Shown here in pieces: positions 1 through 64,000 of a stretch of DNA of 64,000 nucleotides. The notes below the pieces were generated by a model. That model was not told the origin of the DNA. It made no database searches and saw only the letters and a program-made list of their open reading frames with translations. The DNA comes from Lampropedia puyangensis (GTDB lineage Bacteria > Pseudomonadota > Gammaproteobacteria > Burkholderiales > Burkholderiaceae_C). The stretch is from contig NZ_STFG01000002.1 of assembly GCF_004833285.1 (NCBI RefSeq), forward strand, positions 62,001 to 126,000, given 5' to 3'. How positions within the stretch are numbered: the stretch's first letter is position 1; every line of letters begins with the position of its first letter. Made by a program: the position numbers and the translations under genes.

Positions 1-147
1 GCCTTTGCCCCAAGGAAACGCCGGGCCCAGTACAAGCGACATTTTGTATTCTGATTTGTAATTCGCTTGTGCCATTGCTGGTGCATGCAGTGTCATGCCC
101 AGGCCAGCTACAGCACAGAGGCTGAGGATCAGATTGCGTAATTTCAT
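1..147 (-). CDS. dctP: TRAP transporter periplasmic solute-binding subunit, 5' end only
   Basis: Only the first 49 codons are inside the window; the gene runs off the left edge. The visible part starts MKLRNLILSLCAVAGL and has a typical Sec signal peptide with a likely cut after APAMA, followed by a mature start (QANYKSEYKMSLV) like those of DctP-family binding proteins. A strong ribosome binding site (AAGGAGA) sits 6-7 bases before the ATG at 147. It follows dctQ and dctM on the same strand, which fixes the assignment. The protein would bind a carboxylate-type ligand in the periplasm and hand it to DctQM. The order small permease, large permease, binding protein is less common than binding protein first. 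The substrate cannot be told from this fragment. Confidence 0.85.
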   Translation of the reverse strand, partial: MKLRNLILSLCAVAGLGMTLHAPAMAQANYKSEYKMSLVLGPAFPWGKG

Positions 148-212
148 GGCTTTGTCTCCTTGTGGTGTGTGCAAAAAATAAAAATCGTTGTGGGGCAGTG
201 GATGCGCGTTGC

Positions 213-1517
213 TCAATATCCCAAATAGCGGGGCAACCCTGTGGCCAAGCCGGGCCAGACAATCACCATCAGCATCACCGCCAATAGCGACAGCAGGAAC
301 CAGCCGACCCACGGCATCGTGCTTTGGATATGCACACCCGCCATGCGGCAAGACACCATCAGGTTCACGGCCAGCGGCGGAGTGAATTGGCCCAGCGCCA
401 CATTCAGCGTCAGCAACACACCAAACCAGACCAGATCCCAGTCAAAAATCTGGGCAATCGGCAGCAGCAGGGGCACAAAAATCAGGAAAACCGAAATGCC
501 ATCGAGGAACATGCCAAACACCACCAGCAGTAAGACGACCAGTGCCAGCACCGTGTATTCGCTCAGCCCACTGGCGGTGATCGCGCGGGCCAGCGGGTCG
601 ATGATGCTCATGGTTGAGAGCGCGTAGGCAAAAATGCTGGCCAGCGCAACGATGATCAAAATGATCGCCGACAACTCGGCCGCTTCGCGGAAGATGGCAA
701 ACAGGTCCTTGATCTTGATTGTGCGGTAGACCACCATGCCGACAAACAAGCCGTAGTACACCGCGACCACCGCTGCTTCGGTGGGCGTGAACCAGCCCAT
801 GCGCATGCCGCCCAGAATCAAAAACGGCGCGGCAATGCCCCACGAGGCTTCGCGCAAACTGCGCCAGAACGGTGGGCGTGGCATTTTGGCTTCGCCCGCG
901 CCCATGCCATGGCGGCGTGAGAGCCAGATGGCCGGCACAATCAAGGCCAGGCCCACCAGAATGCCCGGCACCACGCCCGCAGCAAACAAGGCTGGCACGG
1001 ATGCACCTGGCACCAGCACGCTGTAGACAATGAAGGCAATCGATGGGGGAATCAGAATATCGGTGGAGGCGGCCGCGCCAATCACCGTGGCATTGAATGG
1101 TGCGGGGTAGCCCGCCTTGCGCATGGCCACCACCATCACGCCGCCAACGGCTGCGGCGCAGGCCGGGCCGGAGCCCGAAATGCCGCCCAAAAACATCGCC
1201 ACCAGAATCGCCACCATCGGCAGCATGCCGGGGCCGCGACCAAAAATGGCCACGGCCAGGTTGACTAGGCGCGCTGCCACACCTGAGCGGTCAAAGATTG
1301 AGCCGACCAGCACAAACATGGGAATGGCCATCAGCGGGTACTTGGCAATACCAGCATAAAAGTTTTGCGGAATGGCCATCAGGCCAAACATCGGCGCATC
1401 CCAGTTGGCCATCGCAATCGCGGCTGCGCCGCTAAAGCCCAAAGCGACGCCAATTGGCACGCCAACCACCATCAGCACGGTGAACACCGCAAACATCAGC
1501 AAGGCGATTTCGGTCAT
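213..1517 (-). CDS. dctM: TRAP transporter large permease (DctM family)
   Basis: A 434-residue inner-membrane protein with about a dozen hydrophobic segments, the usual size for a TRAP large permease (DctM/SiaM type). Family-typical stretches include PLMAIPMFVLVGSIFDRSGVA near the N-terminus, GGISGSGPACAAAVG around residue 115, and a C-terminal FTPPLAVNLM segment. It forms the Na+-driven channel half of a tripartite uptake system together with DctQ and the periplasmic binding protein. Its ATG overlaps the stop of dctQ by four bases (ATGA), so the two are translationally coupled. A 65-bp gap with a good ribosome binding site separates it from dctP. Ligand unknown; the neighbouring divergent FAD amino-acid oxidoreductase makes an amino- or keto-acid plausible, but that is inference. 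Confidence 0.93.
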   Translation of the reverse strand: MTEIALLMFAVFTVLMVVGVPIGVALGFSGAAAIAMANWDAPMFGLMAIPQNFYAGIAKYPLMAIPMFVLVGSIFDRSGVAARLVNLAVAIFGRGPGMLPMVAILVAMFLGGISGSGPACAAAVGGVMVVAMRKAGYPAPFNATVIGAAASTDILIPPSIAFIVYSVLVPGASVPALFAAGVVPGILVGLALIVPAIWLSRRHGMGAGEAKMPRPPFWRSLREASWGIAAPFLILGGMRMGWFTPTEAAVVAVYYGLFVGMVVYRTIKIKDLFAIFREAAELSAIILIIVALASIFAYALSTMSIIDPLARAITASGLSEYTVLALVVLLLVVFGMFLDGISVFLIFVPLLLPIAQIFDWDLVWFGVLLTLNVALGQFTPPLAVNLMVSCRMAGVHIQSTMPWVGWFLLSLLAVMLMVIVWPGLATGLPRYLGY

Positions 1518-2098
1518 ACGGCCTCTTTGCTGTTGTTGGTGGAGTCAGTGGGTGCGCGCCAAGCACGCCAAGCCACGCCAAACGCGCGCAGGGCAATGGC
1601 CAGTGACAGAATTGGTAGCCACACGGTGTAAATCCACTTGGGCAGGCCCAGTCCTGGCGAGGTTTCTTCAAAGCGGAACTCATCCCAGGCCAGTTGACCG
1701 CCGAGCCAGACCATCAGCACAAACATGGCCACCACGGCCAAGGCAGAGAACACCGCCAGAAAGCGGCGCGGGCCGGGGCCAACGCGGCTGCAGAGGTAGT
1801 CAATCTGAATGTGGTTGTTGCGCGCCGCTGCCGCGCTGCCAGCGACCAGCGCCAGCACCATCATCAAAAAAATGGAAATCTCCTCAGTCCATGCAAACGA
1901 GGTGTTGGTGAAGTAGCGCGTGAGCACATTGGCCAAAGTGATCAAACTCAGCAGCGCCAGCAAGCCCACGGACAGGCAGTCCTCAATGGCCAGCGGCACT
2001 TTGGTTTTCGGCTCTGTGGATATTTGGATGATTTCCAAATCGTCTTGTTGCGCGTTGCTGGGTGATACAGCCTGGTGGTCGGGCTCACGGGGGGTCAC
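1514..2098 (-). CDS. dctQ: TRAP transporter small permease (DctQ family)
   Basis: A 194-residue protein with four hydrophobic segments, matching the DctQ family. The motif TRYFTNTSFAWTEEISIFLM near residues 61-80 is the family signature (an aromatic-rich W-[ST]-E-E element). The N-terminal 35 residues before the first membrane segment are charged and somewhat long. The start is a GTG with GGAGAG placed six bases upstream; no better ATG exists in frame. It is the first gene of the minus-strand TRAP operon and shares a 246-bp intergenic region with the divergent oxidoreductase, so both promoters should lie between 2099 and 2344. Confidence 0.92.
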   Translation of the reverse strand: MTPREPDHQAVSPSNAQQDDLEIIQISTEPKTKVPLAIEDCLSVGLLALLSLITLANVLTRYFTNTSFAWTEEISIFLMMVLALVAGSAAAARNNHIQIDYLCSRVGPGPRRFLAVFSALAVVAMFVLMVWLGGQLAWDEFRFEETSPGLGLPKWIYTVWLPILSLAIALRAFGVAWRAWRAPTDSTNNSKEAV

Positions 2099-2344
2099 GG
2101 TCTCTCCATCTTGTTCAAGTGCAGCATGCGTTATGTTGCAGTGCAGTGTTGCGACTGGACATTAGCATGGCTCACCTCTTGGCAGAGATAGGGAAGTTAG
2201 GGATGGAAATGCAAATAAATTGGCCAAAAAGTGTGCTTGGCTGGATGCCGGTTCTCACCCGTCAGCACGGGCCGCTAACATGCATGAAGTGACCGCATTT
2301 GTTCGACGATGCAAGCGCGCAGGTATTGTTTTGAAAGGTCAGAG

Positions 2345-3580
2345 ATGGGTAAAACAGTCATTGTTCTGGGGGCAGGCATGGTCGGCGTGAGTACGGCAGT
2401 GCATTTGCAGATGCGTGGCGATCAGGTGGTCTTGCTGGATCGGCGCAGCCCAGGGCGTGAGACCTCGTATGGCAATGCGGGCCTGATCCAAAGCGAAGCC
2501 GTGCAGCCCTATGGATTTCCTCTGGGCTTTGCGCCGTTTTGGAAAGTGGTGCGCAAAGCCGGGGTGGATGTGAACTACCACCTCAATGCATTGCCCGGTT
2601 TGGCGGCGGTGCTGGCGCAGTACCGCCACAATTCGGCGCCGCAGCGCTACGCACCGATTGCCTTGGAGTTCAGCCGCTTGGTTGCTCATGCGATTGCCGC
2701 ACACCAAGAATTGATCACGCTGGCTGGTGGCCAGAATTTGGTCAGTCAGCACGGCTGGATCAAGGCTTTTCGCTCACCCAGTGATGTGGCTGCGCAGGTG
2801 TTAAAGGCGCAATTGCTGGAGCGCGAATTCGGCGTACCCCACCAGCCGCTGGATGCTGCAGCGCTGGCGCAACTTGAGCCGCAATTGCGCGGTTTTTCCG
2901 GTGGCGTGCATTGGACTGAGCCGTGGGCGGTCAATAACCCAGGCGCGCTGGTGCAGCAATACAGCCGGTATTTCGTCCAGCAAGGCGGCAAGCTGGTGCA
3001 AGGCGATGCATTGAGCCTGCGTGCCCAAGGCGCAGGCTGGGAGGTGCAAAGTCAAGAAGGGGCGCTGTCAGCCGAGCAAGTCGTGGTTGCACTAGGGCCT
3101 TGGACGCCCGAACTGACACGCCCCTTGGGCTACCGCTTGCCCCTATTCATCAAGCGCGGCTACCACATGCATTACCAAGGGGCTCCTTTGCGTCGTCCCG
3201 TACACGATGCCGACAACGGCTTCATGCTGGCCCCGATGCAACGCGGTTTGCGGCTGACGACGGGAGCCGAATTTGCCCGCTTGCGCAGCCCGGCCACGCC
3301 TGTGCAACTAGTCAAAGCCGAGGCGATTGCTCGCCACATGGTGGACTTGGGCCCAGCCGTAGATGAGCAACCCTGGCTGGGTGCGCGCCCATGCACTGCC
3401 GACATGAAACCCGTCATTGGCGCTGCACCCAAGCACAAGGGCTTGTGGTTCCATTTTGGCCATGCCCACCAAGGCTTTACCTTGGGGCCTGCCACGGCGA
3501 AATTGCTGGCGCAACTGATGCATGGTGAGGGCACTTATGTCGATCCTAAGTCGTATAGCCCTGAGCGCTTTATGCGTTGA
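2345..3580 (+). CDS. FAD-dependent oxidoreductase, D-amino-acid dehydrogenase (DadA)-like
   Basis: The 411-residue product opens MGKTVIVLGAGMVGVSTAVH, a Rossmann dinucleotide-binding motif (GAGMVG) for FAD, and carries the DAO fold through to a C-terminal FHFGHAHQGFTLGPATAKL segment, where this family closes over the FAD. Length and architecture fit DadA-type dehydrogenases, which oxidise D-amino acids to keto acids and pass electrons to the respiratory chain. The start at 2345 is chosen because the Rossmann strand follows at once; an in-frame upstream start at 2309 would add 12 unconserved residues. It is divergent from the TRAP operon, suggesting joint uptake and oxidation of one substrate. 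Other DAO-family members (sarcosine- or hydroxyproline-type oxidases) are possible. Confidence 0.85.
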   Translation: MGKTVIVLGAGMVGVSTAVHLQMRGDQVVLLDRRSPGRETSYGNAGLIQSEAVQPYGFPLGFAPFWKVVRKAGVDVNYHLNALPGLAAVLAQYRHNSAPQRYAPIALEFSRLVAHAIAAHQELITLAGGQNLVSQHGWIKAFRSPSDVAAQVLKAQLLEREFGVPHQPLDAAALAQLEPQLRGFSGGVHWTEPWAVNNPGALVQQYSRYFVQQGGKLVQGDALSLRAQGAGWEVQSQEGALSAEQVVVALGPWTPELTRPLGYRLPLFIKRGYHMHYQGAPLRRPVHDADNGFMLAPMQRGLRLTTGAEFARLRSPATPVQLVKAEAIARHMVDLGPAVDEQPWLGARPCTADMKPVIGAAPKHKGLWFHFGHAHQGFTLGPATAKLLAQLMHGEGTYVDPKSYSPERFMR

Positions 3581-3642
3581 GTACAACAGTCTTGCCTGCA
3601 CGTCGCCTGCGTTGCTATGAAATTGTGCAGGCGTTTAAGCAG

Positions 3643-3664
3643 GCAAGGCAGTGGGCTTGCTTTT
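3643..3664 (+). terminator. Possible intrinsic terminator after the FAD oxidoreductase
   Basis: The sequence GCAAGGCAGTGGGCTTGC can fold into a short hairpin and is followed by TTTT at 3661. The stem is imperfect and the T tract short, so this is only a moderate candidate. Confidence 0.4.
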
Positions 3665-3690
3665 GTAGCCATTGCGTATTGATGCATGGT

Positions 3691-3817
3691 TAAGAACGGT
3701 TCATGCAAGCTTGGTACGTCGTGGCGAAGCCTTGCTGCGTCACCTGTACTGCTTGTGGCTTTGCGCTTATTTTGAATCGCAAGCTGCCAGCTTATTGGGT
3801 TGTATGAATAACCCCCA
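3691..3817 (+). repeat. Structured intergenic repeat, copy A (divergent)
   Basis: Aligns along its whole length with copies B (10614) and C (26421) but has many substitutions. The fold is kept: an outer helix (around 3699-3711 with 3797-3809), an 8-bp helix GCGAAGCC (3724-3731) with GGCTTTGC (3757-3764), and a hairpin (3779-3785 with 3789-3795, loop GCC). Compared with copy C several pairs have changed on both sides: C-G to T-A at 3704/3804, A-T to G-C at 3729/3759 and at 3783/3791, and C-G to T-A at 3785/3789. It is the oldest-looking copy and the base of its outer helix is decayed. No coding content. Confidence 0.8.
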
Positions 3818-4228
3818 GCCCGGTTTTGTTTGGGTTGGATGGAGACACATCGCAGGCTTTTGGAAAACTGAGAGGGACGACTCAGCCGCAGCTTGCCATT
3901 GCTCTATCGCGCTTTGACCGATTTGTCCGGATAAAGGCCGAAAAATGCGCTTTAAGCTTGTGTTTGCAGTCCTTGTATCCACAGCGCAACCACATTCTAT
4001 TATGTGAATTGTAGAAAATTGTTACAAATTAGCCTTGAAAAATCACCATTTTCAGTGATATGCGGCATTGTCAATTTTCTCTACGATGGCTCACCCTAAT
4101 GGGCTTGGCGATGGGCTTTATGGCAATCATCAAGCCCTATCGATCCGGGTGTGCGCTTGTCTATCGGTCCAAGGTATGGGGGCGCATCACCCTTGGTGTT
4201 TCTGTTCGCTTCCTAAGGATGCATCCTG

Positions 4229-7200
4229 ATGAATTTTCATCCCCCCTCGCATGCCATTCGCAGTATGGCATCGGCAGCCGCCTTACTTTCTTGTGTGCTT
4301 ATGGGTATTAGCACACCCACGTTGGCACAAACGCCGCAAACCAAAAGCTTTTCTAAAGATGGCGTTTGGACGGTACCGCGCTCGGTCACGGAAGTCAAAG
4401 TTACCGTCAAAGGTGCGGGGGGCAGCGGTGGTGGTGGCCACAGCACGCATGGCGGTGGCCGTGGCGGGAATGGGACTCAGGTGGTCCATACGCTATCTGT
4501 GACGCCGGGGGAGGCCTTTCGCGTACAAATCGGTTCGGGGGGGAAAGCCTCTGCCGCTTATTCTTCAGGTGCTGGCGGTGGCAGTGCTGGGGTATACCGG
4601 CAGAGTGAAAGCAACACCGTGCCGCTGATTTTGGCGGGGGGCGGGGCAGGTGGCGGCGCTGCGTCCATCGCAACTACGCCCTCAGGTCAATCCGTTCCCT
4701 ATCCGGGTATCAACGGCGCTAGCGGTTGCACACGCTTTACTGGTAATTACACTGGCAATGTCAACGGTGGCAAGGGCGCGCCTAACGGCGTTGCTGGCGG
4801 CGGCGGGGTAGATGGCGCATCAGGCGGCGGTTTCCATGGTGGTGGTGGTGCGGGCAAGGTTGGTGGCGGTTCGAACTATTCTTATGGCACCAGTAAGTAT
4901 CCAGAAGAAAACTCCACCTGCTCAGCTGGCGGAGGATCGGGTGGGAGTGGCGGTGGACGCAACAGTGGCGGCAGTGCAGGCAGCGATGGTTCGGTCAGCT
5001 TCAGCTGGACTGCAACCGAGGTCTACGGCACCCAAACTATCTCCTGCGGCGCAACAGCCGACTATACCTATGGGGATGCTGATTTTGACATTCCGACAGC
5101 CAGCGTTACCACCAGCACTGGTGACCCCGCAGGGGCTTTGAGCTACAGCAACGTCAGCGGTGCTTGTTCGCTGGAAGGCAGCAAGCTGCATATTCTCAGC
5201 GCTGGCACGTGTACTTACCAAGTGACCGCTGCGCAAACGGCTGCGCTGGATGCGTCCGATCCCAAAACCTGCTCGGTGACGATTGCAAAGAAGCCAACGA
5301 CCATTGCACTCAGCCCAGTCAATGTGGACGAGGGGGCGACCATTCAGATACCCACTAACCTGGAACCTTTGGCGGATACAGGCGAAACGACTTCTTATAC
5401 AGCCACACCTAGCAACATCTGCTCCGTCGCGTCCGCAACCGGTGTGGTAACGGGCCGGGCGGCAGGTGTTTGCACTGTCAAAGCCAGCCGCAGTGGCAGT
5501 ACCAACCTGCAAAGCAATACCAGCGAGCCGGTCCAAATCACTGTTAAACCACCCGTTTACACGGTCTCGGGCACAGTCACTGGCTTGGTGAATGGGCAAA
5601 GCGCTACTGTCAGCAACAATAGTGCTACCGTGGGCACAGGCAACACGTTCAGTTTCAACGCGGAGCGGGGCAGTTCCTACAGTTTGGTCGCCACTGCCCC
5701 GCACCATAGTTGTACACCTGTCAATGACCAAGTTGTGGCCAACCAGTCAAGCCTCAGCATCGTCTGCGCGCCCAATCAATACAGCATCAGCGGACATGTC
5801 TCTGGTTTGGCTACCGGTACATCAGGCACTGTCCAATTAAGCTCCATGCAAGGGGGGCCCTCCACGGTCATTGGAGCGAATGGCGCATTCAACTTGGCCA
5901 ACAGCATGACTTATCCCAACCCCTTTACTGCATCGGCTACTGCCACGGGCTACTCTTGTAGTACTGCCACAGGCAACGTCAGCGAAGGTGATGTGACCAA
6001 CGCGGATATAACCTGTACGGCTAACACGTATACGTTGAGCGGTGCAGTTAGCGGTTTGACTGGCGAGGTGGAACTGCAAATGGGCAGCGCGACGCAAACC
6101 GTGCGCGATACCGATGCGCAACAAACCTTTGCATTTGTTGATGGCCTAAGCCATGACCAACGCTATGCACTGACAGTGAAGACCCAACCGACTGGCCAGG
6201 TCTGTACCCTCTCTGCCACTGGGAGCGGTACTGCCAGTGCCGATGTAACCGGTGTGGCCATTGTTTGTGAGGCGGCACGTTACACGATCACAGCCAACGT
6301 CTCTGGCCTAGCGAGCGGCAACACTTTGACACTGCAAAACAATGGCGCGGATGATTTGAATGTGGTTTTGGATGGCAGCTTCGACTTCACGACACCGGTA
6401 GAGCACGGCCAGAACTATGCGGTTACCGTCAAATTGCCACAGCCAAGCGGACAGATTTGCTCTCTCTCGCAAGACGCAGGTACTGCTACGGGCGATGTGA
6501 ATGTCGCGGTGGCATGTGCCAATCAATACGCTGTCAATGGCGTGGCTGAGCCAAGAATTGCCGGTACGGTGAGCTGCCCCACTGAGCCTATTACCCATGG
6601 CAACCAGGCGCAATGCACGGCCACAGCTGAGGCCGGCTGGCGCTTCACAGGTTTTGCAGCGACGAGCCTCTGTACACACACCAGTGGCACAGGCCAGTCA
6701 GTTTGTGAGCTCGACGATGTACAGCGTGACACCATTGTCACTGCGCAATTCGCGCCGTATTTTGAGGGCATTACCGTGCCTACTTCGGGGCAAGGAGGCG
6801 TTGCCAGTGCCAGCTTCACAGGTGGGGGGGAGACCTGCCGTTTTGATACCGGTGCCACTGCGTTCGAGGCCGCGCCTACTGTGGCCCCTGCTGGCCAGAC
6901 ACTGCCGCAAGGTATGTTCCGTTTCCGGCTGATGGACTGTGATGACAGTAGCACGGTCACGATGACCACCACTTGGCCAGATGCCGTCAACGGCTATACC
7001 AAACACGGTTACGCCAGCGCAGCAGACCAGCAAAGTGGAACACTGAGTTACTTTGCCCCTGAAAACATGAGCATTCATGGCAATACTGTGACTTTCACCA
7101 TCACCGACGGCCAACTTGGAGATGACGACTGGACTGATGACGGCGTGATTACCGATCCTAGTGGCCCGACTATGCCTGTTGGCAGCAATGGCATAACTAC

Positions 7201-7297
7201 GCAGCCTGTGCCAACGTTGGCGGCATGGAGCCTGATGCTGCTGTCAGTATTGATGATGTTGGTCGGTTTGCATCGCAGTAAGCGCTACAAAGCGTAA
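4229..7297 (+). CDS. Large secreted glycine-rich protein with Ig-like repeats and an IPTL-type C-terminal anchor
   Basis: 1022 residues. A Sec signal peptide ends near TLAQT (residue 34). Residues about 38-260 are a glycine-rich domain opening F-x4-G-x-WTVP-x2-V, as in Gly-rich phage and secreted proteins. Two Ig-like blocks follow (about 265-440). Then come repeats of 74-84 residues starting at about 444 (YTVSGTVTGL), 518 (YSISGHVSGL), 601 (YTLSGAVSGL), 685 (YTITANVSGL) and 767 (YAVNG), each preceded by a conserved Cys. Residues about 835-990 resemble the 'choice-of-anchor U' domain (C-R-F dyad, GDDDWTDDG). The tail VPTLAAWSLMLLSVLMMLVG plus a basic end fits IPTL-CTERM. AAGGA before the ATG supports the start. 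No sorting enzyme lies in the window. Role unknown; probably a surface or exported structural protein. Confidence 0.85.
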   Translation: MNFHPPSHAIRSMASAAALLSCVLMGISTPTLAQTPQTKSFSKDGVWTVPRSVTEVKVTVKGAGGSGGGGHSTHGGGRGGNGTQVVHTLSVTPGEAFRVQIGSGGKASAAYSSGAGGGSAGVYRQSESNTVPLILAGGGAGGGAASIATTPSGQSVPYPGINGASGCTRFTGNYTGNVNGGKGAPNGVAGGGGVDGASGGGFHGGGGAGKVGGGSNYSYGTSKYPEENSTCSAGGGSGGSGGGRNSGGSAGSDGSVSFSWTATEVYGTQTISCGATADYTYGDADFDIPTASVTTSTGDPAGALSYSNVSGACSLEGSKLHILSAGTCTYQVTAAQTAALDASDPKTCSVTIAKKPTTIALSPVNVDEGATIQIPTNLEPLADTGETTSYTATPSNICSVASATGVVTGRAAGVCTVKASRSGSTNLQSNTSEPVQITVKPPVYTVSGTVTGLVNGQSATVSNNSATVGTGNTFSFNAERGSSYSLVATAPHHSCTPVNDQVVANQSSLSIVCAPNQYSISGHVSGLATGTSGTVQLSSMQGGPSTVIGANGAFNLANSMTYPNPFTASATATGYSCSTATGNVSEGDVTNADITCTANTYTLSGAVSGLTGEVELQMGSATQTVRDTDAQQTFAFVDGLSHDQRYALTVKTQPTGQVCTLSATGSGTASADVTGVAIVCEAARYTITANVSGLASGNTLTLQNNGADDLNVVLDGSFDFTTPVEHGQNYAVTVKLPQPSGQICSLSQDAGTATGDVNVAVACANQYAVNGVAEPRIAGTVSCPTEPITHGNQAQCTATAEAGWRFTGFAATSLCTHTSGTGQSVCELDDVQRDTIVTAQFAPYFEGITVPTSGQGGVASASFTGGGETCRFDTGATAFEAAPTVAPAGQTLPQGMFRFRLMDCDDSSTVTMTTTWPDAVNGYTKHGYASAADQQSGTLSYFAPENMSIHGNTVTFTITDGQLGDDDWTDDGVITDPSGPTMPVGSNGITTQPVPTLAAWSLMLLSVLMMLVGLHRSKRYKA

Positions 7298-7306
7298 GCC
7301 GCTGTT

Positions 7307-7354
7307 CCGTGCAGATCGTGTGATGGCAAGACAGCCTTCAGGTTGTCTGCACGG
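7307..7354 (+). terminator. Inverted repeat downstream of the IPTL-type gene
   Basis: CCGTGCAGA (7307-7315) pairs perfectly with TCTGCACGG (7346-7354), and an inner AGACA/TGTCT pair can extend the structure. It begins nine bases after the stop codon. Only a short T run (ATTTCGG) follows, so it may be a transcript-end stabiliser rather than a full intrinsic terminator. Confidence 0.5.
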
Positions 7355-7559
7355 ATTTCGGATGGAGTATTTACGACCAAAGTAGTTGTAAGGGGACTCA
7401 CGCATTGCGGTAGTCAAACTGGCAGGTGCTAGTCTGGTTGCTAGGTCTCGTCCGACTTCAAGTTCGCGGCTTCAGACCTGATGACAATGGGTGTGTTTAT
7501 TTCCCTCTCAACGCGACCCATGCAATACGTTTTTAAGGGATGCTGACACAAGTCTTGGT

Positions 7560-8492
7560 TTAGATGGGCGTCACCGGATCTTTGCCCGCAAATACTGCAT
7601 CCAGGTTCTGCAAGAAGATATCGAACTGGGCTTGAATGGCTTCAGGCGACCAGCCGGCCATGTGGGGCGAGAGCAGCAAGTGGTTTTGCCCAATCAGCGC
7701 ATGTGGCGGGGCAGGCTCACTTTCATACACATCCAATGCGGCGCCTGCAATGCTGCGTGTTTCTAAGGCAGTGGCCAACGCCGTTGTATCCACAATGCTG
7801 CCCCGGCCCACGTTGACCAGATAGCCTTCGGGCCCCAGCTGCGCCAACACCTTAGCGTTGACCATGTGCTTGGTTGCAGCGCCGCCGGGCATGGCGCATA
7901 CCAACACATCGCACCACCGGGCGAGGGCTTCTGCATTGTCGAAATACGTGTACTCCAACGCAGGGCGCTGGTGGCGGTTGTGGTAGCCAATGTCCATGCG
8001 AAACGCACGGGCGCGTTGGGCAATGCGTTCGCCCACTGCACCCAAGCCCAGAATGCCCAAACGCTTGCCCGACACCTGGGGTGGCAAGGCGATTTGCGTG
8101 CGCCACACGCCGTCGCGGCAGAGGCGGTCGAGCTCGCTGAAATTGCGCATCACTGCAATCATCATGCCGATGGCGTGGTCGGCCACGCATTCGTCATTGG
8201 CGCCACGACCATGGGTCACGATCAAGCCGCGTGCCTTGGCCGCGGCCACATCAATATTCTCGTAACCCGCGCCCATGCTGGAAACCATTCGCAGACGCGG
8301 CATGGCATCCATTTCGTCGGCACGCAAGCCCAGCAGGCCGATGGTTAGCACCACTTCAAAGTCTGCTCCTTGGGTTTCAATCGCACGGGCACGGGCCTCG
8401 GGCGTGAAGGCAAACGTAGGGCGGTAATGCTGTTGCAGATGTGTTTGGTGGGCGACACTGATGTCGTTCAGCACGAGGATGGAAATACCCAT
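7560..8492 (-). CDS. D-2-hydroxyacid dehydrogenase (hydroxypyruvate/glyoxylate reductase-like)
   Basis: 310 residues, the normal length of the D-isomer-specific 2-hydroxyacid dehydrogenases. The NAD(P)-binding motif LGILGLGAVGERIAQRA lies near residues 144-160. The catalytic triad is visible: Arg in NVGRGSIVD, Glu in LDVYESEP, and His in SPHMAGWS. The enzyme reduces a 2-keto acid (such as glyoxylate or hydroxypyruvate) to the D-hydroxy acid in the cytosol. The start ATG at 8492 has a weak GAAAGA site upstream. It stands alone, convergent with the IPTL-type gene. Exact substrate is not readable from sequence. Confidence 0.9.
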   Translation of the reverse strand: MGISILVLNDISVAHQTHLQQHYRPTFAFTPEARARAIETQGADFEVVLTIGLLGLRADEMDAMPRLRMVSSMGAGYENIDVAAAKARGLIVTHGRGANDECVADHAIGMMIAVMRNFSELDRLCRDGVWRTQIALPPQVSGKRLGILGLGAVGERIAQRARAFRMDIGYHNRHQRPALEYTYFDNAEALARWCDVLVCAMPGGAATKHMVNAKVLAQLGPEGYLVNVGRGSIVDTTALATALETRSIAGAALDVYESEPAPPHALIGQNHLLLSPHMAGWSPEAIQAQFDIFLQNLDAVFAGKDPVTPI

Positions 8493-8614
8493 ATCAATCT
8501 TTCATGGCCGGGAAATGCCGGTGTGCTGCATTCTAGGTTTGTGTGCCGGAGCTTGCAGCTAACTTTTGCCACTATTGGCATCTGGTACTGCGATGTGGCT
8601 TTTGCTGCACACGC

Positions 8615-9994
8615 TCAGAGGGAGCGCAAGCATTCCAACGCCTGCTCAATGCGCTCTACGCCGTGCACGGTCAGGCCTTCAATCGGTTTTTTCGGCGCAT
8701 TGGCTTGCGGCACGATGGCAACGGTAAAACCCAATTTGGCCGCTTCGCGCAGGCGTTCTTGACCGCGTGAAGCGGGGCGCACCTCGCCTGCTAGGCCCAC
8801 TTCGCCAAAAGCCAGAAAACCTTTGGGTAGGGCTTGGTTGCGCAGCGAAGACTGGATGGCCAGCAAAATGGCCAAGTCTGCAGCGGGCTCACCAATGCGC
8901 ACCCCGCCTACGGCGTTGATGAACACGTCTTGGTCGTAAGTGGCTACGCCTGCATGGCGGTGCAGCACGGCCAGTAGCATGGCTAAGCGTTCGCGGTCTA
9001 AGCCTACGGATAAACGCCGTGGACTGGGGCCGCCGGTATCGACCAAGGCTTGGATTTCCACTAGCAGTGGGCGGCTGCCTTCGAGGGTGACTAACACGCA
9101 ACTGCCGGGTACCGGTTCGGTATGCTGGCTCAGGAAAATGGCGCTGGGGTTAGAGACGCCTTTGAGGCCATGCTCGGTCATGGCGAAGACGCCAATTTCA
9201 TTGACGGCGCCGAAACGGTTTTTAATGGCGCGCACGAGTCGGAAACTGCTGTGGGTGTCGCCTTCGAAATACAGCACGGTATCGACCATGTGCTCCAGCA
9301 CGCGTGGGCCTGCGATGGTGCCTTCTTTGGTGACGTGGCCTACCAGTACAACCGCAATGCCGGTGTTTTTGGCCAGTCTTGTCAAATGGGCTGCGCACTC
9401 GCGCACCTGCGCGACTGAGCCAGGGGCAGAGCTGAGTTGATCCGAGTAGAGCGTTTGAATTGAATCAATGACAGCGACTGCCGGCTGGTGGGTTTCAATC
9501 GCTTGGGTGATTTTTTCTAGTCCAATTTCGGTCAGGATTGGAACCTGGCTGTCTGGCAGGCCCAGACGGCGCGCGCGCAGAGCGACTTGTGCGCCGCTTT
9601 CTTCGCCGCTGATGTAGAGCGTAGGCAAACCCAAACGCTGCAGACGATCTAGCGCTTGCAGCAATAAGGTTGATTTGCCGATGCCCGGATCACCGCCAAT
9701 GAGCACCACCGAGCCTTCCACAATGCCGCCACCGAGAACGCGGTCAAGTTCATGGAGTGTGGTGGCTGAGCGCGCGACATCTTGCGCATCAATCTGGGCC
9801 AATGGTGTGATGGCTTGTGCTGTAGCGCCTGCATAGTGGGCACTGGCCAATCGATTTTTGCTTTCAGACTTGGCGCTGGGCGCGGCGGTTTCAATCAGGT
9901 TGTTCCAGGCTTCGCAAGAGGGGCAGCGGCCAAGCCAGCGTGCAGAGCTAGCGCCACAGTTGGAGCAGACATAGGAGACTTTATCGCGGGCCAT
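8615..9994 (-). CDS. radA: DNA repair protein RadA (Sms)
   Basis: 459 residues, standard RadA length. The N-terminal C4 zinc finger has Cys10, Cys13, Cys24 and Cys27. The RecA-like core has Walker A GDPGIGKST at 101-109 and the RadA-specific KNRFG motif inside IKNRFGAVNEIGVF. The C-terminal third is the Lon-protease-like domain (GGVRIGEPAADLAILLAI), which lacks protease activity in this family. RadA is a DnaB-like helicase that drives branch migration during recombination and replication-fork repair. Starts at ATG 9994, only 33 bp after the GtrA-like gene on the same strand. Confidence 0.97.
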   Translation of the reverse strand: MARDKVSYVCSNCGASSARWLGRCPSCEAWNNLIETAAPSAKSESKNRLASAHYAGATAQAITPLAQIDAQDVARSATTLHELDRVLGGGIVEGSVVLIGGDPGIGKSTLLLQALDRLQRLGLPTLYISGEESGAQVALRARRLGLPDSQVPILTEIGLEKITQAIETHQPAVAVIDSIQTLYSDQLSSAPGSVAQVRECAAHLTRLAKNTGIAVVLVGHVTKEGTIAGPRVLEHMVDTVLYFEGDTHSSFRLVRAIKNRFGAVNEIGVFAMTEHGLKGVSNPSAIFLSQHTEPVPGSCVLVTLEGSRPLLVEIQALVDTGGPSPRRLSVGLDRERLAMLLAVLHRHAGVATYDQDVFINAVGGVRIGEPAADLAILLAIQSSLRNQALPKGFLAFGEVGLAGEVRPASRGQERLREAAKLGFTVAIVPQANAPKKPIEGLTVHGVERIEQALECLRSL

Positions 9995-10027
9995 GTACAG
10001 GATGTGTGGGGGTATAAAAAAGGTTTG

Positions 10028-10474
10028 TTACCGGTGTGGTTGGTGAGGTTGCAACCGAAACAGCCAAGTGCTGCGAATGGCGAATGAGGCAATGTACAGC
10101 AGCACATCTACCCCGGCTTTGGTGGGGACGGCAGGCCATTGCCAACTGTGGACCAGCCACTGCACTGCAGCGGCCGACGCCAGCATCATAGCCACGGCCA
10201 GAACCACATAGCCAATCAATTGTGTGCGCAATGCATGGTGGTGCGCCCCTTTGAACACGAAAACCCGGTTGCCGATGAAGTTGAACAGTGCTGACAGCAG
10301 TCGGGCGAAGATGACCGAGACCACGACATGCCCGCTCAGGTGCAGAAAAAGGGCGAATAGGCCCAAGTCCAATGCAAAGGACGCGCCAGCCAGACTCAGG
10401 TCTTTGAAAAGCGTGGCATGGCGATGCCACGTTTGGCGCAGAGTATCAACAATGGTGGACGCAGGACGGAGCAT
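10028..10474 (-). CDS. GtrA-like four-helix membrane protein
   Basis: 148 residues with four hydrophobic segments and the family hallmark FARLLSALFNFIGNRVFVFK (around residues 56-75), typical of the GtrA/DPMS1-type family. Such proteins are thought to help move undecaprenyl-linked sugars across the inner membrane, usually beside a GtrB-like glycosyltransferase. No glycosyltransferase partner is present here; the gene instead precedes radA on the same strand. The upstream region has no clear ribosome binding site. Family assignment is good, function uncertain. Confidence 0.8.
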   Translation of the reverse strand: MLRPASTIVDTLRQTWHRHATLFKDLSLAGASFALDLGLFALFLHLSGHVVVSVIFARLLSALFNFIGNRVFVFKGAHHHALRTQLIGYVVLAVAMMLASAAAVQWLVHSWQWPAVPTKAGVDVLLYIASFAIRSTWLFRLQPHQPHR

Positions 10475-10925
10475 AAACCGGGAATTGATGAGGCAACAAT
10501 GTGGGTTGGCAGGTTGTATGGTGTCTGCTGTAGGCAGGAAAGTTCAGTGGACCATGCTGACGCTATGGCCGCTTGGCGGTTAGACAGAGCCCCCAGCGGC
10601 AAAGGAGCGGGAATAAGAGCGACTAAAACAACTCTTGATACGTCGAAAGCAAAACCTTGTCGTACTACTCGTACTGCCTGCGGTTTTGCGCCTAGTCTCA
10701 ACCAACACCTTCGGTTTTCTGGGTTGTGTTAGCCACTCTAAATAGGATGGCCCCCCGATCATACTGGCAGCAGCCGCTGAAAACGGCGCACGGCGTGAGC
10801 CGCGTCTTGAGTTTGTGAAAAGACGTTGAGCAGGCTGCTAGAGGCGTTTCCAAGTGGCTTGCTCGTGTGGATGGGATCATGGATACTGCCTATTTCACAC
10901 TTTCTGTGAGTTCAAAGGCTGTTCT
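10475..10925. other. Divergent intergenic region with repeat copy B
   Basis: About 450 bases between the minus-strand gtrA-like gene and the plus-strand DUF1840 gene. The only structured content seen is repeat copy B (10614-10741). Because the flanking genes point away from each other, a terminator role for the repeat is unlikely. No credible gene; the open frames that cross the repeat are by-products of it. Confidence 0.6.
10614..10741 (+). repeat. Structured intergenic repeat, copy B
   Basis: Shares an identical 65-base core (10639-10703) with copy C (26445-26509). The outer helix pairs 10616-10634 with 10721-10739 (16 of 19 positions including one G-T). Inner helix: GCAAAACC (10649-10656) with GGTTTTGC (10682-10689). 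A third, weaker hairpin is AACACC/GGTTTT near 10704-10718. The element is flanked on both sides by TAA directly outside the GAGCG...CACTC ends. At 10623/10732 a C-G pair replaces the G-G mismatch seen in copy C. Confidence 0.85.
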
Positions 10926-11270
10926 ATGATCAAATTCACCGCCCATTCCAGCGCCCCGATTCAATACTTGAATGCAGATGCCAAGCGATTGTTGAACATC
11001 ATGGGTAAAGATGGAGACAGTGTGCAGGGCATCATCACGCAAGAGCAGTTGCCCGCTGCGTTGCATGCGTTGGAACAAGCGATTTCTCAGGAGCAGGCAC
11101 AAGGCACGCCAGCGCAGGAGCATGCAAGTACGGAGCATACAAGCGCCAATGAGGCTGATGAGCCAGGCGCGCAAACCACATCGGTTACGTTAAAGCAGCG
11201 CGCACAACCCTTGTTGCAGTTGCTGCGTACTGCACAGCAAAACGATGAATATGTGGTTTGGGGCGATTGA
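10926..11270 (+). CDS. DUF1840 domain protein
   Basis: 114 residues starting MIKFTAHSSAPIQYLNADA. The N-terminal half (a short beta hairpin, then a helix with RLLNIMGKDGDSVQGIITQEQLPAALHALE) matches DUF1840, a small cytosolic family largely confined to betaproteobacteria, with no known function. The middle (residues about 60-85) is a low-complexity stretch rich in Gln, Ala, Glu and Thr; the C-terminus (QPLLQLLRTAQQNDEYVVWG) is conserved in the family. An AAAGG site eight bases upstream supports the ATG at 10926; longer versions would begin in unconserved sequence. Confidence 0.8.
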   Translation: MIKFTAHSSAPIQYLNADAKRLLNIMGKDGDSVQGIITQEQLPAALHALEQAISQEQAQGTPAQEHASTEHTSANEADEPGAQTTSVTLKQRAQPLLQLLRTAQQNDEYVVWGD

Positions 11271-11311
11271 GTTGGTTTAACAGCCAGCTTGCTGGTGGCG
11301 CGATGGGATGG

Positions 11312-12607
11312 TCAGCTATCCGATTCGGGTTGACCCAAGCCAACGATGTAAAGCCTGTGTTTGGCGCGTGTTGCCGCAATGTAGAGTTGGCGCTGCTTTT
11401 CTTCCAGCTCGGCCTCATTGGTGGGGGGCTCGCCGGAATCGACAATCACCACCACGTCAAATTCCAAGCCTGAACATGCATTCAGACTCATGATTTTGAC
11501 AGTGTCTTCCTGTGGGTTGAATTCGCCAAAGCCTTTGCGCAGTTGATGGGGAATGCGTTGGTAGCGCAGGGCCCCGTTGCACACATCCATTTGAAAGCGA
11601 TTGCTGCATAGAACTGCCATATTGCCCCATGCCGTGCCTTCGGATTGGTGTGCCTGTTGTAGCAATTCAGTCGTTTTCCTGCCCTGCGCGCGCAAGTTGG
11701 CCATTGGAAAAAGCAGTACAGCAGGCCCTGGGCGTTGACTGCTTAGTGGTTTCAATCGGGGGATGGCGCTGTCTGGAGTGTCTTGGGGCTCAATCAAGGG
11801 TCCAGCCATGCGCTGTGCGGCATTGAATATGGGGGCCGTATTGCGGTGATTGATGGTCAGTCGCTGAACTTGGTGTGTATGAATGCCAAGCCGTTTGAAC
11901 TGAATTCGGCTGGTGCGCTTGCGCTTGAACATGCTTTGGGCATCATCAAAATACAGTTCAAGGTGATTGGTCTCTGGCGTGGGTAAATGGGTCAGCATGG
12001 CCAGCCATGGCCCAGAGAAGTCATGGGCTTCATCAACCAAAACTGCTGAATATTGCCCGGTGGGAATGGATCCGTTGGAGAGGCCTTGGATGACGCGATC
12101 TACCAAATCTTTCATCTGTGCTGAAGGGGTCAGCGTTTTTGGTGGGAGCTCTAATTGGAAGTGAAGCAGTTGTTCACGGCACCAGCGATGAAAGTGCCTG
12201 ACCACAATCCAGGACTGCAGGCCTTTGCTGTGCAATTGCTGTTGAAGCCAGACGGCCAGTGGTTCGTTATAGCAAAGCACCAGAATGGGGGTGAGGCTGC
12301 GCTTGGCCCGCAAGCCTTCAGCCAGTTCTTGCGCATGGGCGCAAAGCATCAGGGTTTTGCCGGACCCTGCGACACCATGAATGATGAGATGGCCCGCCTC
12401 GGATGTGGCAGGCTGCTCGGAGGCGAGGAACTGCGATGGCATTTGGGTCGAAATGGCTTCGAGTTCTTGCCGGAACTGGTGGTCTAAGTCCTTGGAAGAG
12501 TCTTTGCGGGAATGCACAAATGGAACACGCCCTGAGATTTTTGCGACAGCTTTACCCCAAATGGTGGTAGCTGCCCAAGGATTCTCAGTATCAGGTTCCG
12601 AAGCCAT
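11312..12607 (-). CDS. UvrD-like superfamily 1 helicase/ATPase, short form
   Basis: 431 residues with SF1 helicase motifs in order: Walker A GVAGSGKT near residue 80, Walker B VLVDEAHDF near 195, motif IV-like INHRNTAP near 260, a late SLNACSGLEFDVVVIV segment near 370 and motif VI YIAATRAKHRLYIVG near the end. Proteins with this helicase type often carry an N-terminal NERD nuclease domain; here only about 70 residues precede Walker A, so that domain is absent or lost. No clear ribosome binding site precedes the ATG at 12607. Likely a cytosolic DNA or RNA translocase; pathway unknown. It stands alone between DUF1840 (convergent) and the slyD-like gene. Confidence 0.8.
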   Translation of the reverse strand: MASEPDTENPWAATTIWGKAVAKISGRVPFVHSRKDSSKDLDHQFRQELEAISTQMPSQFLASEQPATSEAGHLIIHGVAGSGKTLMLCAHAQELAEGLRAKRSLTPILVLCYNEPLAVWLQQQLHSKGLQSWIVVRHFHRWCREQLLHFQLELPPKTLTPSAQMKDLVDRVIQGLSNGSIPTGQYSAVLVDEAHDFSGPWLAMLTHLPTPETNHLELYFDDAQSMFKRKRTSRIQFKRLGIHTHQVQRLTINHRNTAPIFNAAQRMAGPLIEPQDTPDSAIPRLKPLSSQRPGPAVLLFPMANLRAQGRKTTELLQQAHQSEGTAWGNMAVLCSNRFQMDVCNGALRYQRIPHQLRKGFGEFNPQEDTVKIMSLNACSGLEFDVVVIVDSGEPPTNEAELEEKQRQLYIAATRAKHRLYIVGLGQPESDS

Positions 12608-12948
12608 AACGATGAGGTGTCAGGTCCTAAGAGTAAATTGCGCAATAACGCGACTCGAAATGCAAGTGACGTGGCTGCATCTCAGTGGTCTTGTTCGTAA
12701 AGTAATCAAGCCAAGTATGCAATGCAGCAAGTGATCATACTATGGTGAATGGCTTTGTAAACGCTGTGAGCAGTTGTTAGATATTTTTGACGTTTGAGTT
12801 TTTTTGCTGATTTCGCCAATTTAAGAACGTGTTTCCGATCTAAGCAGCACTGTTGCGCCCTGCTGTGTACTCTATGCCACGCAAAACAGTGCTTGAGATG
12901 GTTGCAGGCCCTCAATCCACTTCAGTGGAACTTGGGCGGTGGCAGATT
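12608..12948. other. AT-rich intergenic region
   Basis: About 340 bases between the helicase start and the end of the slyD-like gene, both on the minus strand. It is AT-richer than its surroundings near 12770-12840. A perfect small palindrome TCCACTTCAGTGGA (12916-12929) lies 20 bases past the slyD stop. No gene and no convincing missing NERD domain was recognised in any frame. Confidence 0.5.
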
Positions 12949-13437
12949 TCAGTGATGGTGTCCATGCTCGCCATGGGCATGACCGTGTTGGATTTCTTCT
13001 GGTGTCGCGGGGCGAAGACCCAGCACGCGCACCACAAAGCGCACATGTTGGCCCGCCAACGGGTGGTTGCCATCCAGCTGCACTTCAGTGCCTTTGATCT
13101 TGAGGACGCGGAAAACACGTTCCTGCCCTTGTGCATCGGTCGATTGCAGTTGGCCACCCACTTTGGTGCCTGCTGGAAGCTCGGACTTGTTGATGGTGCG
13201 CACCAAGCTTTCATCACGTTCACCAAAGCCATCTTGTGCCGGCAGGTCAACGGTTGTGCTGTAACCGATGGGTTGACCTTCAAGGGCCGCTTCAATTTTG
13301 GGTAGTAGATTGTCGTAGCCGCCATGCAGGTAGGCGACCTCTTCAGCCTTGCTTTGCAGCGGTGTGCCCTTGGCATCGTCTAAGCGGTAGCGGATGGTGA
13401 CAACGGAATTGGCTTGAACTGTTTGATTGGAAGACAT
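12949..13437 (-). CDS. slyD: FKBP-type peptidyl-prolyl isomerase, SlyD-like
   Basis: 162 residues. The fold is SlyD-type: an FKBP half (VVTIRYRLDDAKGTPLQSK) interrupted by an insert-in-flap chaperone domain (about residues 70-125) and a return strand ending at QHVRFVVRVLGLRPAT. The C-terminus is a short histidine-rich tail, HGHAHGEHGHHH, as in metal-binding SlyD proteins that bind nickel. The enzyme isomerises Xaa-Pro bonds and assists folding in the cytosol. The ATG at 13437 has only a weak upstream site. It follows topB on the same strand after 89 bp. Confidence 0.92.
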   Translation of the reverse strand: MSSNQTVQANSVVTIRYRLDDAKGTPLQSKAEEVAYLHGGYDNLLPKIEAALEGQPIGYSTTVDLPAQDGFGERDESLVRTINKSELPAGTKVGGQLQSTDAQGQERVFRVLKIKGTEVQLDGNHPLAGQHVRFVVRVLGLRPATPEEIQHGHAHGEHGHHH

Positions 13438-13526
13438 AAAAACTCACAAGTGTCAGGGTAAAAAAGGCAAACCGGCGCGGATGATATCCATCACAGCGCC
13501 GGGATGTGTGGGGGGTGTAGTGCTGC

Positions 13527-16466
13527 TTAGCTTTGGGCTGCTTCACCTAAATGGCCGCCCAGCAGGCCAGCCAATTCGAACATGCCCACACGGTCTTGCC
13601 CCAGAACGGCGCGCAGTTTATCGTCAGGCACGATGGTGCGCTTGTCTTTGGGATCTTGCAGATTGTGGGCTTTGATGTAGTCCCACAATTTCTTCATGGC
13701 TTCTGTGCGGGCTACCGGCTCTTGGCCAATGACGGCTGCCAGTGCGGCACTGGGTTGCTTGCCTGCTGCAGGCTTGCGTGTGGTCGTTTTCTTGGCGGTG
13801 GTTTTTTTTGCGGCTGTCTTTTTGGTCGCAGCTTTGCTGGCGGCTGCCCCTGTTTTGGCTGCAAAACGGCTGGGCTTGCCGCCTTCACGCGGCTCAAACG
13901 CAAAGCCCACTTTGCCCGCTGCCGCATCCCAGGTCAAACGGGCTTTGAACGTGCGGCGTGTGCGATTGGATACAAATTTGTCCAGCACATCGGTTTGGCC
14001 ATCGGCCAGTAACTTGCGGATTTGTTCGGGCTCAATAGGCTGCTGCAAAATGATTTTGCCCACCTTGAACTGGCTGCTGGGTTTGGGGTTCTGCAGCGTA
14101 GGCACCGCCAGTTCGCTGACGTAACTATTGCCCCATTCGTAGACTTGGCCTTCGTCGGCTGGTGATTTGCCCAGTGGCGTTTGTCCGCTGAAGTCGGCCA
14201 GATCGCCTTCTTCTACGGCTTTGTCATCGCCAAAGTCGAATTCCAGCTTCAAGTTATTGCGTTCGGTATCAGGCACGATAGCCAGTTCCGCAGTGAATGG
14301 CCAACCCGCTTTGGAGCGAAATCCCTCCAGCGGGCCAATTTTTCCTTCGCGCACCAGTTGCTCGGCCTCGGCCACTTCAAAGGTGCGCCCAGCTGGTGAT
14401 TTGGTGAACGAGAAACCGCAGCCTTCGCTGTGGCCGTCTTGGCCAGTACAGGCAAAGCGGCGGTAGTTTTCCTTAACGATTCCGCCGCAGTGCGGGCAGG
14501 GCGCAGAGAGGGTCGCGTAATCACCGGGGATGGTGTCGCGATCGTATTCCTTGGCTTTTTTGACGATGCGCTCGGTCATTGCGGCAATGTCGGCCATGAA
14601 GGTGGCTCGGCTGAGCTCGCCTTTTTCAATCTGGCTGAGCTTGTATTCCCAGTCGCCGGTTAACGCTGCTTGCGAGAGTTCTGGCACTTCCAGGCCGCGC
14701 AACAAGGTCATCAGCTGGAAGGCTTTGGCCGTGGCAATCAGCTCACGGCCTTCGCGCAGCATGTACTTCTCGGTCAGCAAGCCTTCGATGATGGCGGCGC
14801 GGGTCGCTGGTGTGCCCAAACCCTTTTCCTGCATCGCTGCGCGCAATTCTTCGTCTTCAATGTGCTTGCCTGCGCTCTCCATTGCCGACAGCAAGGTCGC
14901 TTCGCTGTAGCGCGCTGGGGGCTTGGTTTTGAGGGCGTTGACCTCGGCCTGCTCAGTCAAAACCGGCTCGTTAGGTTGCACCGGCACCAGGGATTTGCCC
15001 TCGTCCTTGCTCTTGCCATCGCTCAATTCGCCTTCGGCTTCCTTGCCGTAAATGGCCAGCCAGCCTGGTTTGACCAGCACCTTGCCTTCGGATTTGAAGT
15101 GCTGAACGGCTGTTGGCAGCGCAGGTGTGGCGACCTTGCTGATGCGGGTCGTGACCATGTACTCGGCGCTGGGGTAGAACACGGCCATGAAGCGGCGTGT
15201 GACCAGGTCGTAGATTTTTTGCTCGGCCTCAGAGAGACCAGACGGTGGTTGGGTGGTCGGGATGATCGCAAAGTGGTCGCTGACCTTGCTGTCATCAAAA
15301 ATGCGGCGGCTGGGTTTGATCAAGCCGTTTTTCAGCGCATGTGCAGCATGTGGCGCCAGGTGCGAGAGGCGGCTTTGCGACAGGGCGGCAAAGGTTTCCT
15401 GCGCCACGCTCACGTAGTCTTGTGGCAGGTAGCGCGAGTCGGTACGCGGGTAGGTCAGCGCCTTGTGGCGCTCGTACAAGGCCTGCGCTAGCGACAAGGT
15501 GGTTTTGGCCGAGAAGCCAAACTTGCTGTTGGCCTCGCGCTGCAAGCTGGTCAAGTCAAAGAGCAGCGGGCTGGCCTGCGTGGTGGGCTTGCTTTGCTCT
15601 TCGACAGTCGCCGGTTGTTGGCGCACGGCTTTGGCAATAGCTTCGGCTTGCGCGGCATCCCACAAGCGGTCGGCCCTAGCGTGCTCGTCCTCGCTTTTCT
15701 TAAACGCTGGGTCAAACCATTTGCCCAGGTAGTGGCCAGCCTGCACGGCAAAGTCGCCGTGGATTTCCCAGTAATCGCGGCTGATGAATTTGCGGATTTG
15801 TTCTTCGCGCTCGACCACCAAGGATAAGGTTGGCGTTTGCACGCGGCCCACGGTGGTGAGGAAAAAGCCGCCGTCGCGCGAGTTGAACGCCGTCATCGCC
15901 CGCGTGCCGTTGATGCCCACCAGCCAGTCGGCTTCGGAGCGGCTGCGCGCGGCGTCGGCTAAGCCCTGCATTTGCTGGTTGCTGCGCAGGTTGTTAAAGC
16001 CGTCGCGAATCGCTTGCGGCGTCATCGACTGCAGCCACAGGCGTTTGACCGGTTTGCCCAGCGGTTGGCGTTGGCCACCTTTGGTGGGGCCGGCGTATTG
16101 CTCGATCAGGCGAAAAATCAGCTCCCCTTCGCGGCCCGCGTCGCAGGCGTTGATCAGTTCGGTCACGTCGGCGCGCTTGGCCAATTTGGTGACGGCGTTC
16201 AGGCGCGATTTGGTTTTCTCTACTGGCTTGAGGTCAAAGTGCGGAGGAATGACCGGCAAATTGGCAAAACTCCATTTGCCGCGTTTGACGTCAAACTCCT
16301 CTGGAGCTTGAATCTCTACCAAGTGCCCCACAGCACTGGTCACTATATAAGAGTCGTTTTCAAAATGCTCATCGTGCTTGGCGAAAGCACCGGAAACAGG
16401 GGTGAGGGCACGCACAATATCTTGTGCAACAGACGGCTTTTCAGCGATGACCAAGGCTTTGGACAT
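13527..16466 (-). CDS. topB: DNA topoisomerase III with C-terminal SWIB domain
   Basis: 979 residues, far longer than E. coli TopB (about 650). Order: TOPRIM (KALVIAEKPSVAQDI; acidic CDAGREGE), type IA core with catalytic Tyr near 339 in LTYPRTDSR, a zinc-finger-like block (CPHCGG ... C ... C) about 655-690, two C-terminal repeat modules, a Lys/Ala/Thr-rich linker (about 860-905) like histone H1 tails, and a SWIB/MDM2-type domain at the end (about 905-975; MKKLWDYIKAHNLQDP). It relaxes and decatenates DNA. The start at 16466 is set by MSKALVIAEK; an in-frame ATG at 16511 adds 15 unconserved residues. Divergent from the SET gene across 169 bp. SWIB fusions to topoisomerases are known in chlamydiae and some proteobacteria. 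Confidence 0.95.
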   Translation of the reverse strand: MSKALVIAEKPSVAQDIVRALTPVSGAFAKHDEHFENDSYIVTSAVGHLVEIQAPEEFDVKRGKWSFANLPVIPPHFDLKPVEKTKSRLNAVTKLAKRADVTELINACDAGREGELIFRLIEQYAGPTKGGQRQPLGKPVKRLWLQSMTPQAIRDGFNNLRSNQQMQGLADAARSRSEADWLVGINGTRAMTAFNSRDGGFFLTTVGRVQTPTLSLVVEREEQIRKFISRDYWEIHGDFAVQAGHYLGKWFDPAFKKSEDEHARADRLWDAAQAEAIAKAVRQQPATVEEQSKPTTQASPLLFDLTSLQREANSKFGFSAKTTLSLAQALYERHKALTYPRTDSRYLPQDYVSVAQETFAALSQSRLSHLAPHAAHALKNGLIKPSRRIFDDSKVSDHFAIIPTTQPPSGLSEAEQKIYDLVTRRFMAVFYPSAEYMVTTRISKVATPALPTAVQHFKSEGKVLVKPGWLAIYGKEAEGELSDGKSKDEGKSLVPVQPNEPVLTEQAEVNALKTKPPARYSEATLLSAMESAGKHIEDEELRAAMQEKGLGTPATRAAIIEGLLTEKYMLREGRELIATAKAFQLMTLLRGLEVPELSQAALTGDWEYKLSQIEKGELSRATFMADIAAMTERIVKKAKEYDRDTIPGDYATLSAPCPHCGGIVKENYRRFACTGQDGHSEGCGFSFTKSPAGRTFEVAEAEQLVREGKIGPLEGFRSKAGWPFTAELAIVPDTERNNLKLEFDFGDDKAVEEGDLADFSGQTPLGKSPADEGQVYEWGNSYVSELAVPTLQNPKPSSQFKVGKIILQQPIEPEQIRKLLADGQTDVLDKFVSNRTRRTFKARLTWDAAAGKVGFAFEPREGGKPSRFAAKTGAAASKAATKKTAAKKTTAKKTTTRKPAAGKQPSAALAAVIGQEPVARTEAMKKLWDYIKAHNLQDPKDKRTIVPDDKLRAVLGQDRVGMFELAGLLGGHLGEAAQS

Positions 16467-16635
16467 GAGAATCGTTAGGGCAGAGGGGCCAGGTAGTTTG
16501 GAATGAGGCACTGCCGTGCAAAAGCCAGAGGCGTTGCATCAGCAGGCGGTGTGGCATCCTACAATGGTTGCTGCATGATGCATGCGAGCGACCGTCTAGG
16601 TTCTTTTTTATAAATTAACAGAGTTTTCAATTGTC

Positions 16636-17340
16636 ATGGCAAAAACTGCACAAAGCACCCTGAAGAAGGCGCAGCCTTCCTTGGTCAAAACGCCGCGTGG
16701 TGCCCGCACGCAAGTGCGTCGCTCAGGCGTGCATGGCAAAGGGGTGTACGCCTTGCAGGCCTTTGAGCCAGGCGATTTTGTGATCGAGTACAAAGGCGAA
16801 CATATCAGTTGGGAAGAGATGGAGCGCCGCCATGAAGAAAAAGAGGGTGACCCGTTTCACACTTTCTTTTTTCAGACGGAAAGCGGAGAGGTGATTGATG
16901 GCGGTGGAAAGGGGCGGAACTCGGCCCGCTGGATCAACCATTCTTGCGAGCCCAACTGCGAGACCCAAGAAGACGATGACGGTCATGTGTTTATTACGGC
17001 GATTGTGCCTATCGCTGTGGGCGAAGAATTTTTCTACGACTATGCGTTGGAAATTGACGAGCCGCTGACCGCAGAATTAAAGCAAGACTATGCGTGCCGC
17101 TGCGGCAGCGCCCATTGCCGTGGCACCATGCTCAAAACGCGGCGCCAAGCTCCGCGTAAAAAAGCCGTGAGTAAAACGGTGAAACCACCAGTAAAGGCGG
17201 TTGAGAAAGAGGTGCAGAAAGCGCAAAAAGCCGCTAAAACAAAGCAGTCGCGGCCTTCAAAAAGCAAGCCAACGCAAAAAACCGAGAAGGCAACGCCTTC
17301 AGTAGCCCGCAAGCGCTTACGCCAGCCCAAGGCGTTATAA
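16636..17340 (+). CDS. SET-domain protein lysine methyltransferase with lysine-rich tail
   Basis: 234 residues. The SET domain spans about 22-150: VRRSGVHGKGVYA, the cofactor/pseudoknot motif RWINHSCEPNC (about 98-108), and EEFFYDYALE. A post-SET-like cysteine cluster CRCGSAHCRG follows at about 153-162 (with Cys108 a potential fourth zinc ligand). Residues about 165-234 form a Lys/Ala/Pro-rich tail resembling histone H1 or the TopB linker next door. The family transfers methyl groups from S-adenosylmethionine to lysines; the bacterial target is unknown. First gene of a run with birA (13 bp) and the SPOR gene. No clear ribosome binding site precedes ATG 16636. Confidence 0.9.
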   Translation: MAKTAQSTLKKAQPSLVKTPRGARTQVRRSGVHGKGVYALQAFEPGDFVIEYKGEHISWEEMERRHEEKEGDPFHTFFFQTESGEVIDGGGKGRNSARWINHSCEPNCETQEDDDGHVFITAIVPIAVGEEFFYDYALEIDEPLTAELKQDYACRCGSAHCRGTMLKTRRQAPRKKAVSKTVKPPVKAVEKEVQKAQKAAKTKQSRPSKSKPTQKTEKATPSVARKRLRQPKAL

Positions 17341-17353
17341 CGGGAGCGTGCAC

Positions 17354-18262
17354 ATGCATCACATCAACGTGCCTCCCTCTCAAAGACCCTTGGGTATAGC
17401 CGTGCTTGAACAAGCAGCGCAATCAGAATGGTCGGGTATCCGTGTGGAGTGGGTGCCCAGTATCGATTCCACCAATACCGAATTAATGCGCCGCGCTTCG
17501 CAGGGCGATATGCAGGCTTGCGTGCTGATGGCGCAGGAGCAAACCGCCGGACGTGGCCGCATGGGCAAGCCTTGGCACATGCATGCAGAGCAGGCTTTGG
17601 CACTGAGCATTGGGGTGCCCTTGAACCCGCGTGACTGGTCGGGGTTGTCTTTGGTGGTGGGCTTGGCGGTCGTGTCTGCCTTGACGCAATGGGCACGCCA
17701 AACGGGGGCTGCTGCGCCATCCCCTGCAGAGCGCTTGGGCTTGAAGTGGCCCAATGATGTGTGGCTCATGGCGCCAGATGGGCAAGGTCGCAAGATGGCT
17801 GGCATTTTGATTGAAACGGCAGGCAGAACGCTACCTGCTGCAAGCACTGGGGCAGGTTCGTTCAGTTCAGCGGCAACTTCATCCAGCCGCTATGCGGTGA
17901 TTGGCATGGGGGTCAACTTACGCCCCCAGGCACTTGAAGGTACATCGGTGCCGCCAGCCAACGTTCAGGAGTGGGCTGGGGCACCTGTCGAAGAACAGAC
18001 CCTCTTGGCGTTGTTGGTGCCCTCTGTGCTCAGTGCAGTGCGGCAATTTGAGCACGAGGGCTTTGCAGCCTACCAGCAGGCTTTCGCTGCCTGGGATTTG
18101 CTGGCAGGCAGGCCAGTGGCTTTAAGCGATGGTCGTGTAGGCGATGGTTTGGGGGTGGATGTGCAAGGCGAGTTGTTGGTGGCAATCGATGGACAGGTCG
18201 TATCGGTGACCAGTGGGGAAGTCAGTGTTCGTCCAGCCGTGGGCGGTTACAGGGGAGTGTAG
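17354..18262 (+). CDS. birA: Biotin--[acetyl-CoA-carboxylase] ligase
   Basis: 302 residues. The ligase core has STNTELMRRA (substrate loop), the biotinyl-AMP motif GRGRMGKPW (near 70) and KWPNDVWL (near 132), plus the small C-terminal domain. There is no N-terminal winged helix, so it is a monofunctional ligase and not the operon repressor. It attaches biotin to carrier lysines such as those of acetyl-CoA carboxylase and of the urea carboxylase at 28.9-32.5 kb. ATG 17354 is preferred: GGGAG lies eight bases before it, whereas a GTG at 17348 is too close. A Ser/Ala/Gly-rich insertion (about 155-180) is longer than in most homologues. Confidence 0.93.
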   Translation: MHHINVPPSQRPLGIAVLEQAAQSEWSGIRVEWVPSIDSTNTELMRRASQGDMQACVLMAQEQTAGRGRMGKPWHMHAEQALALSIGVPLNPRDWSGLSLVVGLAVVSALTQWARQTGAAAPSPAERLGLKWPNDVWLMAPDGQGRKMAGILIETAGRTLPAASTGAGSFSSAATSSSRYAVIGMGVNLRPQALEGTSVPPANVQEWAGAPVEEQTLLALLVPSVLSAVRQFEHEGFAAYQQAFAAWDLLAGRPVALSDGRVGDGLGVDVQGELLVAIDGQVVSVTSGEVSVRPAVGGYRGV

Positions 18263-18265
18263 GCA

Positions 18266-19192
18266 ATGTTGCGCATGGTGGTTGTGGTGTTGTTACTGGC
18301 CAATGGCCTGTATTTTGCGTGGGCGCAAGGGCATTTAGCGTCATTGGGGCAGATGGTGGGGTGGGGTGCATCTCCGACTTTGGAAGGGGCATCTGCCCCC
18401 ATCTCAGATTCCAGCGCAGAGACCCATACGCCCTTGAACCCTGACGCTATTGAGTGGCAGCTGCCTACGCAAGCGGTCAATCAACCAACTGTGCAATCGG
18501 CAGCCCAATCGACGGCGCCCGCCATTGCAGAGCCTGCTCCGCCGAATGTTGCTGTATCCCTAACTGCTGCGCCACAGGCGGATGCGGGCTCCGTAACGGC
18601 TGAAGCGGCTGCGCCAGAGCAGTCTGCCGATGTGGTGGTGCGGCCAGAGGAGCAAGTGTCTGTAGCCCAAGAGCAAAAGCCTCAGGAGAGCCCGCAACCG
18701 CAGCCCGAACCCGAGCGATCGTCTCCAGTCGCGGTTGCTGAAGCGCCAAAGCAATGCATGGCGATTGGCCCCTTTTCGCCTGAACAAATGGAGCCCATTC
18801 GTGCAAGCTTGCAAGGCATTGCACGCAACCAGTGGCGTATCGAAGATAGCCCCGTCAGTGGGCGGTGGATGGTGTTCTGGGGCGGCGCGAGTGATGAATT
18901 AGTGCTCAGTGCTCGCAAAGGGGAGTTGCAGAGCAAAGGGGTTTCGCATGAGCGCTTGCGCTCAAGCCCTGTTGGCATTGGTTTTTCTTTGGGGCGCTTT
19001 TCTTCCGAGGCTGCGGCACAACAGCACAAACGGGACATCGAGCGCAAAGGTATTCGTGGTACCAGTGTCGAAGTCGAGCGTGCACCTAGCACGGTCTATA
19101 CCATTGAATTTCCTGATTACGCGACCATCAAAGAGGTCGTACGCCGCGACTTGAGTCGTTATTTTGGTGCACGCAATTTGCAGGCCTGTTGA
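18266..19192 (+). CDS. SPOR-domain membrane protein
   Basis: 308 residues. One N-terminal membrane segment (MLRMVVVVLLLANGLYFAWA) is followed by a long, low-complexity Ala/Gln/Pro/Glu linker (about 40-165) and a C-terminal region of two beta-alpha-beta units (CMAIGPFSPEQ ... VGIGFSLGRFSSEAAAQQH) typical of SPOR domains, which bind denuded glycan strands at division septa. The start lies three bases after the birA stop, so the two are coupled. Betaproteobacterial birA genes are often followed by such a gene. Likely periplasmic with an inner-membrane anchor; a cell-division role is inferred. Confidence 0.8.
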   Translation: MLRMVVVVLLLANGLYFAWAQGHLASLGQMVGWGASPTLEGASAPISDSSAETHTPLNPDAIEWQLPTQAVNQPTVQSAAQSTAPAIAEPAPPNVAVSLTAAPQADAGSVTAEAAAPEQSADVVVRPEEQVSVAQEQKPQESPQPQPEPERSSPVAVAEAPKQCMAIGPFSPEQMEPIRASLQGIARNQWRIEDSPVSGRWMVFWGGASDELVLSARKGELQSKGVSHERLRSSPVGIGFSLGRFSSEAAAQQHKRDIERKGIRGTSVEVERAPSTVYTIEFPDYATIKEVVRRDLSRYFGARNLQAC

Positions 19193-19216
19193 GCTCAATG
19201 GTTTCGAAATGCTATT

Positions 19217-19255
19217 TAAGTGCTATTAAATTGTTTTAATAGCACTTATTTTTTT
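19217..19255 (+). terminator. Intrinsic terminator after the SPOR gene
   Basis: A 14-bp perfect stem, AAGTGCTATTAAA with TTTAATAGCACTT plus one more pair, and a four-base loop (TTGT, 19231-19234) are followed by seven Ts (19249-19255). It sits 25 bases past the stop at 19192. The reverse direction lacks a T tract, so it acts mainly on the plus strand. Confidence 0.9.
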
Positions 19256-19291
19256 ACTTGCTTACTTGCTTGCTTGCGAACGGTTGGTTAT

Positions 19292-20401
19292 TCAAGTAGA
19301 GGTCTCTTTATAGGCTGCAAACCGATCTGCACCGCCCGCTGTTTCAACTGCAGGTGTGAGCTTGCGGCGCTTTTCTGTAGACACAGCTTTGGCAATGGCG
19401 CCTATGTGGTCAGGCGTGGTGCCACAGCAGCCCCCGACAATGTTGACCAAGCCCTCAGCGGCGAATTCATGCACCAAACGGCTGGTGACCTCAGGGGTTT
19501 CATCAAAGCCTGTGTCGCTCATCGGGTTGGGCAAGCCTGCATTGGGATAGCAACTGATATAGGTATCCTTGGCGACGTTGGCCAATTCCTGGATGTAGGG
19601 GCGCATCAATGCAGCGCCCAAGGCGCAATTGAGACCGATGGCCAGTGGCTGCACATGGCGCACGCTGTACCAGAAGGCCGACACCGTCTGTCCAGACAGA
19701 ATGCGGCCAGACGCATCGGTTACCGTGCCACTGATGATGATGGGCAAGCGCTCGCCTGTTTGTTCAAACGCCTGTTCTACCGCAAACAATGCAGCCTTGG
19801 CATTGAGCGTGTCGAAGATGGTTTCGACCAGAATCACGTCGCACCCACCCTCAATCAGTGCCAGGGTTTGTTCCAGATAGGCTTGGCGCAGGGTTTCAAA
19901 GTCGACATTGCGCGCGCCCGGGTCGTTCACGTCTGGGCTGATACTGGCAGTTTTTGGGGTAGGGCCGAGGGCGCCTGCTGCAAATCGGGGCTTGTCTGGT
20001 GTGCTGAATTTGTCGCATGCGGCACGGGCCAACTGCGCTGAGCGCAGGTTCATCTCGCGCGCTAAATCGGCCATGCCGTAGTCTTCTTGCGCCACGGTGG
20101 TGGCGCCAAATGTGTTGGTTTCGATCAAATCTGCACCAGCAGCCAGGTAGCCTTCATGGATGCTACTGATGACATCCGGGCGGGTGAGCGAGAGTAGCTC
20201 GTTATTGCCTTTGACGTCACGGGGGAAATCGGTAAAACGGCTTCCTGCTGCGTGGGGGCCGTTGTAGCCTTCGCCGCGGTACTGGGCTTCGCCCAGCTTG
20301 AAGCGCTGGATCATGGTTCCCATGGCTCCATCCAAGATGGCAATGCGCTGTTGCAAGATTGAGGGCAGCGCTTGGCCGCGGGTGTAGGCGAGTGATGGCA
20401 T
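19292..20401 (-). CDS. metH: Methionine synthase, homocysteine S-methyltransferase half
   Basis: 369 residues covering only the first module of cobalamin-dependent Met[12 protein letters not shown] at the start, then zinc ligands Cys in LNCALGA (about 259) and the pair in [10 protein letters not shown] (about 325-326), which bind and activate homocysteine. In many Burkholderiales metH is split, with the pterin, B12 and activation modules in a second gene next door. Here the next gene downstream is the convergent SPOR gene, so the second half must lie elsewhere. The upstream sequence has a TACAAT element ending eight bases before the ATG and no ribosome binding site, consistent with a leaderless mRNA. 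Confidence 0.93.
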
Positions 20402-20409
20402 AGGCCAGT

Positions 20410-20415
20410 ATTGTA
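20410..20415 (-). promoter_or_regulatory. Possible leaderless -10 element for metH
   Basis: On the minus strand the hexamer TACAAT ends eight bases before the metH ATG, which places the predicted transcription start at or next to the start codon. No ribosome binding site is present. The -35 is weak. Confidence 0.35.
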
Positions 20416-20568
20416 GGCGCGCATGCTTGTCTTCGCAGGGGTGGGGAGGCGGCCATTTGCACTGCTATTGAAGGCACAAGACGGCGTAGGGTGCAGGATC
20501 AATGGGGGATAGCATGGGCATGGGGAGTGGCAAAAATCACGCTTGTTTTTAAGGCTGTTGAACAAGCG

Positions 20569-20652
20569 TATACTCGCGCCCCTTTTGAGGCCGGAGCGCG
20601 CACGCCGAAATGTCAAAAATTCTTACAGAATTTGGTTGGACGGGGCTTTTTT
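20569..20652 (+). ncRNA. Possible small RNA with its own promoter and terminator
   Basis: A TATACT hexamer at 20569-20574 would start transcription near 20580. GCCCC (20578-20582) can pair with GGGGC (20642-20646), which is directly followed by six Ts (20647-20652), as in an intrinsic terminator closing a long stem. Inside, AAATTCT (20617-20623) pairs with AGAATTT (20627-20633). The -35 is not obvious (TTGTTT lies 20 bases upstream). The total RNA would be about 75 nt. No known family recognised. Confidence 0.3.
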
Positions 20653-20777
20653 CGTCGTCATATTAGCTTGTAAACCTTGCCATCATTGAGTTTGTCATTG
20701 AAGGCTGGCGCCAGTACTAAGCTGAAAGCGCGAAGCCTTTGCGCAAAGCCTTACCATGCCTGGAAATTAATAATTAT

Positions 20778-20830
20778 TTGAAATCACTATATTTAGTGTT
20801 TTTGTTATTTTCAGACACTACCGGTAGTGT
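20778..20830 (+). promoter_or_regulatory. nrd promoter with two NrdR boxes
   Basis: Two 16-base palindromic boxes: TCACTATATTTAGTGT (20784-20799) and the perfect palindrome ACACTACCGGTAGTGT (20815-20830). Their starts are 31 bp apart, i.e. three helical turns, the arrangement known for the ATP-cone repressor NrdR at ribonucleotide reductase promoters. A TTGAAA (20778-20783) and an AT-rich -10 region (about 20803) overlap the boxes. NrdR would repress when dATP is high. The nrdR gene itself is not in the window. Confidence 0.85.
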
Positions 20831-20951
20831 TTTGTGTGCGTGGCGTGGTACCATTGATCCCGTTGCGCACAGACTGTTTTTGGTGCGCTTTTTCGCGGCC
20901 CTCCGTGGTTGCGAAGCCTTGTTTACATTGCATTCAAAGGAGCCTTTTCTC

Positions 20952-21182
20952 ATGCAGGTCACGGTTTACAGCACCCCTTCATGCGTTCAATGCACGGCCA
21001 CGTATCGTGCGCTGGATAGACAGGGTATCGCTTATGAAGTGGTTGACTTGAGCCAAGATACGGCTGCAATGGAGAAGGTCAAGGCATTGGGTTATTCCCA
21101 AGCTCCCGTCGTTATGGCTGGTAACGAGCATTGGAGCGGTTTTCGCCCAGACAAAATCGGCAGCTTGACGGCCGCTGTCTGA
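20952..21182 (+). CDS. nrdH: Glutaredoxin-like electron donor NrdH
   Basis: 76 residues, usual NrdH size. The redox pair is Cys11-Val-Gln-Cys14, as in NrdH proteins, and the C-terminal WSGFRPDKI segment is the NrdH signature that distinguishes it from glutaredoxins and lets thioredoxin reductase reduce it. It supplies electrons to the class Ib ribonucleotide reductase NrdE. AAAGGAG lies about nine bases upstream of ATG 20952. First gene of the nrd operon. Confidence 0.95.
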   Translation: MQVTVYSTPSCVQCTATYRALDRQGIAYEVVDLSQDTAAMEKVKALGYSQAPVVMAGNEHWSGFRPDKIGSLTAAV

Positions 21183-21272
21183 TGGCTTTTCTCCGTAATT
21201 GGGGAAATAACGAAAGAAGCTGAATTTTTTTGTGGTTTGCAGAGTGTTTGCTGCACATAAAAGGCGAAAACC

Positions 21273-21698
21273 ATGTTGGTGTACTTTTCCAGTGTGTCTG
21301 AGAATACCCATCGGTTCGTACAGAAGTTAGATGTACCAGCCAAGCGCATCCCTTTGAAGCCCGATGAGGCTGCCCAGTGGCTGGTCGATGCGCCCTATAT
21401 TTTGGTGGTGCCATCGTATGGCGGTGGCAGCATTCAAGGTGCAGTCCCCAAGCCGGTTATTCAGTTTCTCAACCAAGAGCACAACCGTGGCCTGATTCGT
21501 GGCGTCATTGCCGCAGGCAATACCAACTTTGGTACCGCCTACTGTATTGCTGGCACGATCATTGCGCAAAAGTGCCAGGTGCCCTTGATGTACAAGTTTG
21601 AATTGCTGGGCACACCAGATGATGTAGCCAAAGTGCGTCAAGGGGTGTTGGCGTTTTTTGCCCCGCACGACTGCGCAGATGCCTGCGCTGCTTCCTGA
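21273..21698 (+). CDS. nrdI: Flavodoxin-like NrdI
   Basis: 141 residues. The start [18 protein letters not shown] is the FMN-phosphate loop of NrdI, followed by PSYGGG and [15 protein letters not shown], both NrdI-typical. NrdI is the flavoprotein that supplies the oxidant for building the dimanganese-tyrosyl radical of NrdF. The gene lies between nrdH and nrdE, 90 bp after nrdH. The C-terminal [10 protein letters not shown] tail is Cys-containing and unconserved. Confidence 0.95.
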
Positions 21699-21738
21699 TC
21701 TCAGGTACGCAGCCTTCGGTGAATTTTTTTCCGCATTA

Positions 21739-21767
21739 GAGAAAATGCTCTGATTTTCTTGTTTTTT
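21739..21767 (+). terminator. Weak AT-rich hairpin with T run between nrdI and nrdE
   Basis: GAGAAAAT (21739-21746) can pair with ATTTTCTT (21753-21760), followed by GTTTTTT. The stem is mostly A-T, so at best it attenuates transcription into nrdE. Confidence 0.3.
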
Positions 21768-21802
21768 GAGAATTTTTATTGTTTTTTAAGATTGGACGCG
21801 AC

Positions 21803-24001
21803 ATGTCTTCTGCCACCGTACACGCCCTTCGTCCGAATGAAGAACCCGTTGCTCAAGTGGTGGGTAAATCGCCTGCCACCAAAGAGGAAATGGAGCTGGA
21901 CTACCACGCTCTCAATGCCATGCTCAACCTGTTTGGGCCCAACGGTGAAATTCAGCTCGACAAGGACCGTCTGGCAGCGCGCCAATACTTCTTGCAGCAC
22001 GTGAACCAAAATACCGTGTTTTTCCATAATTTGAAGGAAAAACTCGATTACCTCGTCGAAAAAGGCTATTACGAAGGCGAAGTGCTTGCGCAATACAACT
22101 TTGCTTTTATTCAGAAGCTGTGGGATGCCGCTTGGGCGCAGAAATTCCGCTTCCCGACCTTCTTGGGCGCGTTCAAGTACTACACCAGCTACACGCTGAA
22201 AACCTTTGATGGCAAGCGCTATCTTGAGCGTTATGAAGACCGCGTGTGCATGGTCGCACTGGCACTGGCGCAAGGCAATGAGCAAACGGCGATGGAGCTG
22301 ATGCTGGAGATCATCTCTGGTCGCTTCCAGCCCGCCACGCCCACCTTCCTCAACTGCGGTAAGAAACAACGCGGTGAGCTGGTTTCGTGCTTTTTGCTGC
22401 GCATTGAAGACAATATGGAGTCGATTGGCCGCTCCATCAATTCAGCACTGCAACTCTCCAAGCGTGGTGGTGGCGTGGCGTTTTGCCTGACCAATGTGCG
22501 TGAAGCTGGTGCGCCGATCAAGCACATCGAGAACCAATCCTCCGGCGTGATTCCGATCATGAAGCTGCTGGAAGATGCGTTCTCTTACGCCAACCAGCTC
22601 GGCGCACGCCAAGGCGCAGGTGCGGTGTATATGAGCGCGCACCACCCCGATATTCTGAAATTCCTCGACACCAAGCGTGAGAACGCGGACGAGAAAATCC
22701 GCATCAAAACCTTGTCGCTGGGCGTGGTGATTCCAGATATCACGTTTGAACTCGCCAAAAACAACGAGGACATGTACTTGTTCTCGCCTTATGACGTGCA
22801 GCGCGTGTACGGCGTGCCCATGTCCGATATTTCGGTCAGCGAGAAATACCGCGAGATGGTGGACAACCCCAACATCCGCAAAAAGAAAATCAACGCCCGC
22901 GAGTTCTTCCAAACTCTGGCGGAAATCCAGTTTGAATCCGGTTACCCGTACATCATGTTTGAAGATACGGTCAACCGCGCCAACCCGATCAAAGGCCGCA
23001 TCAATATGAGCAACCTCTGCTCTGAGATTTTGCAGGTCAATGAACCATCTGTGTACGACGACGATTTGGGTTACGAAACCATCGGCAAGGATATTTCTTG
23101 CAACCTCGGTTCGCTCAATATCGCCAAAACCATGGATTCGCCCGACTTTGCCAAGTCCGTCGAAGTGGCGATTCGCGCGCTGTCGTCCGTGTCTGACCAA
23201 AGCCATATCAGCTCGGTGCCTTCTATCGAGAAAGGCAATGACGATTCCCACGCCATCGGTTTGGGGCAAATGAACCTGCACGGCTATCTGGCGCGTGAGA
23301 AGATTTACTACGGCAGTGAAGAAGGAATCGACTTCACCGACCTGTACTTCTACACAATCACTTACCACGCCATCAAAGCGTCGAACAAAATCGCCATCGA
23401 AACCGGCAAGACCTTCAAAGGCTTTGCCGATTCCAAATACGCCAGCGGCGAATACTTTGACAAGTACATCTTCCAGAAGTACGAGCCCAAAACACAGAAA
23501 GTGCGCGAGCTGTTCTTGAAGTCCGGCATCGCCATTCCCACGCAAGACGATTGGAAAGCCCTCAAAGCCTCGGTACAAGAACACGGCATCTACAACCAGA
23601 ACCTGCAGGCCATTCCGCCGACTGGCTCGATCTCGTACATCAACAACTCCACGTCGAGCATTCACCCGATTGTGGCGAAGATCGAAATTCGTAAAGAAGG
23701 CAAAGTCGGCCGCGTGTACTACCCTGCGCCATATCTGGCGGCAGACAACTTGGATTACTACCAAGATGCCTATGAAATCGGCCCAGAGAAAATCATCGAT
23801 ACCTACGCCGCCGCCACCAAACACGTGGACCAAGGCCTGTCGCTGACACTGTTCTTCCGCGACACCGCCACCACCCGCGATGTGAACAAAGCACAAATCT
23901 ACGCTTGGCGCAAAGGCATCAAAACCATTTACTACATCCGCCTGCGCCAAATGGCGTTGGAAGGCACTGAGGTTGAGGGCTGCGTTTCTTGCACGTTGTG
24001 A
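21803..24001 (+). CDS. nrdE: Class Ib ribonucleotide reductase catalytic subunit NrdE
   Basis: 732 residues. Recognisable class I motifs: [13 protein letters not shown], a thiyl-radical region [14 protein letters not shown], the [13 protein letters not shown] loop, and a C-terminal EGCVSCTL with the redox-active Cys pair reduced by NrdH. It lacks the N-terminal ATP-cone typical of NrdA, in line with class Ib. It reduces ribonucleoside diphosphates to deoxy forms in the cytosol. The start at 21803 ([10 protein letters not shown]) is preferred over a TTG at 21779. Expected to act with NrdF (25393), which in this operon is separated from it by three other genes. Confidence 0.96.
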
Positions 24002-24013
24002 TGAGTGTGCAAG

Positions 24014-24601
24014 ATGGCTATTGGTAGATACGTTCAAATAGCCTGCTTGAGCTTATTTGTCTCAGGCTGCGCATCGTATTTCAAAGCCATGCAAGGTCCC
24101 AAAGATCATTTGGGGCTTGGCCAGTGGAAACATGTCAGCACAACCACTCTGGGGACATACAGAAAATTTGAGATAGGTGCTATTGACTTTGATCGAGGTG
24201 CTGCGGCTTTCACAATTGAAGGCTTTCCACTCGGGAAGTATTGGCTTGCCTTTGATGGGCAGTCGCAAGAGTGCAATGAACTGCTACGGAAAGTGCGGAT
24301 TGATTACTCAGTGACGGTTGTTGGAAGGATTCCTTCTGTGAGTCGTGCGAACGGATATATCTATTGGCCAGCATCACAGTATGCGATGCCTCCTCGCGAA
24401 AATGTTTTTGTTGTCAATGACGGTTCTGTGAAGGCTGAGCCTAGGCCGCTGTACAAGTCTTTAAATCAAGACATGTTTGAACTAGAACCGGATTTGAAAT
24501 ACAGACTGCAGGTAACGACAAAAATCGATCAGGACGTGTTAAAAAATACGGTCGTTGATTGCCGACTGAAGGCTAAATTTTTTTATTACATTGATCCTTG
24601 A
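24014..24601 (+). CDS. Putative lipoprotein of unknown function
   Basis: 195 residues. The N-terminus MAIGRYVQIACLSLFVSGC is a lipoprotein signal peptide with a lipobox V-S-G-C, so the mature protein would be anchored through Cys19. The rest shows no motif I recognise; it ends in a DCRLKAKFFYYIDP strand and has the look of a small beta-rich periplasmic domain. An in-frame GTG at 24005 is an alternative start. Base composition is lower in GC than nrdE and nrdF, hinting at later insertion into the nrd operon. Starts about 12 bp after the nrdE stop. Function unknown. Confidence 0.7.
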   Translation: MAIGRYVQIACLSLFVSGCASYFKAMQGPKDHLGLGQWKHVSTTTLGTYRKFEIGAIDFDRGAAAFTIEGFPLGKYWLAFDGQSQECNELLRKVRIDYSVTVVGRIPSVSRANGYIYWPASQYAMPPRENVFVVNDGSVKAEPRPLYKSLNQDMFELEPDLKYRLQVTTKIDQDVLKNTVVDCRLKAKFFYYIDP

Positions 24602-24613
24602 TTTTTTTTGCCC

Positions 24614-24991
24614 ATGCCCCAAGTCACCCTCGAATACACCGCGAATCTCCCGATTCAACCTGCCAAACTGCTCACCGCAGTCAATGCGGCGTTGTTTGCG
24701 ACTGGTCAGTTCAAACTGCCCCAAGACATTAAAAGTCGTGCACGCGCTTTAGAGGTCTTTGCCGTCGGTGATGACCTGCCCAACCAAGCGTTTGTGCATT
24801 TGCAGATTGCCGTGTTGGATGGTCGCAGCATTGAAGTCCGCAGGCAGATTGCGGATGCGGGCTTGGCTGCATTGCAGCAAGCGATGGATTGGGATGCCTT
24901 GCCTTTGCAGGTGCAATTGGGCGCAGAAGTGAAAGAGATGACGCTGGCCACATATGCCCGCGTTAAAAACACACCGCAAGCGGCCGCTTAA
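24614..24991 (+). CDS. 5-carboxymethyl-2-hydroxymuconate isomerase family (tautomerase fold)
   Basis: 125 residues starting MPQVTLEYTANL, with the catalytic Pro directly after Met, as in CHMI and other tautomerase-superfamily enzymes. Further CHMI-typical stretches are the VNAALFATGQF helix, DIKSRA and FVHLQIAVLDGRSIEVR. In homoprotocatechuate breakdown CHMI isomerises a muconate intermediate, but no other gene of that pathway is nearby. The ATG at 24614 is preferred over a TTG at 24608 because Pro must be residue 2. It sits inside the nrd operon, just after the lipoprotein gene. Confidence 0.8.
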   Translation: MPQVTLEYTANLPIQPAKLLTAVNAALFATGQFKLPQDIKSRARALEVFAVGDDLPNQAFVHLQIAVLDGRSIEVRRQIADAGLAALQQAMDWDALPLQVQLGAEVKEMTLATYARVKNTPQAAA

Positions 24992-25014
24992 AGTCGTTAT
25001 TGATAAGGATTGGT

Positions 25015-25302
25015 ATGCCTACTGTTCGCAACAATACGGCCGCAGGCCGTTATGAAATCTATTTAGACGACGGTACCGAAGCGGGTTTTGCCGATTACCG
25101 CGTGCGCGGCAAGCAGGTGGAGTTGCCGCATACGGTGGTCAAACCCGAATTCAATGGCCAAGGTTTGGCTGCGCAACTGGTGCAAACGGCGTTGGAAGAC
25201 ATTCAGGCCAATGGTCAGTGCGTGGTGCCCTCGTGCTCGTATGTGGAGGCGTATATCCGTCGCAAGCCACAGTGGCAAAGCTTGTTGTGCAGTATTGATT
25301 GA
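25015..25302 (+). CDS. Small GNAT-type N-acetyltransferase (YjdJ-like)
   Basis: 95 residues. The single conserved block (HTVVKPEFNGQGLAAQLVQ, then VVPSCSYVEAYIRRKPQW) is the short acetyl-CoA binding module of the YjdJ-like family. The acetyl-CoA pyrophosphate loop is FNGQGLA. Substrate unknown. AAGGATT lies just before ATG 25015; a TTG at 25000 is less likely. Located between nrdE and nrdF in the same orientation. Confidence 0.85.
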   Translation: MPTVRNNTAAGRYEIYLDDGTEAGFADYRVRGKQVELPHTVVKPEFNGQGLAAQLVQTALEDIQANGQCVVPSCSYVEAYIRRKPQWQSLLCSID

Positions 25303-25377
25303 GCGTGCGTTTTTTTGTTTGAAGCGAGCCCGTTGTTGACGTGTGTGTTGACAAGGGCTTTTGTCCTTTATTTTTGA

Positions 25378-26382
<1,005 letters not shown>

Positions 26383-26391
26383 AGGCTGGCT

Positions 26392-26411
26392 CTTGGCGGC
26401 TAGCTGCCAAG
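26392..26411 (+). terminator. Hairpin directly after nrdF
   Basis: CTTGGCGGC, loop TA, GCTGCCAAG forms a nine-bp stem with one G-T pair, starting nine bases after the nrdF stop. No T tract follows, so it may protect the 3' end rather than terminate. Confidence 0.45.
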
Positions 26412-26420
26412 CCTAGGCAT

Positions 26421-26548
26421 TAAGAGCGGGTAACACAACCCTTGTACGTCGAAAGCAAAACCTTGTCGTACTACTCGTACTGCCTGCGGTTTTGCGCCTA
26501 GTCTCAACCGCAAACCTTTGGTTTGCTGGGTTGTGTTAGCCGCTCTAA
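26421..26548 (+). repeat. Structured intergenic repeat, copy C
   Basis: The best-folding copy. Outer helix: 26423-26441 with 26528-26546, 18 of 19 paired. Helix 2: GCAAAACC (26455-26462) with GGTTTTGC (26488-26495), enclosing a loop that holds GTAC twice. Helix 3: GCAAACC (26510-26516), loop TTT, GGTTTGC (26520-26526). Together they make a three-way junction. The GAGCGG...CCGCTC ends are flanked by TAA on both sides. The core is identical to copy B over 65 bases. Confidence 0.88.
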
Positions 26549-26565
26549 GCCTGCGACCTCTCTCC

Positions 26566-26606
26566 AACACCTTGCAAGGTATGTGCTTTGCAAGGTGTTT
26601 TGGTTT
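26566..26606 (+). terminator. Twelve-bp hairpin with a following T-rich stretch
   Basis: AACACCTTGCAA (26566-26577) pairs perfectly with TTGCAAGGTGTT (26588-26599) across a ten-base loop; TTTGGTTT follows. It is likely the real end of the nrd transcript. Confidence 0.6.
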
Positions 26607-26760
26607 GCACGAAACAGTAACCTGTACCAGCAATTTGCGCTGCCGTTGTGCATGCACAAAGCAAGGGCACCCCAAAGCAGTGCCTACTGCACCAAACCGT
26701 GGCAATGGGCTTACAGGCAAGAAGGCAGAGAGCGCCGATTCAGGCTAGGTTGGAACGGTT

Positions 26761-26823
26761 GGTATACCCCACAAGGCATGGCATTGAATTTGCTTTAAGA
26801 GAAGGAATTCCATCTGGTATACA
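26761..26823 (+). promoter_or_regulatory. Candidate GntR operators upstream of the urea carboxylase operon
   Basis: Two palindromic sites, GGTATACC (26761-26768) and TGGTATACA (26815-26823), have centres exactly 55 bp apart (about five helical turns). GTATAC-type palindromes are typical targets of FCD-class GntR regulators, and such a regulator is encoded downstream at 32626. Binding is inferred. Confidence 0.45.
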
Positions 26824-26840
26824 ACAAAGGATTCCTTTTT

Positions 26841-28670
26841 ATGGCGCAAGCAACACCGTCTCTTTCAACCTTGGGCTGGACGCTTCAAGACTGGCAAAGC
26901 GCTTACCGTGAGGGAGCTAGCCCGAGTGCGTTGCTGCAAGCCTTGCAGGCTGCGCTGCAAGGCGATGATCCTGCATGGATCAGTATCGCTAGCGCTGAGC
27001 AGTTGGCTGAACAGTTGCTGCACTTGCAAACCTTGTTAGAGAGTGTGGCTGGGGACACCAGCAAGCTGCCTTTGTATGGCGTGCCGTTTGCAGCCAAGGA
27101 CAATATTGACGCTGCAGGCTGGCGCACGACAGCCGCATGCCCTGAGTTCGCGTACGTCGCGTCAAGCGATGCATTTGTGGTCGCCAAGTTGCGCGCTGCT
27201 GGTGCGATCTTGATGGGAAAAACGAATCTTGACCAATTTGCCACCGGGCTGGTGGGGACCCGCTCGCCTTACGGCGCCGTGCCCAATACGTTTGACCCCG
27301 CTTATGTCAGTGGGGGATCCAGTTCCGGTTCTGCCAGCGTGGTGGCCCGTGGCTTGGTGCCATTCGCATTGGGTACTGATACGGCTGGCTCTGGCCGCGT
27401 GCCTGCTGCCTTCAACAATATTGTGGGCCTTAAGCCCACCAAGGGCTGGGCCAGCAACAGTGGTTTGGTGCCTGCTTGCCGCACGCTCGATTGCATTTCT
27501 GTTTTTGCGCTGACAGTGGCTGATGCGCAACGGGCCATTGGCTTGTATGCAGGGTATGACGCTGCCGATGGCTATAGCCGCCAACGCCCGGCTGGTGCGC
27601 CAACACATTTTCCGGTGAAACCCACTTTGGCGGTGCCTAAACAATTGGAATTTTTTGGAGATGCGCTGGCCCAGCAGCATTTCCATGCGACTATGGGTGA
27701 CTTGAAGGCGCAAGGCGCCACCTTGGTCGAAATTGATTTCGCGCCTTTTGCGCAATTGGCTGAGTTGCTGTATTACGGCCCCTGGGTGGCTGAACGCTAT
27801 GTGGCCATTGAATCCATGTTCGACCGTAACCCTGATGGCATTGACCCTACAGTGCGAAAAGTGGTCGAACAAGCGCTGAACTACAGTGCCCGCGACGCCT
27901 TCGAAGCGGAATACCGCCGTGCTGTCTTGGCGCGCCAAATCAACGATGTGCTGGCTCAGGTCGATGCGTTGGTTGTGCCCTCCACGCCCTCTATCTTCAC
28001 GATGGAGCAATTGCGCCAAGAGCCGGTTAAACGCAATTCAGAGCTGGGCACGTACACCAATTTCACCAATTTGGCAGATTTGTCTGCCTTGGCTTTGCCG
28101 GCTGGTTTGCGCAGTGATGGATTGCCCGCAGGTGTGACACTGATTGCACCTGCCTGGCACGACATGGCCTTGGCTGATTTTGGCCGCCGCTGGCAAGCGG
28201 CACAAAGCCTGCCGCCGGGGGCGCCTGGTGTGGTCGATCGCTTGCCTGCACCAATACAGGAAAAGGCCAGCGATGAAATCGTGGTGGCTGTGGTGGGGGC
28301 GCATTTACGTGGCATGCCGCTGAACCACCAACTCACCAGCCGCCATGCCCGCTTTTTGGAAGAGACAGCGACTGCGGCGGGTGACTACCGTCTCTACGCT
28401 TTGCCCGGTACGGTGCCGCCGAAACCAGGGTTGAAGTATGCCCCTTCCGCGGGCGAAACGATTGTGCTGGAACTGTGGGCAATGACACCCCATGCGTTTG
28501 GTGAGTTCACCGCTGAGGTGCCCGCTCCACTGGGAATTGGCAATGTGGTGCTAGCCGATGGGCGCACCGTTAAAGGCTTTATTTGTGAGCCTGCAGCGCT
28601 GGAGACTGCCACCGACATCAGCCACCTTGGGGGGTGGCGCGCCTACATCGCCAGCCTCAAGGCCCAGTAA
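26841..28670 (+). CDS. atzF: Allophanate hydrolase
   Basis: 609 residues. The amidase-signature domain (about 1-450) shows the Ser-cisSer-Lys triad: Lys in AAKDNIDA (about 87), Ser in GGSSSGSA (about 159) and Ser in DTAGSGRVPA (about 183). A second domain (about 475-605; VAVVGAHLRGMPLNHQL) is the extra C-terminal module found in AtzF and yeast Dur1,2-type allophanate hydrolases. It splits allophanate into ammonia and CO2. AAAGGA precedes ATG 26841. Followed after 181 bp by urea carboxylase, so the two complete ATP-dependent urea breakdown. Confidence 0.95.
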   Translation: MAQATPSLSTLGWTLQDWQSAYREGASPSALLQALQAALQGDDPAWISIASAEQLAEQLLHLQTLLESVAGDTSKLPLYGVPFAAKDNIDAAGWRTTAACPEFAYVASSDAFVVAKLRAAGAILMGKTNLDQFATGLVGTRSPYGAVPNTFDPAYVSGGSSSGSASVVARGLVPFALGTDTAGSGRVPAAFNNIVGLKPTKGWASNSGLVPACRTLDCISVFALTVADAQRAIGLYAGYDAADGYSRQRPAGAPTHFPVKPTLAVPKQLEFFGDALAQQHFHATMGDLKAQGATLVEIDFAPFAQLAELLYYGPWVAERYVAIESMFDRNPDGIDPTVRKVVEQALNYSARDAFEAEYRRAVLARQINDVLAQVDALVVPSTPSIFTMEQLRQEPVKRNSELGTYTNFTNLADLSALALPAGLRSDGLPAGVTLIAPAWHDMALADFGRRWQAAQSLPPGAPGVVDRLPAPIQEKASDEIVVAVVGAHLRGMPLNHQLTSRHARFLEETATAAGDYRLYALPGTVPPKPGLKYAPSAGETIVLELWAMTPHAFGEFTAEVPAPLGIGNVVLADGRTVKGFICEPAALETATDISHLGGWRAYIASLKAQ

Positions 28671-28851
28671 GCCATCAGCCGGTGCTGACCAACACTGACA
28701 GCCGCAGTGGGGCAGCGCTTGAAAAGTGCGTTGACATGTACCGGTTGAACGCGCCGCCAGTCACTCCAACGCCTCTTGCGGCTTGAGTTGCACGCTAGTG
28801 CGCTTGAGGTGCTCTCCTCCAACTTTATTCGACGATTCAAAGGCCTTAACG

Positions 28852-31800
28852 ATGTTCCATACCGTATTGATTGCCAACCGAGGAGAGATTGCCGTTCGTG
28901 CGATCCGCACCTTGAAGAAACTCGGCATTAAAAGCGTGGCGATTTACTCGGATGCCGACCGCAATGCTGAACATGTACGCATGGCCGATGTGGCCATCGC
29001 CTTGGGTGGGGATAAACCCTCTGAGAGTTATTTGCGCATTGACAAGGTGCTGGCTGCATGCCAAGAGTCTGGGGCGCAGGCGGTGTTCCCCGGCTATGGT
29101 TTTTTGTCGGAAAGTACCGAATTTGGCAAGGTGTGTGAGGACCATGGCGTCGTGTTCATTGGCCCAACCTCGGTACAGATTGAAGAGTTTGGCCTCAAGC
29201 ACCGTGCGCGCGAGCTGGCCGCTGCTGCAGGCGTGCCTATGACGCCTGGTACAGGCTTGCTGCAAAGCGTGGACGAAGCCCTTACGCAGGCGCAGCGCAT
29301 TGGTTACCCGGTCATGCTCAAAACCACGGCTGGTGGCGGCGGCATTGGCCTGACACGCTGCAATAGTGCTGAAGAGTTGACCAAAGCCTACGAGAGCGTG
29401 CAGCGTTTGGGAGAGCAATTTTTCAGAGATGGTGGCGTGTTTCTTGAGCGCTTTGTGGACAACGCCCGCCATGTAGAAGTGCAGATTTTTGGGGATGGCA
29501 AAGGCCGCGTGGCGGCATTGGGAGAGCGCGATTGTTCGGTGCAGCGGCGCAACCAGAAGATCATTGAAGAAACCCCCGCGCCTTTGTTGCCGGCTGCTAC
29601 CCGCAAAGCCTTGCTGGATGCGGCTGTGCGTTTGGGCGAGTCGATCCACTACCGCAGTGCGGGCACGGTGGAGTTTGTGTATGACGCCGCACGTGATGCG
29701 TTTTACTTTTTGGAAGTCAACACCCGTTTGCAGGTGGAGCACCCTGTGACCGAGGCGGTGACAGGGCTGGATCTGGTGGAGTGCATGCTCCAAGTGGCTG
29801 CAGGTGACCCACTGGACTGGGATGCATTGAGCCGCGAGCCAGAAGGTGCGGCGATTGAAGTGCGTGTGTATGCAGAAGACCCGCTGAAGAATTTCTTGCC
29901 CTCGCCCGGCACGCTGATGGATGTGCATTTTCCGGAGGATGTGCGGGTCGATGGCTGGGTAAGCACAGGCACCGAAGTCGCGTCGTTTTACGATCCGATG
30001 ATTGCGAAAATTATCGTCAAAGGCATTGACCGGGCCGATGCGCTGGCCCGTTTGCAAAAAGCGTTGTCAGAAACGCGCATCCACGGTATTGCGACCAATC
30101 TGGAATACCTGCGCCAGATTGTGGCGCAACCACGTTTCTTGCAAGGAGATGTCAGTACCCAGTTTCTGAATACGTTCGTGTTTGCGCCACCCACGATTGA
30201 AGTGATGGCCGCAGGTACCGCCACTAGCGTGCAAGACTACCCGGGCCGCGAAGGGTATTGGGATATCGGGGTGCCACCATCGGGCCCAATGGACGATCTG
30301 GCGTTCCGTATCGCCAACCGTTTGGTAGGCAATGCACCGCAAGCGGCCGCATTGGAATGCACCTTGAGTGGCCCAACATTGAAGTTTCATGCCGATGCGA
30401 TCGTGGCCATTACAGGGGCATTAACGCCCGCCACGCTGGATGGCGATCAGTTTCCTATGTGGAGCGCAGTGCCCGTTAAAGCAGGTCAAATCCTCAAATT
30501 GGGCAAAGTGACCACGGGGTGCCGTACCTACGTGGCTGTGCGTAATGGTTTGGATGTGCCGGTGTATCTGGGCAGTCGTTCGACTTTTGCGTTGGGGCAG
30601 TTTGGCGGCCATGCAGGGCGCAACGTGCGCAATGGCGATATGCTGGCGATTTCGCAACCTGCGTTGCCAGCCTGCACCACACCAGCCCCGGTTGCTGAAC
30701 CGGCCAAGATCGACACCCAACTGGTACCAACCTACCCAAGTCATTGGAATATTGGTGTGATGTACGGGCCACATGGCGCGCCTGATTTTCTGCAGCCTGA
30801 AGCGATTGAGATGTTTTTTGGCACTGACTGGCAGGTGCATTACAACTCCAACCGTTTGGGGATTCGCCTGGTGGGGCCCAAGCCAACCTGGGCCCGCAGC
30901 GATGGTGGCGAGGCGGGTTTGCACCCCTCGAACGTGCACGATTGCGAATATGCGATTGGCAGCATCAACTTCTCTGGCGACACGCCCATCATTCTGGCCA
31001 AAGACGGCCCCAGCCTTGGCGGGTTTGTTTGTCCTGTCACCATTGTCAAGGCTGAATTGTGGAAAGTGGGGCAGCTCAAGCCGGGTGACACCATCCGTTT
31101 TCATGCCTTGAGCTACGAGCAAGCCTTGGCTTTGCAGCACCGTCAGGAAGAGGCTATTGCGAGCCTCAAAGCGCCCGCTGAGGGGATTGCCAGTTTGCCA
31201 GTGGCCGCATCCAAGGCCTTGGTCAGCACGATCGTGGCCCAAGTCCCCGCCAACGGCCACCAACCGCTGATCACATACCGCCAGGCGGGCGACAGCTATT
31301 TGTTGTTGGAGTATGGCGAGAACGAGCTCGATATCGCCTCGCGTTTGCACATCCATTTGCTGATGCAACATGTCAAAGCCCATCCGATTGCAGGTGTGGC
31401 CGAGCTCTCTCCCGGTGTGCGGTCGTTGCAAGTGCACTACGACAGTCTGGTGATCAGCCAGACAGAACTGGTGGAGAAATTGCTGGAGATTGAGCAGCAA
31501 TTGCCCGATGTGAGTACCGTCAAAGTGCCTACACGCGTGGTGCATTTACCTGTGGCATGGGAAGACAGCAGCACGCTGGGTGCAGTACAGCGCTACCAGG
31601 AGACGGTGAAGCCGCAGGCGCCATGGTTGCCTAATAACGTCGACTTCATTCAGCGAATCAATGGACTGGATCATCGCGATGAGGTGCGGGACATTTTCTT
31701 CCAAACCAGCTATTTGGTGATGGGGTTGGGGGATGTTTATTTGGGCGCGCCTTGTGCGGTTCCGCTTGATCCTCGCCACCGTTTGCTCACCTCCAAATAC

Positions 31801-32472
31801 AACCCGGCGCGCACTTACACGGCCGAAGGTGCAGTGGGCATTGGCGGGGTTTATATGTGTATTTACGGTATGGACTCGCCAGGCGGTTACCAACTGGTGG
31901 GCCGCACTGTGCCCATCTGGAACAAGTTCTTGAAGAACCCCGTGTTTCATCAGGGGCAACCGTGGTTGCTGCGCTTTTTTGACCAAGTGCGCTTCTATCC
32001 CGTTAGCGAGGCTGAGTTGAACCAGTTTCGGGACGATTTTCGCGAAGGGCGTGCCACCGTGTGCATTGAGCAGGAGGTGTTTGACTACGCTGCTTACCAG
32101 CAATTTCTGCAAGACAACGCCGACAGCATCAGTACGTTTAAAGACAAGCAGGCACAGGCGTTTAAGGCTGAGGTTGCACTCTGGAAAGACGAAGTGGTTG
32201 CTACGCAAGAGCCCGTGGCACCAGAGCTGCCCAGCATCGCTGTACAAGAGGGGCAATTGCTGGTGGAGGCCGATTTGTCAGGAAGTATTTGGAAGATTTT
32301 GGTGGAGCCAGGACAAAGCGTGGGCGAAGGGGAGACTTTGGTGATCGTGGAGGCCATGAAAATGGAGGTGCACATCACCGCGCCAGCGGCTGCCAAGGTC
32401 GATCGCATCGCTTGCCAAACAGGTCGAGCAGTCAACAGTGGCGATGCATTACTGGTTTTGACGCCGCACTGA
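28852..32472 (+). CDS. uca: Urea carboxylase
   Basis: 1206 residues, full family length. Order: biotin carboxylase (1-445; FHTVLIANRGEIAVRAI, KTTAGGGGIG, EVNTRLQVEH), AHS2/KipA-like carboxyltransferase part (from about 445), AHS1/KipI-like part (from about 805) and a biotinyl carrier domain at the end (from about 1125) with VEAMKMEVHI; the biotinylated Lys is about residue 1170. It carboxylates urea to allophanate with ATP and bicarbonate. The ATG at 28852 is used because homology starts there; a TTG at 28783 would add 23 unrelated residues. No urease, urea ABC transporter or DUF1989-type urea-carboxylase-associated gene is beside it. Confidence 0.96.
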   Translation: MFHTVLIANRGEIAVRAIRTLKKLGIKSVAIYSDADRNAEHVRMADVAIALGGDKPSESYLRIDKVLAACQESGAQAVFPGYGFLSESTEFGKVCEDHGVVFIGPTSVQIEEFGLKHRARELAAAAGVPMTPGTGLLQSVDEALTQAQRIGYPVMLKTTAGGGGIGLTRCNSAEELTKAYESVQRLGEQFFRDGGVFLERFVDNARHVEVQIFGDGKGRVAALGERDCSVQRRNQKIIEETPAPLLPAATRKALLDAAVRLGESIHYRSAGTVEFVYDAARDAFYFLEVNTRLQVEHPVTEAVTGLDLVECMLQVAAGDPLDWDALSREPEGAAIEVRVYAEDPLKNFLPSPGTLMDVHFPEDVRVDGWVSTGTEVASFYDPMIAKIIVKGIDRADALARLQKALSETRIHGIATNLEYLRQIVAQPRFLQGDVSTQFLNTFVFAPPTIEVMAAGTATSVQDYPGREGYWDIGVPPSGPMDDLAFRIANRLVGNAPQAAALECTLSGPTLKFHADAIVAITGALTPATLDGDQFPMWSAVPVKAGQILKLGKVTTGCRTYVAVRNGLDVPVYLGSRSTFALGQFGGHAGRNVRNGDMLAISQPALPACTTPAPVAEPAKIDTQLVPTYPSHWNIGVMYGPHGAPDFLQPEAIEMFFGTDWQVHYNSNRLGIRLVGPKPTWARSDGGEAGLHPSNVHDCEYAIGSINFSGDTPIILAKDGPSLGGFVCPVTIVKAELWKVGQLKPGDTIRFHALSYEQALALQHRQEEAIASLKAPAEGIASLPVAASKALVSTIVAQVPANGHQPLITYRQAGDSYLLLEYGENELDIASRLHIHLLMQHVKAHPIAGVAELSPGVRSLQVHYDSLVISQTELVEKLLEIEQQLPDVSTVKVPTRVVHLPVAWEDSSTLGAVQRYQETVKPQAPWLPNNVDFIQRINGLDHRDEVRDIFFQTSYLVMGLGDVYLGAPCAVPLDPRHRLLTSKYNPARTYTAEGAVGIGGVYMCIYGMDSPGGYQLVGRTVPIWNKFLKNPVFHQGQPWLLRFFDQVRFYPVSEAELNQFRDDFREGRATVCIEQEVFDYAAYQQFLQDNADSISTFKDKQAQAFKAEVALWKDEVVATQEPVAPELPSIAVQEGQLLVEADLSGSIWKILVEPGQSVGEGETLVIVEAMKMEVHITAPAAAKVDRIACQTGRAVNSGDALLVLTPH

Positions 32473-32625
32473 TTTTGTTTGTGTGCATGGTCTTGACGGC
32501 ACAAAGACCATGCTGCCTGAGTTGGATGCGTCGTGGGCGCTTGTAAGCGCCTTGGGTGCAAATTCTCGTGAAGCGAGAGTGGCGTTGGCGACTCTTCTTT
32601 TTCTACTCTTTATTGGTTGTTCAGC

Positions 32626-33366
32626 ATGTCTACCGGTCTCGCCAGCAATATGCATATAAAAACGCAAGCCCGTGCCGCAGTGCCGCCCAGCCTGGCTGAT
32701 CAGGTGTACACGCACGTCAAAAACGAGCTATTTGATTTGGCTCTATTGCCTGGCGATGCATTTGCAGAGGCAGATATTGTGGCTGTCACCGGGGTCAGTC
32801 GCACACCTGTACGCCAAGCCTTGCAGCGCTTGGCACGTGAAGGATTTGTTCAGGTCACCAGTCGCAGTGGTTGGCGTGTTCGGCCTTTTGATTTTGAGCG
32901 CTTTGAGCAGTTGTACGATTTGCGTATTGTGTTGGAGTTGGCGGCCGTGGCGCGCTTGTGCAAACAGCCTGAGTTGGTGCAGTCACCTGCCATCGAAGCC
33001 TTGCTGCAAGCTTGGGGCGTAGCACCGCATCAGCGTTTGCCGGTTGGGCGTGATGCCGCGCTGTTGGATGAGGCATTTCACTGCACATTGGTGGAGGCGA
33101 CCGGAAATATGGAAATGGCAGCAGTGCACCGCGATGTGACTGAAAAAATCAGCATCGTGCGGCGTTTGGATTTCACCAAGCAAGCCCGCATCGATAGCAC
33201 ATACGATGAGCATGGGGCGATTTTGCAGGCGATTTTGAAACGCCGAGAGGCAGAGGCTTGCAGCATGCTCAAAGCCCATATTGAGGTCAGTAAAGCGGAG
33301 GTGCGCAAAATCACCATCCATAACCTGCACACAACGCGGGCTAGCTATTCTTCGCGCAGCATATAG
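32626..33366 (+). CDS. GntR-family transcriptional regulator (FCD subclass)
   Basis: 246 residues from ATG 32626 (ATG 32650 or TTG 32617 are alternatives; none has a strong ribosome binding site). Winged-helix DNA-binding part: SLADQVYTHVKNELFDLALLPG, then VSRTPVRQALQRLAREGFVQV. The C-terminal all-helical FCD ligand domain starts about residue 85 (FEQLYDLRIVLE) and has metal/ligand histidines near FHCTLVEATGN and DEHGAILQAIL. It lies between urea carboxylase and threonine ammonia-lyase on the same strand. It probably controls the urea operon through the GTATAC sites at 26762 and 26817. Confidence 0.88.
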   Translation: MSTGLASNMHIKTQARAAVPPSLADQVYTHVKNELFDLALLPGDAFAEADIVAVTGVSRTPVRQALQRLAREGFVQVTSRSGWRVRPFDFERFEQLYDLRIVLELAAVARLCKQPELVQSPAIEALLQAWGVAPHQRLPVGRDAALLDEAFHCTLVEATGNMEMAAVHRDVTEKISIVRRLDFTKQARIDSTYDEHGAILQAILKRREAEACSMLKAHIEVSKAEVRKITIHNLHTTRASYSSRSI

Positions 33367-33429
33367 CGCAGGGCTTTGCTGCCACACTGTGCGCTACAGT
33401 GCAGTTTTATTCGTTTCAAAAGAGCGTCT

Positions 33430-34632
33430 ATGCTTGACTTTCAAGCCATCCTGGCGGCTAAAGACAACCTGCAAGGGCAGGTGTTACGCACACCATTTGT
33501 TGAGTCGCGCACCTTGTCGCAGATCGTGGGAGCGCAACTGTTCTTGAAGTTTGAGAATCTGCAATTTACGGCATCGTTTAAAGAGCGGGGCGCTTGCAAC
33601 AAGATGGTCATGCTGACTGCGCAAGAGCGCGCACGTGGCGTGATTGCCATGAGTGCGGGCAACCATGCGCAAGGGGTGGCCTACCACGCCCAGCGTTTAG
33701 GAATACGTGCTGTCATCGTGATGCCTACATTTGCCCCAAGTGTGAAAGTGGAGCGCACCCGAGGTTTTGGGGCACAAGTGGTTTTGCACGGTGATGACTT
33801 GGAGCAAGCCAGTGCCAGAGCATTTCAAATAGCGCAAGAGCAAGGGCTGACCTTTGTTCACCCCTATGACGACGAAGCAGTCGCTGCAGGGCAAGGGACG
33901 TTGGCTCTGGAAATGCTGGAGGAAGAACCAGACCTGGATGTGTTGATTACAGCAGTAGGTGGTGGAGGATTGTTGGCGGGCGTTGCCACGGCGGCACGGC
34001 ATCTCAAGCCTGATTTGGAAATTGTGGGGGTGCAGGCCAGTCGGTTTCCGGCCATGGTCAACGCCATCCAAGGTACGCAGCACCCACAAGGGCTAAATAC
34101 CATGGCTGAAGGCATTGCGGTGGCCGTGCCAGGGCAAATGACACGAGTTGTACTTTCGCAACTGGTGGATCGTTTGCTGTTGGTGGAGGAGTCCGATATC
34201 GAACAAGCGGTGCTGATGCTGCTTGAAATTGAGAAAACACTTGTGGAAGGCGCTGGTGCCGCGTCACTGGCGGCCGTTTTGCGACATCCTGAGCATTGGA
34301 GAGACAAAAAGATCGGACTAGTGTTGTCAGGCGGCAACATTGAGCCGTTGTTGTTGGCGTCCATCATTGAGCGAGGCATGGTCAAGACAGGACGTTTGGC
34401 GCGAATTCGTGTCGGTTCACGCGATGTGCCGGGTGCATTGGCAAAAATTGCAACGATTGTTGCTGGTAGTGGAGCTAATATTGAAGAGGTTATCCACCAG
34501 CGAGCATTCACTGCCCTGACGGCGCAAAACGTCGAAATCGAGTTGGTGCTACAAACCCGAGGCTTGGCGCATCTGGAGACGGTCATCAGTGATTTGAAAA
34601 AATCGCAAATGGAAGTTTCTGTAGAAAAATAG
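33430..34632 (+). CDS. Threonine ammonia-lyase, medium form with ACT-like tail
   Basis: 400 residues. PLP-binding Lys lies in TASFKERGACNKM (about residue 50), the phosphate-binding loop is GGGGLLAGVATA (about 178-189), and the C-terminal 80 residues (GRLARIRVGSRDVPGALAKI) form a regulatory ACT domain. This is the roughly 400-residue catabolic/medium type, which converts threonine to 2-oxobutanoate and ammonia. ATG 33430 is chosen from homology; AAAAGAG lies upstream. It follows the GntR gene by 63 bp and is closed by the terminator at 34836. Confidence 0.93.
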   Translation: MLDFQAILAAKDNLQGQVLRTPFVESRTLSQIVGAQLFLKFENLQFTASFKERGACNKMVMLTAQERARGVIAMSAGNHAQGVAYHAQRLGIRAVIVMPTFAPSVKVERTRGFGAQVVLHGDDLEQASARAFQIAQEQGLTFVHPYDDEAVAAGQGTLALEMLEEEPDLDVLITAVGGGGLLAGVATAARHLKPDLEIVGVQASRFPAMVNAIQGTQHPQGLNTMAEGIAVAVPGQMTRVVLSQLVDRLLLVEESDIEQAVLMLLEIEKTLVEGAGAASLAAVLRHPEHWRDKKIGLVLSGGNIEPLLLASIIERGMVKTGRLARIRVGSRDVPGALAKIATIVAGSGANIEEVIHQRAFTALTAQNVEIELVLQTRGLAHLETVISDLKKSQMEVSVEK

Positions 34633-34654
34633 TGCGAAATTGTTTAAAGTCGGC

Positions 34655-34862
34655 TAAAATGTGGTCACTGGACAGTGTAGGAATGGTTTGCTGTGCCTAC
34701 ACGAATGGTTTTGTCGTAGGTTCTGCTTATGTAAGTACCATTGTGGAGACAGTACAGTGCGGAACTCTAAGTGAGTAACGGATTCCTAAAAGAATCGTTT
34801 GAAAATTTGCGAGAACTATCCAAGATCCCCTCTCACCCCCGCTCCCCAGCGGGGGTTTTTTT
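34655..34862 (+). ncRNA. Possible independent RNA ending in the strong terminator
   Basis: Between threonine ammonia-lyase and lptA lie about 200 bases with no protein gene but with ordered structure: a TAAAAT (34655-34660) that could start it, a GTGTAGG/CCTACAC hairpin (about 34675-34703), a GATTC/GAATC hairpin (about 34780-34796), and the strong terminator at its end. It may instead be a long 3' untranslated region. No RNA family recognised. Confidence 0.3.
34836..34862 (+). terminator. Strong intrinsic terminator
   Basis: CCCCCGCT, loop CCCC, AGCGGGGG forms an eight-bp GC-rich perfect stem, followed by seven Ts. It insulates threonine ammonia-lyase from lptA. Confidence 0.95.
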
Positions 34863-34874
34863 ATGTCCAACGCA

Positions 34875-34902
34875 TTGCTGGGCGGCATTCCCATACTAGA
34901 AT
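34875..34902 (+). promoter_or_regulatory. Likely sigma-70 promoter of lptA
   Basis: TTGCTG (34875-34880) and TAGAAT (34897-34902) are separated by 16 bases, between the terminator and the lptA start. Transcription would begin near 34909, giving a leader of about 25 nt. Confidence 0.6.
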
Positions 34903-34934
34903 GGGCGACTCAATACAGCAAGAATCATGCCGTT

Positions 34935-35594
34935 ATGCGACAAAATTTTCCCACTCTTGCCCTTTGTGCTGCAGTATTCGCTTTGTGCTTGGGCAGTGCC
35001 CATGCGCTTGAGAGCGATCGTGACCAGCCGATGAATATTGAGGCCAATACGATGCGCCACGACGATGCCAAACAGGTCACGGTGTTTTCCGGGGCTGTGG
35101 TGGTGACCAAGGGCTCTATGGTGCTGCGTGGCGACACAGTTACCGTGGAACAGCGCGCCGATGGTAGCCAATTTGGCGTGGCACAGGCTGAAGATGGGCG
35201 GCGGGCCTTTTTCAGTCAGGAGCGCGACACAGCCAAGGGGGCTCCACAAGAAACGATGGAGGCGCAGGCCCAGCGCATTGAGTACGATACCAAGGCTGAT
35301 CGTGTGCGATTGGTGGGACAAACCCAATTGCGCAGGCTGGTTGGTGGCAAGTTTAACGATGAAATTACAGGTGGCGAGATCATCTATTACAACGCCACAG
35401 GGATGTTTACGGTGGATGGCGCGGCAAGGCAGGCGCCAGAATCAGCCAAATCGTCAGGGCGTGTGCGCGCCGTGATTGGTGCCAATACCACTAGTGGCTC
35501 CAAAGGGGCGACTGCACAACCGTCAAGTTCTGCGCCTAGCGCTGCTGGTCGCAGTTCAATTGAGTTAAAGACCAGTCCTGATCTGGACCGGTAA
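34935..35594 (+). CDS. lptA: LPS export periplasmic bridge protein LptA
   Basis: 219 residues. Signal peptide MRQNFPTLALCAAVFALCLG with cleavage near AHA-LE, then an OstA/LptA beta-jellyroll starting DQPMNIEANTMRHDDAKQ. The C-terminal about 40 residues are Ser/Ala-rich and not conserved. It bridges LptC in the inner membrane and LptD in the outer membrane. Start M at 34935 is chosen for the signal peptide. lptB follows after 14 bp. Unusually, no lptC or kdsC lies upstream; a terminator and an amino-acid enzyme do. Confidence 0.9.
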   Translation: MRQNFPTLALCAAVFALCLGSAHALESDRDQPMNIEANTMRHDDAKQVTVFSGAVVVTKGSMVLRGDTVTVEQRADGSQFGVAQAEDGRRAFFSQERDTAKGAPQETMEAQAQRIEYDTKADRVRLVGQTQLRRLVGGKFNDEITGGEIIYYNATGMFTVDGAARQAPESAKSSGRVRAVIGANTTSGSKGATAQPSSSAPSAAGRSSIELKTSPDLDR

Positions 35595-35608
35595 GGGTGG
35601 GAGTTGCT

Positions 35609-36409
35609 ATGGGATTGGGTGTAGCGACAAGGGTAGGCGCCAAGGCTGCAGGCTCGGCATTGGTCGAGACATCGAGCCTGCAGGCCAAGCACTTGCAAAA
35701 GTCGTATGGCGGGCGCAAAGTTGTCAAAGATGTATCACTGGACATCAATAAAGGCGAAGTGGTGGGGCTGCTTGGCCCGAACGGTGCAGGTAAAACCACA
35801 TCGTTTTATATGATTGTGGGCTTGGTGCGCAGCGATGGCGGCGATATTTTTGTCGATGGACATTCCATTGCCGATATGCCGATTCATAAGCGCTCACGCT
35901 TGGGTTTGTCATACCTGCCGCAAGAGGCCTCGATCTTTCGCCGTTTGACCGTGCAGGACAATGTGCGCGCTGTGCTGGAATTGCAAGTGGGGGAAGACAA
36001 TAAACCATTGCCTCGCACTGAAATTGATGCACGCCTAGAGCAACTGTTGACTGAATTACGCGTAGACCATTTGCGCCATTCGCCTGCTTTGGCCTTGTCG
36101 GGTGGCGAGCGACGCCGTGTTGAGATTGCCAGAGCGCTGGCTACACGTCCGCGGTTTATCTTGCTGGATGAGCCGTTTGCTGGCGTGGACCCGATTGCGG
36201 TGATGGAGATTCAACGCAGCATTGCTTTCTTGAAAGACAGGGGCATCGGTGTCTTGATTACCGACCATAACGTGCGAGAGACGCTGGGTATTTGCGACCG
36301 AGCGTTCATCATCAGTGAGGGTTCCGTTCTGGCCCAAGGTTCGGCCCAGGAGATCATTGACAACCCTGATGTGCGTCGTGTGTATCTGGGTGAAAACTTC
36401 CGAATGTAA
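35609..36409 (+). CDS. lptB: LPS export ABC transporter ATPase LptB
   Basis: 266 residues. Walker A GPNGAGKT, Q-loop in LPQEASIF, signature LSGGERRRVEIARAL, Walker B FILLDEPFAGVD and the H-loop ITDHNVRETL are all present. It powers LPS extraction with LptF and LptG (encoded at 49.4-51.6 kb in this window). GGGAG lies before ATG 35609; a GTG at 35597 is less likely. The N-terminal about 18 residues are an unconserved extension. Its stop overlaps the rpoN start by one base. Confidence 0.96.
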   Translation: MGLGVATRVGAKAAGSALVETSSLQAKHLQKSYGGRKVVKDVSLDINKGEVVGLLGPNGAGKTTSFYMIVGLVRSDGGDIFVDGHSIADMPIHKRSRLGLSYLPQEASIFRRLTVQDNVRAVLELQVGEDNKPLPRTEIDARLEQLLTELRVDHLRHSPALALSGGERRRVEIARALATRPRFILLDEPFAGVDPIAVMEIQRSIAFLKDRGIGVLITDHNVRETLGICDRAFIISEGSVLAQGSAQEIIDNPDVRRVYLGENFRM

Positions 36410-37968
36410 TGGCGGGTATCAAACTTGGAGTGTCGCTGCGCACTTCGCAAAATCTGGCTTTGACGCCCCAATTACAGCAGTCGATTCGACTGCTGCAGCT
36501 CTCTACGCTGGAGATGCAACAAGAGGTCGAACAGATGCTCGACGAGAACCCCTTTCTCGAAGTGCAGGAAGAGGGCGCCGAGGCCGAGGAGTTTGGCGTT
36601 GAGCGCGCTGATACCCCTATTTCAACGGGCGATCGGGTGCTTGAGCGCGATGAGCAAAGTCGTGTTGGCGAAGAGTCTGCAGATAACCCCGCAGCGGAGA
36701 CTGCTGAATTTGAATCAGGGCCAACCGACTGGGACGGCGATGGTACTTCTGATCTGTCGCCCAATGATGGCGAGTGGGGCGGGGATGCCCCTGGGCGCGG
36801 TAGTGGCCAAGCCGATGACGACGTTGATGCCGCTGATATCAACAGTGCCCATATCTCTTTGACCGACTTTTTGCACACCCAAGCGGGGGAATTTTTTCTC
36901 TCTGCGGTGGAGCGTTCAGCGTTGGATTTCCTGATTGAATCTCTCAACGAAGATGGTTATTTGGAAGATGCGCTAGAAGATTTGGCCTTGCCCTTAGCGC
37001 GCAATATGGACGAGGTCGATGAGTTGCTCCATCATTTCCAAATGGCGCTGAATTTGTTGCATACGATGGAGCCTGCAGGTGTTGGCGCCCGCCATCTGGC
37101 TGAATGCCTGCAACTGCAACTGCGCGCGTTGCAGCGCTCAGAAGAGTATGACGGCGATATGGCTTTGTTGGATTTGGCAACGCAGGTATGCGCGCAGCCG
37201 TTGGAGCTGATTGCGCGACGTGATATCAAGCAACTTTGTATGGCAACGCAAGCCAGTGCAGACCAAATGCGCGAAGTGTTGTTGTTGATTGCGCGTTTGG
37301 AACCCAAACCGGGCCGGCGCTTTGCCGATGTGGATCGCAACATCATCGTGCCCGATGTGATCGTCAGGCCTGCCAAACGTACTACTGGAAATCGTGAGTT
37401 TCTTGTTCGGCTCAACCCCGATGTGATGCCGCGCTTGCGCGTACATGATGTATATGCCAATGCCATGCGCAAGAGCCATGGTGGTCCTGAACTGCAGCAA
37501 CGCTTGCAAGAGGCGCGTTGGTTCATCAAGAATATCCAACAGCGTTTTGATACGATCTTGCGGGTATCCGAGGCCATTGTGGAGCGGCAGAAAGACTTTT
37601 TTATTCGTGGCGAAATGGCCATGCGACCGCTGGTGTTGCGCGAGATCGCTGACGAATTAGGTTTGCATGAATCCACCATCTCCCGCGTGACCACGGCCAA
37701 GTATATGGATACGCCACATGGCACGTTCGAGTTGAAATATTTTTTTGGGTCGGGCTTGGAAACCGATTCAGGCACTAGTACCTCCAGTACGGCGGTACGC
37801 GCTTTGATCAAACAATTGATTGCTGCTGAGAGCCCGCAAAAACCGTTGTCCGACAGCAAAATTTCTGATTTGTTGAAGGACCAAGGCATCGAGTGCGCCC
37901 GCCGGACAGTGGCCAAATACCGCGAAGCCATGCGCATCGCACCCGCTAATTTGAGAAAGAGTTTGTGA
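36409..37968 (+). CDS. rpoN: RNA polymerase sigma-54 factor
   Basis: 519 residues. Region I has the Gln/Leu-rich activator-interaction motif (LRTSQNLALTPQLQQSIRLL). Region II (about 60-150) is acidic and low in complexity. The core-binding and helix-turn-helix parts follow, ending in the RpoN box ARRTVAKYRE at residues 497-506. It directs transcription from -24/-12 promoters with enhancer-binding activators. The ATG overlaps the lptB TAA (TAATG), so translation is coupled. Confidence 0.97.
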   Translation: MAGIKLGVSLRTSQNLALTPQLQQSIRLLQLSTLEMQQEVEQMLDENPFLEVQEEGAEAEEFGVERADTPISTGDRVLERDEQSRVGEESADNPAAETAEFESGPTDWDGDGTSDLSPNDGEWGGDAPGRGSGQADDDVDAADINSAHISLTDFLHTQAGEFFLSAVERSALDFLIESLNEDGYLEDALEDLALPLARNMDEVDELLHHFQMALNLLHTMEPAGVGARHLAECLQLQLRALQRSEEYDGDMALLDLATQVCAQPLELIARRDIKQLCMATQASADQMREVLLLIARLEPKPGRRFADVDRNIIVPDVIVRPAKRTTGNREFLVRLNPDVMPRLRVHDVYANAMRKSHGGPELQQRLQEARWFIKNIQQRFDTILRVSEAIVERQKDFFIRGEMAMRPLVLREIADELGLHESTISRVTTAKYMDTPHGTFELKYFFGSGLETDSGTSTSSTAVRALIKQLIAAESPQKPLSDSKISDLLKDQGIECARRTVAKYREAMRIAPANLRKSL

Positions 37969-39269
37969 GTTTATCTTCGGTATCCCCCATGGCCTCGGGC
38001 AGTCAGACTGCTGGTTTGACCTTGTTTTTGCCATGCGCCGCTCAGACTGAGGAGTTCCTTGGCGATGAAGTGCGGCGTATTTTGACTGCACCTGATACTG
38101 CCATCCAGGTGCAGCGTGGTGGCATTCGTATTGCCTTGAAGCCAGATACGCTGATGAATGCGGTGATGCGTCTGAACCTGCATAGCCGAATGGCGCAACG
38201 TGTTTTGGTGGCGCTGGCGCAAGGCAGCTATCGCAGTGAGGACGATGTCTATGCGCTGGCCTCCAGCATTGCTTGGGAACAGTGGTTTAACGTAGCCAAG
38301 ACCATCAAGGTGGATGTCACCGCGCACAAAAGCCCGCTTAAAAGTTTGAACTTCGTGGCCCTGCGTCTCAAAGATGCGGTGGCAGATCGCTTTCGATCCC
38401 TCAGCGGCAGTCGGCCCAGCGTTGATACGCACAGGCCTGATGTGCGTATTCACTTGCACTTGGATGCAGAGCATGCCTTCATTTCGCTCGATACCAGCGG
38501 AGAGCCTTTGTTCAAGCGGGGCTGGCGTGAGGACAAAGGCGATGCGCCATTGAAGGAAACGCTGGCTGCGAGCATGATTGCAGCCACAGGCTGGGACCCA
38601 CTGGGATCGACACCCTTGCCCCTGTACGACCCTTGTTGCGGTAGCGGCACTATTGTGGTGGAGGCCGCTCAGATGGCGTGTGGCATTGCACCGGGCTTGC
38701 AGCGTCGTTTTGCTTTTGAAAAGCTGCTCGGGTTTGATCGCCAAGCCTGGCAAACGCTGTGCAATGAGGCGCGTGATGCGCAGCGAAAACCGTTGGCTCC
38801 TGTTTTTGGCAGCGACATTGCTCACCGCATGGTGGACTTTGCAAAACGCAATGCAGAACGTGCAGGTGTAGGCCATGCTGTGCAATTGCGCGGAGGCGAT
38901 GCCTTGCAGCGTATGCCACCTTCTGACGTGCCCGGTGTCATGCTATTGAATCCGCCGTATGGCACACGTATTGCTGCAGCAGGCGAGGGTGGGCGCAATA
39001 TGCAGGAGCGGCGCAACGTGGGGTTTTCTGCGCGCGACTTTGCAGATGGTGATGATGGTGGCGCTTTCTTTCAGAAGCTGTCCGCGCACTGGAAGAGCCA
39101 TTACGCCGGCTGGACGGCTTGGCTGTTGACGCCTGATATGAAGCTGCCGGGCAAGCTGCGCTTGAAGGAGTCGCGCCGGGTTCCCATGTGGAACGGCCCG
39201 ATCGATTGCCGCTTGTTTCGTTTTGACCTGACCGCACGCAAAGTCCAGTCGCCAGATGGCGAGGTTTGA
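37965..39269 (+). CDS. rlmL: THUMP-domain 23S rRNA guanine-N2 methyltransferase (RlmL type)
   Basis: 434 residues. An N-terminal ferredoxin-like/THUMP RNA-binding half (about 18-170) precedes a Rossmann methyltransferase with SAM motif YDPCCGSGTIVVEAA (about 223-237) and catalytic motif LLNPPYGTR. This corresponds to the RlmL half alone, not the RlmKL fusion of enterobacteria. The GTG at 37965 overlaps the rpoN stop by four bases (GTGA) and has AGAAAGAG upstream; an ATG at 37989 lacks a binding site. Last gene of the lptA-lptB-rpoN run. Confidence 0.9.
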   Translation: MSLSSVSPMASGSQTAGLTLFLPCAAQTEEFLGDEVRRILTAPDTAIQVQRGGIRIALKPDTLMNAVMRLNLHSRMAQRVLVALAQGSYRSEDDVYALASSIAWEQWFNVAKTIKVDVTAHKSPLKSLNFVALRLKDAVADRFRSLSGSRPSVDTHRPDVRIHLHLDAEHAFISLDTSGEPLFKRGWREDKGDAPLKETLAASMIAATGWDPLGSTPLPLYDPCCGSGTIVVEAAQMACGIAPGLQRRFAFEKLLGFDRQAWQTLCNEARDAQRKPLAPVFGSDIAHRMVDFAKRNAERAGVGHAVQLRGGDALQRMPPSDVPGVMLLNPPYGTRIAAAGEGGRNMQERRNVGFSARDFADGDDGGAFFQKLSAHWKSHYAGWTAWLLTPDMKLPGKLRLKESRRVPMWNGPIDCRLFRFDLTARKVQSPDGEV

Positions 39270-39298
39270 GCGAGAAATTTGCAGGTCCGTGTTGCTGT

Positions 39299-40159
39299 TC
39301 AGCGCGATTTGGCGTGTGTGTGCATCCACTGTCGCCAGACCACTCGTACATCGTAAGCCAGTGGCGCAATGACCAGTAAAACCAGTATCAGCGCGAGCGC
39401 GACTGTAAACCCATAGCCAATGCGGTTGAAGGCCCATGCGCCGGTAAGACCGCCCGTGAAAAAACAAGTGAGCAATGCGCTTAAGGTTGCCAACCGGCGC
39501 TTGTTGACGGTAACAGCTTCGCGGTCATCTTGAAAACGGGCGCGATTCCAATACAGCATTTTTCCTAATTCAATGCCAAGGTCTGTGACGGTGCCGGTCA
39601 CATGCGTGGTGCGGATTTGTGCGCCGCTGAGCTTGGTCACAACGGCATTTTGTAACCCCATGATGAAGCACAGTAGCACGGCGGTCATCGGCACCAGCAT
39701 GGGCGAGAGCACTTGTTGCAGTTGGCTCCCAATGGCACCGAAAACCATCAACAGCGCCGCCTCCAGCAGTAAAGGCATGGCGTATTCACTCTCTAACCGA
39801 TGGCGGCGTGCGTAGTTCACCATCACGGCGGTGCATGCGGCACCACACAGGAATGACAGCAGCCCACCCAAAGCGGCCAAGGCCAAGTCATACGCGCCCA
39901 GCACAATGGAGTCAGCCATGTGCGCCACGATGCCTGTCATGTGTGAGGTGTATTGCGCCACCGCTAAAAAACCACCTGCATTGGTGGCCCCGGCTACAAA
40001 AGTCAGCATGAGGCTCAGGTGTAAATTATTGCGAGCGGTACGTGTGCGGCCCGAGAGATACCGGGCGCGCCGCCAATAAGACCAGAATTTCACGGTGAAT
40101 GCTGCGATGGATGTTGTGCGATGAAAGCTCGCATTGTGCGCCTGAGTTGGTCTTCGCAC
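39299..40159 (-). CDS. DUF1275 (YoaK-like) membrane protein
   Basis: 286 residues with about six hydrophobic segments. Family marks: LTFVAGATNAGGFLAV in the first helix, YTSHMTGIV, and GLQNAVVTKLSGAQIRTTHVTGTVTDLG. The function of this widespread family is not established. The start codon is GTG at 40159; the first about 45 residues are not membrane or conserved, and a GTG at 40093 would also work. Convergent with rlmL after a 29-bp gap. Confidence 0.85.
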   Translation of the reverse strand: MRRPTQAHNASFHRTTSIAAFTVKFWSYWRRARYLSGRTRTARNNLHLSLMLTFVAGATNAGGFLAVAQYTSHMTGIVAHMADSIVLGAYDLALAALGGLLSFLCGAACTAVMVNYARRHRLESEYAMPLLLEAALLMVFGAIGSQLQQVLSPMLVPMTAVLLCFIMGLQNAVVTKLSGAQIRTTHVTGTVTDLGIELGKMLYWNRARFQDDREAVTVNKRRLATLSALLTCFFTGGLTGAWAFNRIGYGFTVALALILVLLVIAPLAYDVRVVWRQWMHTHAKSR

Positions 40160-40301
40160 CAGTTGGGGTTTGTGCAGAGGCCATGCACATTCCTTTGTCT
40201 TTCGTGTGTGGTGCGCTGTAAGAGTACAGTCCCGCCGTAGTCTGGGAGGCTGTATTGTGCAGGTGCCATCAAGTCTGCGTTTGGGCTTGCGGATTTACAG
40301 T

Positions 40302-40329
40302 AAAAAGCCCAGCGTGTTAGGCCGGGCTT
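40302..40329 (-). terminator. Intrinsic terminator after the CmpX-like gene
   Basis: On the minus strand AAGCCCGGC, a seven-base loop, GCTGGGCTT forms a nine-bp stem with one G-T pair, followed by TTTA. It lies 22 bases past the stop at 40351. Confidence 0.8.
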
Positions 40330-40350
40330 GTGAAGAAAGCGGGTGTTTGC

Positions 40351-41844
40351 TTATTCGTCTTTTTTATTCAGGTACTTGTCTACCCAGCGTTGGGCTAATT
40401 GGCCTGCTGCTTCACGCCCACCCAAACCAAAAGCAAGCGCAACGGCAACAGCCACAGCACCAAGCACAAGGCCAAAGCCTAAGTTGATGATGTCATCGGC
40501 AATGCCCATGGCGCGCAGGCCCATGGCCAGCACCAGTGCCATGATGGCGACACGTGCAATGCGCGCTGGCAAGCGGCCTGCACCAGCGTTGGCTTGGACA
40601 ATCGCTTTGCCCACCACATCTGCAAGCCAATAACCGACCAGTAAGATGACGCTGCCCAGTAGAACATCGCTGCCAAAGTCGATGAAGACCATCAACAAGT
40701 CACGCAAGCCATCGAAACCGAGTTGATTGGCAGCTTCCATTGTTGCGAACAGCATCACAAAAAACCAAGCCAGTCGCCCAATGAGGGTTGCGGGACGCAG
40801 TGTGCAGCGCGGGTTGTTATCAGCCGGTGTATTGGCTTGCTGGCACTTCAAACCTAAGCGGGAGGGGAGCCTATCAAAGCCTAGATTGTCCAGTAAGCGA
40901 ACAATCAAGTTGCACACAGCACGTCCGACGCACCAAGCGACGAGCACAATCAATGTTGCGGCGAAAATATTGGGCACTGCGTCCATGAATTGCGACAGCA
41001 TGCCAACGGCAGGGTCGGAGATAGCAGAAATTTGCAATGCATCCAAGGCTGCAATGATGGTGGGAATGATGATGAAGGTGAATGTCAGCGTGCCAAGCAG
41101 GCGAGAGACGCGAATTTCAGCAGGTAGTCCTAAACTTTGACCAAAACGGTCTGCACCAGCAGCCCCAGAGAGATTTGTGACTAGGCCGCGTAACACCTTG
41201 GCCAGCAACCAGCCTGCAAACCCAATAACGGCTGCGGCAAAAATGTTCGGCAAGCTGCCTGTCAGCCGCTGGGTTAAATCGGTCAACGGTGCAGTCAGAC
41301 CTTGAATTTGCAAGGCGGCCACAATCGCGGGCAGAAATAACAGCAAGATCAACCAGAACACCACGTCGCCTAAGACCGCCCCGATGGGTTTTACATCAGC
41401 CGATTCGGATAACTTCTCATCCAGTTGCGTTGATGCAGTCATTTTATTGATGCCCAATTTCAGCACCACAGCCAGTACCCATGCGGTGAGTGCCAAAATT
41501 CCTGCAAGGAAAATGCGTGGCAAGTACAGCATGACTTCAGACGCCAGGCTGGAGAAGGGTTGGTACAAGGCATCAAAACGCAGCGTGCTGAACATGGCCA
41601 GCAAGGTCAGCAGTACTACAAACCAGAACCCCGTGTTGGCGGCAATTTTGGTGAAGCTGACGGGAGTTTCTGCCTGCTGGTTCAGCCGCTCGTCCAGCCG
41701 CAACGCGGTTAGTCCCTTGCGTATGCCAGCCTTGACAAGCAAGGCAATGACCAATCCAACCAGCAAAATCGCGATTGCTCCTAACATCAACGGTAAGTAG
41801 CCACCGAGGCTAGCTTGAAGCTGTTCACTAAACGATGGATTCAT
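40351..41844 (-). CDS. Mechanosensitive-channel-related membrane protein (CmpX-like, conserved TM-helix repeats)
   Basis: 497 residues with about 12 hydrophobic segments arranged as repeats of a helix pair: LPNIFAAAVIGFAGWLLAKVL, VPNIFAATLIVLVAWCVGRA and related units near 105 and 400. The C-terminal FGLGLVLG/AFGLGGREAAGQ stretch resembles the pore and end of MscS-type channels. Such proteins (CmpX in Pseudomonas) are linked to envelope stress. ATG 41844 has AAAGGAG six bases upstream. Function is family-based only. Confidence 0.8.
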   Translation of the reverse strand: MNPSFSEQLQASLGGYLPLMLGAIAILLVGLVIALLVKAGIRKGLTALRLDERLNQQAETPVSFTKIAANTGFWFVVLLTLLAMFSTLRFDALYQPFSSLASEVMLYLPRIFLAGILALTAWVLAVVLKLGINKMTASTQLDEKLSESADVKPIGAVLGDVVFWLILLLFLPAIVAALQIQGLTAPLTDLTQRLTGSLPNIFAAAVIGFAGWLLAKVLRGLVTNLSGAAGADRFGQSLGLPAEIRVSRLLGTLTFTFIIIPTIIAALDALQISAISDPAVGMLSQFMDAVPNIFAATLIVLVAWCVGRAVCNLIVRLLDNLGFDRLPSRLGLKCQQANTPADNNPRCTLRPATLIGRLAWFFVMLFATMEAANQLGFDGLRDLLMVFIDFGSDVLLGSVILLVGYWLADVVGKAIVQANAGAGRLPARIARVAIMALVLAMGLRAMGIADDIINLGFGLVLGAVAVAVALAFGLGGREAAGQLAQRWVDKYLNKKDE

Positions 41845-42076
41845 GGGAACTCCTTTCAAGAGAGGGCACAAGAACAGGTATGGTTTGTGAGATTTGAGTC
41901 AGGCAGGAAAGACGCTGATTTGAGGTGCTTATGGAGGAGTTAAAGCCGGATGGGGAGCCGCTGCAGGCTTAGCATGTGATTGGTTTCTGCTTGGCCATGT
42001 GCTATGCCGCAGCTGAGGCATAACACATCGGTGCAGCAGATCAGGCAGTCATTCCAGAGGTGCAGGCAGTTATCTC

Positions 42077-42916
42077 TTAATCCAAACGAGGATCTTTGTC
42101 TTCACGTAGTTCGACGGGCAATGGGATCTTACGGTCACGTGGGGTGGTCAGCGCGGCAGGAACAGAAGGCTCTGGTTCTTCGGCTGACTCGGGCGGAGTT
42201 GCTGGCGCTTGACTGAGCATGCGCTCAATGGCTCGGTCAATGTCGGCAGGGGGCGTACCTTTGAGGTTGGAGCCAAATGCCAGCAACCATTCTTGGGCTT
42301 CAGGAATGTCGCCGGATTGGGCCAGTACGTCGGCCATCAGATCCAGCACGGCATCGAGCCGTGGGAAATTGCGCAAGTCCAGCAGTCGCGCATCCGTTTG
42401 TGGCAATTTTTCGTATAAAGCACGCAAGATTTGTACGTGCTCAAAGGCTTGCGCAAAGGCGTTTTGGTCGCGCAAGGCACAGGCGTAATACAAATGCATG
42501 GAGGCAACACTCAAACCTGGCGTGTCCAGACTTTCTTCGTGCGCTTTGATGGCTTTTTCAAACGCACTTGTGCCTTGTGCAATAGCACCGGCTAAGGTCG
42601 CAGAAGTCACTACGTTGAACCAGTCGCTCACACTGTGGGTACGCAAGGCCAAGCTTTCAAAAATAGGCCATGCTTGGGCATATTGTTGCTGGTGAAAGTG
42701 CACCAGCCCTAAAAAACGCTGGCCATTGATGGCGATATCATCAAAGTGGGAGCCAGCTAGCTGCAGGGCTAAGTGCTGCGCTGAGTCGTATTGCCCTTGA
42801 CGAAGCGCTTCATTGGTTTGATCCAGCATTTGGCGTTGCTCCTCTTCAGACAAGAGCGGGGCTTGCTGCGATGCAGAAGGGTCTTTTTGCCAGAGCTTTT
42901 TGATGCGATCCCACAT
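42077..42916 (-). CDS. TPR-like protein of unknown function
   Basis: 279 residues, all-helical, without signal peptide. Helix pairs with TPR spacing (EALRQGQYDSAQHLALQL, FHQQQYAQAWPIFESLAL, ACALRDQNAFAQAFEHVQIL) span about 35-230. The C-terminus (about 235-279) is Pro/Glu-rich and disordered. No enzymatic motif. Probably a cytosolic protein-interaction factor. AAGG before ATG 42916 and a promoter at 43008-43036 support it. Gene neighbours do not reveal its job. Confidence 0.7.
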   Translation of the reverse strand: MWDRIKKLWQKDPSASQQAPLLSEEEQRQMLDQTNEALRQGQYDSAQHLALQLAGSHFDDIAINGQRFLGLVHFHQQQYAQAWPIFESLALRTHSVSDWFNVVTSATLAGAIAQGTSAFEKAIKAHEESLDTPGLSVASMHLYYACALRDQNAFAQAFEHVQILRALYEKLPQTDARLLDLRNFPRLDAVLDLMADVLAQSGDIPEAQEWLLAFGSNLKGTPPADIDRAIERMLSQAPATPPESAEEPEPSVPAALTTPRDRKIPLPVELREDKDPRLD

Positions 42917-43238
42917 GGGTCAGTGGCCTTTTCTTTCGGAGACAGCGTCGATGGTGACAACAGAAGGAGTTATGGACTGCAGCGATGGTGTGTGCAAAGC
43001 AGGTCGCGGTATACGACGCTGTGCAATGTCAACCAACGTTGTAGCGCAAAGCGCCGGTTAACAGTCAATGCACGGCCTGCAAAGAAACCGTTAACAGGCT
43101 CTAATACTAATCGAATGTGACAAACTTGGTGCGATACGGACGTTTGGAGACGTTACCAAATGCCAATTTTTCACGTATTCATGCCATTTCGGTGCAGTTT
43201 GCGCTGACTTTTTGCACGCTATGCAGTATGTGGAGTGC
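42917..43238. other. Intergenic region between murU and the TPR gene
   Basis: About 320 bases, with the TPR gene promoter at its left and no other element recognised. No credible gene. Confidence 0.55.
43008..43036 (-). promoter_or_regulatory. Likely promoter of the TPR gene
   Basis: On the minus strand TTGGTT and TATACC are separated by 17 bases, about 92 bases upstream of the ATG at 42916. Confidence 0.5.
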
Positions 43239-44033
43239 TTATCGTAGCTGGTTCAGTGCCGCTAAGCGCTCAGGGGTGCCCACATCCGTCCATGGCCCTA
43301 GGTACAGGCTGGCGCTGACTTTCCCTTGGGCGGCAGCTTTGAACAGCAACGGCCCCAGTGGTGCGGCCACTCCGGTGGGATTACCCGGCACAAGCGCACA
43401 CCACGGCAACTCAAACAGGCTGCGTTTAAGCAGGGCAATGGTGCTGTAGGTATAACTTGGCCCTTCGCTTGCGACTTTTGCTTGCGGGTTGCAGACGTCC
43501 AGCTTGTCCAGTGCTGGGTAAGCCCGGTTTCCATGAAGCGTGAAATCGCCTTGAGGATTGTGGGCTGGGTTGGGGACCAGCCACACATGTGCAAGAGCAT
43601 CTGATGCTTGTAAGGCAGAGCGCTGTGCGTCGTCGAACACAAATGCTGGTGTAAACACATCTCCTGCAACCAGCCAAAATACTTCCTCCAATTGGGGGAG
43701 TGCACGGCTAATGCCGCCTGCTGTTTCAATGCCAGAGCCAAAATCCAAGTCTTCGCGAGAATACACCAAGTTCAATGCCGTGCTGCTGTCGTGTTCCGAT
43801 GCTTGGTAGCGCTGCCCTAAATGAGCTGGTATTTGCGGCCCCAGCCATCCCGTATTGATCACTACTTGCGATAGGCCTGCGTGGGCTAGTGCCTGCAAGT
43901 GCCATTCCAGTAGTGCTTTTCCCTGCACTTGAAGCAGTGGTTTTGGGGTGTGGTCGGTCAGCGGGCGCATACGTTGGCCGCGGCCTGCAGCCAACACCAT
44001 GGCTTGCGCCGCAACAGCGGAGGTGGTTGTCAT
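43239..44033 (-). CDS. murU: Nucleotidyltransferase, MurU-like (N-acetylmuramate-1-phosphate uridylyltransferase)
   Basis: 264 residues. The sugar-nucleotide transferase signature MVLAAGRGQRMRPLTDHTPK sits at 11-30 and is followed by PLLQVQGKALLEWHL; the late LYLGPWTDVGTPERLAALN end is typical of MurU. In the peptidoglycan recycling bypass MurU makes UDP-MurNAc after the kinase AmgK. The usual amgK neighbour is missing: lplT lies 16 bp upstream instead. GAAAGGG before ATG 44033 supports the start. A different NDP-sugar substrate cannot be excluded. Confidence 0.82.
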   Translation of the reverse strand: MTTTSAVAAQAMVLAAGRGQRMRPLTDHTPKPLLQVQGKALLEWHLQALAHAGLSQVVINTGWLGPQIPAHLGQRYQASEHDSSTALNLVYSREDLDFGSGIETAGGISRALPQLEEVFWLVAGDVFTPAFVFDDAQRSALQASDALAHVWLVPNPAHNPQGDFTLHGNRAYPALDKLDVCNPQAKVASEGPSYTYSTIALLKRSLFELPWCALVPGNPTGVAAPLGPLLFKAAAQGKVSASLYLGPWTDVGTPERLAALNQLR

Positions 44034-44049
44034 GGCCAGCCCTTTCGTT

Positions 44050-45360
44050 TCAGTCTTGGCGGTGGTGGTCTTGGCAAATGGCATCTAAGTCGCGTGCAAT
44101 GGTGTCACCGTGCGCGCGCAGATTACGGCGATGCCACAACATGATCAGCAACGTAATGCCGCAAACGATGATGCCAAACCATGTCATCGCAGCCTTAGCG
44201 CCCAGCCCCATTTTGGTGGAATAGGCATACAGCAGGCCAAGCGCCAAGATGCAAGCTTGTTCATTGAAGTTCTGCACAGCGATGGAACGACCTGCTCCCA
44301 TCAGCGTGTGGCCGCGGTGTTGCAGCAGTGCATTCATGGGGACGACCAAGTAACCGCCAAGCACACCAACAAAGACAAAAATAGGCACCGCCCAGAACAA
44401 ACTATTGACCCAATGCATCAAGACGACCACGGCGCCCATGAGCGCACCCACTGCCAGTACGCTGGTGGCACGTTCGAGTTTGACCATGAAGGTTGCAGCC
44501 ACTGCGCCAATGGCTGTGCCAATCGCTACCACACCCAGCAGCGAAGACGATTGGGTGGTGTTCAGCCCCAACACCACGGCACTCCATGCAAGCACGATAT
44601 AGCGCAGATTGCCCGAAGCGCCCCAGAACAAGGTGGTCGTAGACAGGGCAATTTGCCCTAATTTGTCGCGCCAAAGGCAGCTGTTGGCCGAGATGAAATC
44701 GTGCAGCAGGGCTTTGGTGCAACCGATTGCCCCCAAGTTGGTGCCTTTCCACATGGGGCGCAGGGGTACGGCCGTTCGCGGAATGAACATATTGATGGTA
44801 GCGGCTAAGGCATAGAGCAGAACAATCAACCCCAAGGCCGCTTGCACTGGTGTATGGAAAGCGCTGTCCAAACCTGGGATGGAAAGCGCTTGAAGCCCTT
44901 CGAAGAAGGCATCGCTGACCAGCAACCCGCCGACAACAACACCCAAAATAATCGATGAGATCGTCAAACCTTCAATCCAACCATTGGCCTTGACTAGAAG
45001 AGATGGCGGTAGGAGTTCAGTGAGAATGCCGTATTTGGCAGGAGAGTAAGCGGCCGCACCCAAGCCGACAATGGCATAAGAGAGCAGGGGGTGTGAGCCA
45101 TAGATCATCATGACGCAGCCAATGACCTTGATGGCGTTGCTGAGAAACATGACGCGCCCTTTCGGGTAGGCATCTGCGAAAGCGCCTACAAACGGGGCCA
45201 GCAATACATAAAACAACGCGAACATTGGCACCAAGCCTGCGCTTTGCCATTCAGGCGCGCCGCTGCGCCGCAGCAACTCCACGGCCACCACAAAAAGAGC
45301 GTTGTCCGCCAGTGAGCTGAAAAACTGGGCAGACATAATGGTGGAAAAACCGGGTTTCAT
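44050..45360 (-). CDS. lplT: Lysophospholipid transporter LplT
   Basis: 436 residues, major facilitator fold with about 12 helices. The start MKPGFSTIMSAQFFSSLADNAL and the LGAAAYSPAKYGILTELLPP segment are characteristic of LplT. It flips lysophospholipids inward across the cytoplasmic membrane for re-acylation; the acyltransferase Aas is not adjacent. Divergent from alr with a 101-bp shared region, and upstream of murU on the same strand. Confidence 0.92.
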   Translation of the reverse strand: MKPGFSTIMSAQFFSSLADNALFVVAVELLRRSGAPEWQSAGLVPMFALFYVLLAPFVGAFADAYPKGRVMFLSNAIKVIGCVMMIYGSHPLLSYAIVGLGAAAYSPAKYGILTELLPPSLLVKANGWIEGLTISSIILGVVVGGLLVSDAFFEGLQALSIPGLDSAFHTPVQAALGLIVLLYALAATINMFIPRTAVPLRPMWKGTNLGAIGCTKALLHDFISANSCLWRDKLGQIALSTTTLFWGASGNLRYIVLAWSAVVLGLNTTQSSSLLGVVAIGTAIGAVAATFMVKLERATSVLAVGALMGAVVVLMHWVNSLFWAVPIFVFVGVLGGYLVVPMNALLQHRGHTLMGAGRSIAVQNFNEQACILALGLLYAYSTKMGLGAKAAMTWFGIIVCGITLLIMLWHRRNLRAHGDTIARDLDAICQDHHRQD

Positions 45361-45461
45361 GAGGCGCGGGAACTGGTGTTCTTGGTCAAAACGCGTCGTT
45401 ATATCACGAGCCTGTTACGGAGTGAGACAATAGCCCATCCAATTGATTCAGACTGATTGCC

Positions 45462-46583
45462 ATGCCTCGTCCTATTCATGCCGTGATCCATACCCAGGCA
45501 CTTCGCCACAACATGGACATCATGCGTACCCGAGCGGCGGATGCCAAATTGTGGGCCGTCGTCAAAGCCAATGCCTACGGGCACGGTATTGAACGTGTTT
45601 TTGATGCGTTTCGCGCGGCAGATGGTTTCGCCTTACTGGATCTGCAAGAAGCCGAGCGTGTACGCGCATTGGGTTGGCGCGGTCCTATCGTGCTGCTGGA
45701 GGGCGTCTTTGAATTGCGTGATTTAGAGCTGTGTTCGCGCTTAGGCATTTGGCATGCGGTGCATTGCGATGCACAAATTGATATGCTGGCGGCACACAAA
45801 ACCCATGTGCCGCACCGGGTGTTTCTCAAACTCAACGGCGGTATGAACCGGCTGGGATTCAAACCTCAAAGTTATCGCGCAGCATGGTCGCGGCTGAATG
45901 CCTTGCCACAGGTCGAAGAAATTTCGTTGATGATGCATTTCAGCGATGCAGACGGCGCACCAGGCATTGCCCAACAACTTGCGGTGTTTGAAGCCGCTAC
46001 AGAAGGTTTGCCGGGTGAGCGCAGCATTTGCAACAGTGCTGCGACATTGCGGTTTGCCGCAAGCGATGCGCAGGCACGGCAAGACTGGGTGCGCGCTGGC
46101 ATCGCGCTGTATGGCAGTTCACCCAATTACCCCAGTGCAACGGTGCAGGACTGGAATTTGTTGCCAACAATGAGTTTGCGCAGCGCGATCATTGGCGTGC
46201 AACACTTGCAGCCGGGCGATACCGTTGGGTATGGTTCACGGTTTGTGGCTGATTCACCTATGACTATTGGCGTTGTGGCGTGCGGCTATGCCGATGGTTA
46301 TCCCCGGATTTGTGATACTGGCACACCAGTGTTGGTCGACGGTGTACGCACACGCACCATTGGCCGCGTGAGTATGGATATGCTGGCTGTGGACTTGACG
46401 GCGGCCAAAGCGCAGGGTAAACCTGCCGATTTTGGTAGCGAAGTTACCTTGTGGGGGCAGGCATCGGCTAGCCATGGCTTCACTGTGTTGCCTATTGATG
46501 AGGTGGCCGCCCATGCGCAAACCCTCGGGTACGAACTGATGTGTGCTGTGGCCCCGCGTGTGACCATGCAGACGCAAGACTAG
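45462..46583 (+). CDS. alr: Alanine racemase
   Basis: 373 residues. The PLP lysine lies in [11 protein letters not shown] (about 35); the second catalytic Tyr is in TVGYGSRF (about 256). [11 protein letters not shown] and [12 protein letters not shown] are further family marks. It interconverts L- and D-alanine for peptidoglycan and is a pyridoxal-phosphate dimer in the cytosol. No clear ribosome binding site immediately before ATG 45462. Divergent from lplT. Confidence 0.96.
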
Positions 46584-46591
46584 CCTCGCGA

Positions 46592-46611
46592 GGCGCATCG
46601 TGCGATGCGCC
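46592..46611 (+). terminator. GC-rich hairpin after alr
   Basis: GGCGCATCG, loop TG, CGATGCGCC forms a perfect nine-bp stem nine bases past the alr stop. Only CTCTT follows, so termination is not certain. Confidence 0.5.
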
Positions 46612-46638
46612 CTCTTGCCAACCCATTGAGACACCTTC

Positions 46639-47661
46639 ATGCTCGGATACATCCTCAAACGCCTGCTGTTGATGGTTCCCACTCTGTTGGGTGTGTTGCT
46701 CATCACGTTTGTGATTGTGCAGTTTGTTCCTGGCGGGCCCGTCGAGCAATACTTGGCAGAAGCGCGCGCAGGTGCCGGCATTGAGGGCGGCGGGCTCAGC
46801 TACCGAGGCAACGAAGGCATTGATGCTAAGCGCCTTGAAGAAATCAAGGCCTTGTATGGTTTCGATAAGCCTGCACACGAACGTTTTTTTCAAATGTTGG
46901 GTCAATTCGCGCGCTTTGATTTAGGGCGCAGCTTCATGTACAACAAAGACGTGTGGCAACTGATCAAAGAGAAACTCCCGGTTTCTATCAGCTTAGGGTT
47001 GTGGACGTTCTTGATCAGTTATTTGATTGCCGTCCCGCTTGGCGTGGCCAAAGCCGTTCGAGCAGGCAGCCGATTTGATTTTGCGACTACGCTGCTGGTG
47101 CTGATTGGTTATGCCGTGCCCGGCTTTGTGCTGGGGGTGGTGCTCTTAGTGGTTTTTGGCGGGCAGTTGGAATGGTTCCCGCTGCGCGGACTGACTTCTT
47201 CCGGTTGGGAGGACATGAGCATTGCCCAGCGTGTGTGGGATTATTTGTGGCACATCACATTGCCCGTCGTGTCCATGGTGGCAGGTAGTTTTGCCGTGAC
47301 CACTTTGCTGACCAAAAATGCCGTATTGGAAGAAATTCGTAAGCAATACGTGTTGACTGCCAGAGCCAAAGGCCTAGGCGAGCGTCAGGTGCTGTGGCGC
47401 CATGTGTTTCGCAACGCCTTGATTCCGATTGTGACGGGATTTCCTGCTGCATTCATTGGCGCTTTTTTTGCCGGTTCGTTGCTGATTGAAACGCTCTTTA
47501 CGCTGGATGGTTTAGGGCTGTTGGGCTATGAAAGCATTATTCGGCGCGACTACCCAGTGGTGCTTGGTACGCTGTATCTATTTACTTTGATTGGCTTGGT
47601 GGCCAAACTAATAAGCGACCTGTGCTACGTGTGGGTTGACCCGCGTGTGAAGTTTGATTGA
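46639..47661 (+). CDS. yejB: ABC transporter permease, YejB-like (peptide/microcin C type)
   Basis: 340 residues, six hydrophobic segments. The start MLGYILKRLLLMVPTLLGV and the inserted loop EARAGAGIEGGGLSYRGNE are typical of YejB within the DppB/OppB permease family; the EAA-like loop is ARAKGLGERQVLWRHVFRNA and the end is WVDPRVKFD. It would pair with YejE (permease), YejF (ATPase) and YejA (binding protein), none of which is present on either side, so it is an orphan here. Upstream is alr. Followed by a hairpin at 47679. Confidence 0.85.
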   Translation: MLGYILKRLLLMVPTLLGVLLITFVIVQFVPGGPVEQYLAEARAGAGIEGGGLSYRGNEGIDAKRLEEIKALYGFDKPAHERFFQMLGQFARFDLGRSFMYNKDVWQLIKEKLPVSISLGLWTFLISYLIAVPLGVAKAVRAGSRFDFATTLLVLIGYAVPGFVLGVVLLVVFGGQLEWFPLRGLTSSGWEDMSIAQRVWDYLWHITLPVVSMVAGSFAVTTLLTKNAVLEEIRKQYVLTARAKGLGERQVLWRHVFRNALIPIVTGFPAAFIGAFFAGSLLIETLFTLDGLGLLGYESIIRRDYPVVLGTLYLFTLIGLVAKLISDLCYVWVDPRVKFD

Positions 47662-47678
47662 TGCTTCATGACTCCAAA

Positions 47679-47700
47679 AACGGTGCCTATTGGCGCCGTT
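47679..47700 (+). terminator. Hairpin after the YejB-like gene
   Basis: AACGGTGCC, loop TATT, GGCGCCGTT, a nine-bp stem with one G-T pair, in the convergent gap before pepA. No T tract directly follows on the plus strand; on the minus strand the stem is followed by TTTTGGAG. Confidence 0.5.
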
Positions 47701-47801
47701 GTCACCCCTTTTGGGTACAGGAAGCTAAGCTTTTGCAGACCTTCCCTAGTGCGCCGCGTATGCTTTGCGAAGGAGATCGCTGCACATGCGTGGCGCATGA
47801 G

Positions 47802-49334
47802 TTATCCCTTTTTACTGGTGCTTGTTCCGGTGGTTTTTCGAGACGTTTTCGTTGCTGCAGGCAACGGCAGTGCTTGGTTGAGGATATATTGGGTTAGTAA
47901 GCCAACCGGGCGGCCAGTTGCTCCTTTTGCGGCGCCGCTTTTCCATGCTGTTCCGGCAATATCCAGATGGGCCCAGGGCCAGCTGCCAATGAATTTTTGC
48001 AAGAACTTGGCTGCTGTAACTGCACCAGCTTCGCGACCGGCCACGTTGGCCATATCGGCAAAATTGGTTTTCAGGCCGCCGCCATATTCAGCATCCAAAG
48101 GCATGCGCCAGCCTAGATCTTGCGTTTGTTCGCCAGCTTTCAGTAAATCATGGGCCAAGGCGTCGTCACTGGCGAATACGCCACTGCGCACACCGCCCAG
48201 TGCAATGACGCATGCGCCTGTTAATGTGGCAATGTCGATCACAGCTTTGGGCTGTAAACGGTCGGCGTAAGTGAGTGCGTCGCACAGAATCAAGCGACCT
48301 TCGGCATCGGTGTTGAGGATTTCAATGGTCTTGCCGCTCATGCTGGTGACCACATCGCCTGGCTTGATGGCTTTGCCGCCTGGCATGTTTTCGGTCGCGG
48401 CAATCAAACCCACCACATTCACACGCGGTTGTAGTTTGGCTAGCGCTTGGAAGACGCCCAACACACTGGCAGCACCGCACATGTCGAATTTCATTTCGTC
48501 CATGCCAGCTGCTGGTTTGATGGAAATGCCGCCGGTGTCAAACGTTACCCCTTTGCCTACCAACACAATCGGTTGCTCTGACTTGGCTGCACCTTGGTAA
48601 TGCAGTTCAATAAACTGCGGGGGCTGAGTGGAGCCTTGGGCTACGGCAAGGAATGCGCCCATTTTGAGTTTTGCAATGTCGCGTGGGCCGTGGATTTTGG
48701 CGGTGATGCCTTTGGCCTTGCCCAATTCTTGTGCGGTTTTTGCCAGCTCGGTGGGTGTTGCATGGTTTGCCGGTAGGTTGCCCAGTTCCTTGGCCAATTC
48801 CACACCTGCAGCAATACCTACAGACTGGACAAAGCTGCGCTGGATTTTGGCTTTATCGGCTACGCCAACTACCAATTTCTGCAAGGCGATTTTTTTCTCA
48901 CTTGGTTTGGTAGCGGTATAACGGTAGCCACTGTCACTTAAGCTTTGTACCAGTGCATGCACTGCGCAGTCATCCAAGGTCGCATGCAAGCTGACAACTG
49001 CGGCCTTCTCGGTTGTGCTTTGGCGCAACGCGCTGGTAGCGCTGGCCAGGGCTTTGCTGATATCGGTTGCACTGCCAGCACCAGATGCGATCAGCAGAAC
49101 GCGGCGGGCAGCAACTTGTGCGACACTGTAGAGCCACAAATGATTGCCCGTTTGGGTCAAGTCAAGGTCTTTGGCAGCAAGTGCCTGTGTAATGGCCGTT
49201 TCCAAGCCCGATGTGGTTTTGCCTGTGGCTGTTTTTACGCTGTCTGCGTCTGGCAGTAACACCACTAAAAGGTCTACTTTTTCTTTTGCAGCAGACAGTA
49301 AATTCAGGCTTTTGAGTTCCAACGTTGTTGGCAT
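47802..49334 (-). CDS. pepA: Leucyl aminopeptidase (M17)
   Basis: 510 residues. The M17 catalytic domain carries metal and active-site motifs: VGKGVTFDTGGISIKP (Lys, Asp), MKFDMCGAASVLG, and the signature NTDAEGRLILCDAL. The N-terminal about 165 residues form the macro-like domain. A Lys/Thr/Ser tail ends the protein. It removes N-terminal residues from peptides in the cytosol, and E. coli PepA also binds DNA. AAAGGA lies before ATG 49334. Divergent from lptF across 59 bp, an arrangement common in proteobacteria. Confidence 0.95.
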   Translation of the reverse strand: MPTTLELKSLNLLSAAKEKVDLLVVLLPDADSVKTATGKTTSGLETAITQALAAKDLDLTQTGNHLWLYSVAQVAARRVLLIASGAGSATDISKALASATSALRQSTTEKAAVVSLHATLDDCAVHALVQSLSDSGYRYTATKPSEKKIALQKLVVGVADKAKIQRSFVQSVGIAAGVELAKELGNLPANHATPTELAKTAQELGKAKGITAKIHGPRDIAKLKMGAFLAVAQGSTQPPQFIELHYQGAAKSEQPIVLVGKGVTFDTGGISIKPAAGMDEMKFDMCGAASVLGVFQALAKLQPRVNVVGLIAATENMPGGKAIKPGDVVTSMSGKTIEILNTDAEGRLILCDALTYADRLQPKAVIDIATLTGACVIALGGVRSGVFASDDALAHDLLKAGEQTQDLGWRMPLDAEYGGGLKTNFADMANVAGREAGAVTAAKFLQKFIGSWPWAHLDIAGTAWKSGAAKGATGRPVGLLTQYILNQALPLPAATKTSRKTTGTSTSKKG

Positions 49335-49393
49335 GATGTGCTTTCCTTTGGTCAATACGGCCTATAAATAGAACAATTGATTCGTCCAAACCC

Positions 49394-50497
49394 ATGTTGT
49401 TTGATGCTTCTTTACGCAAGGATTTATCCCGCAGTTTCATTGGCACCTTGACCGTGTTGCTCACGGTGGTCGTCACGCTAATGCTGATTCGCACGCTGGG
49501 CCAAGCTAGCAAAGGTTCGGTCAGTCCGTCTGACATTATGCTGGTGATGGGCTACACCGTGCTTGGCTATATGCCGATTGTGCTGAGTTTGAGTCTGTTT
49601 GTGGCCATCATAGGTACCTTGGCGCGCATGTACCAAGACAGCGAGATGGTGATTTGGTTTGCCAGTGGCATGGGCATTGCAGGAATTTTGCCAACGCTGG
49701 CGCGCTTTGCATGGCCGCTGATTGTGGCTATTGCTGCCTTGGCATTGGTGGGCTGGCCTTGGTCGCAGGCACAGATTCTGGATTTGCGCTACCAGTTTCA
49801 GCAACGCAGTGATATTGACCGCATTGCGCCTGGCGAGTTTCAGGTCTCATCCAGCGGTGACAGCGTGTTTTTTGTCGACCGTGATAGCAGTTCTTTGGAG
49901 CAAGCCAAACAAATCTTTTTTGCCCGTATGCAAAGTGAAGAAAGCTCTGTGACCGTGGCCAAAGAGGCAAGTCTGATTCAACAAGATGGCCAGACATGGG
50001 TGCAATTGGCTTCGGGCCAGCGGGTAGAGCAAATTCAAGGGGCTAAACCAGCCATCCGCGTGATGGAGTTTGACCAGTACGATGCTTTGCTGCACCGTGA
50101 CCCTGTGGGGGCGGCGCAATCATCAGTGCGCTCAACGCCATCGCTCGACTTGTTGCAACAATCCAATGATTTAGCCAATGCCTCTGAACTGGCTTGGCGC
50201 CTGGGGCTGGTTTTCGCGGCCATCAATTACGTGATCTTGGCACTGGCGTTGACCAGCAGTAATCCACGTTCAGGCCGCATGACCCACATCGTGACAGCGT
50301 TGCTGGTTTTTGTGGTCTATTTCAACTTACTTTCGTTGGGTGAGAGCTGGGTTGGACGCGGGGTTGTCAGTGCTCCAGTTTGGCTGGTGGTGTTGCACGG
50401 TGGTGTGTGCGCTGTAGGCTTGGCTTGGCTGTGGATGCGCAATGCCCAGTGGTCGCTCAAACGGTTGTGGGCGCGCAGGCAGGAGGTGCGTGTATGA
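49394..50497 (+). CDS. lptF: LPS export ABC transporter permease LptF
   Basis: 367 residues. Three N-terminal and three C-terminal membrane helices flank a periplasmic jellyroll (about 130-255; GEFQVSSSGDSVFFVDRD). MYQDSEMVIWFASGMG is the LptF/G coupling segment that contacts LptB. It extracts LPS from the inner membrane with LptG and LptB (35.6 kb). TATAAAT lies about 20 bases upstream. Its stop overlaps the lptG ATG. Confidence 0.95.
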   Translation: MLFDASLRKDLSRSFIGTLTVLLTVVVTLMLIRTLGQASKGSVSPSDIMLVMGYTVLGYMPIVLSLSLFVAIIGTLARMYQDSEMVIWFASGMGIAGILPTLARFAWPLIVAIAALALVGWPWSQAQILDLRYQFQQRSDIDRIAPGEFQVSSSGDSVFFVDRDSSSLEQAKQIFFARMQSEESSVTVAKEASLIQQDGQTWVQLASGQRVEQIQGAKPAIRVMEFDQYDALLHRDPVGAAQSSVRSTPSLDLLQQSNDLANASELAWRLGLVFAAINYVILALALTSSNPRSGRMTHIVTALLVFVVYFNLLSLGESWVGRGVVSAPVWLVVLHGGVCAVGLAWLWMRNAQWSLKRLWARRQEVRV

Positions 50498-51639
50498 AGG
50501 TTGTTACACGCATGCTGCAAAAGGAAATCATGGCCGCAGTGGCTATGACAACCAGCGCATTTCTTGCTTTGTTGATGTTTTTTGATCTGATCAGCGAAAG
50601 CCGCTTTGCCAGCCGTGCTGGCGCAGACAGCTACGGCATCACTGACGCGTTGGCACATTTGGCGTTTTCTGCGCCGATGCATGTATACGAGCTGATGCCC
50701 ATTTGTGTGCTCATTGGCACGGTGTTTGTCATGGCACGCTATGCCAAGACATCGCAGTTCACGATTTTGCGTACCGCAGGTTTAGGCCCTTCACGGGCAT
50801 TGGGCATCTTGCTCACGATTGGAGCCGTGTTCACAGGCCTGACCTTTGTTGTGGGCGATTATGTGGCCCCTTGGGCCGAGCGCTCTGCCCAACTGCTGCG
50901 TGCGCAGCATGTAGGGGGGCAGATTGTGGCCGGAGGCGGTACTGGTGCATGGCTGCGCGAGCGCCAAGGCGATCATTCCGTGATTGTGAGTGTTGCCGCG
51001 TTACAAACAGATGGTGAGGTGGTTGGTATTCGGATTTTTGAATACGACCGCGACGGACGGTTGGCTCGCCAGATTCATGCCAACAGCGCACAGGTCGACA
51101 GTGGTGCATGGCTGCTGGAGCAAGCACGTGAAGAGGTTCTGCCCGTTACCAGTGCGACCCCGGTGCGCGAATCTGATGGCAGCTTGACTGGCACGATGGA
51201 GTCATTGCGTGTAACCCAGTACCCTCAACTGCGTTGGGAAACCTCGATGAACAGAGAGATGATCAACGCCGCGATTCTCAAGCCTGATGGCATGTCCACC
51301 TTGCAGTTGGCCAACTATGTAAGCCACCTCAAAGCCAATGACCAGTCTACTCAGCGTTTTGAGTTGGAGTTGTGGCGTAAGGTGTTTTACCCTTTGGGGT
51401 GTTTGGTCATGATGGTGCTGGCGCTGCCTTTTGCTTACCTGCACTTTCGCTCAGGCGGCATCATGGGCTATGTTTTTGTTGGCATCTTGGTGGGCATCAG
51501 CTATTTGCTGATGAACAACGTATTAGGCTATGTGGGGAACATTCGCGGTTGGTCGCCGCTGCTCACTGCAGCAACGCCTGCGCTGGTCTATAGCGCATTG
51601 GCGTTGGGGGTCTTCACGCACATGGTGCGCCAGCGTTAG
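50494..51639 (+). CDS. lptG: LPS export ABC transporter permease LptG
   Basis: 381 residues, same fold as LptF: helices at both ends and a periplasmic jellyroll (about 150-265). Coupling segment: YAKTSQFTILRTAGLGPSR. AGGAGGTG precedes ATG 50494, and the ATGA overlap with lptF couples translation. It forms the LptB2FG exporter. Converges with the glutamate-synthase-like gene. Confidence 0.95.
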   Translation: MKVVTRMLQKEIMAAVAMTTSAFLALLMFFDLISESRFASRAGADSYGITDALAHLAFSAPMHVYELMPICVLIGTVFVMARYAKTSQFTILRTAGLGPSRALGILLTIGAVFTGLTFVVGDYVAPWAERSAQLLRAQHVGGQIVAGGGTGAWLRERQGDHSVIVSVAALQTDGEVVGIRIFEYDRDGRLARQIHANSAQVDSGAWLLEQAREEVLPVTSATPVRESDGSLTGTMESLRVTQYPQLRWETSMNREMINAAILKPDGMSTLQLANYVSHLKANDQSTQRFELELWRKVFYPLGCLVMMVLALPFAYLHFRSGGIMGYVFVGILVGISYLLMNNVLGYVGNIRGWSPLLTAATPALVYSALALGVFTHMVRQR

Positions 51640-51645
51640 TTTGCG

Positions 51646-51678
51646 TTCGTTGGCGCGAATACGCTGTTAGCCAGCGAA
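51646..51678 (+). terminator. Inverted repeat in the lptG / glutamate-synthase-like convergent gap
   Basis: TTCGTTGGC (51646-51654) pairs with GCCAGCGAA (51670-51678) with one G-T pair and a 15-base loop. It lies between converging genes and may serve both strands. T tracts are short. Confidence 0.5.
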
Positions 51679-51679
51679 C

Positions 51680-53311
51680 TCAAAATAATTTACTTCGCTG
51701 TAGTTCTGCCACTTGCGGGGGCGGTGCAAAACTGTCGCTGCGAGCAACGTGCCAGAATGTACGAAAAAGGCCATGGGCGATCGCAGGCTCTCCGGAAAGC
51801 AGCGCTCCTGGTTGCAGAAAGGGATACAGCGTTGCAAAGGAACGCACTTCGTACGGGTTGATGCGGCGAATGATGTGTTCAGGCCCCAGTTGGCTAGGGT
51901 CAACTAAACCTGCGGCGCCCAAAATGTCGCGCAAAGCCTTCAGGGTGTTTTCGTGGAAATTGAAAACCCGCGTTGCCTTGTCAGTCGCATCCAGGTGTTT
52001 CCAGCGTGAGCGGTCTTGGGTCGCGATCCCTGTGGGACATTTGTCTGTATGGCAAGACAGTGACTGGATGCAGCCCAATGCAAACATGAAGCCGCGTGCA
52101 GCATTCACCCAATCGGCCCCCATCGCAATCGTGCGTGCAATGCCAAATGCACTGGTAATTTTGCCTGCTGCACCAATGCGAATTTGGTCGCGAATATTCA
52201 ATCCAACCAAGGTGTTGTGTACCAGCAGCAATGCCTCGTTCATGGGCACGCCAATGCTGTTGCTAAATTCTGGCGGTGCCGCTCCTGTGCCACCTTCTGC
52301 GCCATCGACCACAATGAAATCGGGCAGTAAACCGGTTTCTTGCATGGCCTTGGCAATACCAAACCACTCCCAAGGGTGGCCAATGGCAAGTTTGAAGCCC
52401 ACAGGCTTACCACCTGACAAAGTACGTAGTTTTTCAATGAATTGCAGCAACTCTAACGGCGTTGAAAAGGCCGAATGCGCGGCTGGCGAAATGCAATCTA
52501 CCCCTTGAGGAATGCCGCGTGTAATGGCAATTTCTGCATTCACTTTGCGTCCAGGCAGCATGCCGCCATGTCCGGGTTTGGCCCCTTGTGAGAGTTTGAC
52601 TTCAATCATTTTGACTTGCTCAAGCTGGGCATTCTGAATGAACCTCTCCTCGCTGAAATGCCCCTGTTCATCGCGGCAACCGAAGTAGCCAGAGGCGATT
52701 TGCCAGACCAGATCACCCCCACCTTCGCGGTGGTACATCGAGATCGAACCCTCTCCCGTGTCGTGGTAGAAATGGCCTTTTCTCGCCCCGTTGTTGAGCG
52801 CACGAATGGCATTGGCTGAAAGCGAACCAAAACTCATCGCCGAGATATTGAGCACACTGGCTGAGTATTTGTGCTTGCAACGTGAGCCGCCTACCAGCAC
52901 GCGAAAATCATGCGATGGGTTGTGTGCTGGTGCCAGAGAGTGGTTGATCCACTCGTAATCTGTGCTGAAGACATCCATCTGTGTGCCAAATGGCACCACG
53001 TCATTGAGATTCTTGGAACGCTGGTAAATCATGGCGCGGTCCAGCCGCGAAAAAGGCACTTCCTCTTTGTCTGTTTGCACAAAGTATTGGCGAATCTCGG
53101 GGCCAATGGATTCCAGTCCGTAGCGAAAGTGCGCCAATATCGGGTAGTTCCTGCGTAGCGAGCTGCTCGATTGCCGCATGTCCAGTAAGCCCAGCAAGAA
53201 TGTGGCCGAAAAAAACATGAAAGCAGCCCACCACCATGGCCAGGTCCAGGCCAATACGAAGGAGAGGGTGGCCAACACGATGGAAAGTGCGAAAGGAAGG
53301 TATCGACTCAT
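51680..53311 (-). CDS. Membrane-anchored FMN-binding glutamate-synthase-family oxidoreductase
   Basis: 543 residues. Two N-terminal membrane segments (PFALSIVLATLSFVLAWTWP, then WWAAFMFFSATFLLGLL) precede a domain like the central FMN/iron-sulfur part of GltB: ISAMSFGSLSANAIRALN, GAKPGHGGMLPG, VDGAEGGTGAAPPEFSN and a cluster motif CHTDKCPTGIATQ. It lacks the glutaminase domain and has no GltD partner nearby, so it is not a normal glutamate synthase; electron donor and substrate are unknown. ATG 53311 is supported by AAGGAAA. Stand-alone gene. Confidence 0.88.
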   Translation of the reverse strand: MSRYLPFALSIVLATLSFVLAWTWPWWWAAFMFFSATFLLGLLDMRQSSSSLRRNYPILAHFRYGLESIGPEIRQYFVQTDKEEVPFSRLDRAMIYQRSKNLNDVVPFGTQMDVFSTDYEWINHSLAPAHNPSHDFRVLVGGSRCKHKYSASVLNISAMSFGSLSANAIRALNNGARKGHFYHDTGEGSISMYHREGGGDLVWQIASGYFGCRDEQGHFSEERFIQNAQLEQVKMIEVKLSQGAKPGHGGMLPGRKVNAEIAITRGIPQGVDCISPAAHSAFSTPLELLQFIEKLRTLSGGKPVGFKLAIGHPWEWFGIAKAMQETGLLPDFIVVDGAEGGTGAAPPEFSNSIGVPMNEALLLVHNTLVGLNIRDQIRIGAAGKITSAFGIARTIAMGADWVNAARGFMFALGCIQSLSCHTDKCPTGIATQDRSRWKHLDATDKATRVFNFHENTLKALRDILGAAGLVDPSQLGPEHIIRRINPYEVRSFATLYPFLQPGALLSGEPAIAHGLFRTFWHVARSDSFAPPPQVAELQRSKLF

Positions 53312-54131
53312 GGTGGGGTTTCCTTTTGTTTTAACGCGCACTGAACGTTAACACGAGTCGACAGCCGGCTCTGCTGCTATGGCGCAAGTTCCAACGGTTG
53401 CCAGCAATATTAGGTGCAGCCTATACAACAACTGAGGTGTAGGACACATCTCGCCATGCAGAAGTGTTCTAAGTCGTCAGCTACGGAAGCAAAGAAGAAC
53501 CAAAAGTGTTCCGCTGGCCAGCATGTTGACGTGCCTCGCTGCACACGACAAAAGGGTTCAAGGGAACTTCGTGCTGGGTATGTCTTTGCCTTTTTGTGTT
53601 CTTTTCTTGCTGCATGCGCTTGAAGTCAGATTAAACAAACGCCATAAGCACGAAGAACAACGTTGTCTGCATTCGTTTTTCCTTGCGATGCTGCCCTGGT
53701 AAAACACAAGTGTATTGTTTTGTTATTTTTTTTGTAGTGCTAATTCAATACTGAATTTTCGCAGCTCAGAGAAATGGATGTTGATACAGAAAACCGTAAG
53801 AGTTATTTTTTTTGCTTAATAAATGGGCAAACACAGCATTTGACACGATTTCCATTGTTGCATTCGATCTTGTTTGTTAAACAAAGTCAATCATGGTTAA
53901 TCTTAGTGTTATTTAGATACCTTTAGTTTCATTTTTGAGCTTAGTTACATAGAATCAACCAAACCGAGTTTTCGGAGTGCTTTGCGCTTGCGATTGAGTT
54001 TTAGTGGCATTTTTTGCTGCATTGCAACAGTACGCAAGGCTTGGTTTAACGATGTGTTTCTGTTTGTTTTTCTTTCTTGGGGATGCAGCAGGAATGCACT
54101 ACCAATAATTTCATTCAATGTGGGATTAATC
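53312..54131. other. Long AT-rich upstream region of the DUF11 protein gene
   Basis: About 820 bases with low GC, especially 53690-53960. A TTGACA (53840-53845) with a poor -10 (TTCGAT, 53863) and other AT-rich promoter-like words are present, but none is convincing. No riboswitch recognised and no credible gene. Low GC upstream of a large surface-protein gene is compatible with nucleoid-protein silencing. Confidence 0.5.
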
Positions 54132-57100
54132 ATGAGAGATCTTGTTTCCCTTTTTTCAGGGCGAGCGCCTCAAGGCCAAGCCTTGCGCGCAGTGCGCCGT
54201 GGCAGGCCACAGGGCACGTTACTGAGTGGTTTGCCTGCACTATTGCCTTCAGTTGTTTTTGCAGGTGTGGCGGTGACGGCTGCATTGCCCGCGCAGGCCG
54301 CGGTGATGGAATTTGTGGCAGGGATGACGAATTCCGGCTCAGCTCCGTTTTCTCAGTCCGCATGTACGCTAACGCCGCCAGTCCCAGGGGAAGATGCCTG
54401 TGCCGGCGACTATATCGTGCGCACACACGACTATGCAGGCTACCGGGTAGGTTATTCGCTGACCCCGGCGGAATCGAATGTCTTGCTGACGATGACCATT
54501 CCTGCGGCCACAATTCCCCCTGCTTACAATGGCCCGCCTAATCCCCAGGTCGCTTTGTTCAATTATGTGGATTTGCCCGTTGGTGCAAATGGTTGCCAAG
54601 GCATCCAAGCTACACCTGTGGCTGACCCACCGCAACAGGGTGTTTCAGGCGTAACTGCTGATGGGCAGAAGGCATTTTGTTGGCAGCCTAATAATTCTTC
54701 CGCCAATAACCAAAATTTCCGTATGCGCATTGCCGGTACTGCGCCAAACGATACGGAGATACCCGCCCCCATCTTCACATTGACAACAAGCAGCGGAATA
54801 ACGCCTGCGCCTACAGTTGTGCTTGATGGTCCTAGTTCTGATGGCACGGAAGAGTTTTATGGTTTAAAGCCACTCTATGTTTCTGCTGCCCCGAGGTGGG
54901 ATGCAGTCAAATCCAATACTATCCGTGGCGCGCTGATGGTGCCAGGTAGCGGACCGAATGGGGAAGACGGTTATGTGTTTTCTTGGAACATCGGTGTGCG
55001 CGCAGTGGGTTCCCTCAAAGGCATTGAGGCGTTGAATACGGCCCGTTTTGTTGAGGATTATTCTGATTCCAATCCGTTATTACCAATAGACCAGACTGGC
55101 GCCGGAAATTTTCCTAATGCGCGTTTGGTCACATGGCCGATTGTGAATGCAGATTATGTGACAAGTACCAATATCACTGGCCCGTCCACGCTTGGCAACA
55201 GCAGTGTTCCTGTGGGGTCGCCACGCCATTGCGGCAATTGGCAGTCTCAGATGACTGTTTCCAGTAATTCATTCGACAACGTCGCCTACTATCCTGTGGA
55301 TGCGGGCGCTGCTGTTACGAGTACTGGTGCCAATGCTGATATTTCGGTGAGCCGTGGTGGTGAATGTGTATTGGTTCCTGGTTCGAACGATACAGTAAAC
55401 AAAACCGCAACTTTTGAGCTGATTGGTACAGACTTTAGTCTGAAGCACTTTCCCATTTATAAAGGATCGGCAAGGACTACTCAGTTGGTTAATTCGGCCA
55501 ATTTGGAGCAGCCCACCAATGAATTTTGGGTGGCGAGTAAAACGGTTTTGGTGTGGGCACCGCTTACAGATGTCGTAATTCCACCTGGTCAGGGCGAAAA
55601 GATTGATTTCTTAACCAACAGGATCACATTTTTAGGAGAGTCTGTCACAGGCCAGAACAACCATGATCCCCATACTGATAGCAACGTTAATGTGCAGGCC
55701 GCTGAGCGTAGGATAGACGGCAGGGCAAGCAAAGTGCATTCGGCATGGGTCAATTTTTACTCAAACCCTAACGGATGGGACGTAACTGACCGCAACGATC
55801 CAAACATCACAACGGACTCGCATATCAACATTGCGGCCCCGGGGCAATATTTTGCCAACCGTTTGATTATCAGTAACGCTGGGTCGGAGCCATTGCCAGC
55901 AGGTTATACCTGCGACAAAATTGATAATGCGCGGACCACTTTTGTGGATGCGCGTGCGATTCCCTCTATTACACCCAATAATCCACGAAGGGCTGTGGAC
56001 CCAGCTACAGGCATTCTTTCCAGATGGGAGGTGGGCCCGATAACCGGTTTCACACCGCGTTATGAGTTGGGTGTGGGTGGAGCAGGTATTACTAATGCCC
56101 CAAGTGCTGGCGGCGCAGCAACCAGCGGCAGCGGCACCTGGACCAGCGTGACTACAGTAAGCTCTCCTTATGATCAGGCCAATGTGGCGTCAGGGACTAT
56201 GGGCACCAGTGGTTGCGGAGACTTAGATGCAACATGGTTTGACTCGATTGATGCATTGCAAGCGGCTGGTTATACATTGCAGGATGTGTCGCGGGTGCGC
56301 ATGAGCTATGACGGTATGCAACCTGGCATAAGTTTCTGGCACATTATTCCAAGCCGGGTAAATAGCGTTACGGCATTCGCAACTGCTGTGGGATCAGCAA
56401 ACGCTCCGTTTGTTGCGCCAGGCACGGTTGTAGCTGAAAACAGCACCACGACAGACATGATGTCAACCAATGTGTTCGACTGGGTGTATTCTGGCAACCG
56501 TGTTTTTAATGCTGCGAATAGTTTTGAAATTTATCAAAATGAATTTCCACAAATCACCAAGACTTCTCCTAGCCATCCGAACTCAGGATTGGTTGTACCA
56601 GGAAGCCAAGTGACGTACCGTTTGGTTGCGAACCTGAGTACTTCTGGCAGTGCGCATACAACAGATGTCGCTGTATACGATGTACTACCACCGCACATGG
56701 AATATGTCGCAGGCTCAACAACCTTAGGTGGTACCGTTTTTGCAGACCCGCAGTGCCACGTTGGGCCTATGCCATGGCCTACAGGCTGGGGTTCACCTAC
56801 GACAGCCTCTGCGGCCATTCCGGCTGGCTACACCGCATGCCGCTGGGATTTACCCGGGCAAACGGCGACCAAAGCGGCTCCGGGTAACGCTCTAGCAAAT
56901 TTACCTGCCTTGCAATTCCGGGCGAGGGTCAGTGCGAACGCGACAAGTGGAACTCCTTTGTTGAATACCTCGTTTGCCGATTCGACCAACAATTCTTTGC
57001 GAGCAGCCCGCTATGCGGGTGGGTCAACTGGTTTTGCCTGTGTTCCTAATCAAACTTGTTCATTCAGCAACTGGAACCTGTCTGTAGACGCGGCCCCTGG

Positions 57101-60047
57101 CGCTGTGTTGAATAAGGTGGTGAGTCATGAGGTGGTACCCACCGACTCTGACTTTAGTTACCAACTGCAGTACGGTGCAATTGGCAATACCATGCATGAC
57201 TTCCGCTTGATTGATGTGTTGCCCCATATGGGGGATGGTCGTGTGCCTCCGACCAGTTTCTCCGGTAGCTTTGGTTTGGCCGGCCCGGTATCAGCAACTG
57301 CCACTTCCCTTGAAGGTGGGACAGATGATACTGATGTGGAGATTTATTACACCAGCAACACTGCAACGAATATTCATAACGCTCCCTACGATGTAAGCCA
57401 TGTTTTGGATGGTTCTGGAGCCAATAGTGCCACTACAACCAATTGGTGTAGCTCGCTTGGTGGGAGCAACTGTCCTACTGCCTGGGCTGATGTAACGGCC
57501 ATTTATGTCCGTGCGAAGGGTGGACAAGCTATTTCGGCTGGGCAGATGTATGAGCTCAAGGTTGAGATGTCTGCCAGCGGTAATACAGTAGGGAATATGT
57601 ATGCCAACCAATTTACGGGTGATTCACCTAGTTTGACAGCGCGCAATCCAGGCTCGAATACCGTGACCACACGTGTCGTTGGTCCTGATCTGGCGATCGC
57701 CAAATCGGTCAGTCCTGCACGCGTAACTGCTGGGCAAAATGCTGCATACGAAATCATTGTTCGCAATGACAATTCCCATGTCAATGCAGGTCCGTTTCTA
57801 ACAGGCAGCATTACCGTTACTGATCCTCTGCCAGCTGGTTTGACCATTGTGGCAACGCCAACAGGGGATGACTGGAATTGCAGTGCCTCTACAACAACAG
57901 CGGTCACCTGTGAGTATTCAGGCGCACTCCCTATTCCAATGGGGGCTACAGTGGGCGGTCCGATCACGTTCGGGGCTCAGGTGCCAAGCCCATTGGGCGC
58001 ACTGACGCAGAAGTATCTCAATACTGCGAGGGTGATTACACCCACTACAGAAGTGACGACGGACAACAACGAAGATACAGCAGAATTTACCGCATTGGCT
58101 GAACCGCAAATTGGTACCTATAAGTACATCGACACTGCGGGTGGCTTGCCTGAAGCCAATAGTGACGGTACATGGACTGTTTCTTATGTCGTAGGTGCCC
58201 GTAATTATGGTCCGCAAGACGTGACGTCATTTAACTTGACAGATACTTTGACAGGTAGCGCGCCGAATTTTGGCAACCATGTGTCGGGTACGCCAACGGT
58301 GCCGGGCACCTATACCATCCTGGGCGGTTCACAGTCGTGCTCAATTGAACATGGAGAGGTTCTTCCGGGTGCAGAGTACGAGACCAATCCAGGTTTCAAT
58401 GGCGATACGGCTACCAATTTGTTGCGGAACGCGACGGTATTGCCTGCGGCATCTGCCAGTTCTCCAGGCGAGGTGAGCTGTCGTTTTGCCGTGCGGTTTG
58501 CACCTGCTGCTGGGCAGTTTCATTTTGAAAATACGGCCATCGCCAGCGGTTCGGCAGACGGTACGCCAGTGACCGATCGCAGCTTCAACGGGAGTGATCC
58601 TAAGGGGGGCAATGCATCGGAGTTGCCAACGCATCCAGACAACGATGTGCCGACACCATTGGACATCACGCGTTCTGTGCAACCTACTGTGACCAAAACT
58701 GCTTCGGTAACCCAGTTCATTGAAGGCGATGTGACACCATTGGTCTACACCATCGTGGTTGGAAATGCAGGTTCTGACGGTTTGAACGACTTTACGGTGG
58801 TCGATACGCCGGCAACAGGCGTCACGTTAGGCAATTGGACTTGTGCAGTAACCAATGCTGGTGTTCCCTATGTGGGAGTGGCGACCGCTTGTGGTGCAGA
58901 CAATGGATCCGGTGCGTTGAATACCACTGTTGATCTGCAGCCCGCAGCAGAGATTACCTATACCATCCAAGCGACAATTGGTGCATCAGTGGTGGATGAA
59001 GCGATCAACAGTGTGACGGTGAGCACACCGCCAACGCTTCCACCTGAAGTGACTTGTGTATCTGATTGCTCGGTTGAGAATACCAGCACGGTGACCAATG
59101 AACCACGAGAAGTGCAGCCAACCGTGCGTAAAGAGGCCAATATTGCCAGCTACCAACCTTATTTGACAACAGCAGTGCAGTACAGCATTGTGGTTGGCAA
59201 TACAGGGCCACATGGCGGCACAGGCTTTAACGTAGTCGATACGCCACCAACAGGGGTCACGATTGATTCTTGGGAATGCGTTGTGACCACGCCTGGCACA
59301 ACCTACTCTGGTGTGACAACAGCCTGCAGTTCGGCCAGCGGAAATGGCGCAATCAACACGACTGTGGACTTGCAGCCAGGTGCTGTTGTGACGTACACCG
59401 TGTTGGCCACCATTGCTGATGATGTTGTGGGCAGTTTGACCAATACCGCTGCCGTTACTTCACCACCAGGCGCTGAGTGCACAACCAGCTGTTTGGTAGA
59501 AGATGATTCAACCATTCCACCGAAGCCATTTGGCGCGCTGACTGTGCTCAAGAGCGTAGACAAGTCCTACTATGTGTACACAGCTGCAGAAGAAACTGTG
59601 CAGTACACCATTGAGGTGACCAACAGTACGGAAGGGCCTGTTGTGAATGCTACGGTGGCAGATGCGCAGCCTGCAGGAGTTACATTTAACGGTTGGACTT
59701 GTGTGGTCAGCAACCCTGGGGTAGATGCAGGCTTTGCCAATAGTTGCACGGCCAGTGGCAGTGGTGATATCAGCGATACGGTTACCCTTAATCCAGGTGC
59801 TGTGTTGACGTATACGGTTGAGGCCACGATTGCAGCAACTGTGCGTGAACCAGTTGAAAACGTGGCGACCGTAACGGTTCCTCCTGAGCAATGCACTACA
59901 GCGCCTTGCACAACGGAATCAACTGTGACCACCACTGGAACGCCAGACAGCACGCCTGTGCCATTGGGTGGCTTGCTGCCATGGCTGGCGATGTTCATGG
60001 CAATGCTGGCGGGTGGTTTTGTAACCTTGCGTCGTCAGGCCCATTGA
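54132..60047 (+). CDS. Giant surface protein with DUF11 repeats and a C-terminal sorting-like anchor
   Basis: 1971 residues from ATG 54132, with a long signal peptide ending near ALPAQA-AV (residue 56). The first about 800 residues match nothing I recognise. DUF11 beta-sandwich modules start near 806 (KTSPSHPNSGLVVPGS) and 1183 (IAKSVSPARVTAGQN); three closely related tandem ones begin near 1516, 1661 and 1799, about 140 residues apart, each with paired Cys in W-x-C-x-V and a second Cys. The tail PVPLGGLLPWLAMFMAMLAG plus LRRQAH is a proline, hydrophobic-helix, basic-end anchor akin to IPTL-CTERM. Probably an exported, surface-exposed adhesin or stalk-like protein. An upstream in-frame start at 53982 would break the signal peptide. 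Confidence 0.82.
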   Translation: MRDLVSLFSGRAPQGQALRAVRRGRPQGTLLSGLPALLPSVVFAGVAVTAALPAQAAVMEFVAGMTNSGSAPFSQSACTLTPPVPGEDACAGDYIVRTHDYAGYRVGYSLTPAESNVLLTMTIPAATIPPAYNGPPNPQVALFNYVDLPVGANGCQGIQATPVADPPQQGVSGVTADGQKAFCWQPNNSSANNQNFRMRIAGTAPNDTEIPAPIFTLTTSSGITPAPTVVLDGPSSDGTEEFYGLKPLYVSAAPRWDAVKSNTIRGALMVPGSGPNGEDGYVFSWNIGVRAVGSLKGIEALNTARFVEDYSDSNPLLPIDQTGAGNFPNARLVTWPIVNADYVTSTNITGPSTLGNSSVPVGSPRHCGNWQSQMTVSSNSFDNVAYYPVDAGAAVTSTGANADISVSRGGECVLVPGSNDTVNKTATFELIGTDFSLKHFPIYKGSARTTQLVNSANLEQPTNEFWVASKTVLVWAPLTDVVIPPGQGEKIDFLTNRITFLGESVTGQNNHDPHTDSNVNVQAAERRIDGRASKVHSAWVNFYSNPNGWDVTDRNDPNITTDSHINIAAPGQYFANRLIISNAGSEPLPAGYTCDKIDNARTTFVDARAIPSITPNNPRRAVDPATGILSRWEVGPITGFTPRYELGVGGAGITNAPSAGGAATSGSGTWTSVTTVSSPYDQANVASGTMGTSGCGDLDATWFDSIDALQAAGYTLQDVSRVRMSYDGMQPGISFWHIIPSRVNSVTAFATAVGSANAPFVAPGTVVAENSTTTDMMSTNVFDWVYSGNRVFNAANSFEIYQNEFPQITKTSPSHPNSGLVVPGSQVTYRLVANLSTSGSAHTTDVAVYDVLPPHMEYVAGSTTLGGTVFADPQCHVGPMPWPTGWGSPTTASAAIPAGYTACRWDLPGQTATKAAPGNALANLPALQFRARVSANATSGTPLLNTSFADSTNNSLRAARYAGGSTGFACVPNQTCSFSNWNLSVDAAPGAVLNKVVSHEVVPTDSDFSYQLQYGAIGNTMHDFRLIDVLPHMGDGRVPPTSFSGSFGLAGPVSATATSLEGGTDDTDVEIYYTSNTATNIHNAPYDVSHVLDGSGANSATTTNWCSSLGGSNCPTAWADVTAIYVRAKGGQAISAGQMYELKVEMSASGNTVGNMYANQFTGDSPSLTARNPGSNTVTTRVVGPDLAIAKSVSPARVTAGQNAAYEIIVRNDNSHVNAGPFLTGSITVTDPLPAGLTIVATPTGDDWNCSASTTTAVTCEYSGALPIPMGATVGGPITFGAQVPSPLGALTQKYLNTARVITPTTEVTTDNNEDTAEFTALAEPQIGTYKYIDTAGGLPEANSDGTWTVSYVVGARNYGPQDVTSFNLTDTLTGSAPNFGNHVSGTPTVPGTYTILGGSQSCSIEHGEVLPGAEYETNPGFNGDTATNLLRNATVLPAASASSPGEVSCRFAVRFAPAAGQFHFENTAIASGSADGTPVTDRSFNGSDPKGGNASELPTHPDNDVPTPLDITRSVQPTVTKTASVTQFIEGDVTPLVYTIVVGNAGSDGLNDFTVVDTPATGVTLGNWTCAVTNAGVPYVGVATACGADNGSGALNTTVDLQPAAEITYTIQATIGASVVDEAINSVTVSTPPTLPPEVTCVSDCSVENTSTVTNEPREVQPTVRKEANIASYQPYLTTAVQYSIVVGNTGPHGGTGFNVVDTPPTGVTIDSWECVVTTPGTTYSGVTTACSSASGNGAINTTVDLQPGAVVTYTVLATIADDVVGSLTNTAAVTSPPGAECTTSCLVEDDSTIPPKPFGALTVLKSVDKSYYVYTAAEETVQYTIEVTNSTEGPVVNATVADAQPAGVTFNGWTCVVSNPGVDAGFANSCTASGSGDISDTVTLNPGAVLTYTVEATIAATVREPVENVATVTVPPEQCTTAPCTTESTVTTTGTPDSTPVPLGGLLPWLAMFMAMLAGGFVTLRRQAH

Positions 60048-60195
60048 TTGGTTGCAGCCCTTGATACGTAGGCATCAGGGGCTGCTCAATCACTTGAACA
60101 TGAATGGACGGGCGTAATCAAACTGCGGCAACCTACAGTGTGTAGAGGCATGCCATGTGCTTGAGTACACGACAGTTGAATGCAAGTGGTTACGC

Positions 60196-60239
60196 CAGTA
60201 AAGAAAAAGGAGTGCAATCGCACTCCTTTTTCTTTACTG
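60196..60239 (+). terminator. Perfect 20-bp bidirectional terminator
   Basis: Twenty bases (60196-60215, ending AAAAAGGAGTGC) pair without mismatch with 60220-60239 across the loop AATC. A/T-rich outer stem arms give a T run in each direction. It separates the DUF11 protein gene from the convergent copper-chaperone-like gene. Confidence 0.9.
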
Positions 60240-60298
60240 AGATTGGGCAACTGAAAGTTGATGTCGCACTACCCGAATCAAGGTAGTCGGTAGGCGTC

Positions 60299-60499
60299 TT
60301 AGGGCGAGGTGACTTTGTAGCCGGCTTCTTCAATGACCGCTACCAAGGTCGAGCGCGGCAAGCTGCTGGCGACACTCACTAAGCCAGTAGGCAAATCCAC
60401 TTGGATTTTGGCAGTGTTGTCGGTTTTCAGAATGGCTCTTTGCACAGCGTTGACGCAGTGGCCACAGGTCATGCCGGTCACTTTGAAGGTTTGGTTCAT
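60299..60499 (-). CDS. Heavy-metal-associated (CopZ-like) protein
   Basis: 66 residues, a single HMA domain with the metal site GMTCGHC (residues about 9-15) and the ferredoxin-like end VAVIEEAGYKV. It likely carries Cu(I) in the cytosol. AAGGAGAT lies six bases before ATG 60499; a longer frame from 60544 lacks support. No copper ATPase is nearby. Confidence 0.9.
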   Translation of the reverse strand: MNQTFKVTGMTCGHCVNAVQRAILKTDNTAKIQVDLPTGLVSVASSLPRSTLVAVIEEAGYKVTSP

Positions 60500-60760
60500 A
60501 GGGATCTCCTTGGTGTTATACGGGAATGGCTGGGCACGTCGCATGTGCCCGTTAAAAGTGTCTGTTGCTTGCTCGCATATCGTAGCTTGGATGTGAATCT
60601 TCTGTCGACTGTGCTGCTATCGACGGGGTGTTTATGGAGGGGGGGCGTGCAACCAAAGCGCTTGTATGGCGGCTTGGGCCAATTGGAAGATGCCGGGACT
60701 AAACAATTAGGGTTTCGCTATACGTCAAATTGGCGTGAAAATGTATGCGCCGTATGGGCG

Positions 60761-62128
60761 TTACAGTTGCCCGTAACTGTGCAGACCTCCCAAGAAGAGG
60801 TTGACGCCTAAGAATGCAAATGTGGTAATGACCAGGCCAGCCAGTGCCCACCAAGCCAGCACAGGGCCGTGCAAACCTTTGACCAAGCGCAAGTGCAACC
60901 ATGCTGCGTAGTTAAGCCAGACAATCAGCGCCCAAGTTTCTTTGGGGTCCCAGCTCCAGTAGCCTCCCCATGCTTGGGCGGCCCACAATGCGCCCAGTAT
61001 GGTGGCAATGGTGAAAAAGGCGAACCCCAGCGCAATGGTTTTGTACATGAGTTCTTCAAGGATGGGAGCATCTGGCAAGCGCCGAGCCAGAGGTTGACGT
61101 AAGCTCACCAGCACCGCGACCCATACAGCGAGTAACCCTGCGTACAGCGCGATATGGTTTGTGGCATTGTGCTGGAACGCGAAAGGCGTTGCGCACAAGG
61201 CAATGCCCAGCAGCCATAACGTCGCCAGTGTCCAAGATAGCTTGCGCTGTGCATGGTGCTGAATGAGCCATGCAAAGGCAAGCATCGCCGCCAGCGCAAA
61301 CGCGCCATAACCAATGAAATTGGCCGGCACATGCAGTTTCATCCACCAGCTTTGTAGTGCAGGTACCAAGGGCTCAATGGCATGGGCTTGGTAATTGACG
61401 CTATACCAGAATAAAAAACCAACAGTGGCACAAATCAGTGGCAGCACCAGTGCCCCCATATGGCGCATGCGTCCAGCATATTCAGCTTCGTAATAAAGGT
61501 AGAGCACGGCGGTCATCCAGCAAAAAAGAATGAGCACTTCGTACAAATTACTGATGGGGATGTGGCCCATGCCGGCCCCCAGAAGATGGCTTTCGTACCA
61601 CCGCACGAGACTGCCTGTGAGGGCCATGCAGCAGGCGGCCCAAGTGAGCGTACGCGCGATGCTGCTCAATGGCGAATGTTCAGCGCGCTGGGCCGTTTGC
61701 CACAGTGCCAGCCAATAAAACGTGGTGGCAAGCGCGAACAGTACCCCCATCCACAAGATGGCAGATTGGCTTGAGAGTGCGTATTGCAAAGCCCAACTGT
61801 TTTGGGCTTGTTGCAGGTCAGGCCCGTTTGGAGTTTTGTAAAGCGTGATGGCCAGCAAGCTCAGCGTGGCAGTGCTGATGGCAAAGCCCTGTAATGGCCG
61901 CCAGTTGCAGCCCAGCACACTGATGAGAAGAGCGCTGCCTAGCAGCAAGGCTGTTTCGTATGCATCCAGTGCCGCAGCGTAGTGCCACCATGTCCAAAGG
62001 CTGGCCGCGCAGGTCAGCAGTACAAAGCCCGCATTGCACAGGCGTGAAATGGTGGTGCGCTTGGGTGCGCCATGAGTGGATGTGCGCTGCGCCAAGGCGG
62101 GAGTTGGCGGTGGTGGAGGGGCTGTCAT
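60761..62128 (-). CDS. ccsA: Cytochrome c biogenesis protein CcsA (ResC-like)
   Basis: 455 residues with about 11 hydrophobic segments. The haem-handling WWD-type motif is WGGYWSWDPKETWALIVWL near residue 390, with histidines in KLHVPANFIGYG and LNYAAWLHLRL. It works with ResB (next gene) in system II cytochrome c maturation, moving haem across the membrane and attaching it to apocytochromes. Its ATG overlaps the resB stop by four bases. The N-terminal about 28 residues are Pro/Thr-rich and not conserved. Confidence 0.94.
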   Translation of the reverse strand: MTAPPPPPTPALAQRTSTHGAPKRTTISRLCNAGFVLLTCAASLWTWWHYAAALDAYETALLLGSALLISVLGCNWRPLQGFAISTATLSLLAITLYKTPNGPDLQQAQNSWALQYALSSQSAILWMGVLFALATTFYWLALWQTAQRAEHSPLSSIARTLTWAACCMALTGSLVRWYESHLLGAGMGHIPISNLYEVLILFCWMTAVLYLYYEAEYAGRMRHMGALVLPLICATVGFLFWYSVNYQAHAIEPLVPALQSWWMKLHVPANFIGYGAFALAAMLAFAWLIQHHAQRKLSWTLATLWLLGIALCATPFAFQHNATNHIALYAGLLAVWVAVLVSLRQPLARRLPDAPILEELMYKTIALGFAFFTIATILGALWAAQAWGGYWSWDPKETWALIVWLNYAAWLHLRLVKGLHGPVLAWWALAGLVITTFAFLGVNLFLGGLHSYGQL

Positions 62129-64000
62129 GAGTCAAAGGTGCGCTGCGTGCCTAGTAGCAAGGTGGTAAGCGCAGTGAATTCTCGGCTGTTTTCGCGTTGC
62201 GGACGATTGGACGACATGGCGATGGTGACTTGGTGTGTATCCATGTTCGCTTGCGTTGGCAGTGCGTGAATCCATACCCACAACCGGCGTTCACGCACAA
62301 ACAGCATGATGAATAGACCCACCACCAACAACACACAACCTGGGTAAACCAAGTAGCGGCCAGGTGCTTTGCTGACCAATAGCACGCTGGTGTATACAGG
62401 TGTGAAGTTTCGAAGGGTGTAGAACACAGTGGCGGGGTAGAGCACCATGTCGTTGAGGCTTGCTACGGCAGCTTGCATGAATGCTTGTGTCTGTGGCGAT
62501 TGCGGGTCACGTGCAGGCAAGTGTGCAAGCGCGCGCGCTTGCTGCAGCAGCTCCAGCAAGGTGTTGGTGAGCACGCGGCGCATCATGTTGGCTGCTTGGG
62601 TTTGTTCGTGAGTCGGTACATGGGTCTCAATGAATTGCGACAGGATCTCAAGGCCTGTTGCTGCATGTGCTGATGTGGACGCAGGTGCGACCTGTGGTGT
62701 GGTTGGCCATGCGCTGACAAAGAGATCTAGCACTTGTTGGCTAGACTGCGCCAGTTGTGTTTGTGTCGCAAGGGGCGCATGGGGCAAATCGCCTTGTGCG
62801 TAATGGGCAGCTGCGGCTGCGCGCATGGCAGGGTTTTGCATGGCATGGAGCAGGCGCACAAAGTCTTGCAGGCCACCATCAGCATCTTGGGGGAGGCGCC
62901 AAAAGACCATGGCCTCTTGCGCCGCAGTGCGTGCCCCAAACAGATACACGGGGACGCCATCGTCGAGCGTAATGGCGTGTGTGTAGTTCTGGAATTCAAC
63001 GGCTTGCCCTGCGGCATCGCGAATGCGGTAGAGCATGCTGGAGCCTAGCGCAGGGCGTGCGCTGTTTACTGCCGTCAGATCGACTTGGCGTACATCTTGT
63101 ATTGCAGCTTCTTCAATCCCTACGATCTCTAGGCGAGCTTCCGCAGGAGAGGGCATTTCGAGCTGTTGGCCTACTTTGGCATGAAGTGGCGCTGGCAAAA
63201 GCGGTTGCGGGTTGGTTGCAGGTGCGTTATGCGATGACGCTATCAATGGTACGGGCTGCAATTGAACAGGCGAGCCGCTATCGCCAAACCCGGATTGGTA
63301 GATCGAGAGGCCATGGGTATGCAGGGGCGCATTGACGGCAATAAGCCCATCGTCTGCTTGCGCATGGTCTTGGTCGTGAATGCGCACAACACTGGTGAAC
63401 ATTTTGGCTGCGCCCGTGGCGTACTGTTCACGTTGGAATTGGCGCAACTCAATCTCAAAAGGCAAAGGCTGCAGCCAATATCCATTGGCCGTTTGAACGA
63501 TGGCGTCGCTGGCACGGGTGCCTTCGCGCACGAGTACGTTACCGCGATAGGCCAGGGTATTGCCACTCAGGCGGTGGGCTTGTGGTGTCTGCATCAACGC
63601 TTCAAAGCTAGCAGCAGGGGCGATATTGCTCCACTGCGCTTGCATGCGCAACCAGAAGTCACTGTCGATCAAGCCCCCTAGGCCAATGAGCACAATGGCG
63701 CTATGGCTGGCGATGTAGCCCCAGCGATGCCCTGTGCCACGTTTGGCTGCTACTAGCCATCCGGTAAAGACGTCCTGTGTCCCAGTATGTTTGCTGCGCC
63801 GCTCTTGAAGACGTACCCGCCAACCTGCGTTTTGCAATTGCTGTGCCCATTGGGTAGCCAGTTGTTGCGGTGGCTCAGGGTGCGAGTGTTGTGCGTGCAC
63901 ATGCCAAGGCATGGCCTTCAGGCTGCTGATGCGGATATGTTCCTGGTAGCGCCGCATGCCTGCAATGAACTTAGGGGCGTTGCGCAGCACGCACAGTGCG
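62125..64000 (-). CDS. ccsB: Cytochrome c biogenesis protein ResB (CcsB), 5' end missing
   Basis: The gene runs past the right edge; about 625 residues are visible. The sequence entering the window (ALCVLRNAPKFI) is the conserved start of the ResB soluble part, so the first two membrane helices lie outside. A third helix (WGYIASHSAIVLIGLGGLI), a large periplasmic domain (QSGFGDSGSPVQLQ, YLFGARTAAQEAMV) and a last helix (GRYLVYPGCVLLVVGLFIML) with a conserved FVRERRLWVW end are present. It partners CcsA. The first in-window GTG at 63990 is an internal codon, not the start. Confidence 0.93.
   Translation of the reverse strand, partial: ALCVLRNAPKFIAGMRRYQEHIRISSLKAMPWHVHAQHSHPEPPQQLATQWAQQLQNAGWRVRLQERRSKHTGTQDVFTGWLVAAKRGTGHRWGYIASHSAIVLIGLGGLIDSDFWLRMQAQWSNIAPAASFEALMQTPQAHRLSGNTLAYRGNVLVREGTRASDAIVQTANGYWLQPLPFEIELRQFQREQYATGAAKMFTSVVRIHDQDHAQADDGLIAVNAPLHTHGLSIYQSGFGDSGSPVQLQPVPLIASSHNAPATNPQPLLPAPLHAKVGQQLEMPSPAEARLEIVGIEEAAIQDVRQVDLTAVNSARPALGSSMLYRIRDAAGQAVEFQNYTHAITLDDGVPVYLFGARTAAQEAMVFWRLPQDADGGLQDFVRLLHAMQNPAMRAAAAAHYAQGDLPHAPLATQTQLAQSSQQVLDLFVSAWPTTPQVAPASTSAHAATGLEILSQFIETHVPTHEQTQAANMMRRVLTNTLLELLQQARALAHLPARDPQSPQTQAFMQAAVASLNDMVLYPATVFYTLRNFTPVYTSVLLVSKAPGRYLVYPGCVLLVVGLFIMLFVRERRLWVWIHALPTQANMDTHQVTIAMSSNRPQRENSREFTALTTLLLGTQRTFDS

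Follow-up and report, generated by a model that had tools for sequence, protein, structure and literature searches.

Probable Correia-like transposable elements with a folded core in Lampropedia puyangensis and other genera

The dispersed repeats of a 64,000-nucleotide stretch of the Lampropedia puyangensis genome (contig NZ_STFG01000002.1, positions 62,001 to 126,000; hereafter the window) very probably represent a Correia-like family of non-autonomous transposons (MITEs), being transposable elements and at the same time relatives of the Correia elements (CREE, nemis) of Neisseria. This reading is based on 18-bp terminal inverted repeats, a TNA target-site duplication, a near-clean empty site, ends resembling those of IS5-family insertion sequences, and a folded core held in common. 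The window contains three copies (A, B and C; Table 1), all placed correctly in a preliminary description, where the limits of B and C comprise exactly the element and its 3-bp duplication. That description called the three near-identical, which is true of B and C but not of the divergent copy A, which keeps TAA at its left flank but has CCA at its right, so that its duplication is lost.

Table 1. Coordinates of the repeat copies and associated features, numbered from the first nucleotide of the window.
Feature	Position	Strand	Remarks or basis
Copy A	3694..3814	+	Divergent, decayed member; core match 3709-3777, E 3.0e-6
Copy B	10617..10738	+	122 bp, 18-bp terminal inverted repeats; core 10633-10702, E 2.0e-16
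Copy C	26424..26545	+	122 bp, 18-bp terminal inverted repeats; core 26439-26508, E 7.1e-14
Copy B left target-site duplication, TAA	10614..10616	.	Sequence
Copy B right target-site duplication, TAA	10739..10741	.	Sequence
Copy C left target-site duplication, TAA	26421..26423	.	Sequence
Copy C right target-site duplication, TAA	26546..26548	.	Sequence
Copy C left terminal inverted repeat, outer helix 5' side	26424..26441	+	Sequence
Copy C right terminal inverted repeat, outer helix 3' side	26528..26545	-	Sequence
Terminator-like inverted repeat and T run, separate from copy C	26565..26601	+	Read from the letters

The family is far larger than the three copies first described: the same genome yields 22 matches to copy C by blastn and 25 to a covariance model of the core (E up to 1), far above chance expectation. 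Seventeen of these copies have both ends and measure 122-125 bp with 18-bp terminal inverted repeats. The elements carry no transposase gene, fall within the 50-500 bp size range of MITEs and duplicate a TNA target, and are thus non-autonomous transposons. The outer helix reported earlier does exist, but its nature and the TNA duplication beside it had been missed: it is formed by a transposable element's two terminal inverted repeats. Among 24 distinct Lampropedia elements (L027, found on both strands, is counted once in the totals of 24 and 46), the flanks are TAA/TAA in 11, TTA/TTA in nine, mixed in none and other in four (Fisher 6e-6). A genome of another genus (G263) has 37 full copies among 40 places fetched, with a mean divergence of 0.7% and with duplications of TTA/TTA (20), TAA/TAA (15), mixed (1) and other (1) type. 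The copies in the window's genome differ from one another by several percent and so look like an old population.

A comparison of empty and occupied sites, as proposed in the preliminary description, was possible for a homologous copy in that other genus. The occupied site in G263 exceeds its near-clean empty counterpart in G029 by 116 bases, accounted for by a 112-bp element, a 3-bp duplication and a 1-base difference; the flanks are 93% and 92% alike, and there are point differences at the site. The left TAA in G263 is the stop codon that closes, in frame, an open stretch of 552 codons; G029 has TAG at that point. No clean empty site was found for copy C among eight relatives, across which the stretch behind the reductase gene is unalignable.

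The ends and the duplication type link the MITE to the IS5 family. Four IS5-type sequences of 866-873 bp (L130, L131, L132 and L158, from three genomes of the same bacterial family) have ends that differ from those of the element at two or three of 18 letters, and are flanked by TAA/TAA once and TTA/TTA three times; the one of the four compared with transposase model NF033580 scores 135.5 bits against a cut-off of 110. An IS5-family transposase may therefore move, or may once have moved, the MITE in trans. No autonomous partner was found in the draft assembly of the window's genome, where neither a pattern search allowing up to two mismatches nor the stretches near PF01609 matches revealed an insertion sequence with element-like ends, and there is no end pair at insertion-sequence spacing among the G006 matches listed. 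A lone end in C21 (L083) was dropped as a possible insertion-sequence end, surrounded as it is by long reading frames. An integron attC site was also considered as an identity for the repeats and was ruled out by the TNA direct repeat on both flanks of the copies.

The preliminary description recognised no named family, which is correct as regards the strict definition of Correia elements but not as regards the core, which is that of the neisserial elements. A core model built without any Neisseria sequence matches Correia elements of Neisseria with up to 57 bits (E 7e-12), of which 19.8 bits come from the 22-nt piece used to fetch the loci; the short forms score 45-57 bits, and the long forms 20-24 bits or on the fetched piece only. 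The ends are also alike, as only seven of 20,000 shuffles reach the same likeness for the GAGCGG form and 41 for the GAGCCG form. Correia elements duplicate TA at their target. The MITE resembles them yet fails the strict definition: its ends are GAGCGRCTAACACAACCC, similar to but different from the 26-bp Correia repeat TATAGTGGATTAA.., and instead of TA, identical TAA or TTA flanks both sides in 20 of 24 elements, with no mixed pairs. A search of a gonococcal chromosome record with the NF033580 model found no transposase of that type.

One source describes the Correia repeat as a peculiarity of Neisseria, on record since 1986, which has a short form of 104-108 bp, duplicates its target upon insertion, is associated with RNase III cleavage, IHF binding and promoters at its ends, and has a mobilising mechanism that was undetermined (PMC2649163). 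No mention of Correia-like elements in bacteria other than Neisseria was met in the literature searched, from which most subscription journals are missing (PMC3110155, PMC2649163, PMC10969869, PMC2267715, PMC2817692, PMC4189776). Membership in a wide family, of which the other branch has IS5-type ends and duplicates TNA, makes the origin of Correia elements directly testable, and the kinship gives a lead on both that origin and the mobiliser. This placement also calls into question the label IS630-derived, applied to them in another source (PMC2817692).

With the covariance-model search recommended in the preliminary description, matches to the core appear in 67 of the 250 genomes from the order and in 18 from outside it. 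Across 97 distinct copies from many genera, 92.4% of cells are paired and both sides have changed in 17 of 20 pairs; there are 350 cells with both-side changes versus 101 in shuffled alignments, and the covariation score is 0.468, compared with 0.155 in shuffled alignments and no more than 0.090 in slid ones, a strong signal of covariation. In the first cross-genus alignment, the measure of further pair types showed no excess (23 versus 23.0 shuffled). Within Lampropedia the covariation is thin: 10 cells in nine of 45 pairs are altered on both sides among 24 copies, a count that none of the 500 shuffles attains, although a slid control in one case has 13 cells in 11 pairs, and the score is 0.070 versus at most 0.045 slid. 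The four paired base changes originally named between copies A and C are correct in every letter, but selection on structure was a weak inference from three copies and owes its real support to the comparison of many genera. The comparison supports maintenance of the folded structure, be it as RNA or as DNA. No Rfam family reaches its gathering score in the window or in eight loci, and at E up to 10 six loci gave a single chance-level match, elsewhere in L001.

Two pairs of orthologous copies occur among the loci analysed. In the consensus fold of L208 and L250, which was predicted from those two sequences themselves and where replacement by another copy is possible, 29 of 38 pairs are the same, five are changed on both sides, four on one side and none is broken; L296 and L297 have four one-side changes, no double changes and no broken pairs among 59. 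Fifteen rows were scored as unlike the terminal repeat, but two of them (L197 and L251) are only offset by one base; among the remaining 13, seven have 15-18 of their 18 positions paired and six have 11-14, the latter being close to random. A helix search, whose lower bound leaves out the Correia ends so that its rows L225 and L232 carry no information, gave a score of at least 12 in 62 of 99 observed cases versus 130 of 494 in a swapped control, which is high because copies have ends in common.

The position of the copies relative to genes differs among lineages. According to crude reading-frame calls on the best-scoring copies, 34 of 79 copies in other genera follow a stop codon in sense orientation, six in antisense, two in both and 37 in neither (p 8e-6), whereas neither Lampropedia (four sense, six antisense and 14 neither of 24) nor an apparently recent burst (five sense and eight antisense of 36) has an orientation bias. 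Copies with intact duplications (13 to 4) and those without (21 to 2) show no significant difference in this bias (p 0.37). Its presence in other genera and absence from the burst hint at selective retention. A copy that inserts after a stop codon might tend to be kept when it has one particular orientation, although the odds are somewhat against this; the proposal, in line with what is reported for Correia elements and RNase III, is that transcripts through such a copy would form a long hairpin and thereby affect the 3' end or the processing of the mRNA. Some copies behind stop codons may stay base-paired although their former terminal repeats are unrecognisable. In a broader and more tentative view, the core would be a folded module present over much of the class, borne by MITEs with differing ends and duplications (IS5-type with TNA, TA in Correia elements, other ends outside the order) and kept by the host behind stop codons as an element that acts at the 3' end of the mRNA or as antisense RNA, Correia elements being one orphaned branch. 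Comparison of the unbiased burst with the biased copies elsewhere, some of which remain paired with altered arms, is a natural experiment in the passage from selfish hairpin to host element.

A similarly tentative alternative is that the family is simply an IS5-type MITE without a function for its host, its paired changes arising only from quasi-palindrome correction (template switching in replication) or from different founder elements. The thin covariation inside one genus and the unbiased recent burst are consistent with it, as is the balance between the two mismatch types (31 G.T and 30 A.C) when 62 terminal-repeat helices are pooled. Correction of the arms, however, does not explain why the stretches outside the helices (GCGTTGC, CTTGYCGTAC, TGYCTGCG, and GCGCCTAG or GCGCCTTG) are largely conserved from genus to genus despite the variation of the paired arms, and the orientation bias in other genera likewise speaks against the absence of a host role.

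It is rather doubtful that the repeats are a structured RNA, regulatory or small, that transposition has multiplied, with the minus-strand core RNA as the putative selected molecule. The plus strand of the core has 97 A.C mismatches versus 40 G.T (genome-positions), an excess that corresponds to G.U on the minus strand and is the opposite of what a plus-strand RNA would show, even though the orientation bias makes plus the mRNA strand. The minus strand also folds more stably in 22 of 25 Lampropedia copies (three opposite), 11 of 12 Correia elements (one opposite), 38 of 64 copies from other genera (22 opposite) and 12 of 21 from other Comamonadaceae (six opposite). Such counts are not independent, the copies being related; by distinct positions the A.C to G.T split is 28 to 11 in sense, 25 to 22 in other and 7 to 2 in antisense copies, and the balance in the pooled terminal-repeat helices and the lack of an Rfam match weigh further against a minus-strand RNA. 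A family of bidirectional transcription terminators is quite improbable despite an excess at the 3' ends of genes, which account for 86 of the 138 flanks at 69 intergenic places (out of 85, the other 16 lying inside a crude reading frame), as neither copy B nor copy C has a T run after its helix, copy C and the gene for the small chain of ribonucleotide reductase are followed by a terminator-like repeat of their own, separate from the copy, and nine of the 69 places are divergent, copy B itself lying, as had been noted, between divergent genes for GtrA (PF04138, minus strand) and a DUF1840 protein (PF08895, plus strand).

As a Correia-like MITE, the family can be compared with several known systems. 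ERIC sequences of enterobacteria are MITE-like, folded, of similar size and conserved across genera, a likeness of general character. IS5-family insertion sequences (NF033580) have similar ends and the same TNA duplication; unlike the MITE, which has only the ends in common with them, they carry a transposase and are several times longer. BRE, a dispersed repeat of about 90 bp in Bordetella and several Comamonadaceae, likewise has mobile-element features but, unlike the MITE, is often tandem (Hot et al. 2011, PMC3110155). The MITE is a candidate for BRE, and another repeat, seen in the G263/G029 comparison, is an equal one. Closest are the Correia elements, which are also folded and dispersed, with a homologous core in the same order, similar ends and comparable length, but the ends are GAGCGRCTAACA.. 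in the MITE family versus TATAGTGGATTAA.. in Correia elements, the duplication is TNA versus TA, and the MITE family has an additional small hairpin next to its right end.

Classification of the three window repeats as copies of a Correia-like MITE with IS5-type ends is well supported. Aligned with one another, the copies in the Lampropedia puyangensis genome end in 18-bp terminal inverted repeats, outside which lies a direct repeat, TNA (TAA or TTA). Both ends are present in 24 distinct elements (17 in L. puyangensis and 7 in G006, another Lampropedia genome), and their flanks are TAA/TAA in 11, TTA/TTA in 9, TAA/TTA in none and other in 4 (Fisher, 6e-6), and across several genera identical TNA lies on both sides of 31 of 46 distinct elements, versus 12.4 with the sides swapped. 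Most 112-bp elements outside G263 (a genome with a recent burst of copies) and the second copy of genome G414 are among the 15 others. Of 40 places fetched from G263, 37 gave full copies, which diverge by 0.7% on average and include 22 identical ones; they are flanked by TTA/TTA (20), TAA/TAA (15), TAA/TTA (1) and TTG/TTA (1). For one further G263 copy, genome G029 has a near-clean empty site (flank identity 93% and 92%). The surplus of 116 bases in G263 is made up of the element (112 bp), the duplicated TAA (3 bp) and a single-base difference. A frame that stays open over 552 codons has its stop at the left TAA, where G029 has TAG.

Features observed in the window and in compared sequences
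Feature	Location	Remarks
Copy A	window 3694-3814	
Copy B	window 10617-10738	
Copy C	window 26424-26545	
Protein of 1022 aa	window 4229-7297	C-terminal IPTL-CTERM motif
Second, partial core-like piece	about L208:1610-1644	behind the copy at the place orthologous in two species
Other dispersed repeat, about 85-97 bp	L315:7532-7630 (G263)	GC-rich, CCCCCTTGCAGGGGG hairpin, adjoins element
Gonococcal record, 2.17 Mb	NZ_CP119140.1	chromosome-sized, filed as plasmid

The end sequence (pattern with up to 2 mismatches) is present in 55 of 399 genomes of the family; lone matches may be chance, because a reversed-pattern control gives 0-4 per strand and genome. The sequences that bear these ends are either IS5-family insertion sequences or short elements. 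Four of the former were read; they measure 866-873 bp and have TAA or TTA at each flank, and the transposase model was run on one of the four. The short elements measure 112-178 bp and follow the internal plan of the window element.

Copies A, B and C exist as the preliminary description placed them, its limits for B and C taking in the flanking TAA of the target-site duplication on each side; copy B does lie between divergent genes (GtrA and DUF1840, pointing apart), and the four compensatory pair changes named are all correct. The family is larger than the three copies described: in the 3.97-Mb, 76-contig assembly copy C has 22 blastn matches, and a covariance model of the core, with 150 of 1829 candidates scored, finds 25 at E up to 1, copy A among them (E 3.0e-6). 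Matches to the element occur in 4 of 60 genomes (L. puyangensis, 9 further Lampropedia genomes, and others from the family and order): G006 has 15, two more distant genomes have short matches only, and the remaining 8 genomes of the genus have none. A pattern scan of genome contigs returned Lampropedia aestuarii alone (3 stretches).

The core is a folded module that has been conserved. In an alignment of 20 diverse copies, both partners change in 12 of 20 pairs (68 cells versus 27 shuffled), with no excess of further pair types over shuffles (23 versus 23.0). When 102 matches (97 distinct) are aligned to R1, the covariance model built from these 20 copies, pairing holds in 92.4% of cells and both partners change in 17 of 20 pairs; this set is fitted to the structure, but its slid versions reach a covariation score of at most 0.090 versus 0.468 observed. 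The 24 Lampropedia copies alone show double changes in 10 cells, spread over 9 of 45 pairs, more than all shuffles, but one slid control reaches 13 in 11 pairs; selection on structure, as originally proposed, is therefore carried by the cross-genus covariation and not by three copies or one genus. At loci L207, L112 and L140 the copies carry extra sequence within one arm or repeat a segment internally, and the core can therefore grow.

Within the order, 67 of 250 genomes, from 46 of 121 genera, have an R1 match (E 0.001 or better; at most 20 candidates scored per genome; 24 family labels in the result table). In the class, 21 of 369 genomes match, and 18 of these lie outside the order, although the E-values of R1 are rough and near-threshold matches in the class search may include chance. 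Several class-level genomes hold at least 4 copies; the ends of the inspected copies outside the order are unlike.

On the core plus strand, A.C mismatches exceed G.T (97 versus 40 genome-positions) and the minus strand folds slightly better, while the two mismatch types balance when the terminal-repeat helices are pooled (31 G.T, 30 A.C). The A.C excess points to the minus strand as the selected RNA, if any; at odds with this, mRNA behind stop codons carries the core plus strand, and shared ancestry of mismatches is a likely reason to doubt the excess.

The evidence for a host role through retention behind stop codons is suggestive. Copies directly behind the stop codon of a frame of at least 100 codons were scored as sense when the core plus strand runs with the preceding gene. 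In other genera (79 copies kept from 87; 8 dropped, having no helix or flank) 34 are sense, 6 antisense, 2 both and 37 neither (p 8e-6), and 13 genomes lean sense versus 1 opposite. Lampropedia (n=24) has 4 sense, 6 antisense and 14 neither; the G263 burst (n=36) has 5, 8 and 16, with 7 both. Other genera differ from G263 (p 0.002; p 0.06 for intact-duplication copies only), and their copies are presumably older on average, judging by lost duplications; the bias is 13 to 4 with intact duplications and 21 to 2 without, a difference that is not significant (p 0.37). In 13 copies the outer helix does not resemble the terminal repeat; 6 of them pair at 11-14 of 18 positions and 7 at 15-18 (random pairing in 2000 trials reached 15 in 20 and 16 in 9). 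Of these 7, L199, L259, L260, L261, L268 and L302 are all sense and L216 neither. The hairpin is also kept at a place that is orthologous between two species (flank identity 89% and 83%), where both partners of five pairs have changed.

The CCCCCTTGCAGGGGG repeat adjoins the element at three further G263 places and occurs at dozens of places in that genus; the core model does not match it. It may be the published BRE, described as a repeat of Bordetella and Comamonadaceae (PMC3110155). If the element is related to BRE, the family outside Neisseria could be less new.

The core motif resembles the Correia elements of Neisseria, whose target duplication is TA. The window element is not a Correia element proper, being excluded by ends and duplication, and the two may not share a transposase because TNA differs from TA. 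A gonococcal chromosome record has no match to the IS5-family transposase model NF033580. The Correia loci were retrieved by a 22-nt piece of an N. meningitidis porB primer from the literature; the 30-nt primer matches at least 40 places in each gonococcal record, and in 13 of the 17 fetched IMG/VR stretches there is at least one element that has TATAGTGG at both ends. The letters of the fetched elements agree with the Correia description in PMC2649163. R1, built without any Neisseria sequence, scores short Correia forms at 45-57 bits (best E 7e-12; the fetching piece alone is worth 19.8 bits). Long forms score 20-24 bits (E 0.003-0.026), or match in the fetching piece alone, because one arm holds an insert of about 50 bp; in L225-L242 this is the 5' arm of the core that the short form has. 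Alignment of Correia ends with those of the element was equalled by 7 of 20,000 shuffles (GAGCGG form) and 41 of 20,000 (GAGCCG form); Correia elements share with the window element a core matched by R1 and similar ends.
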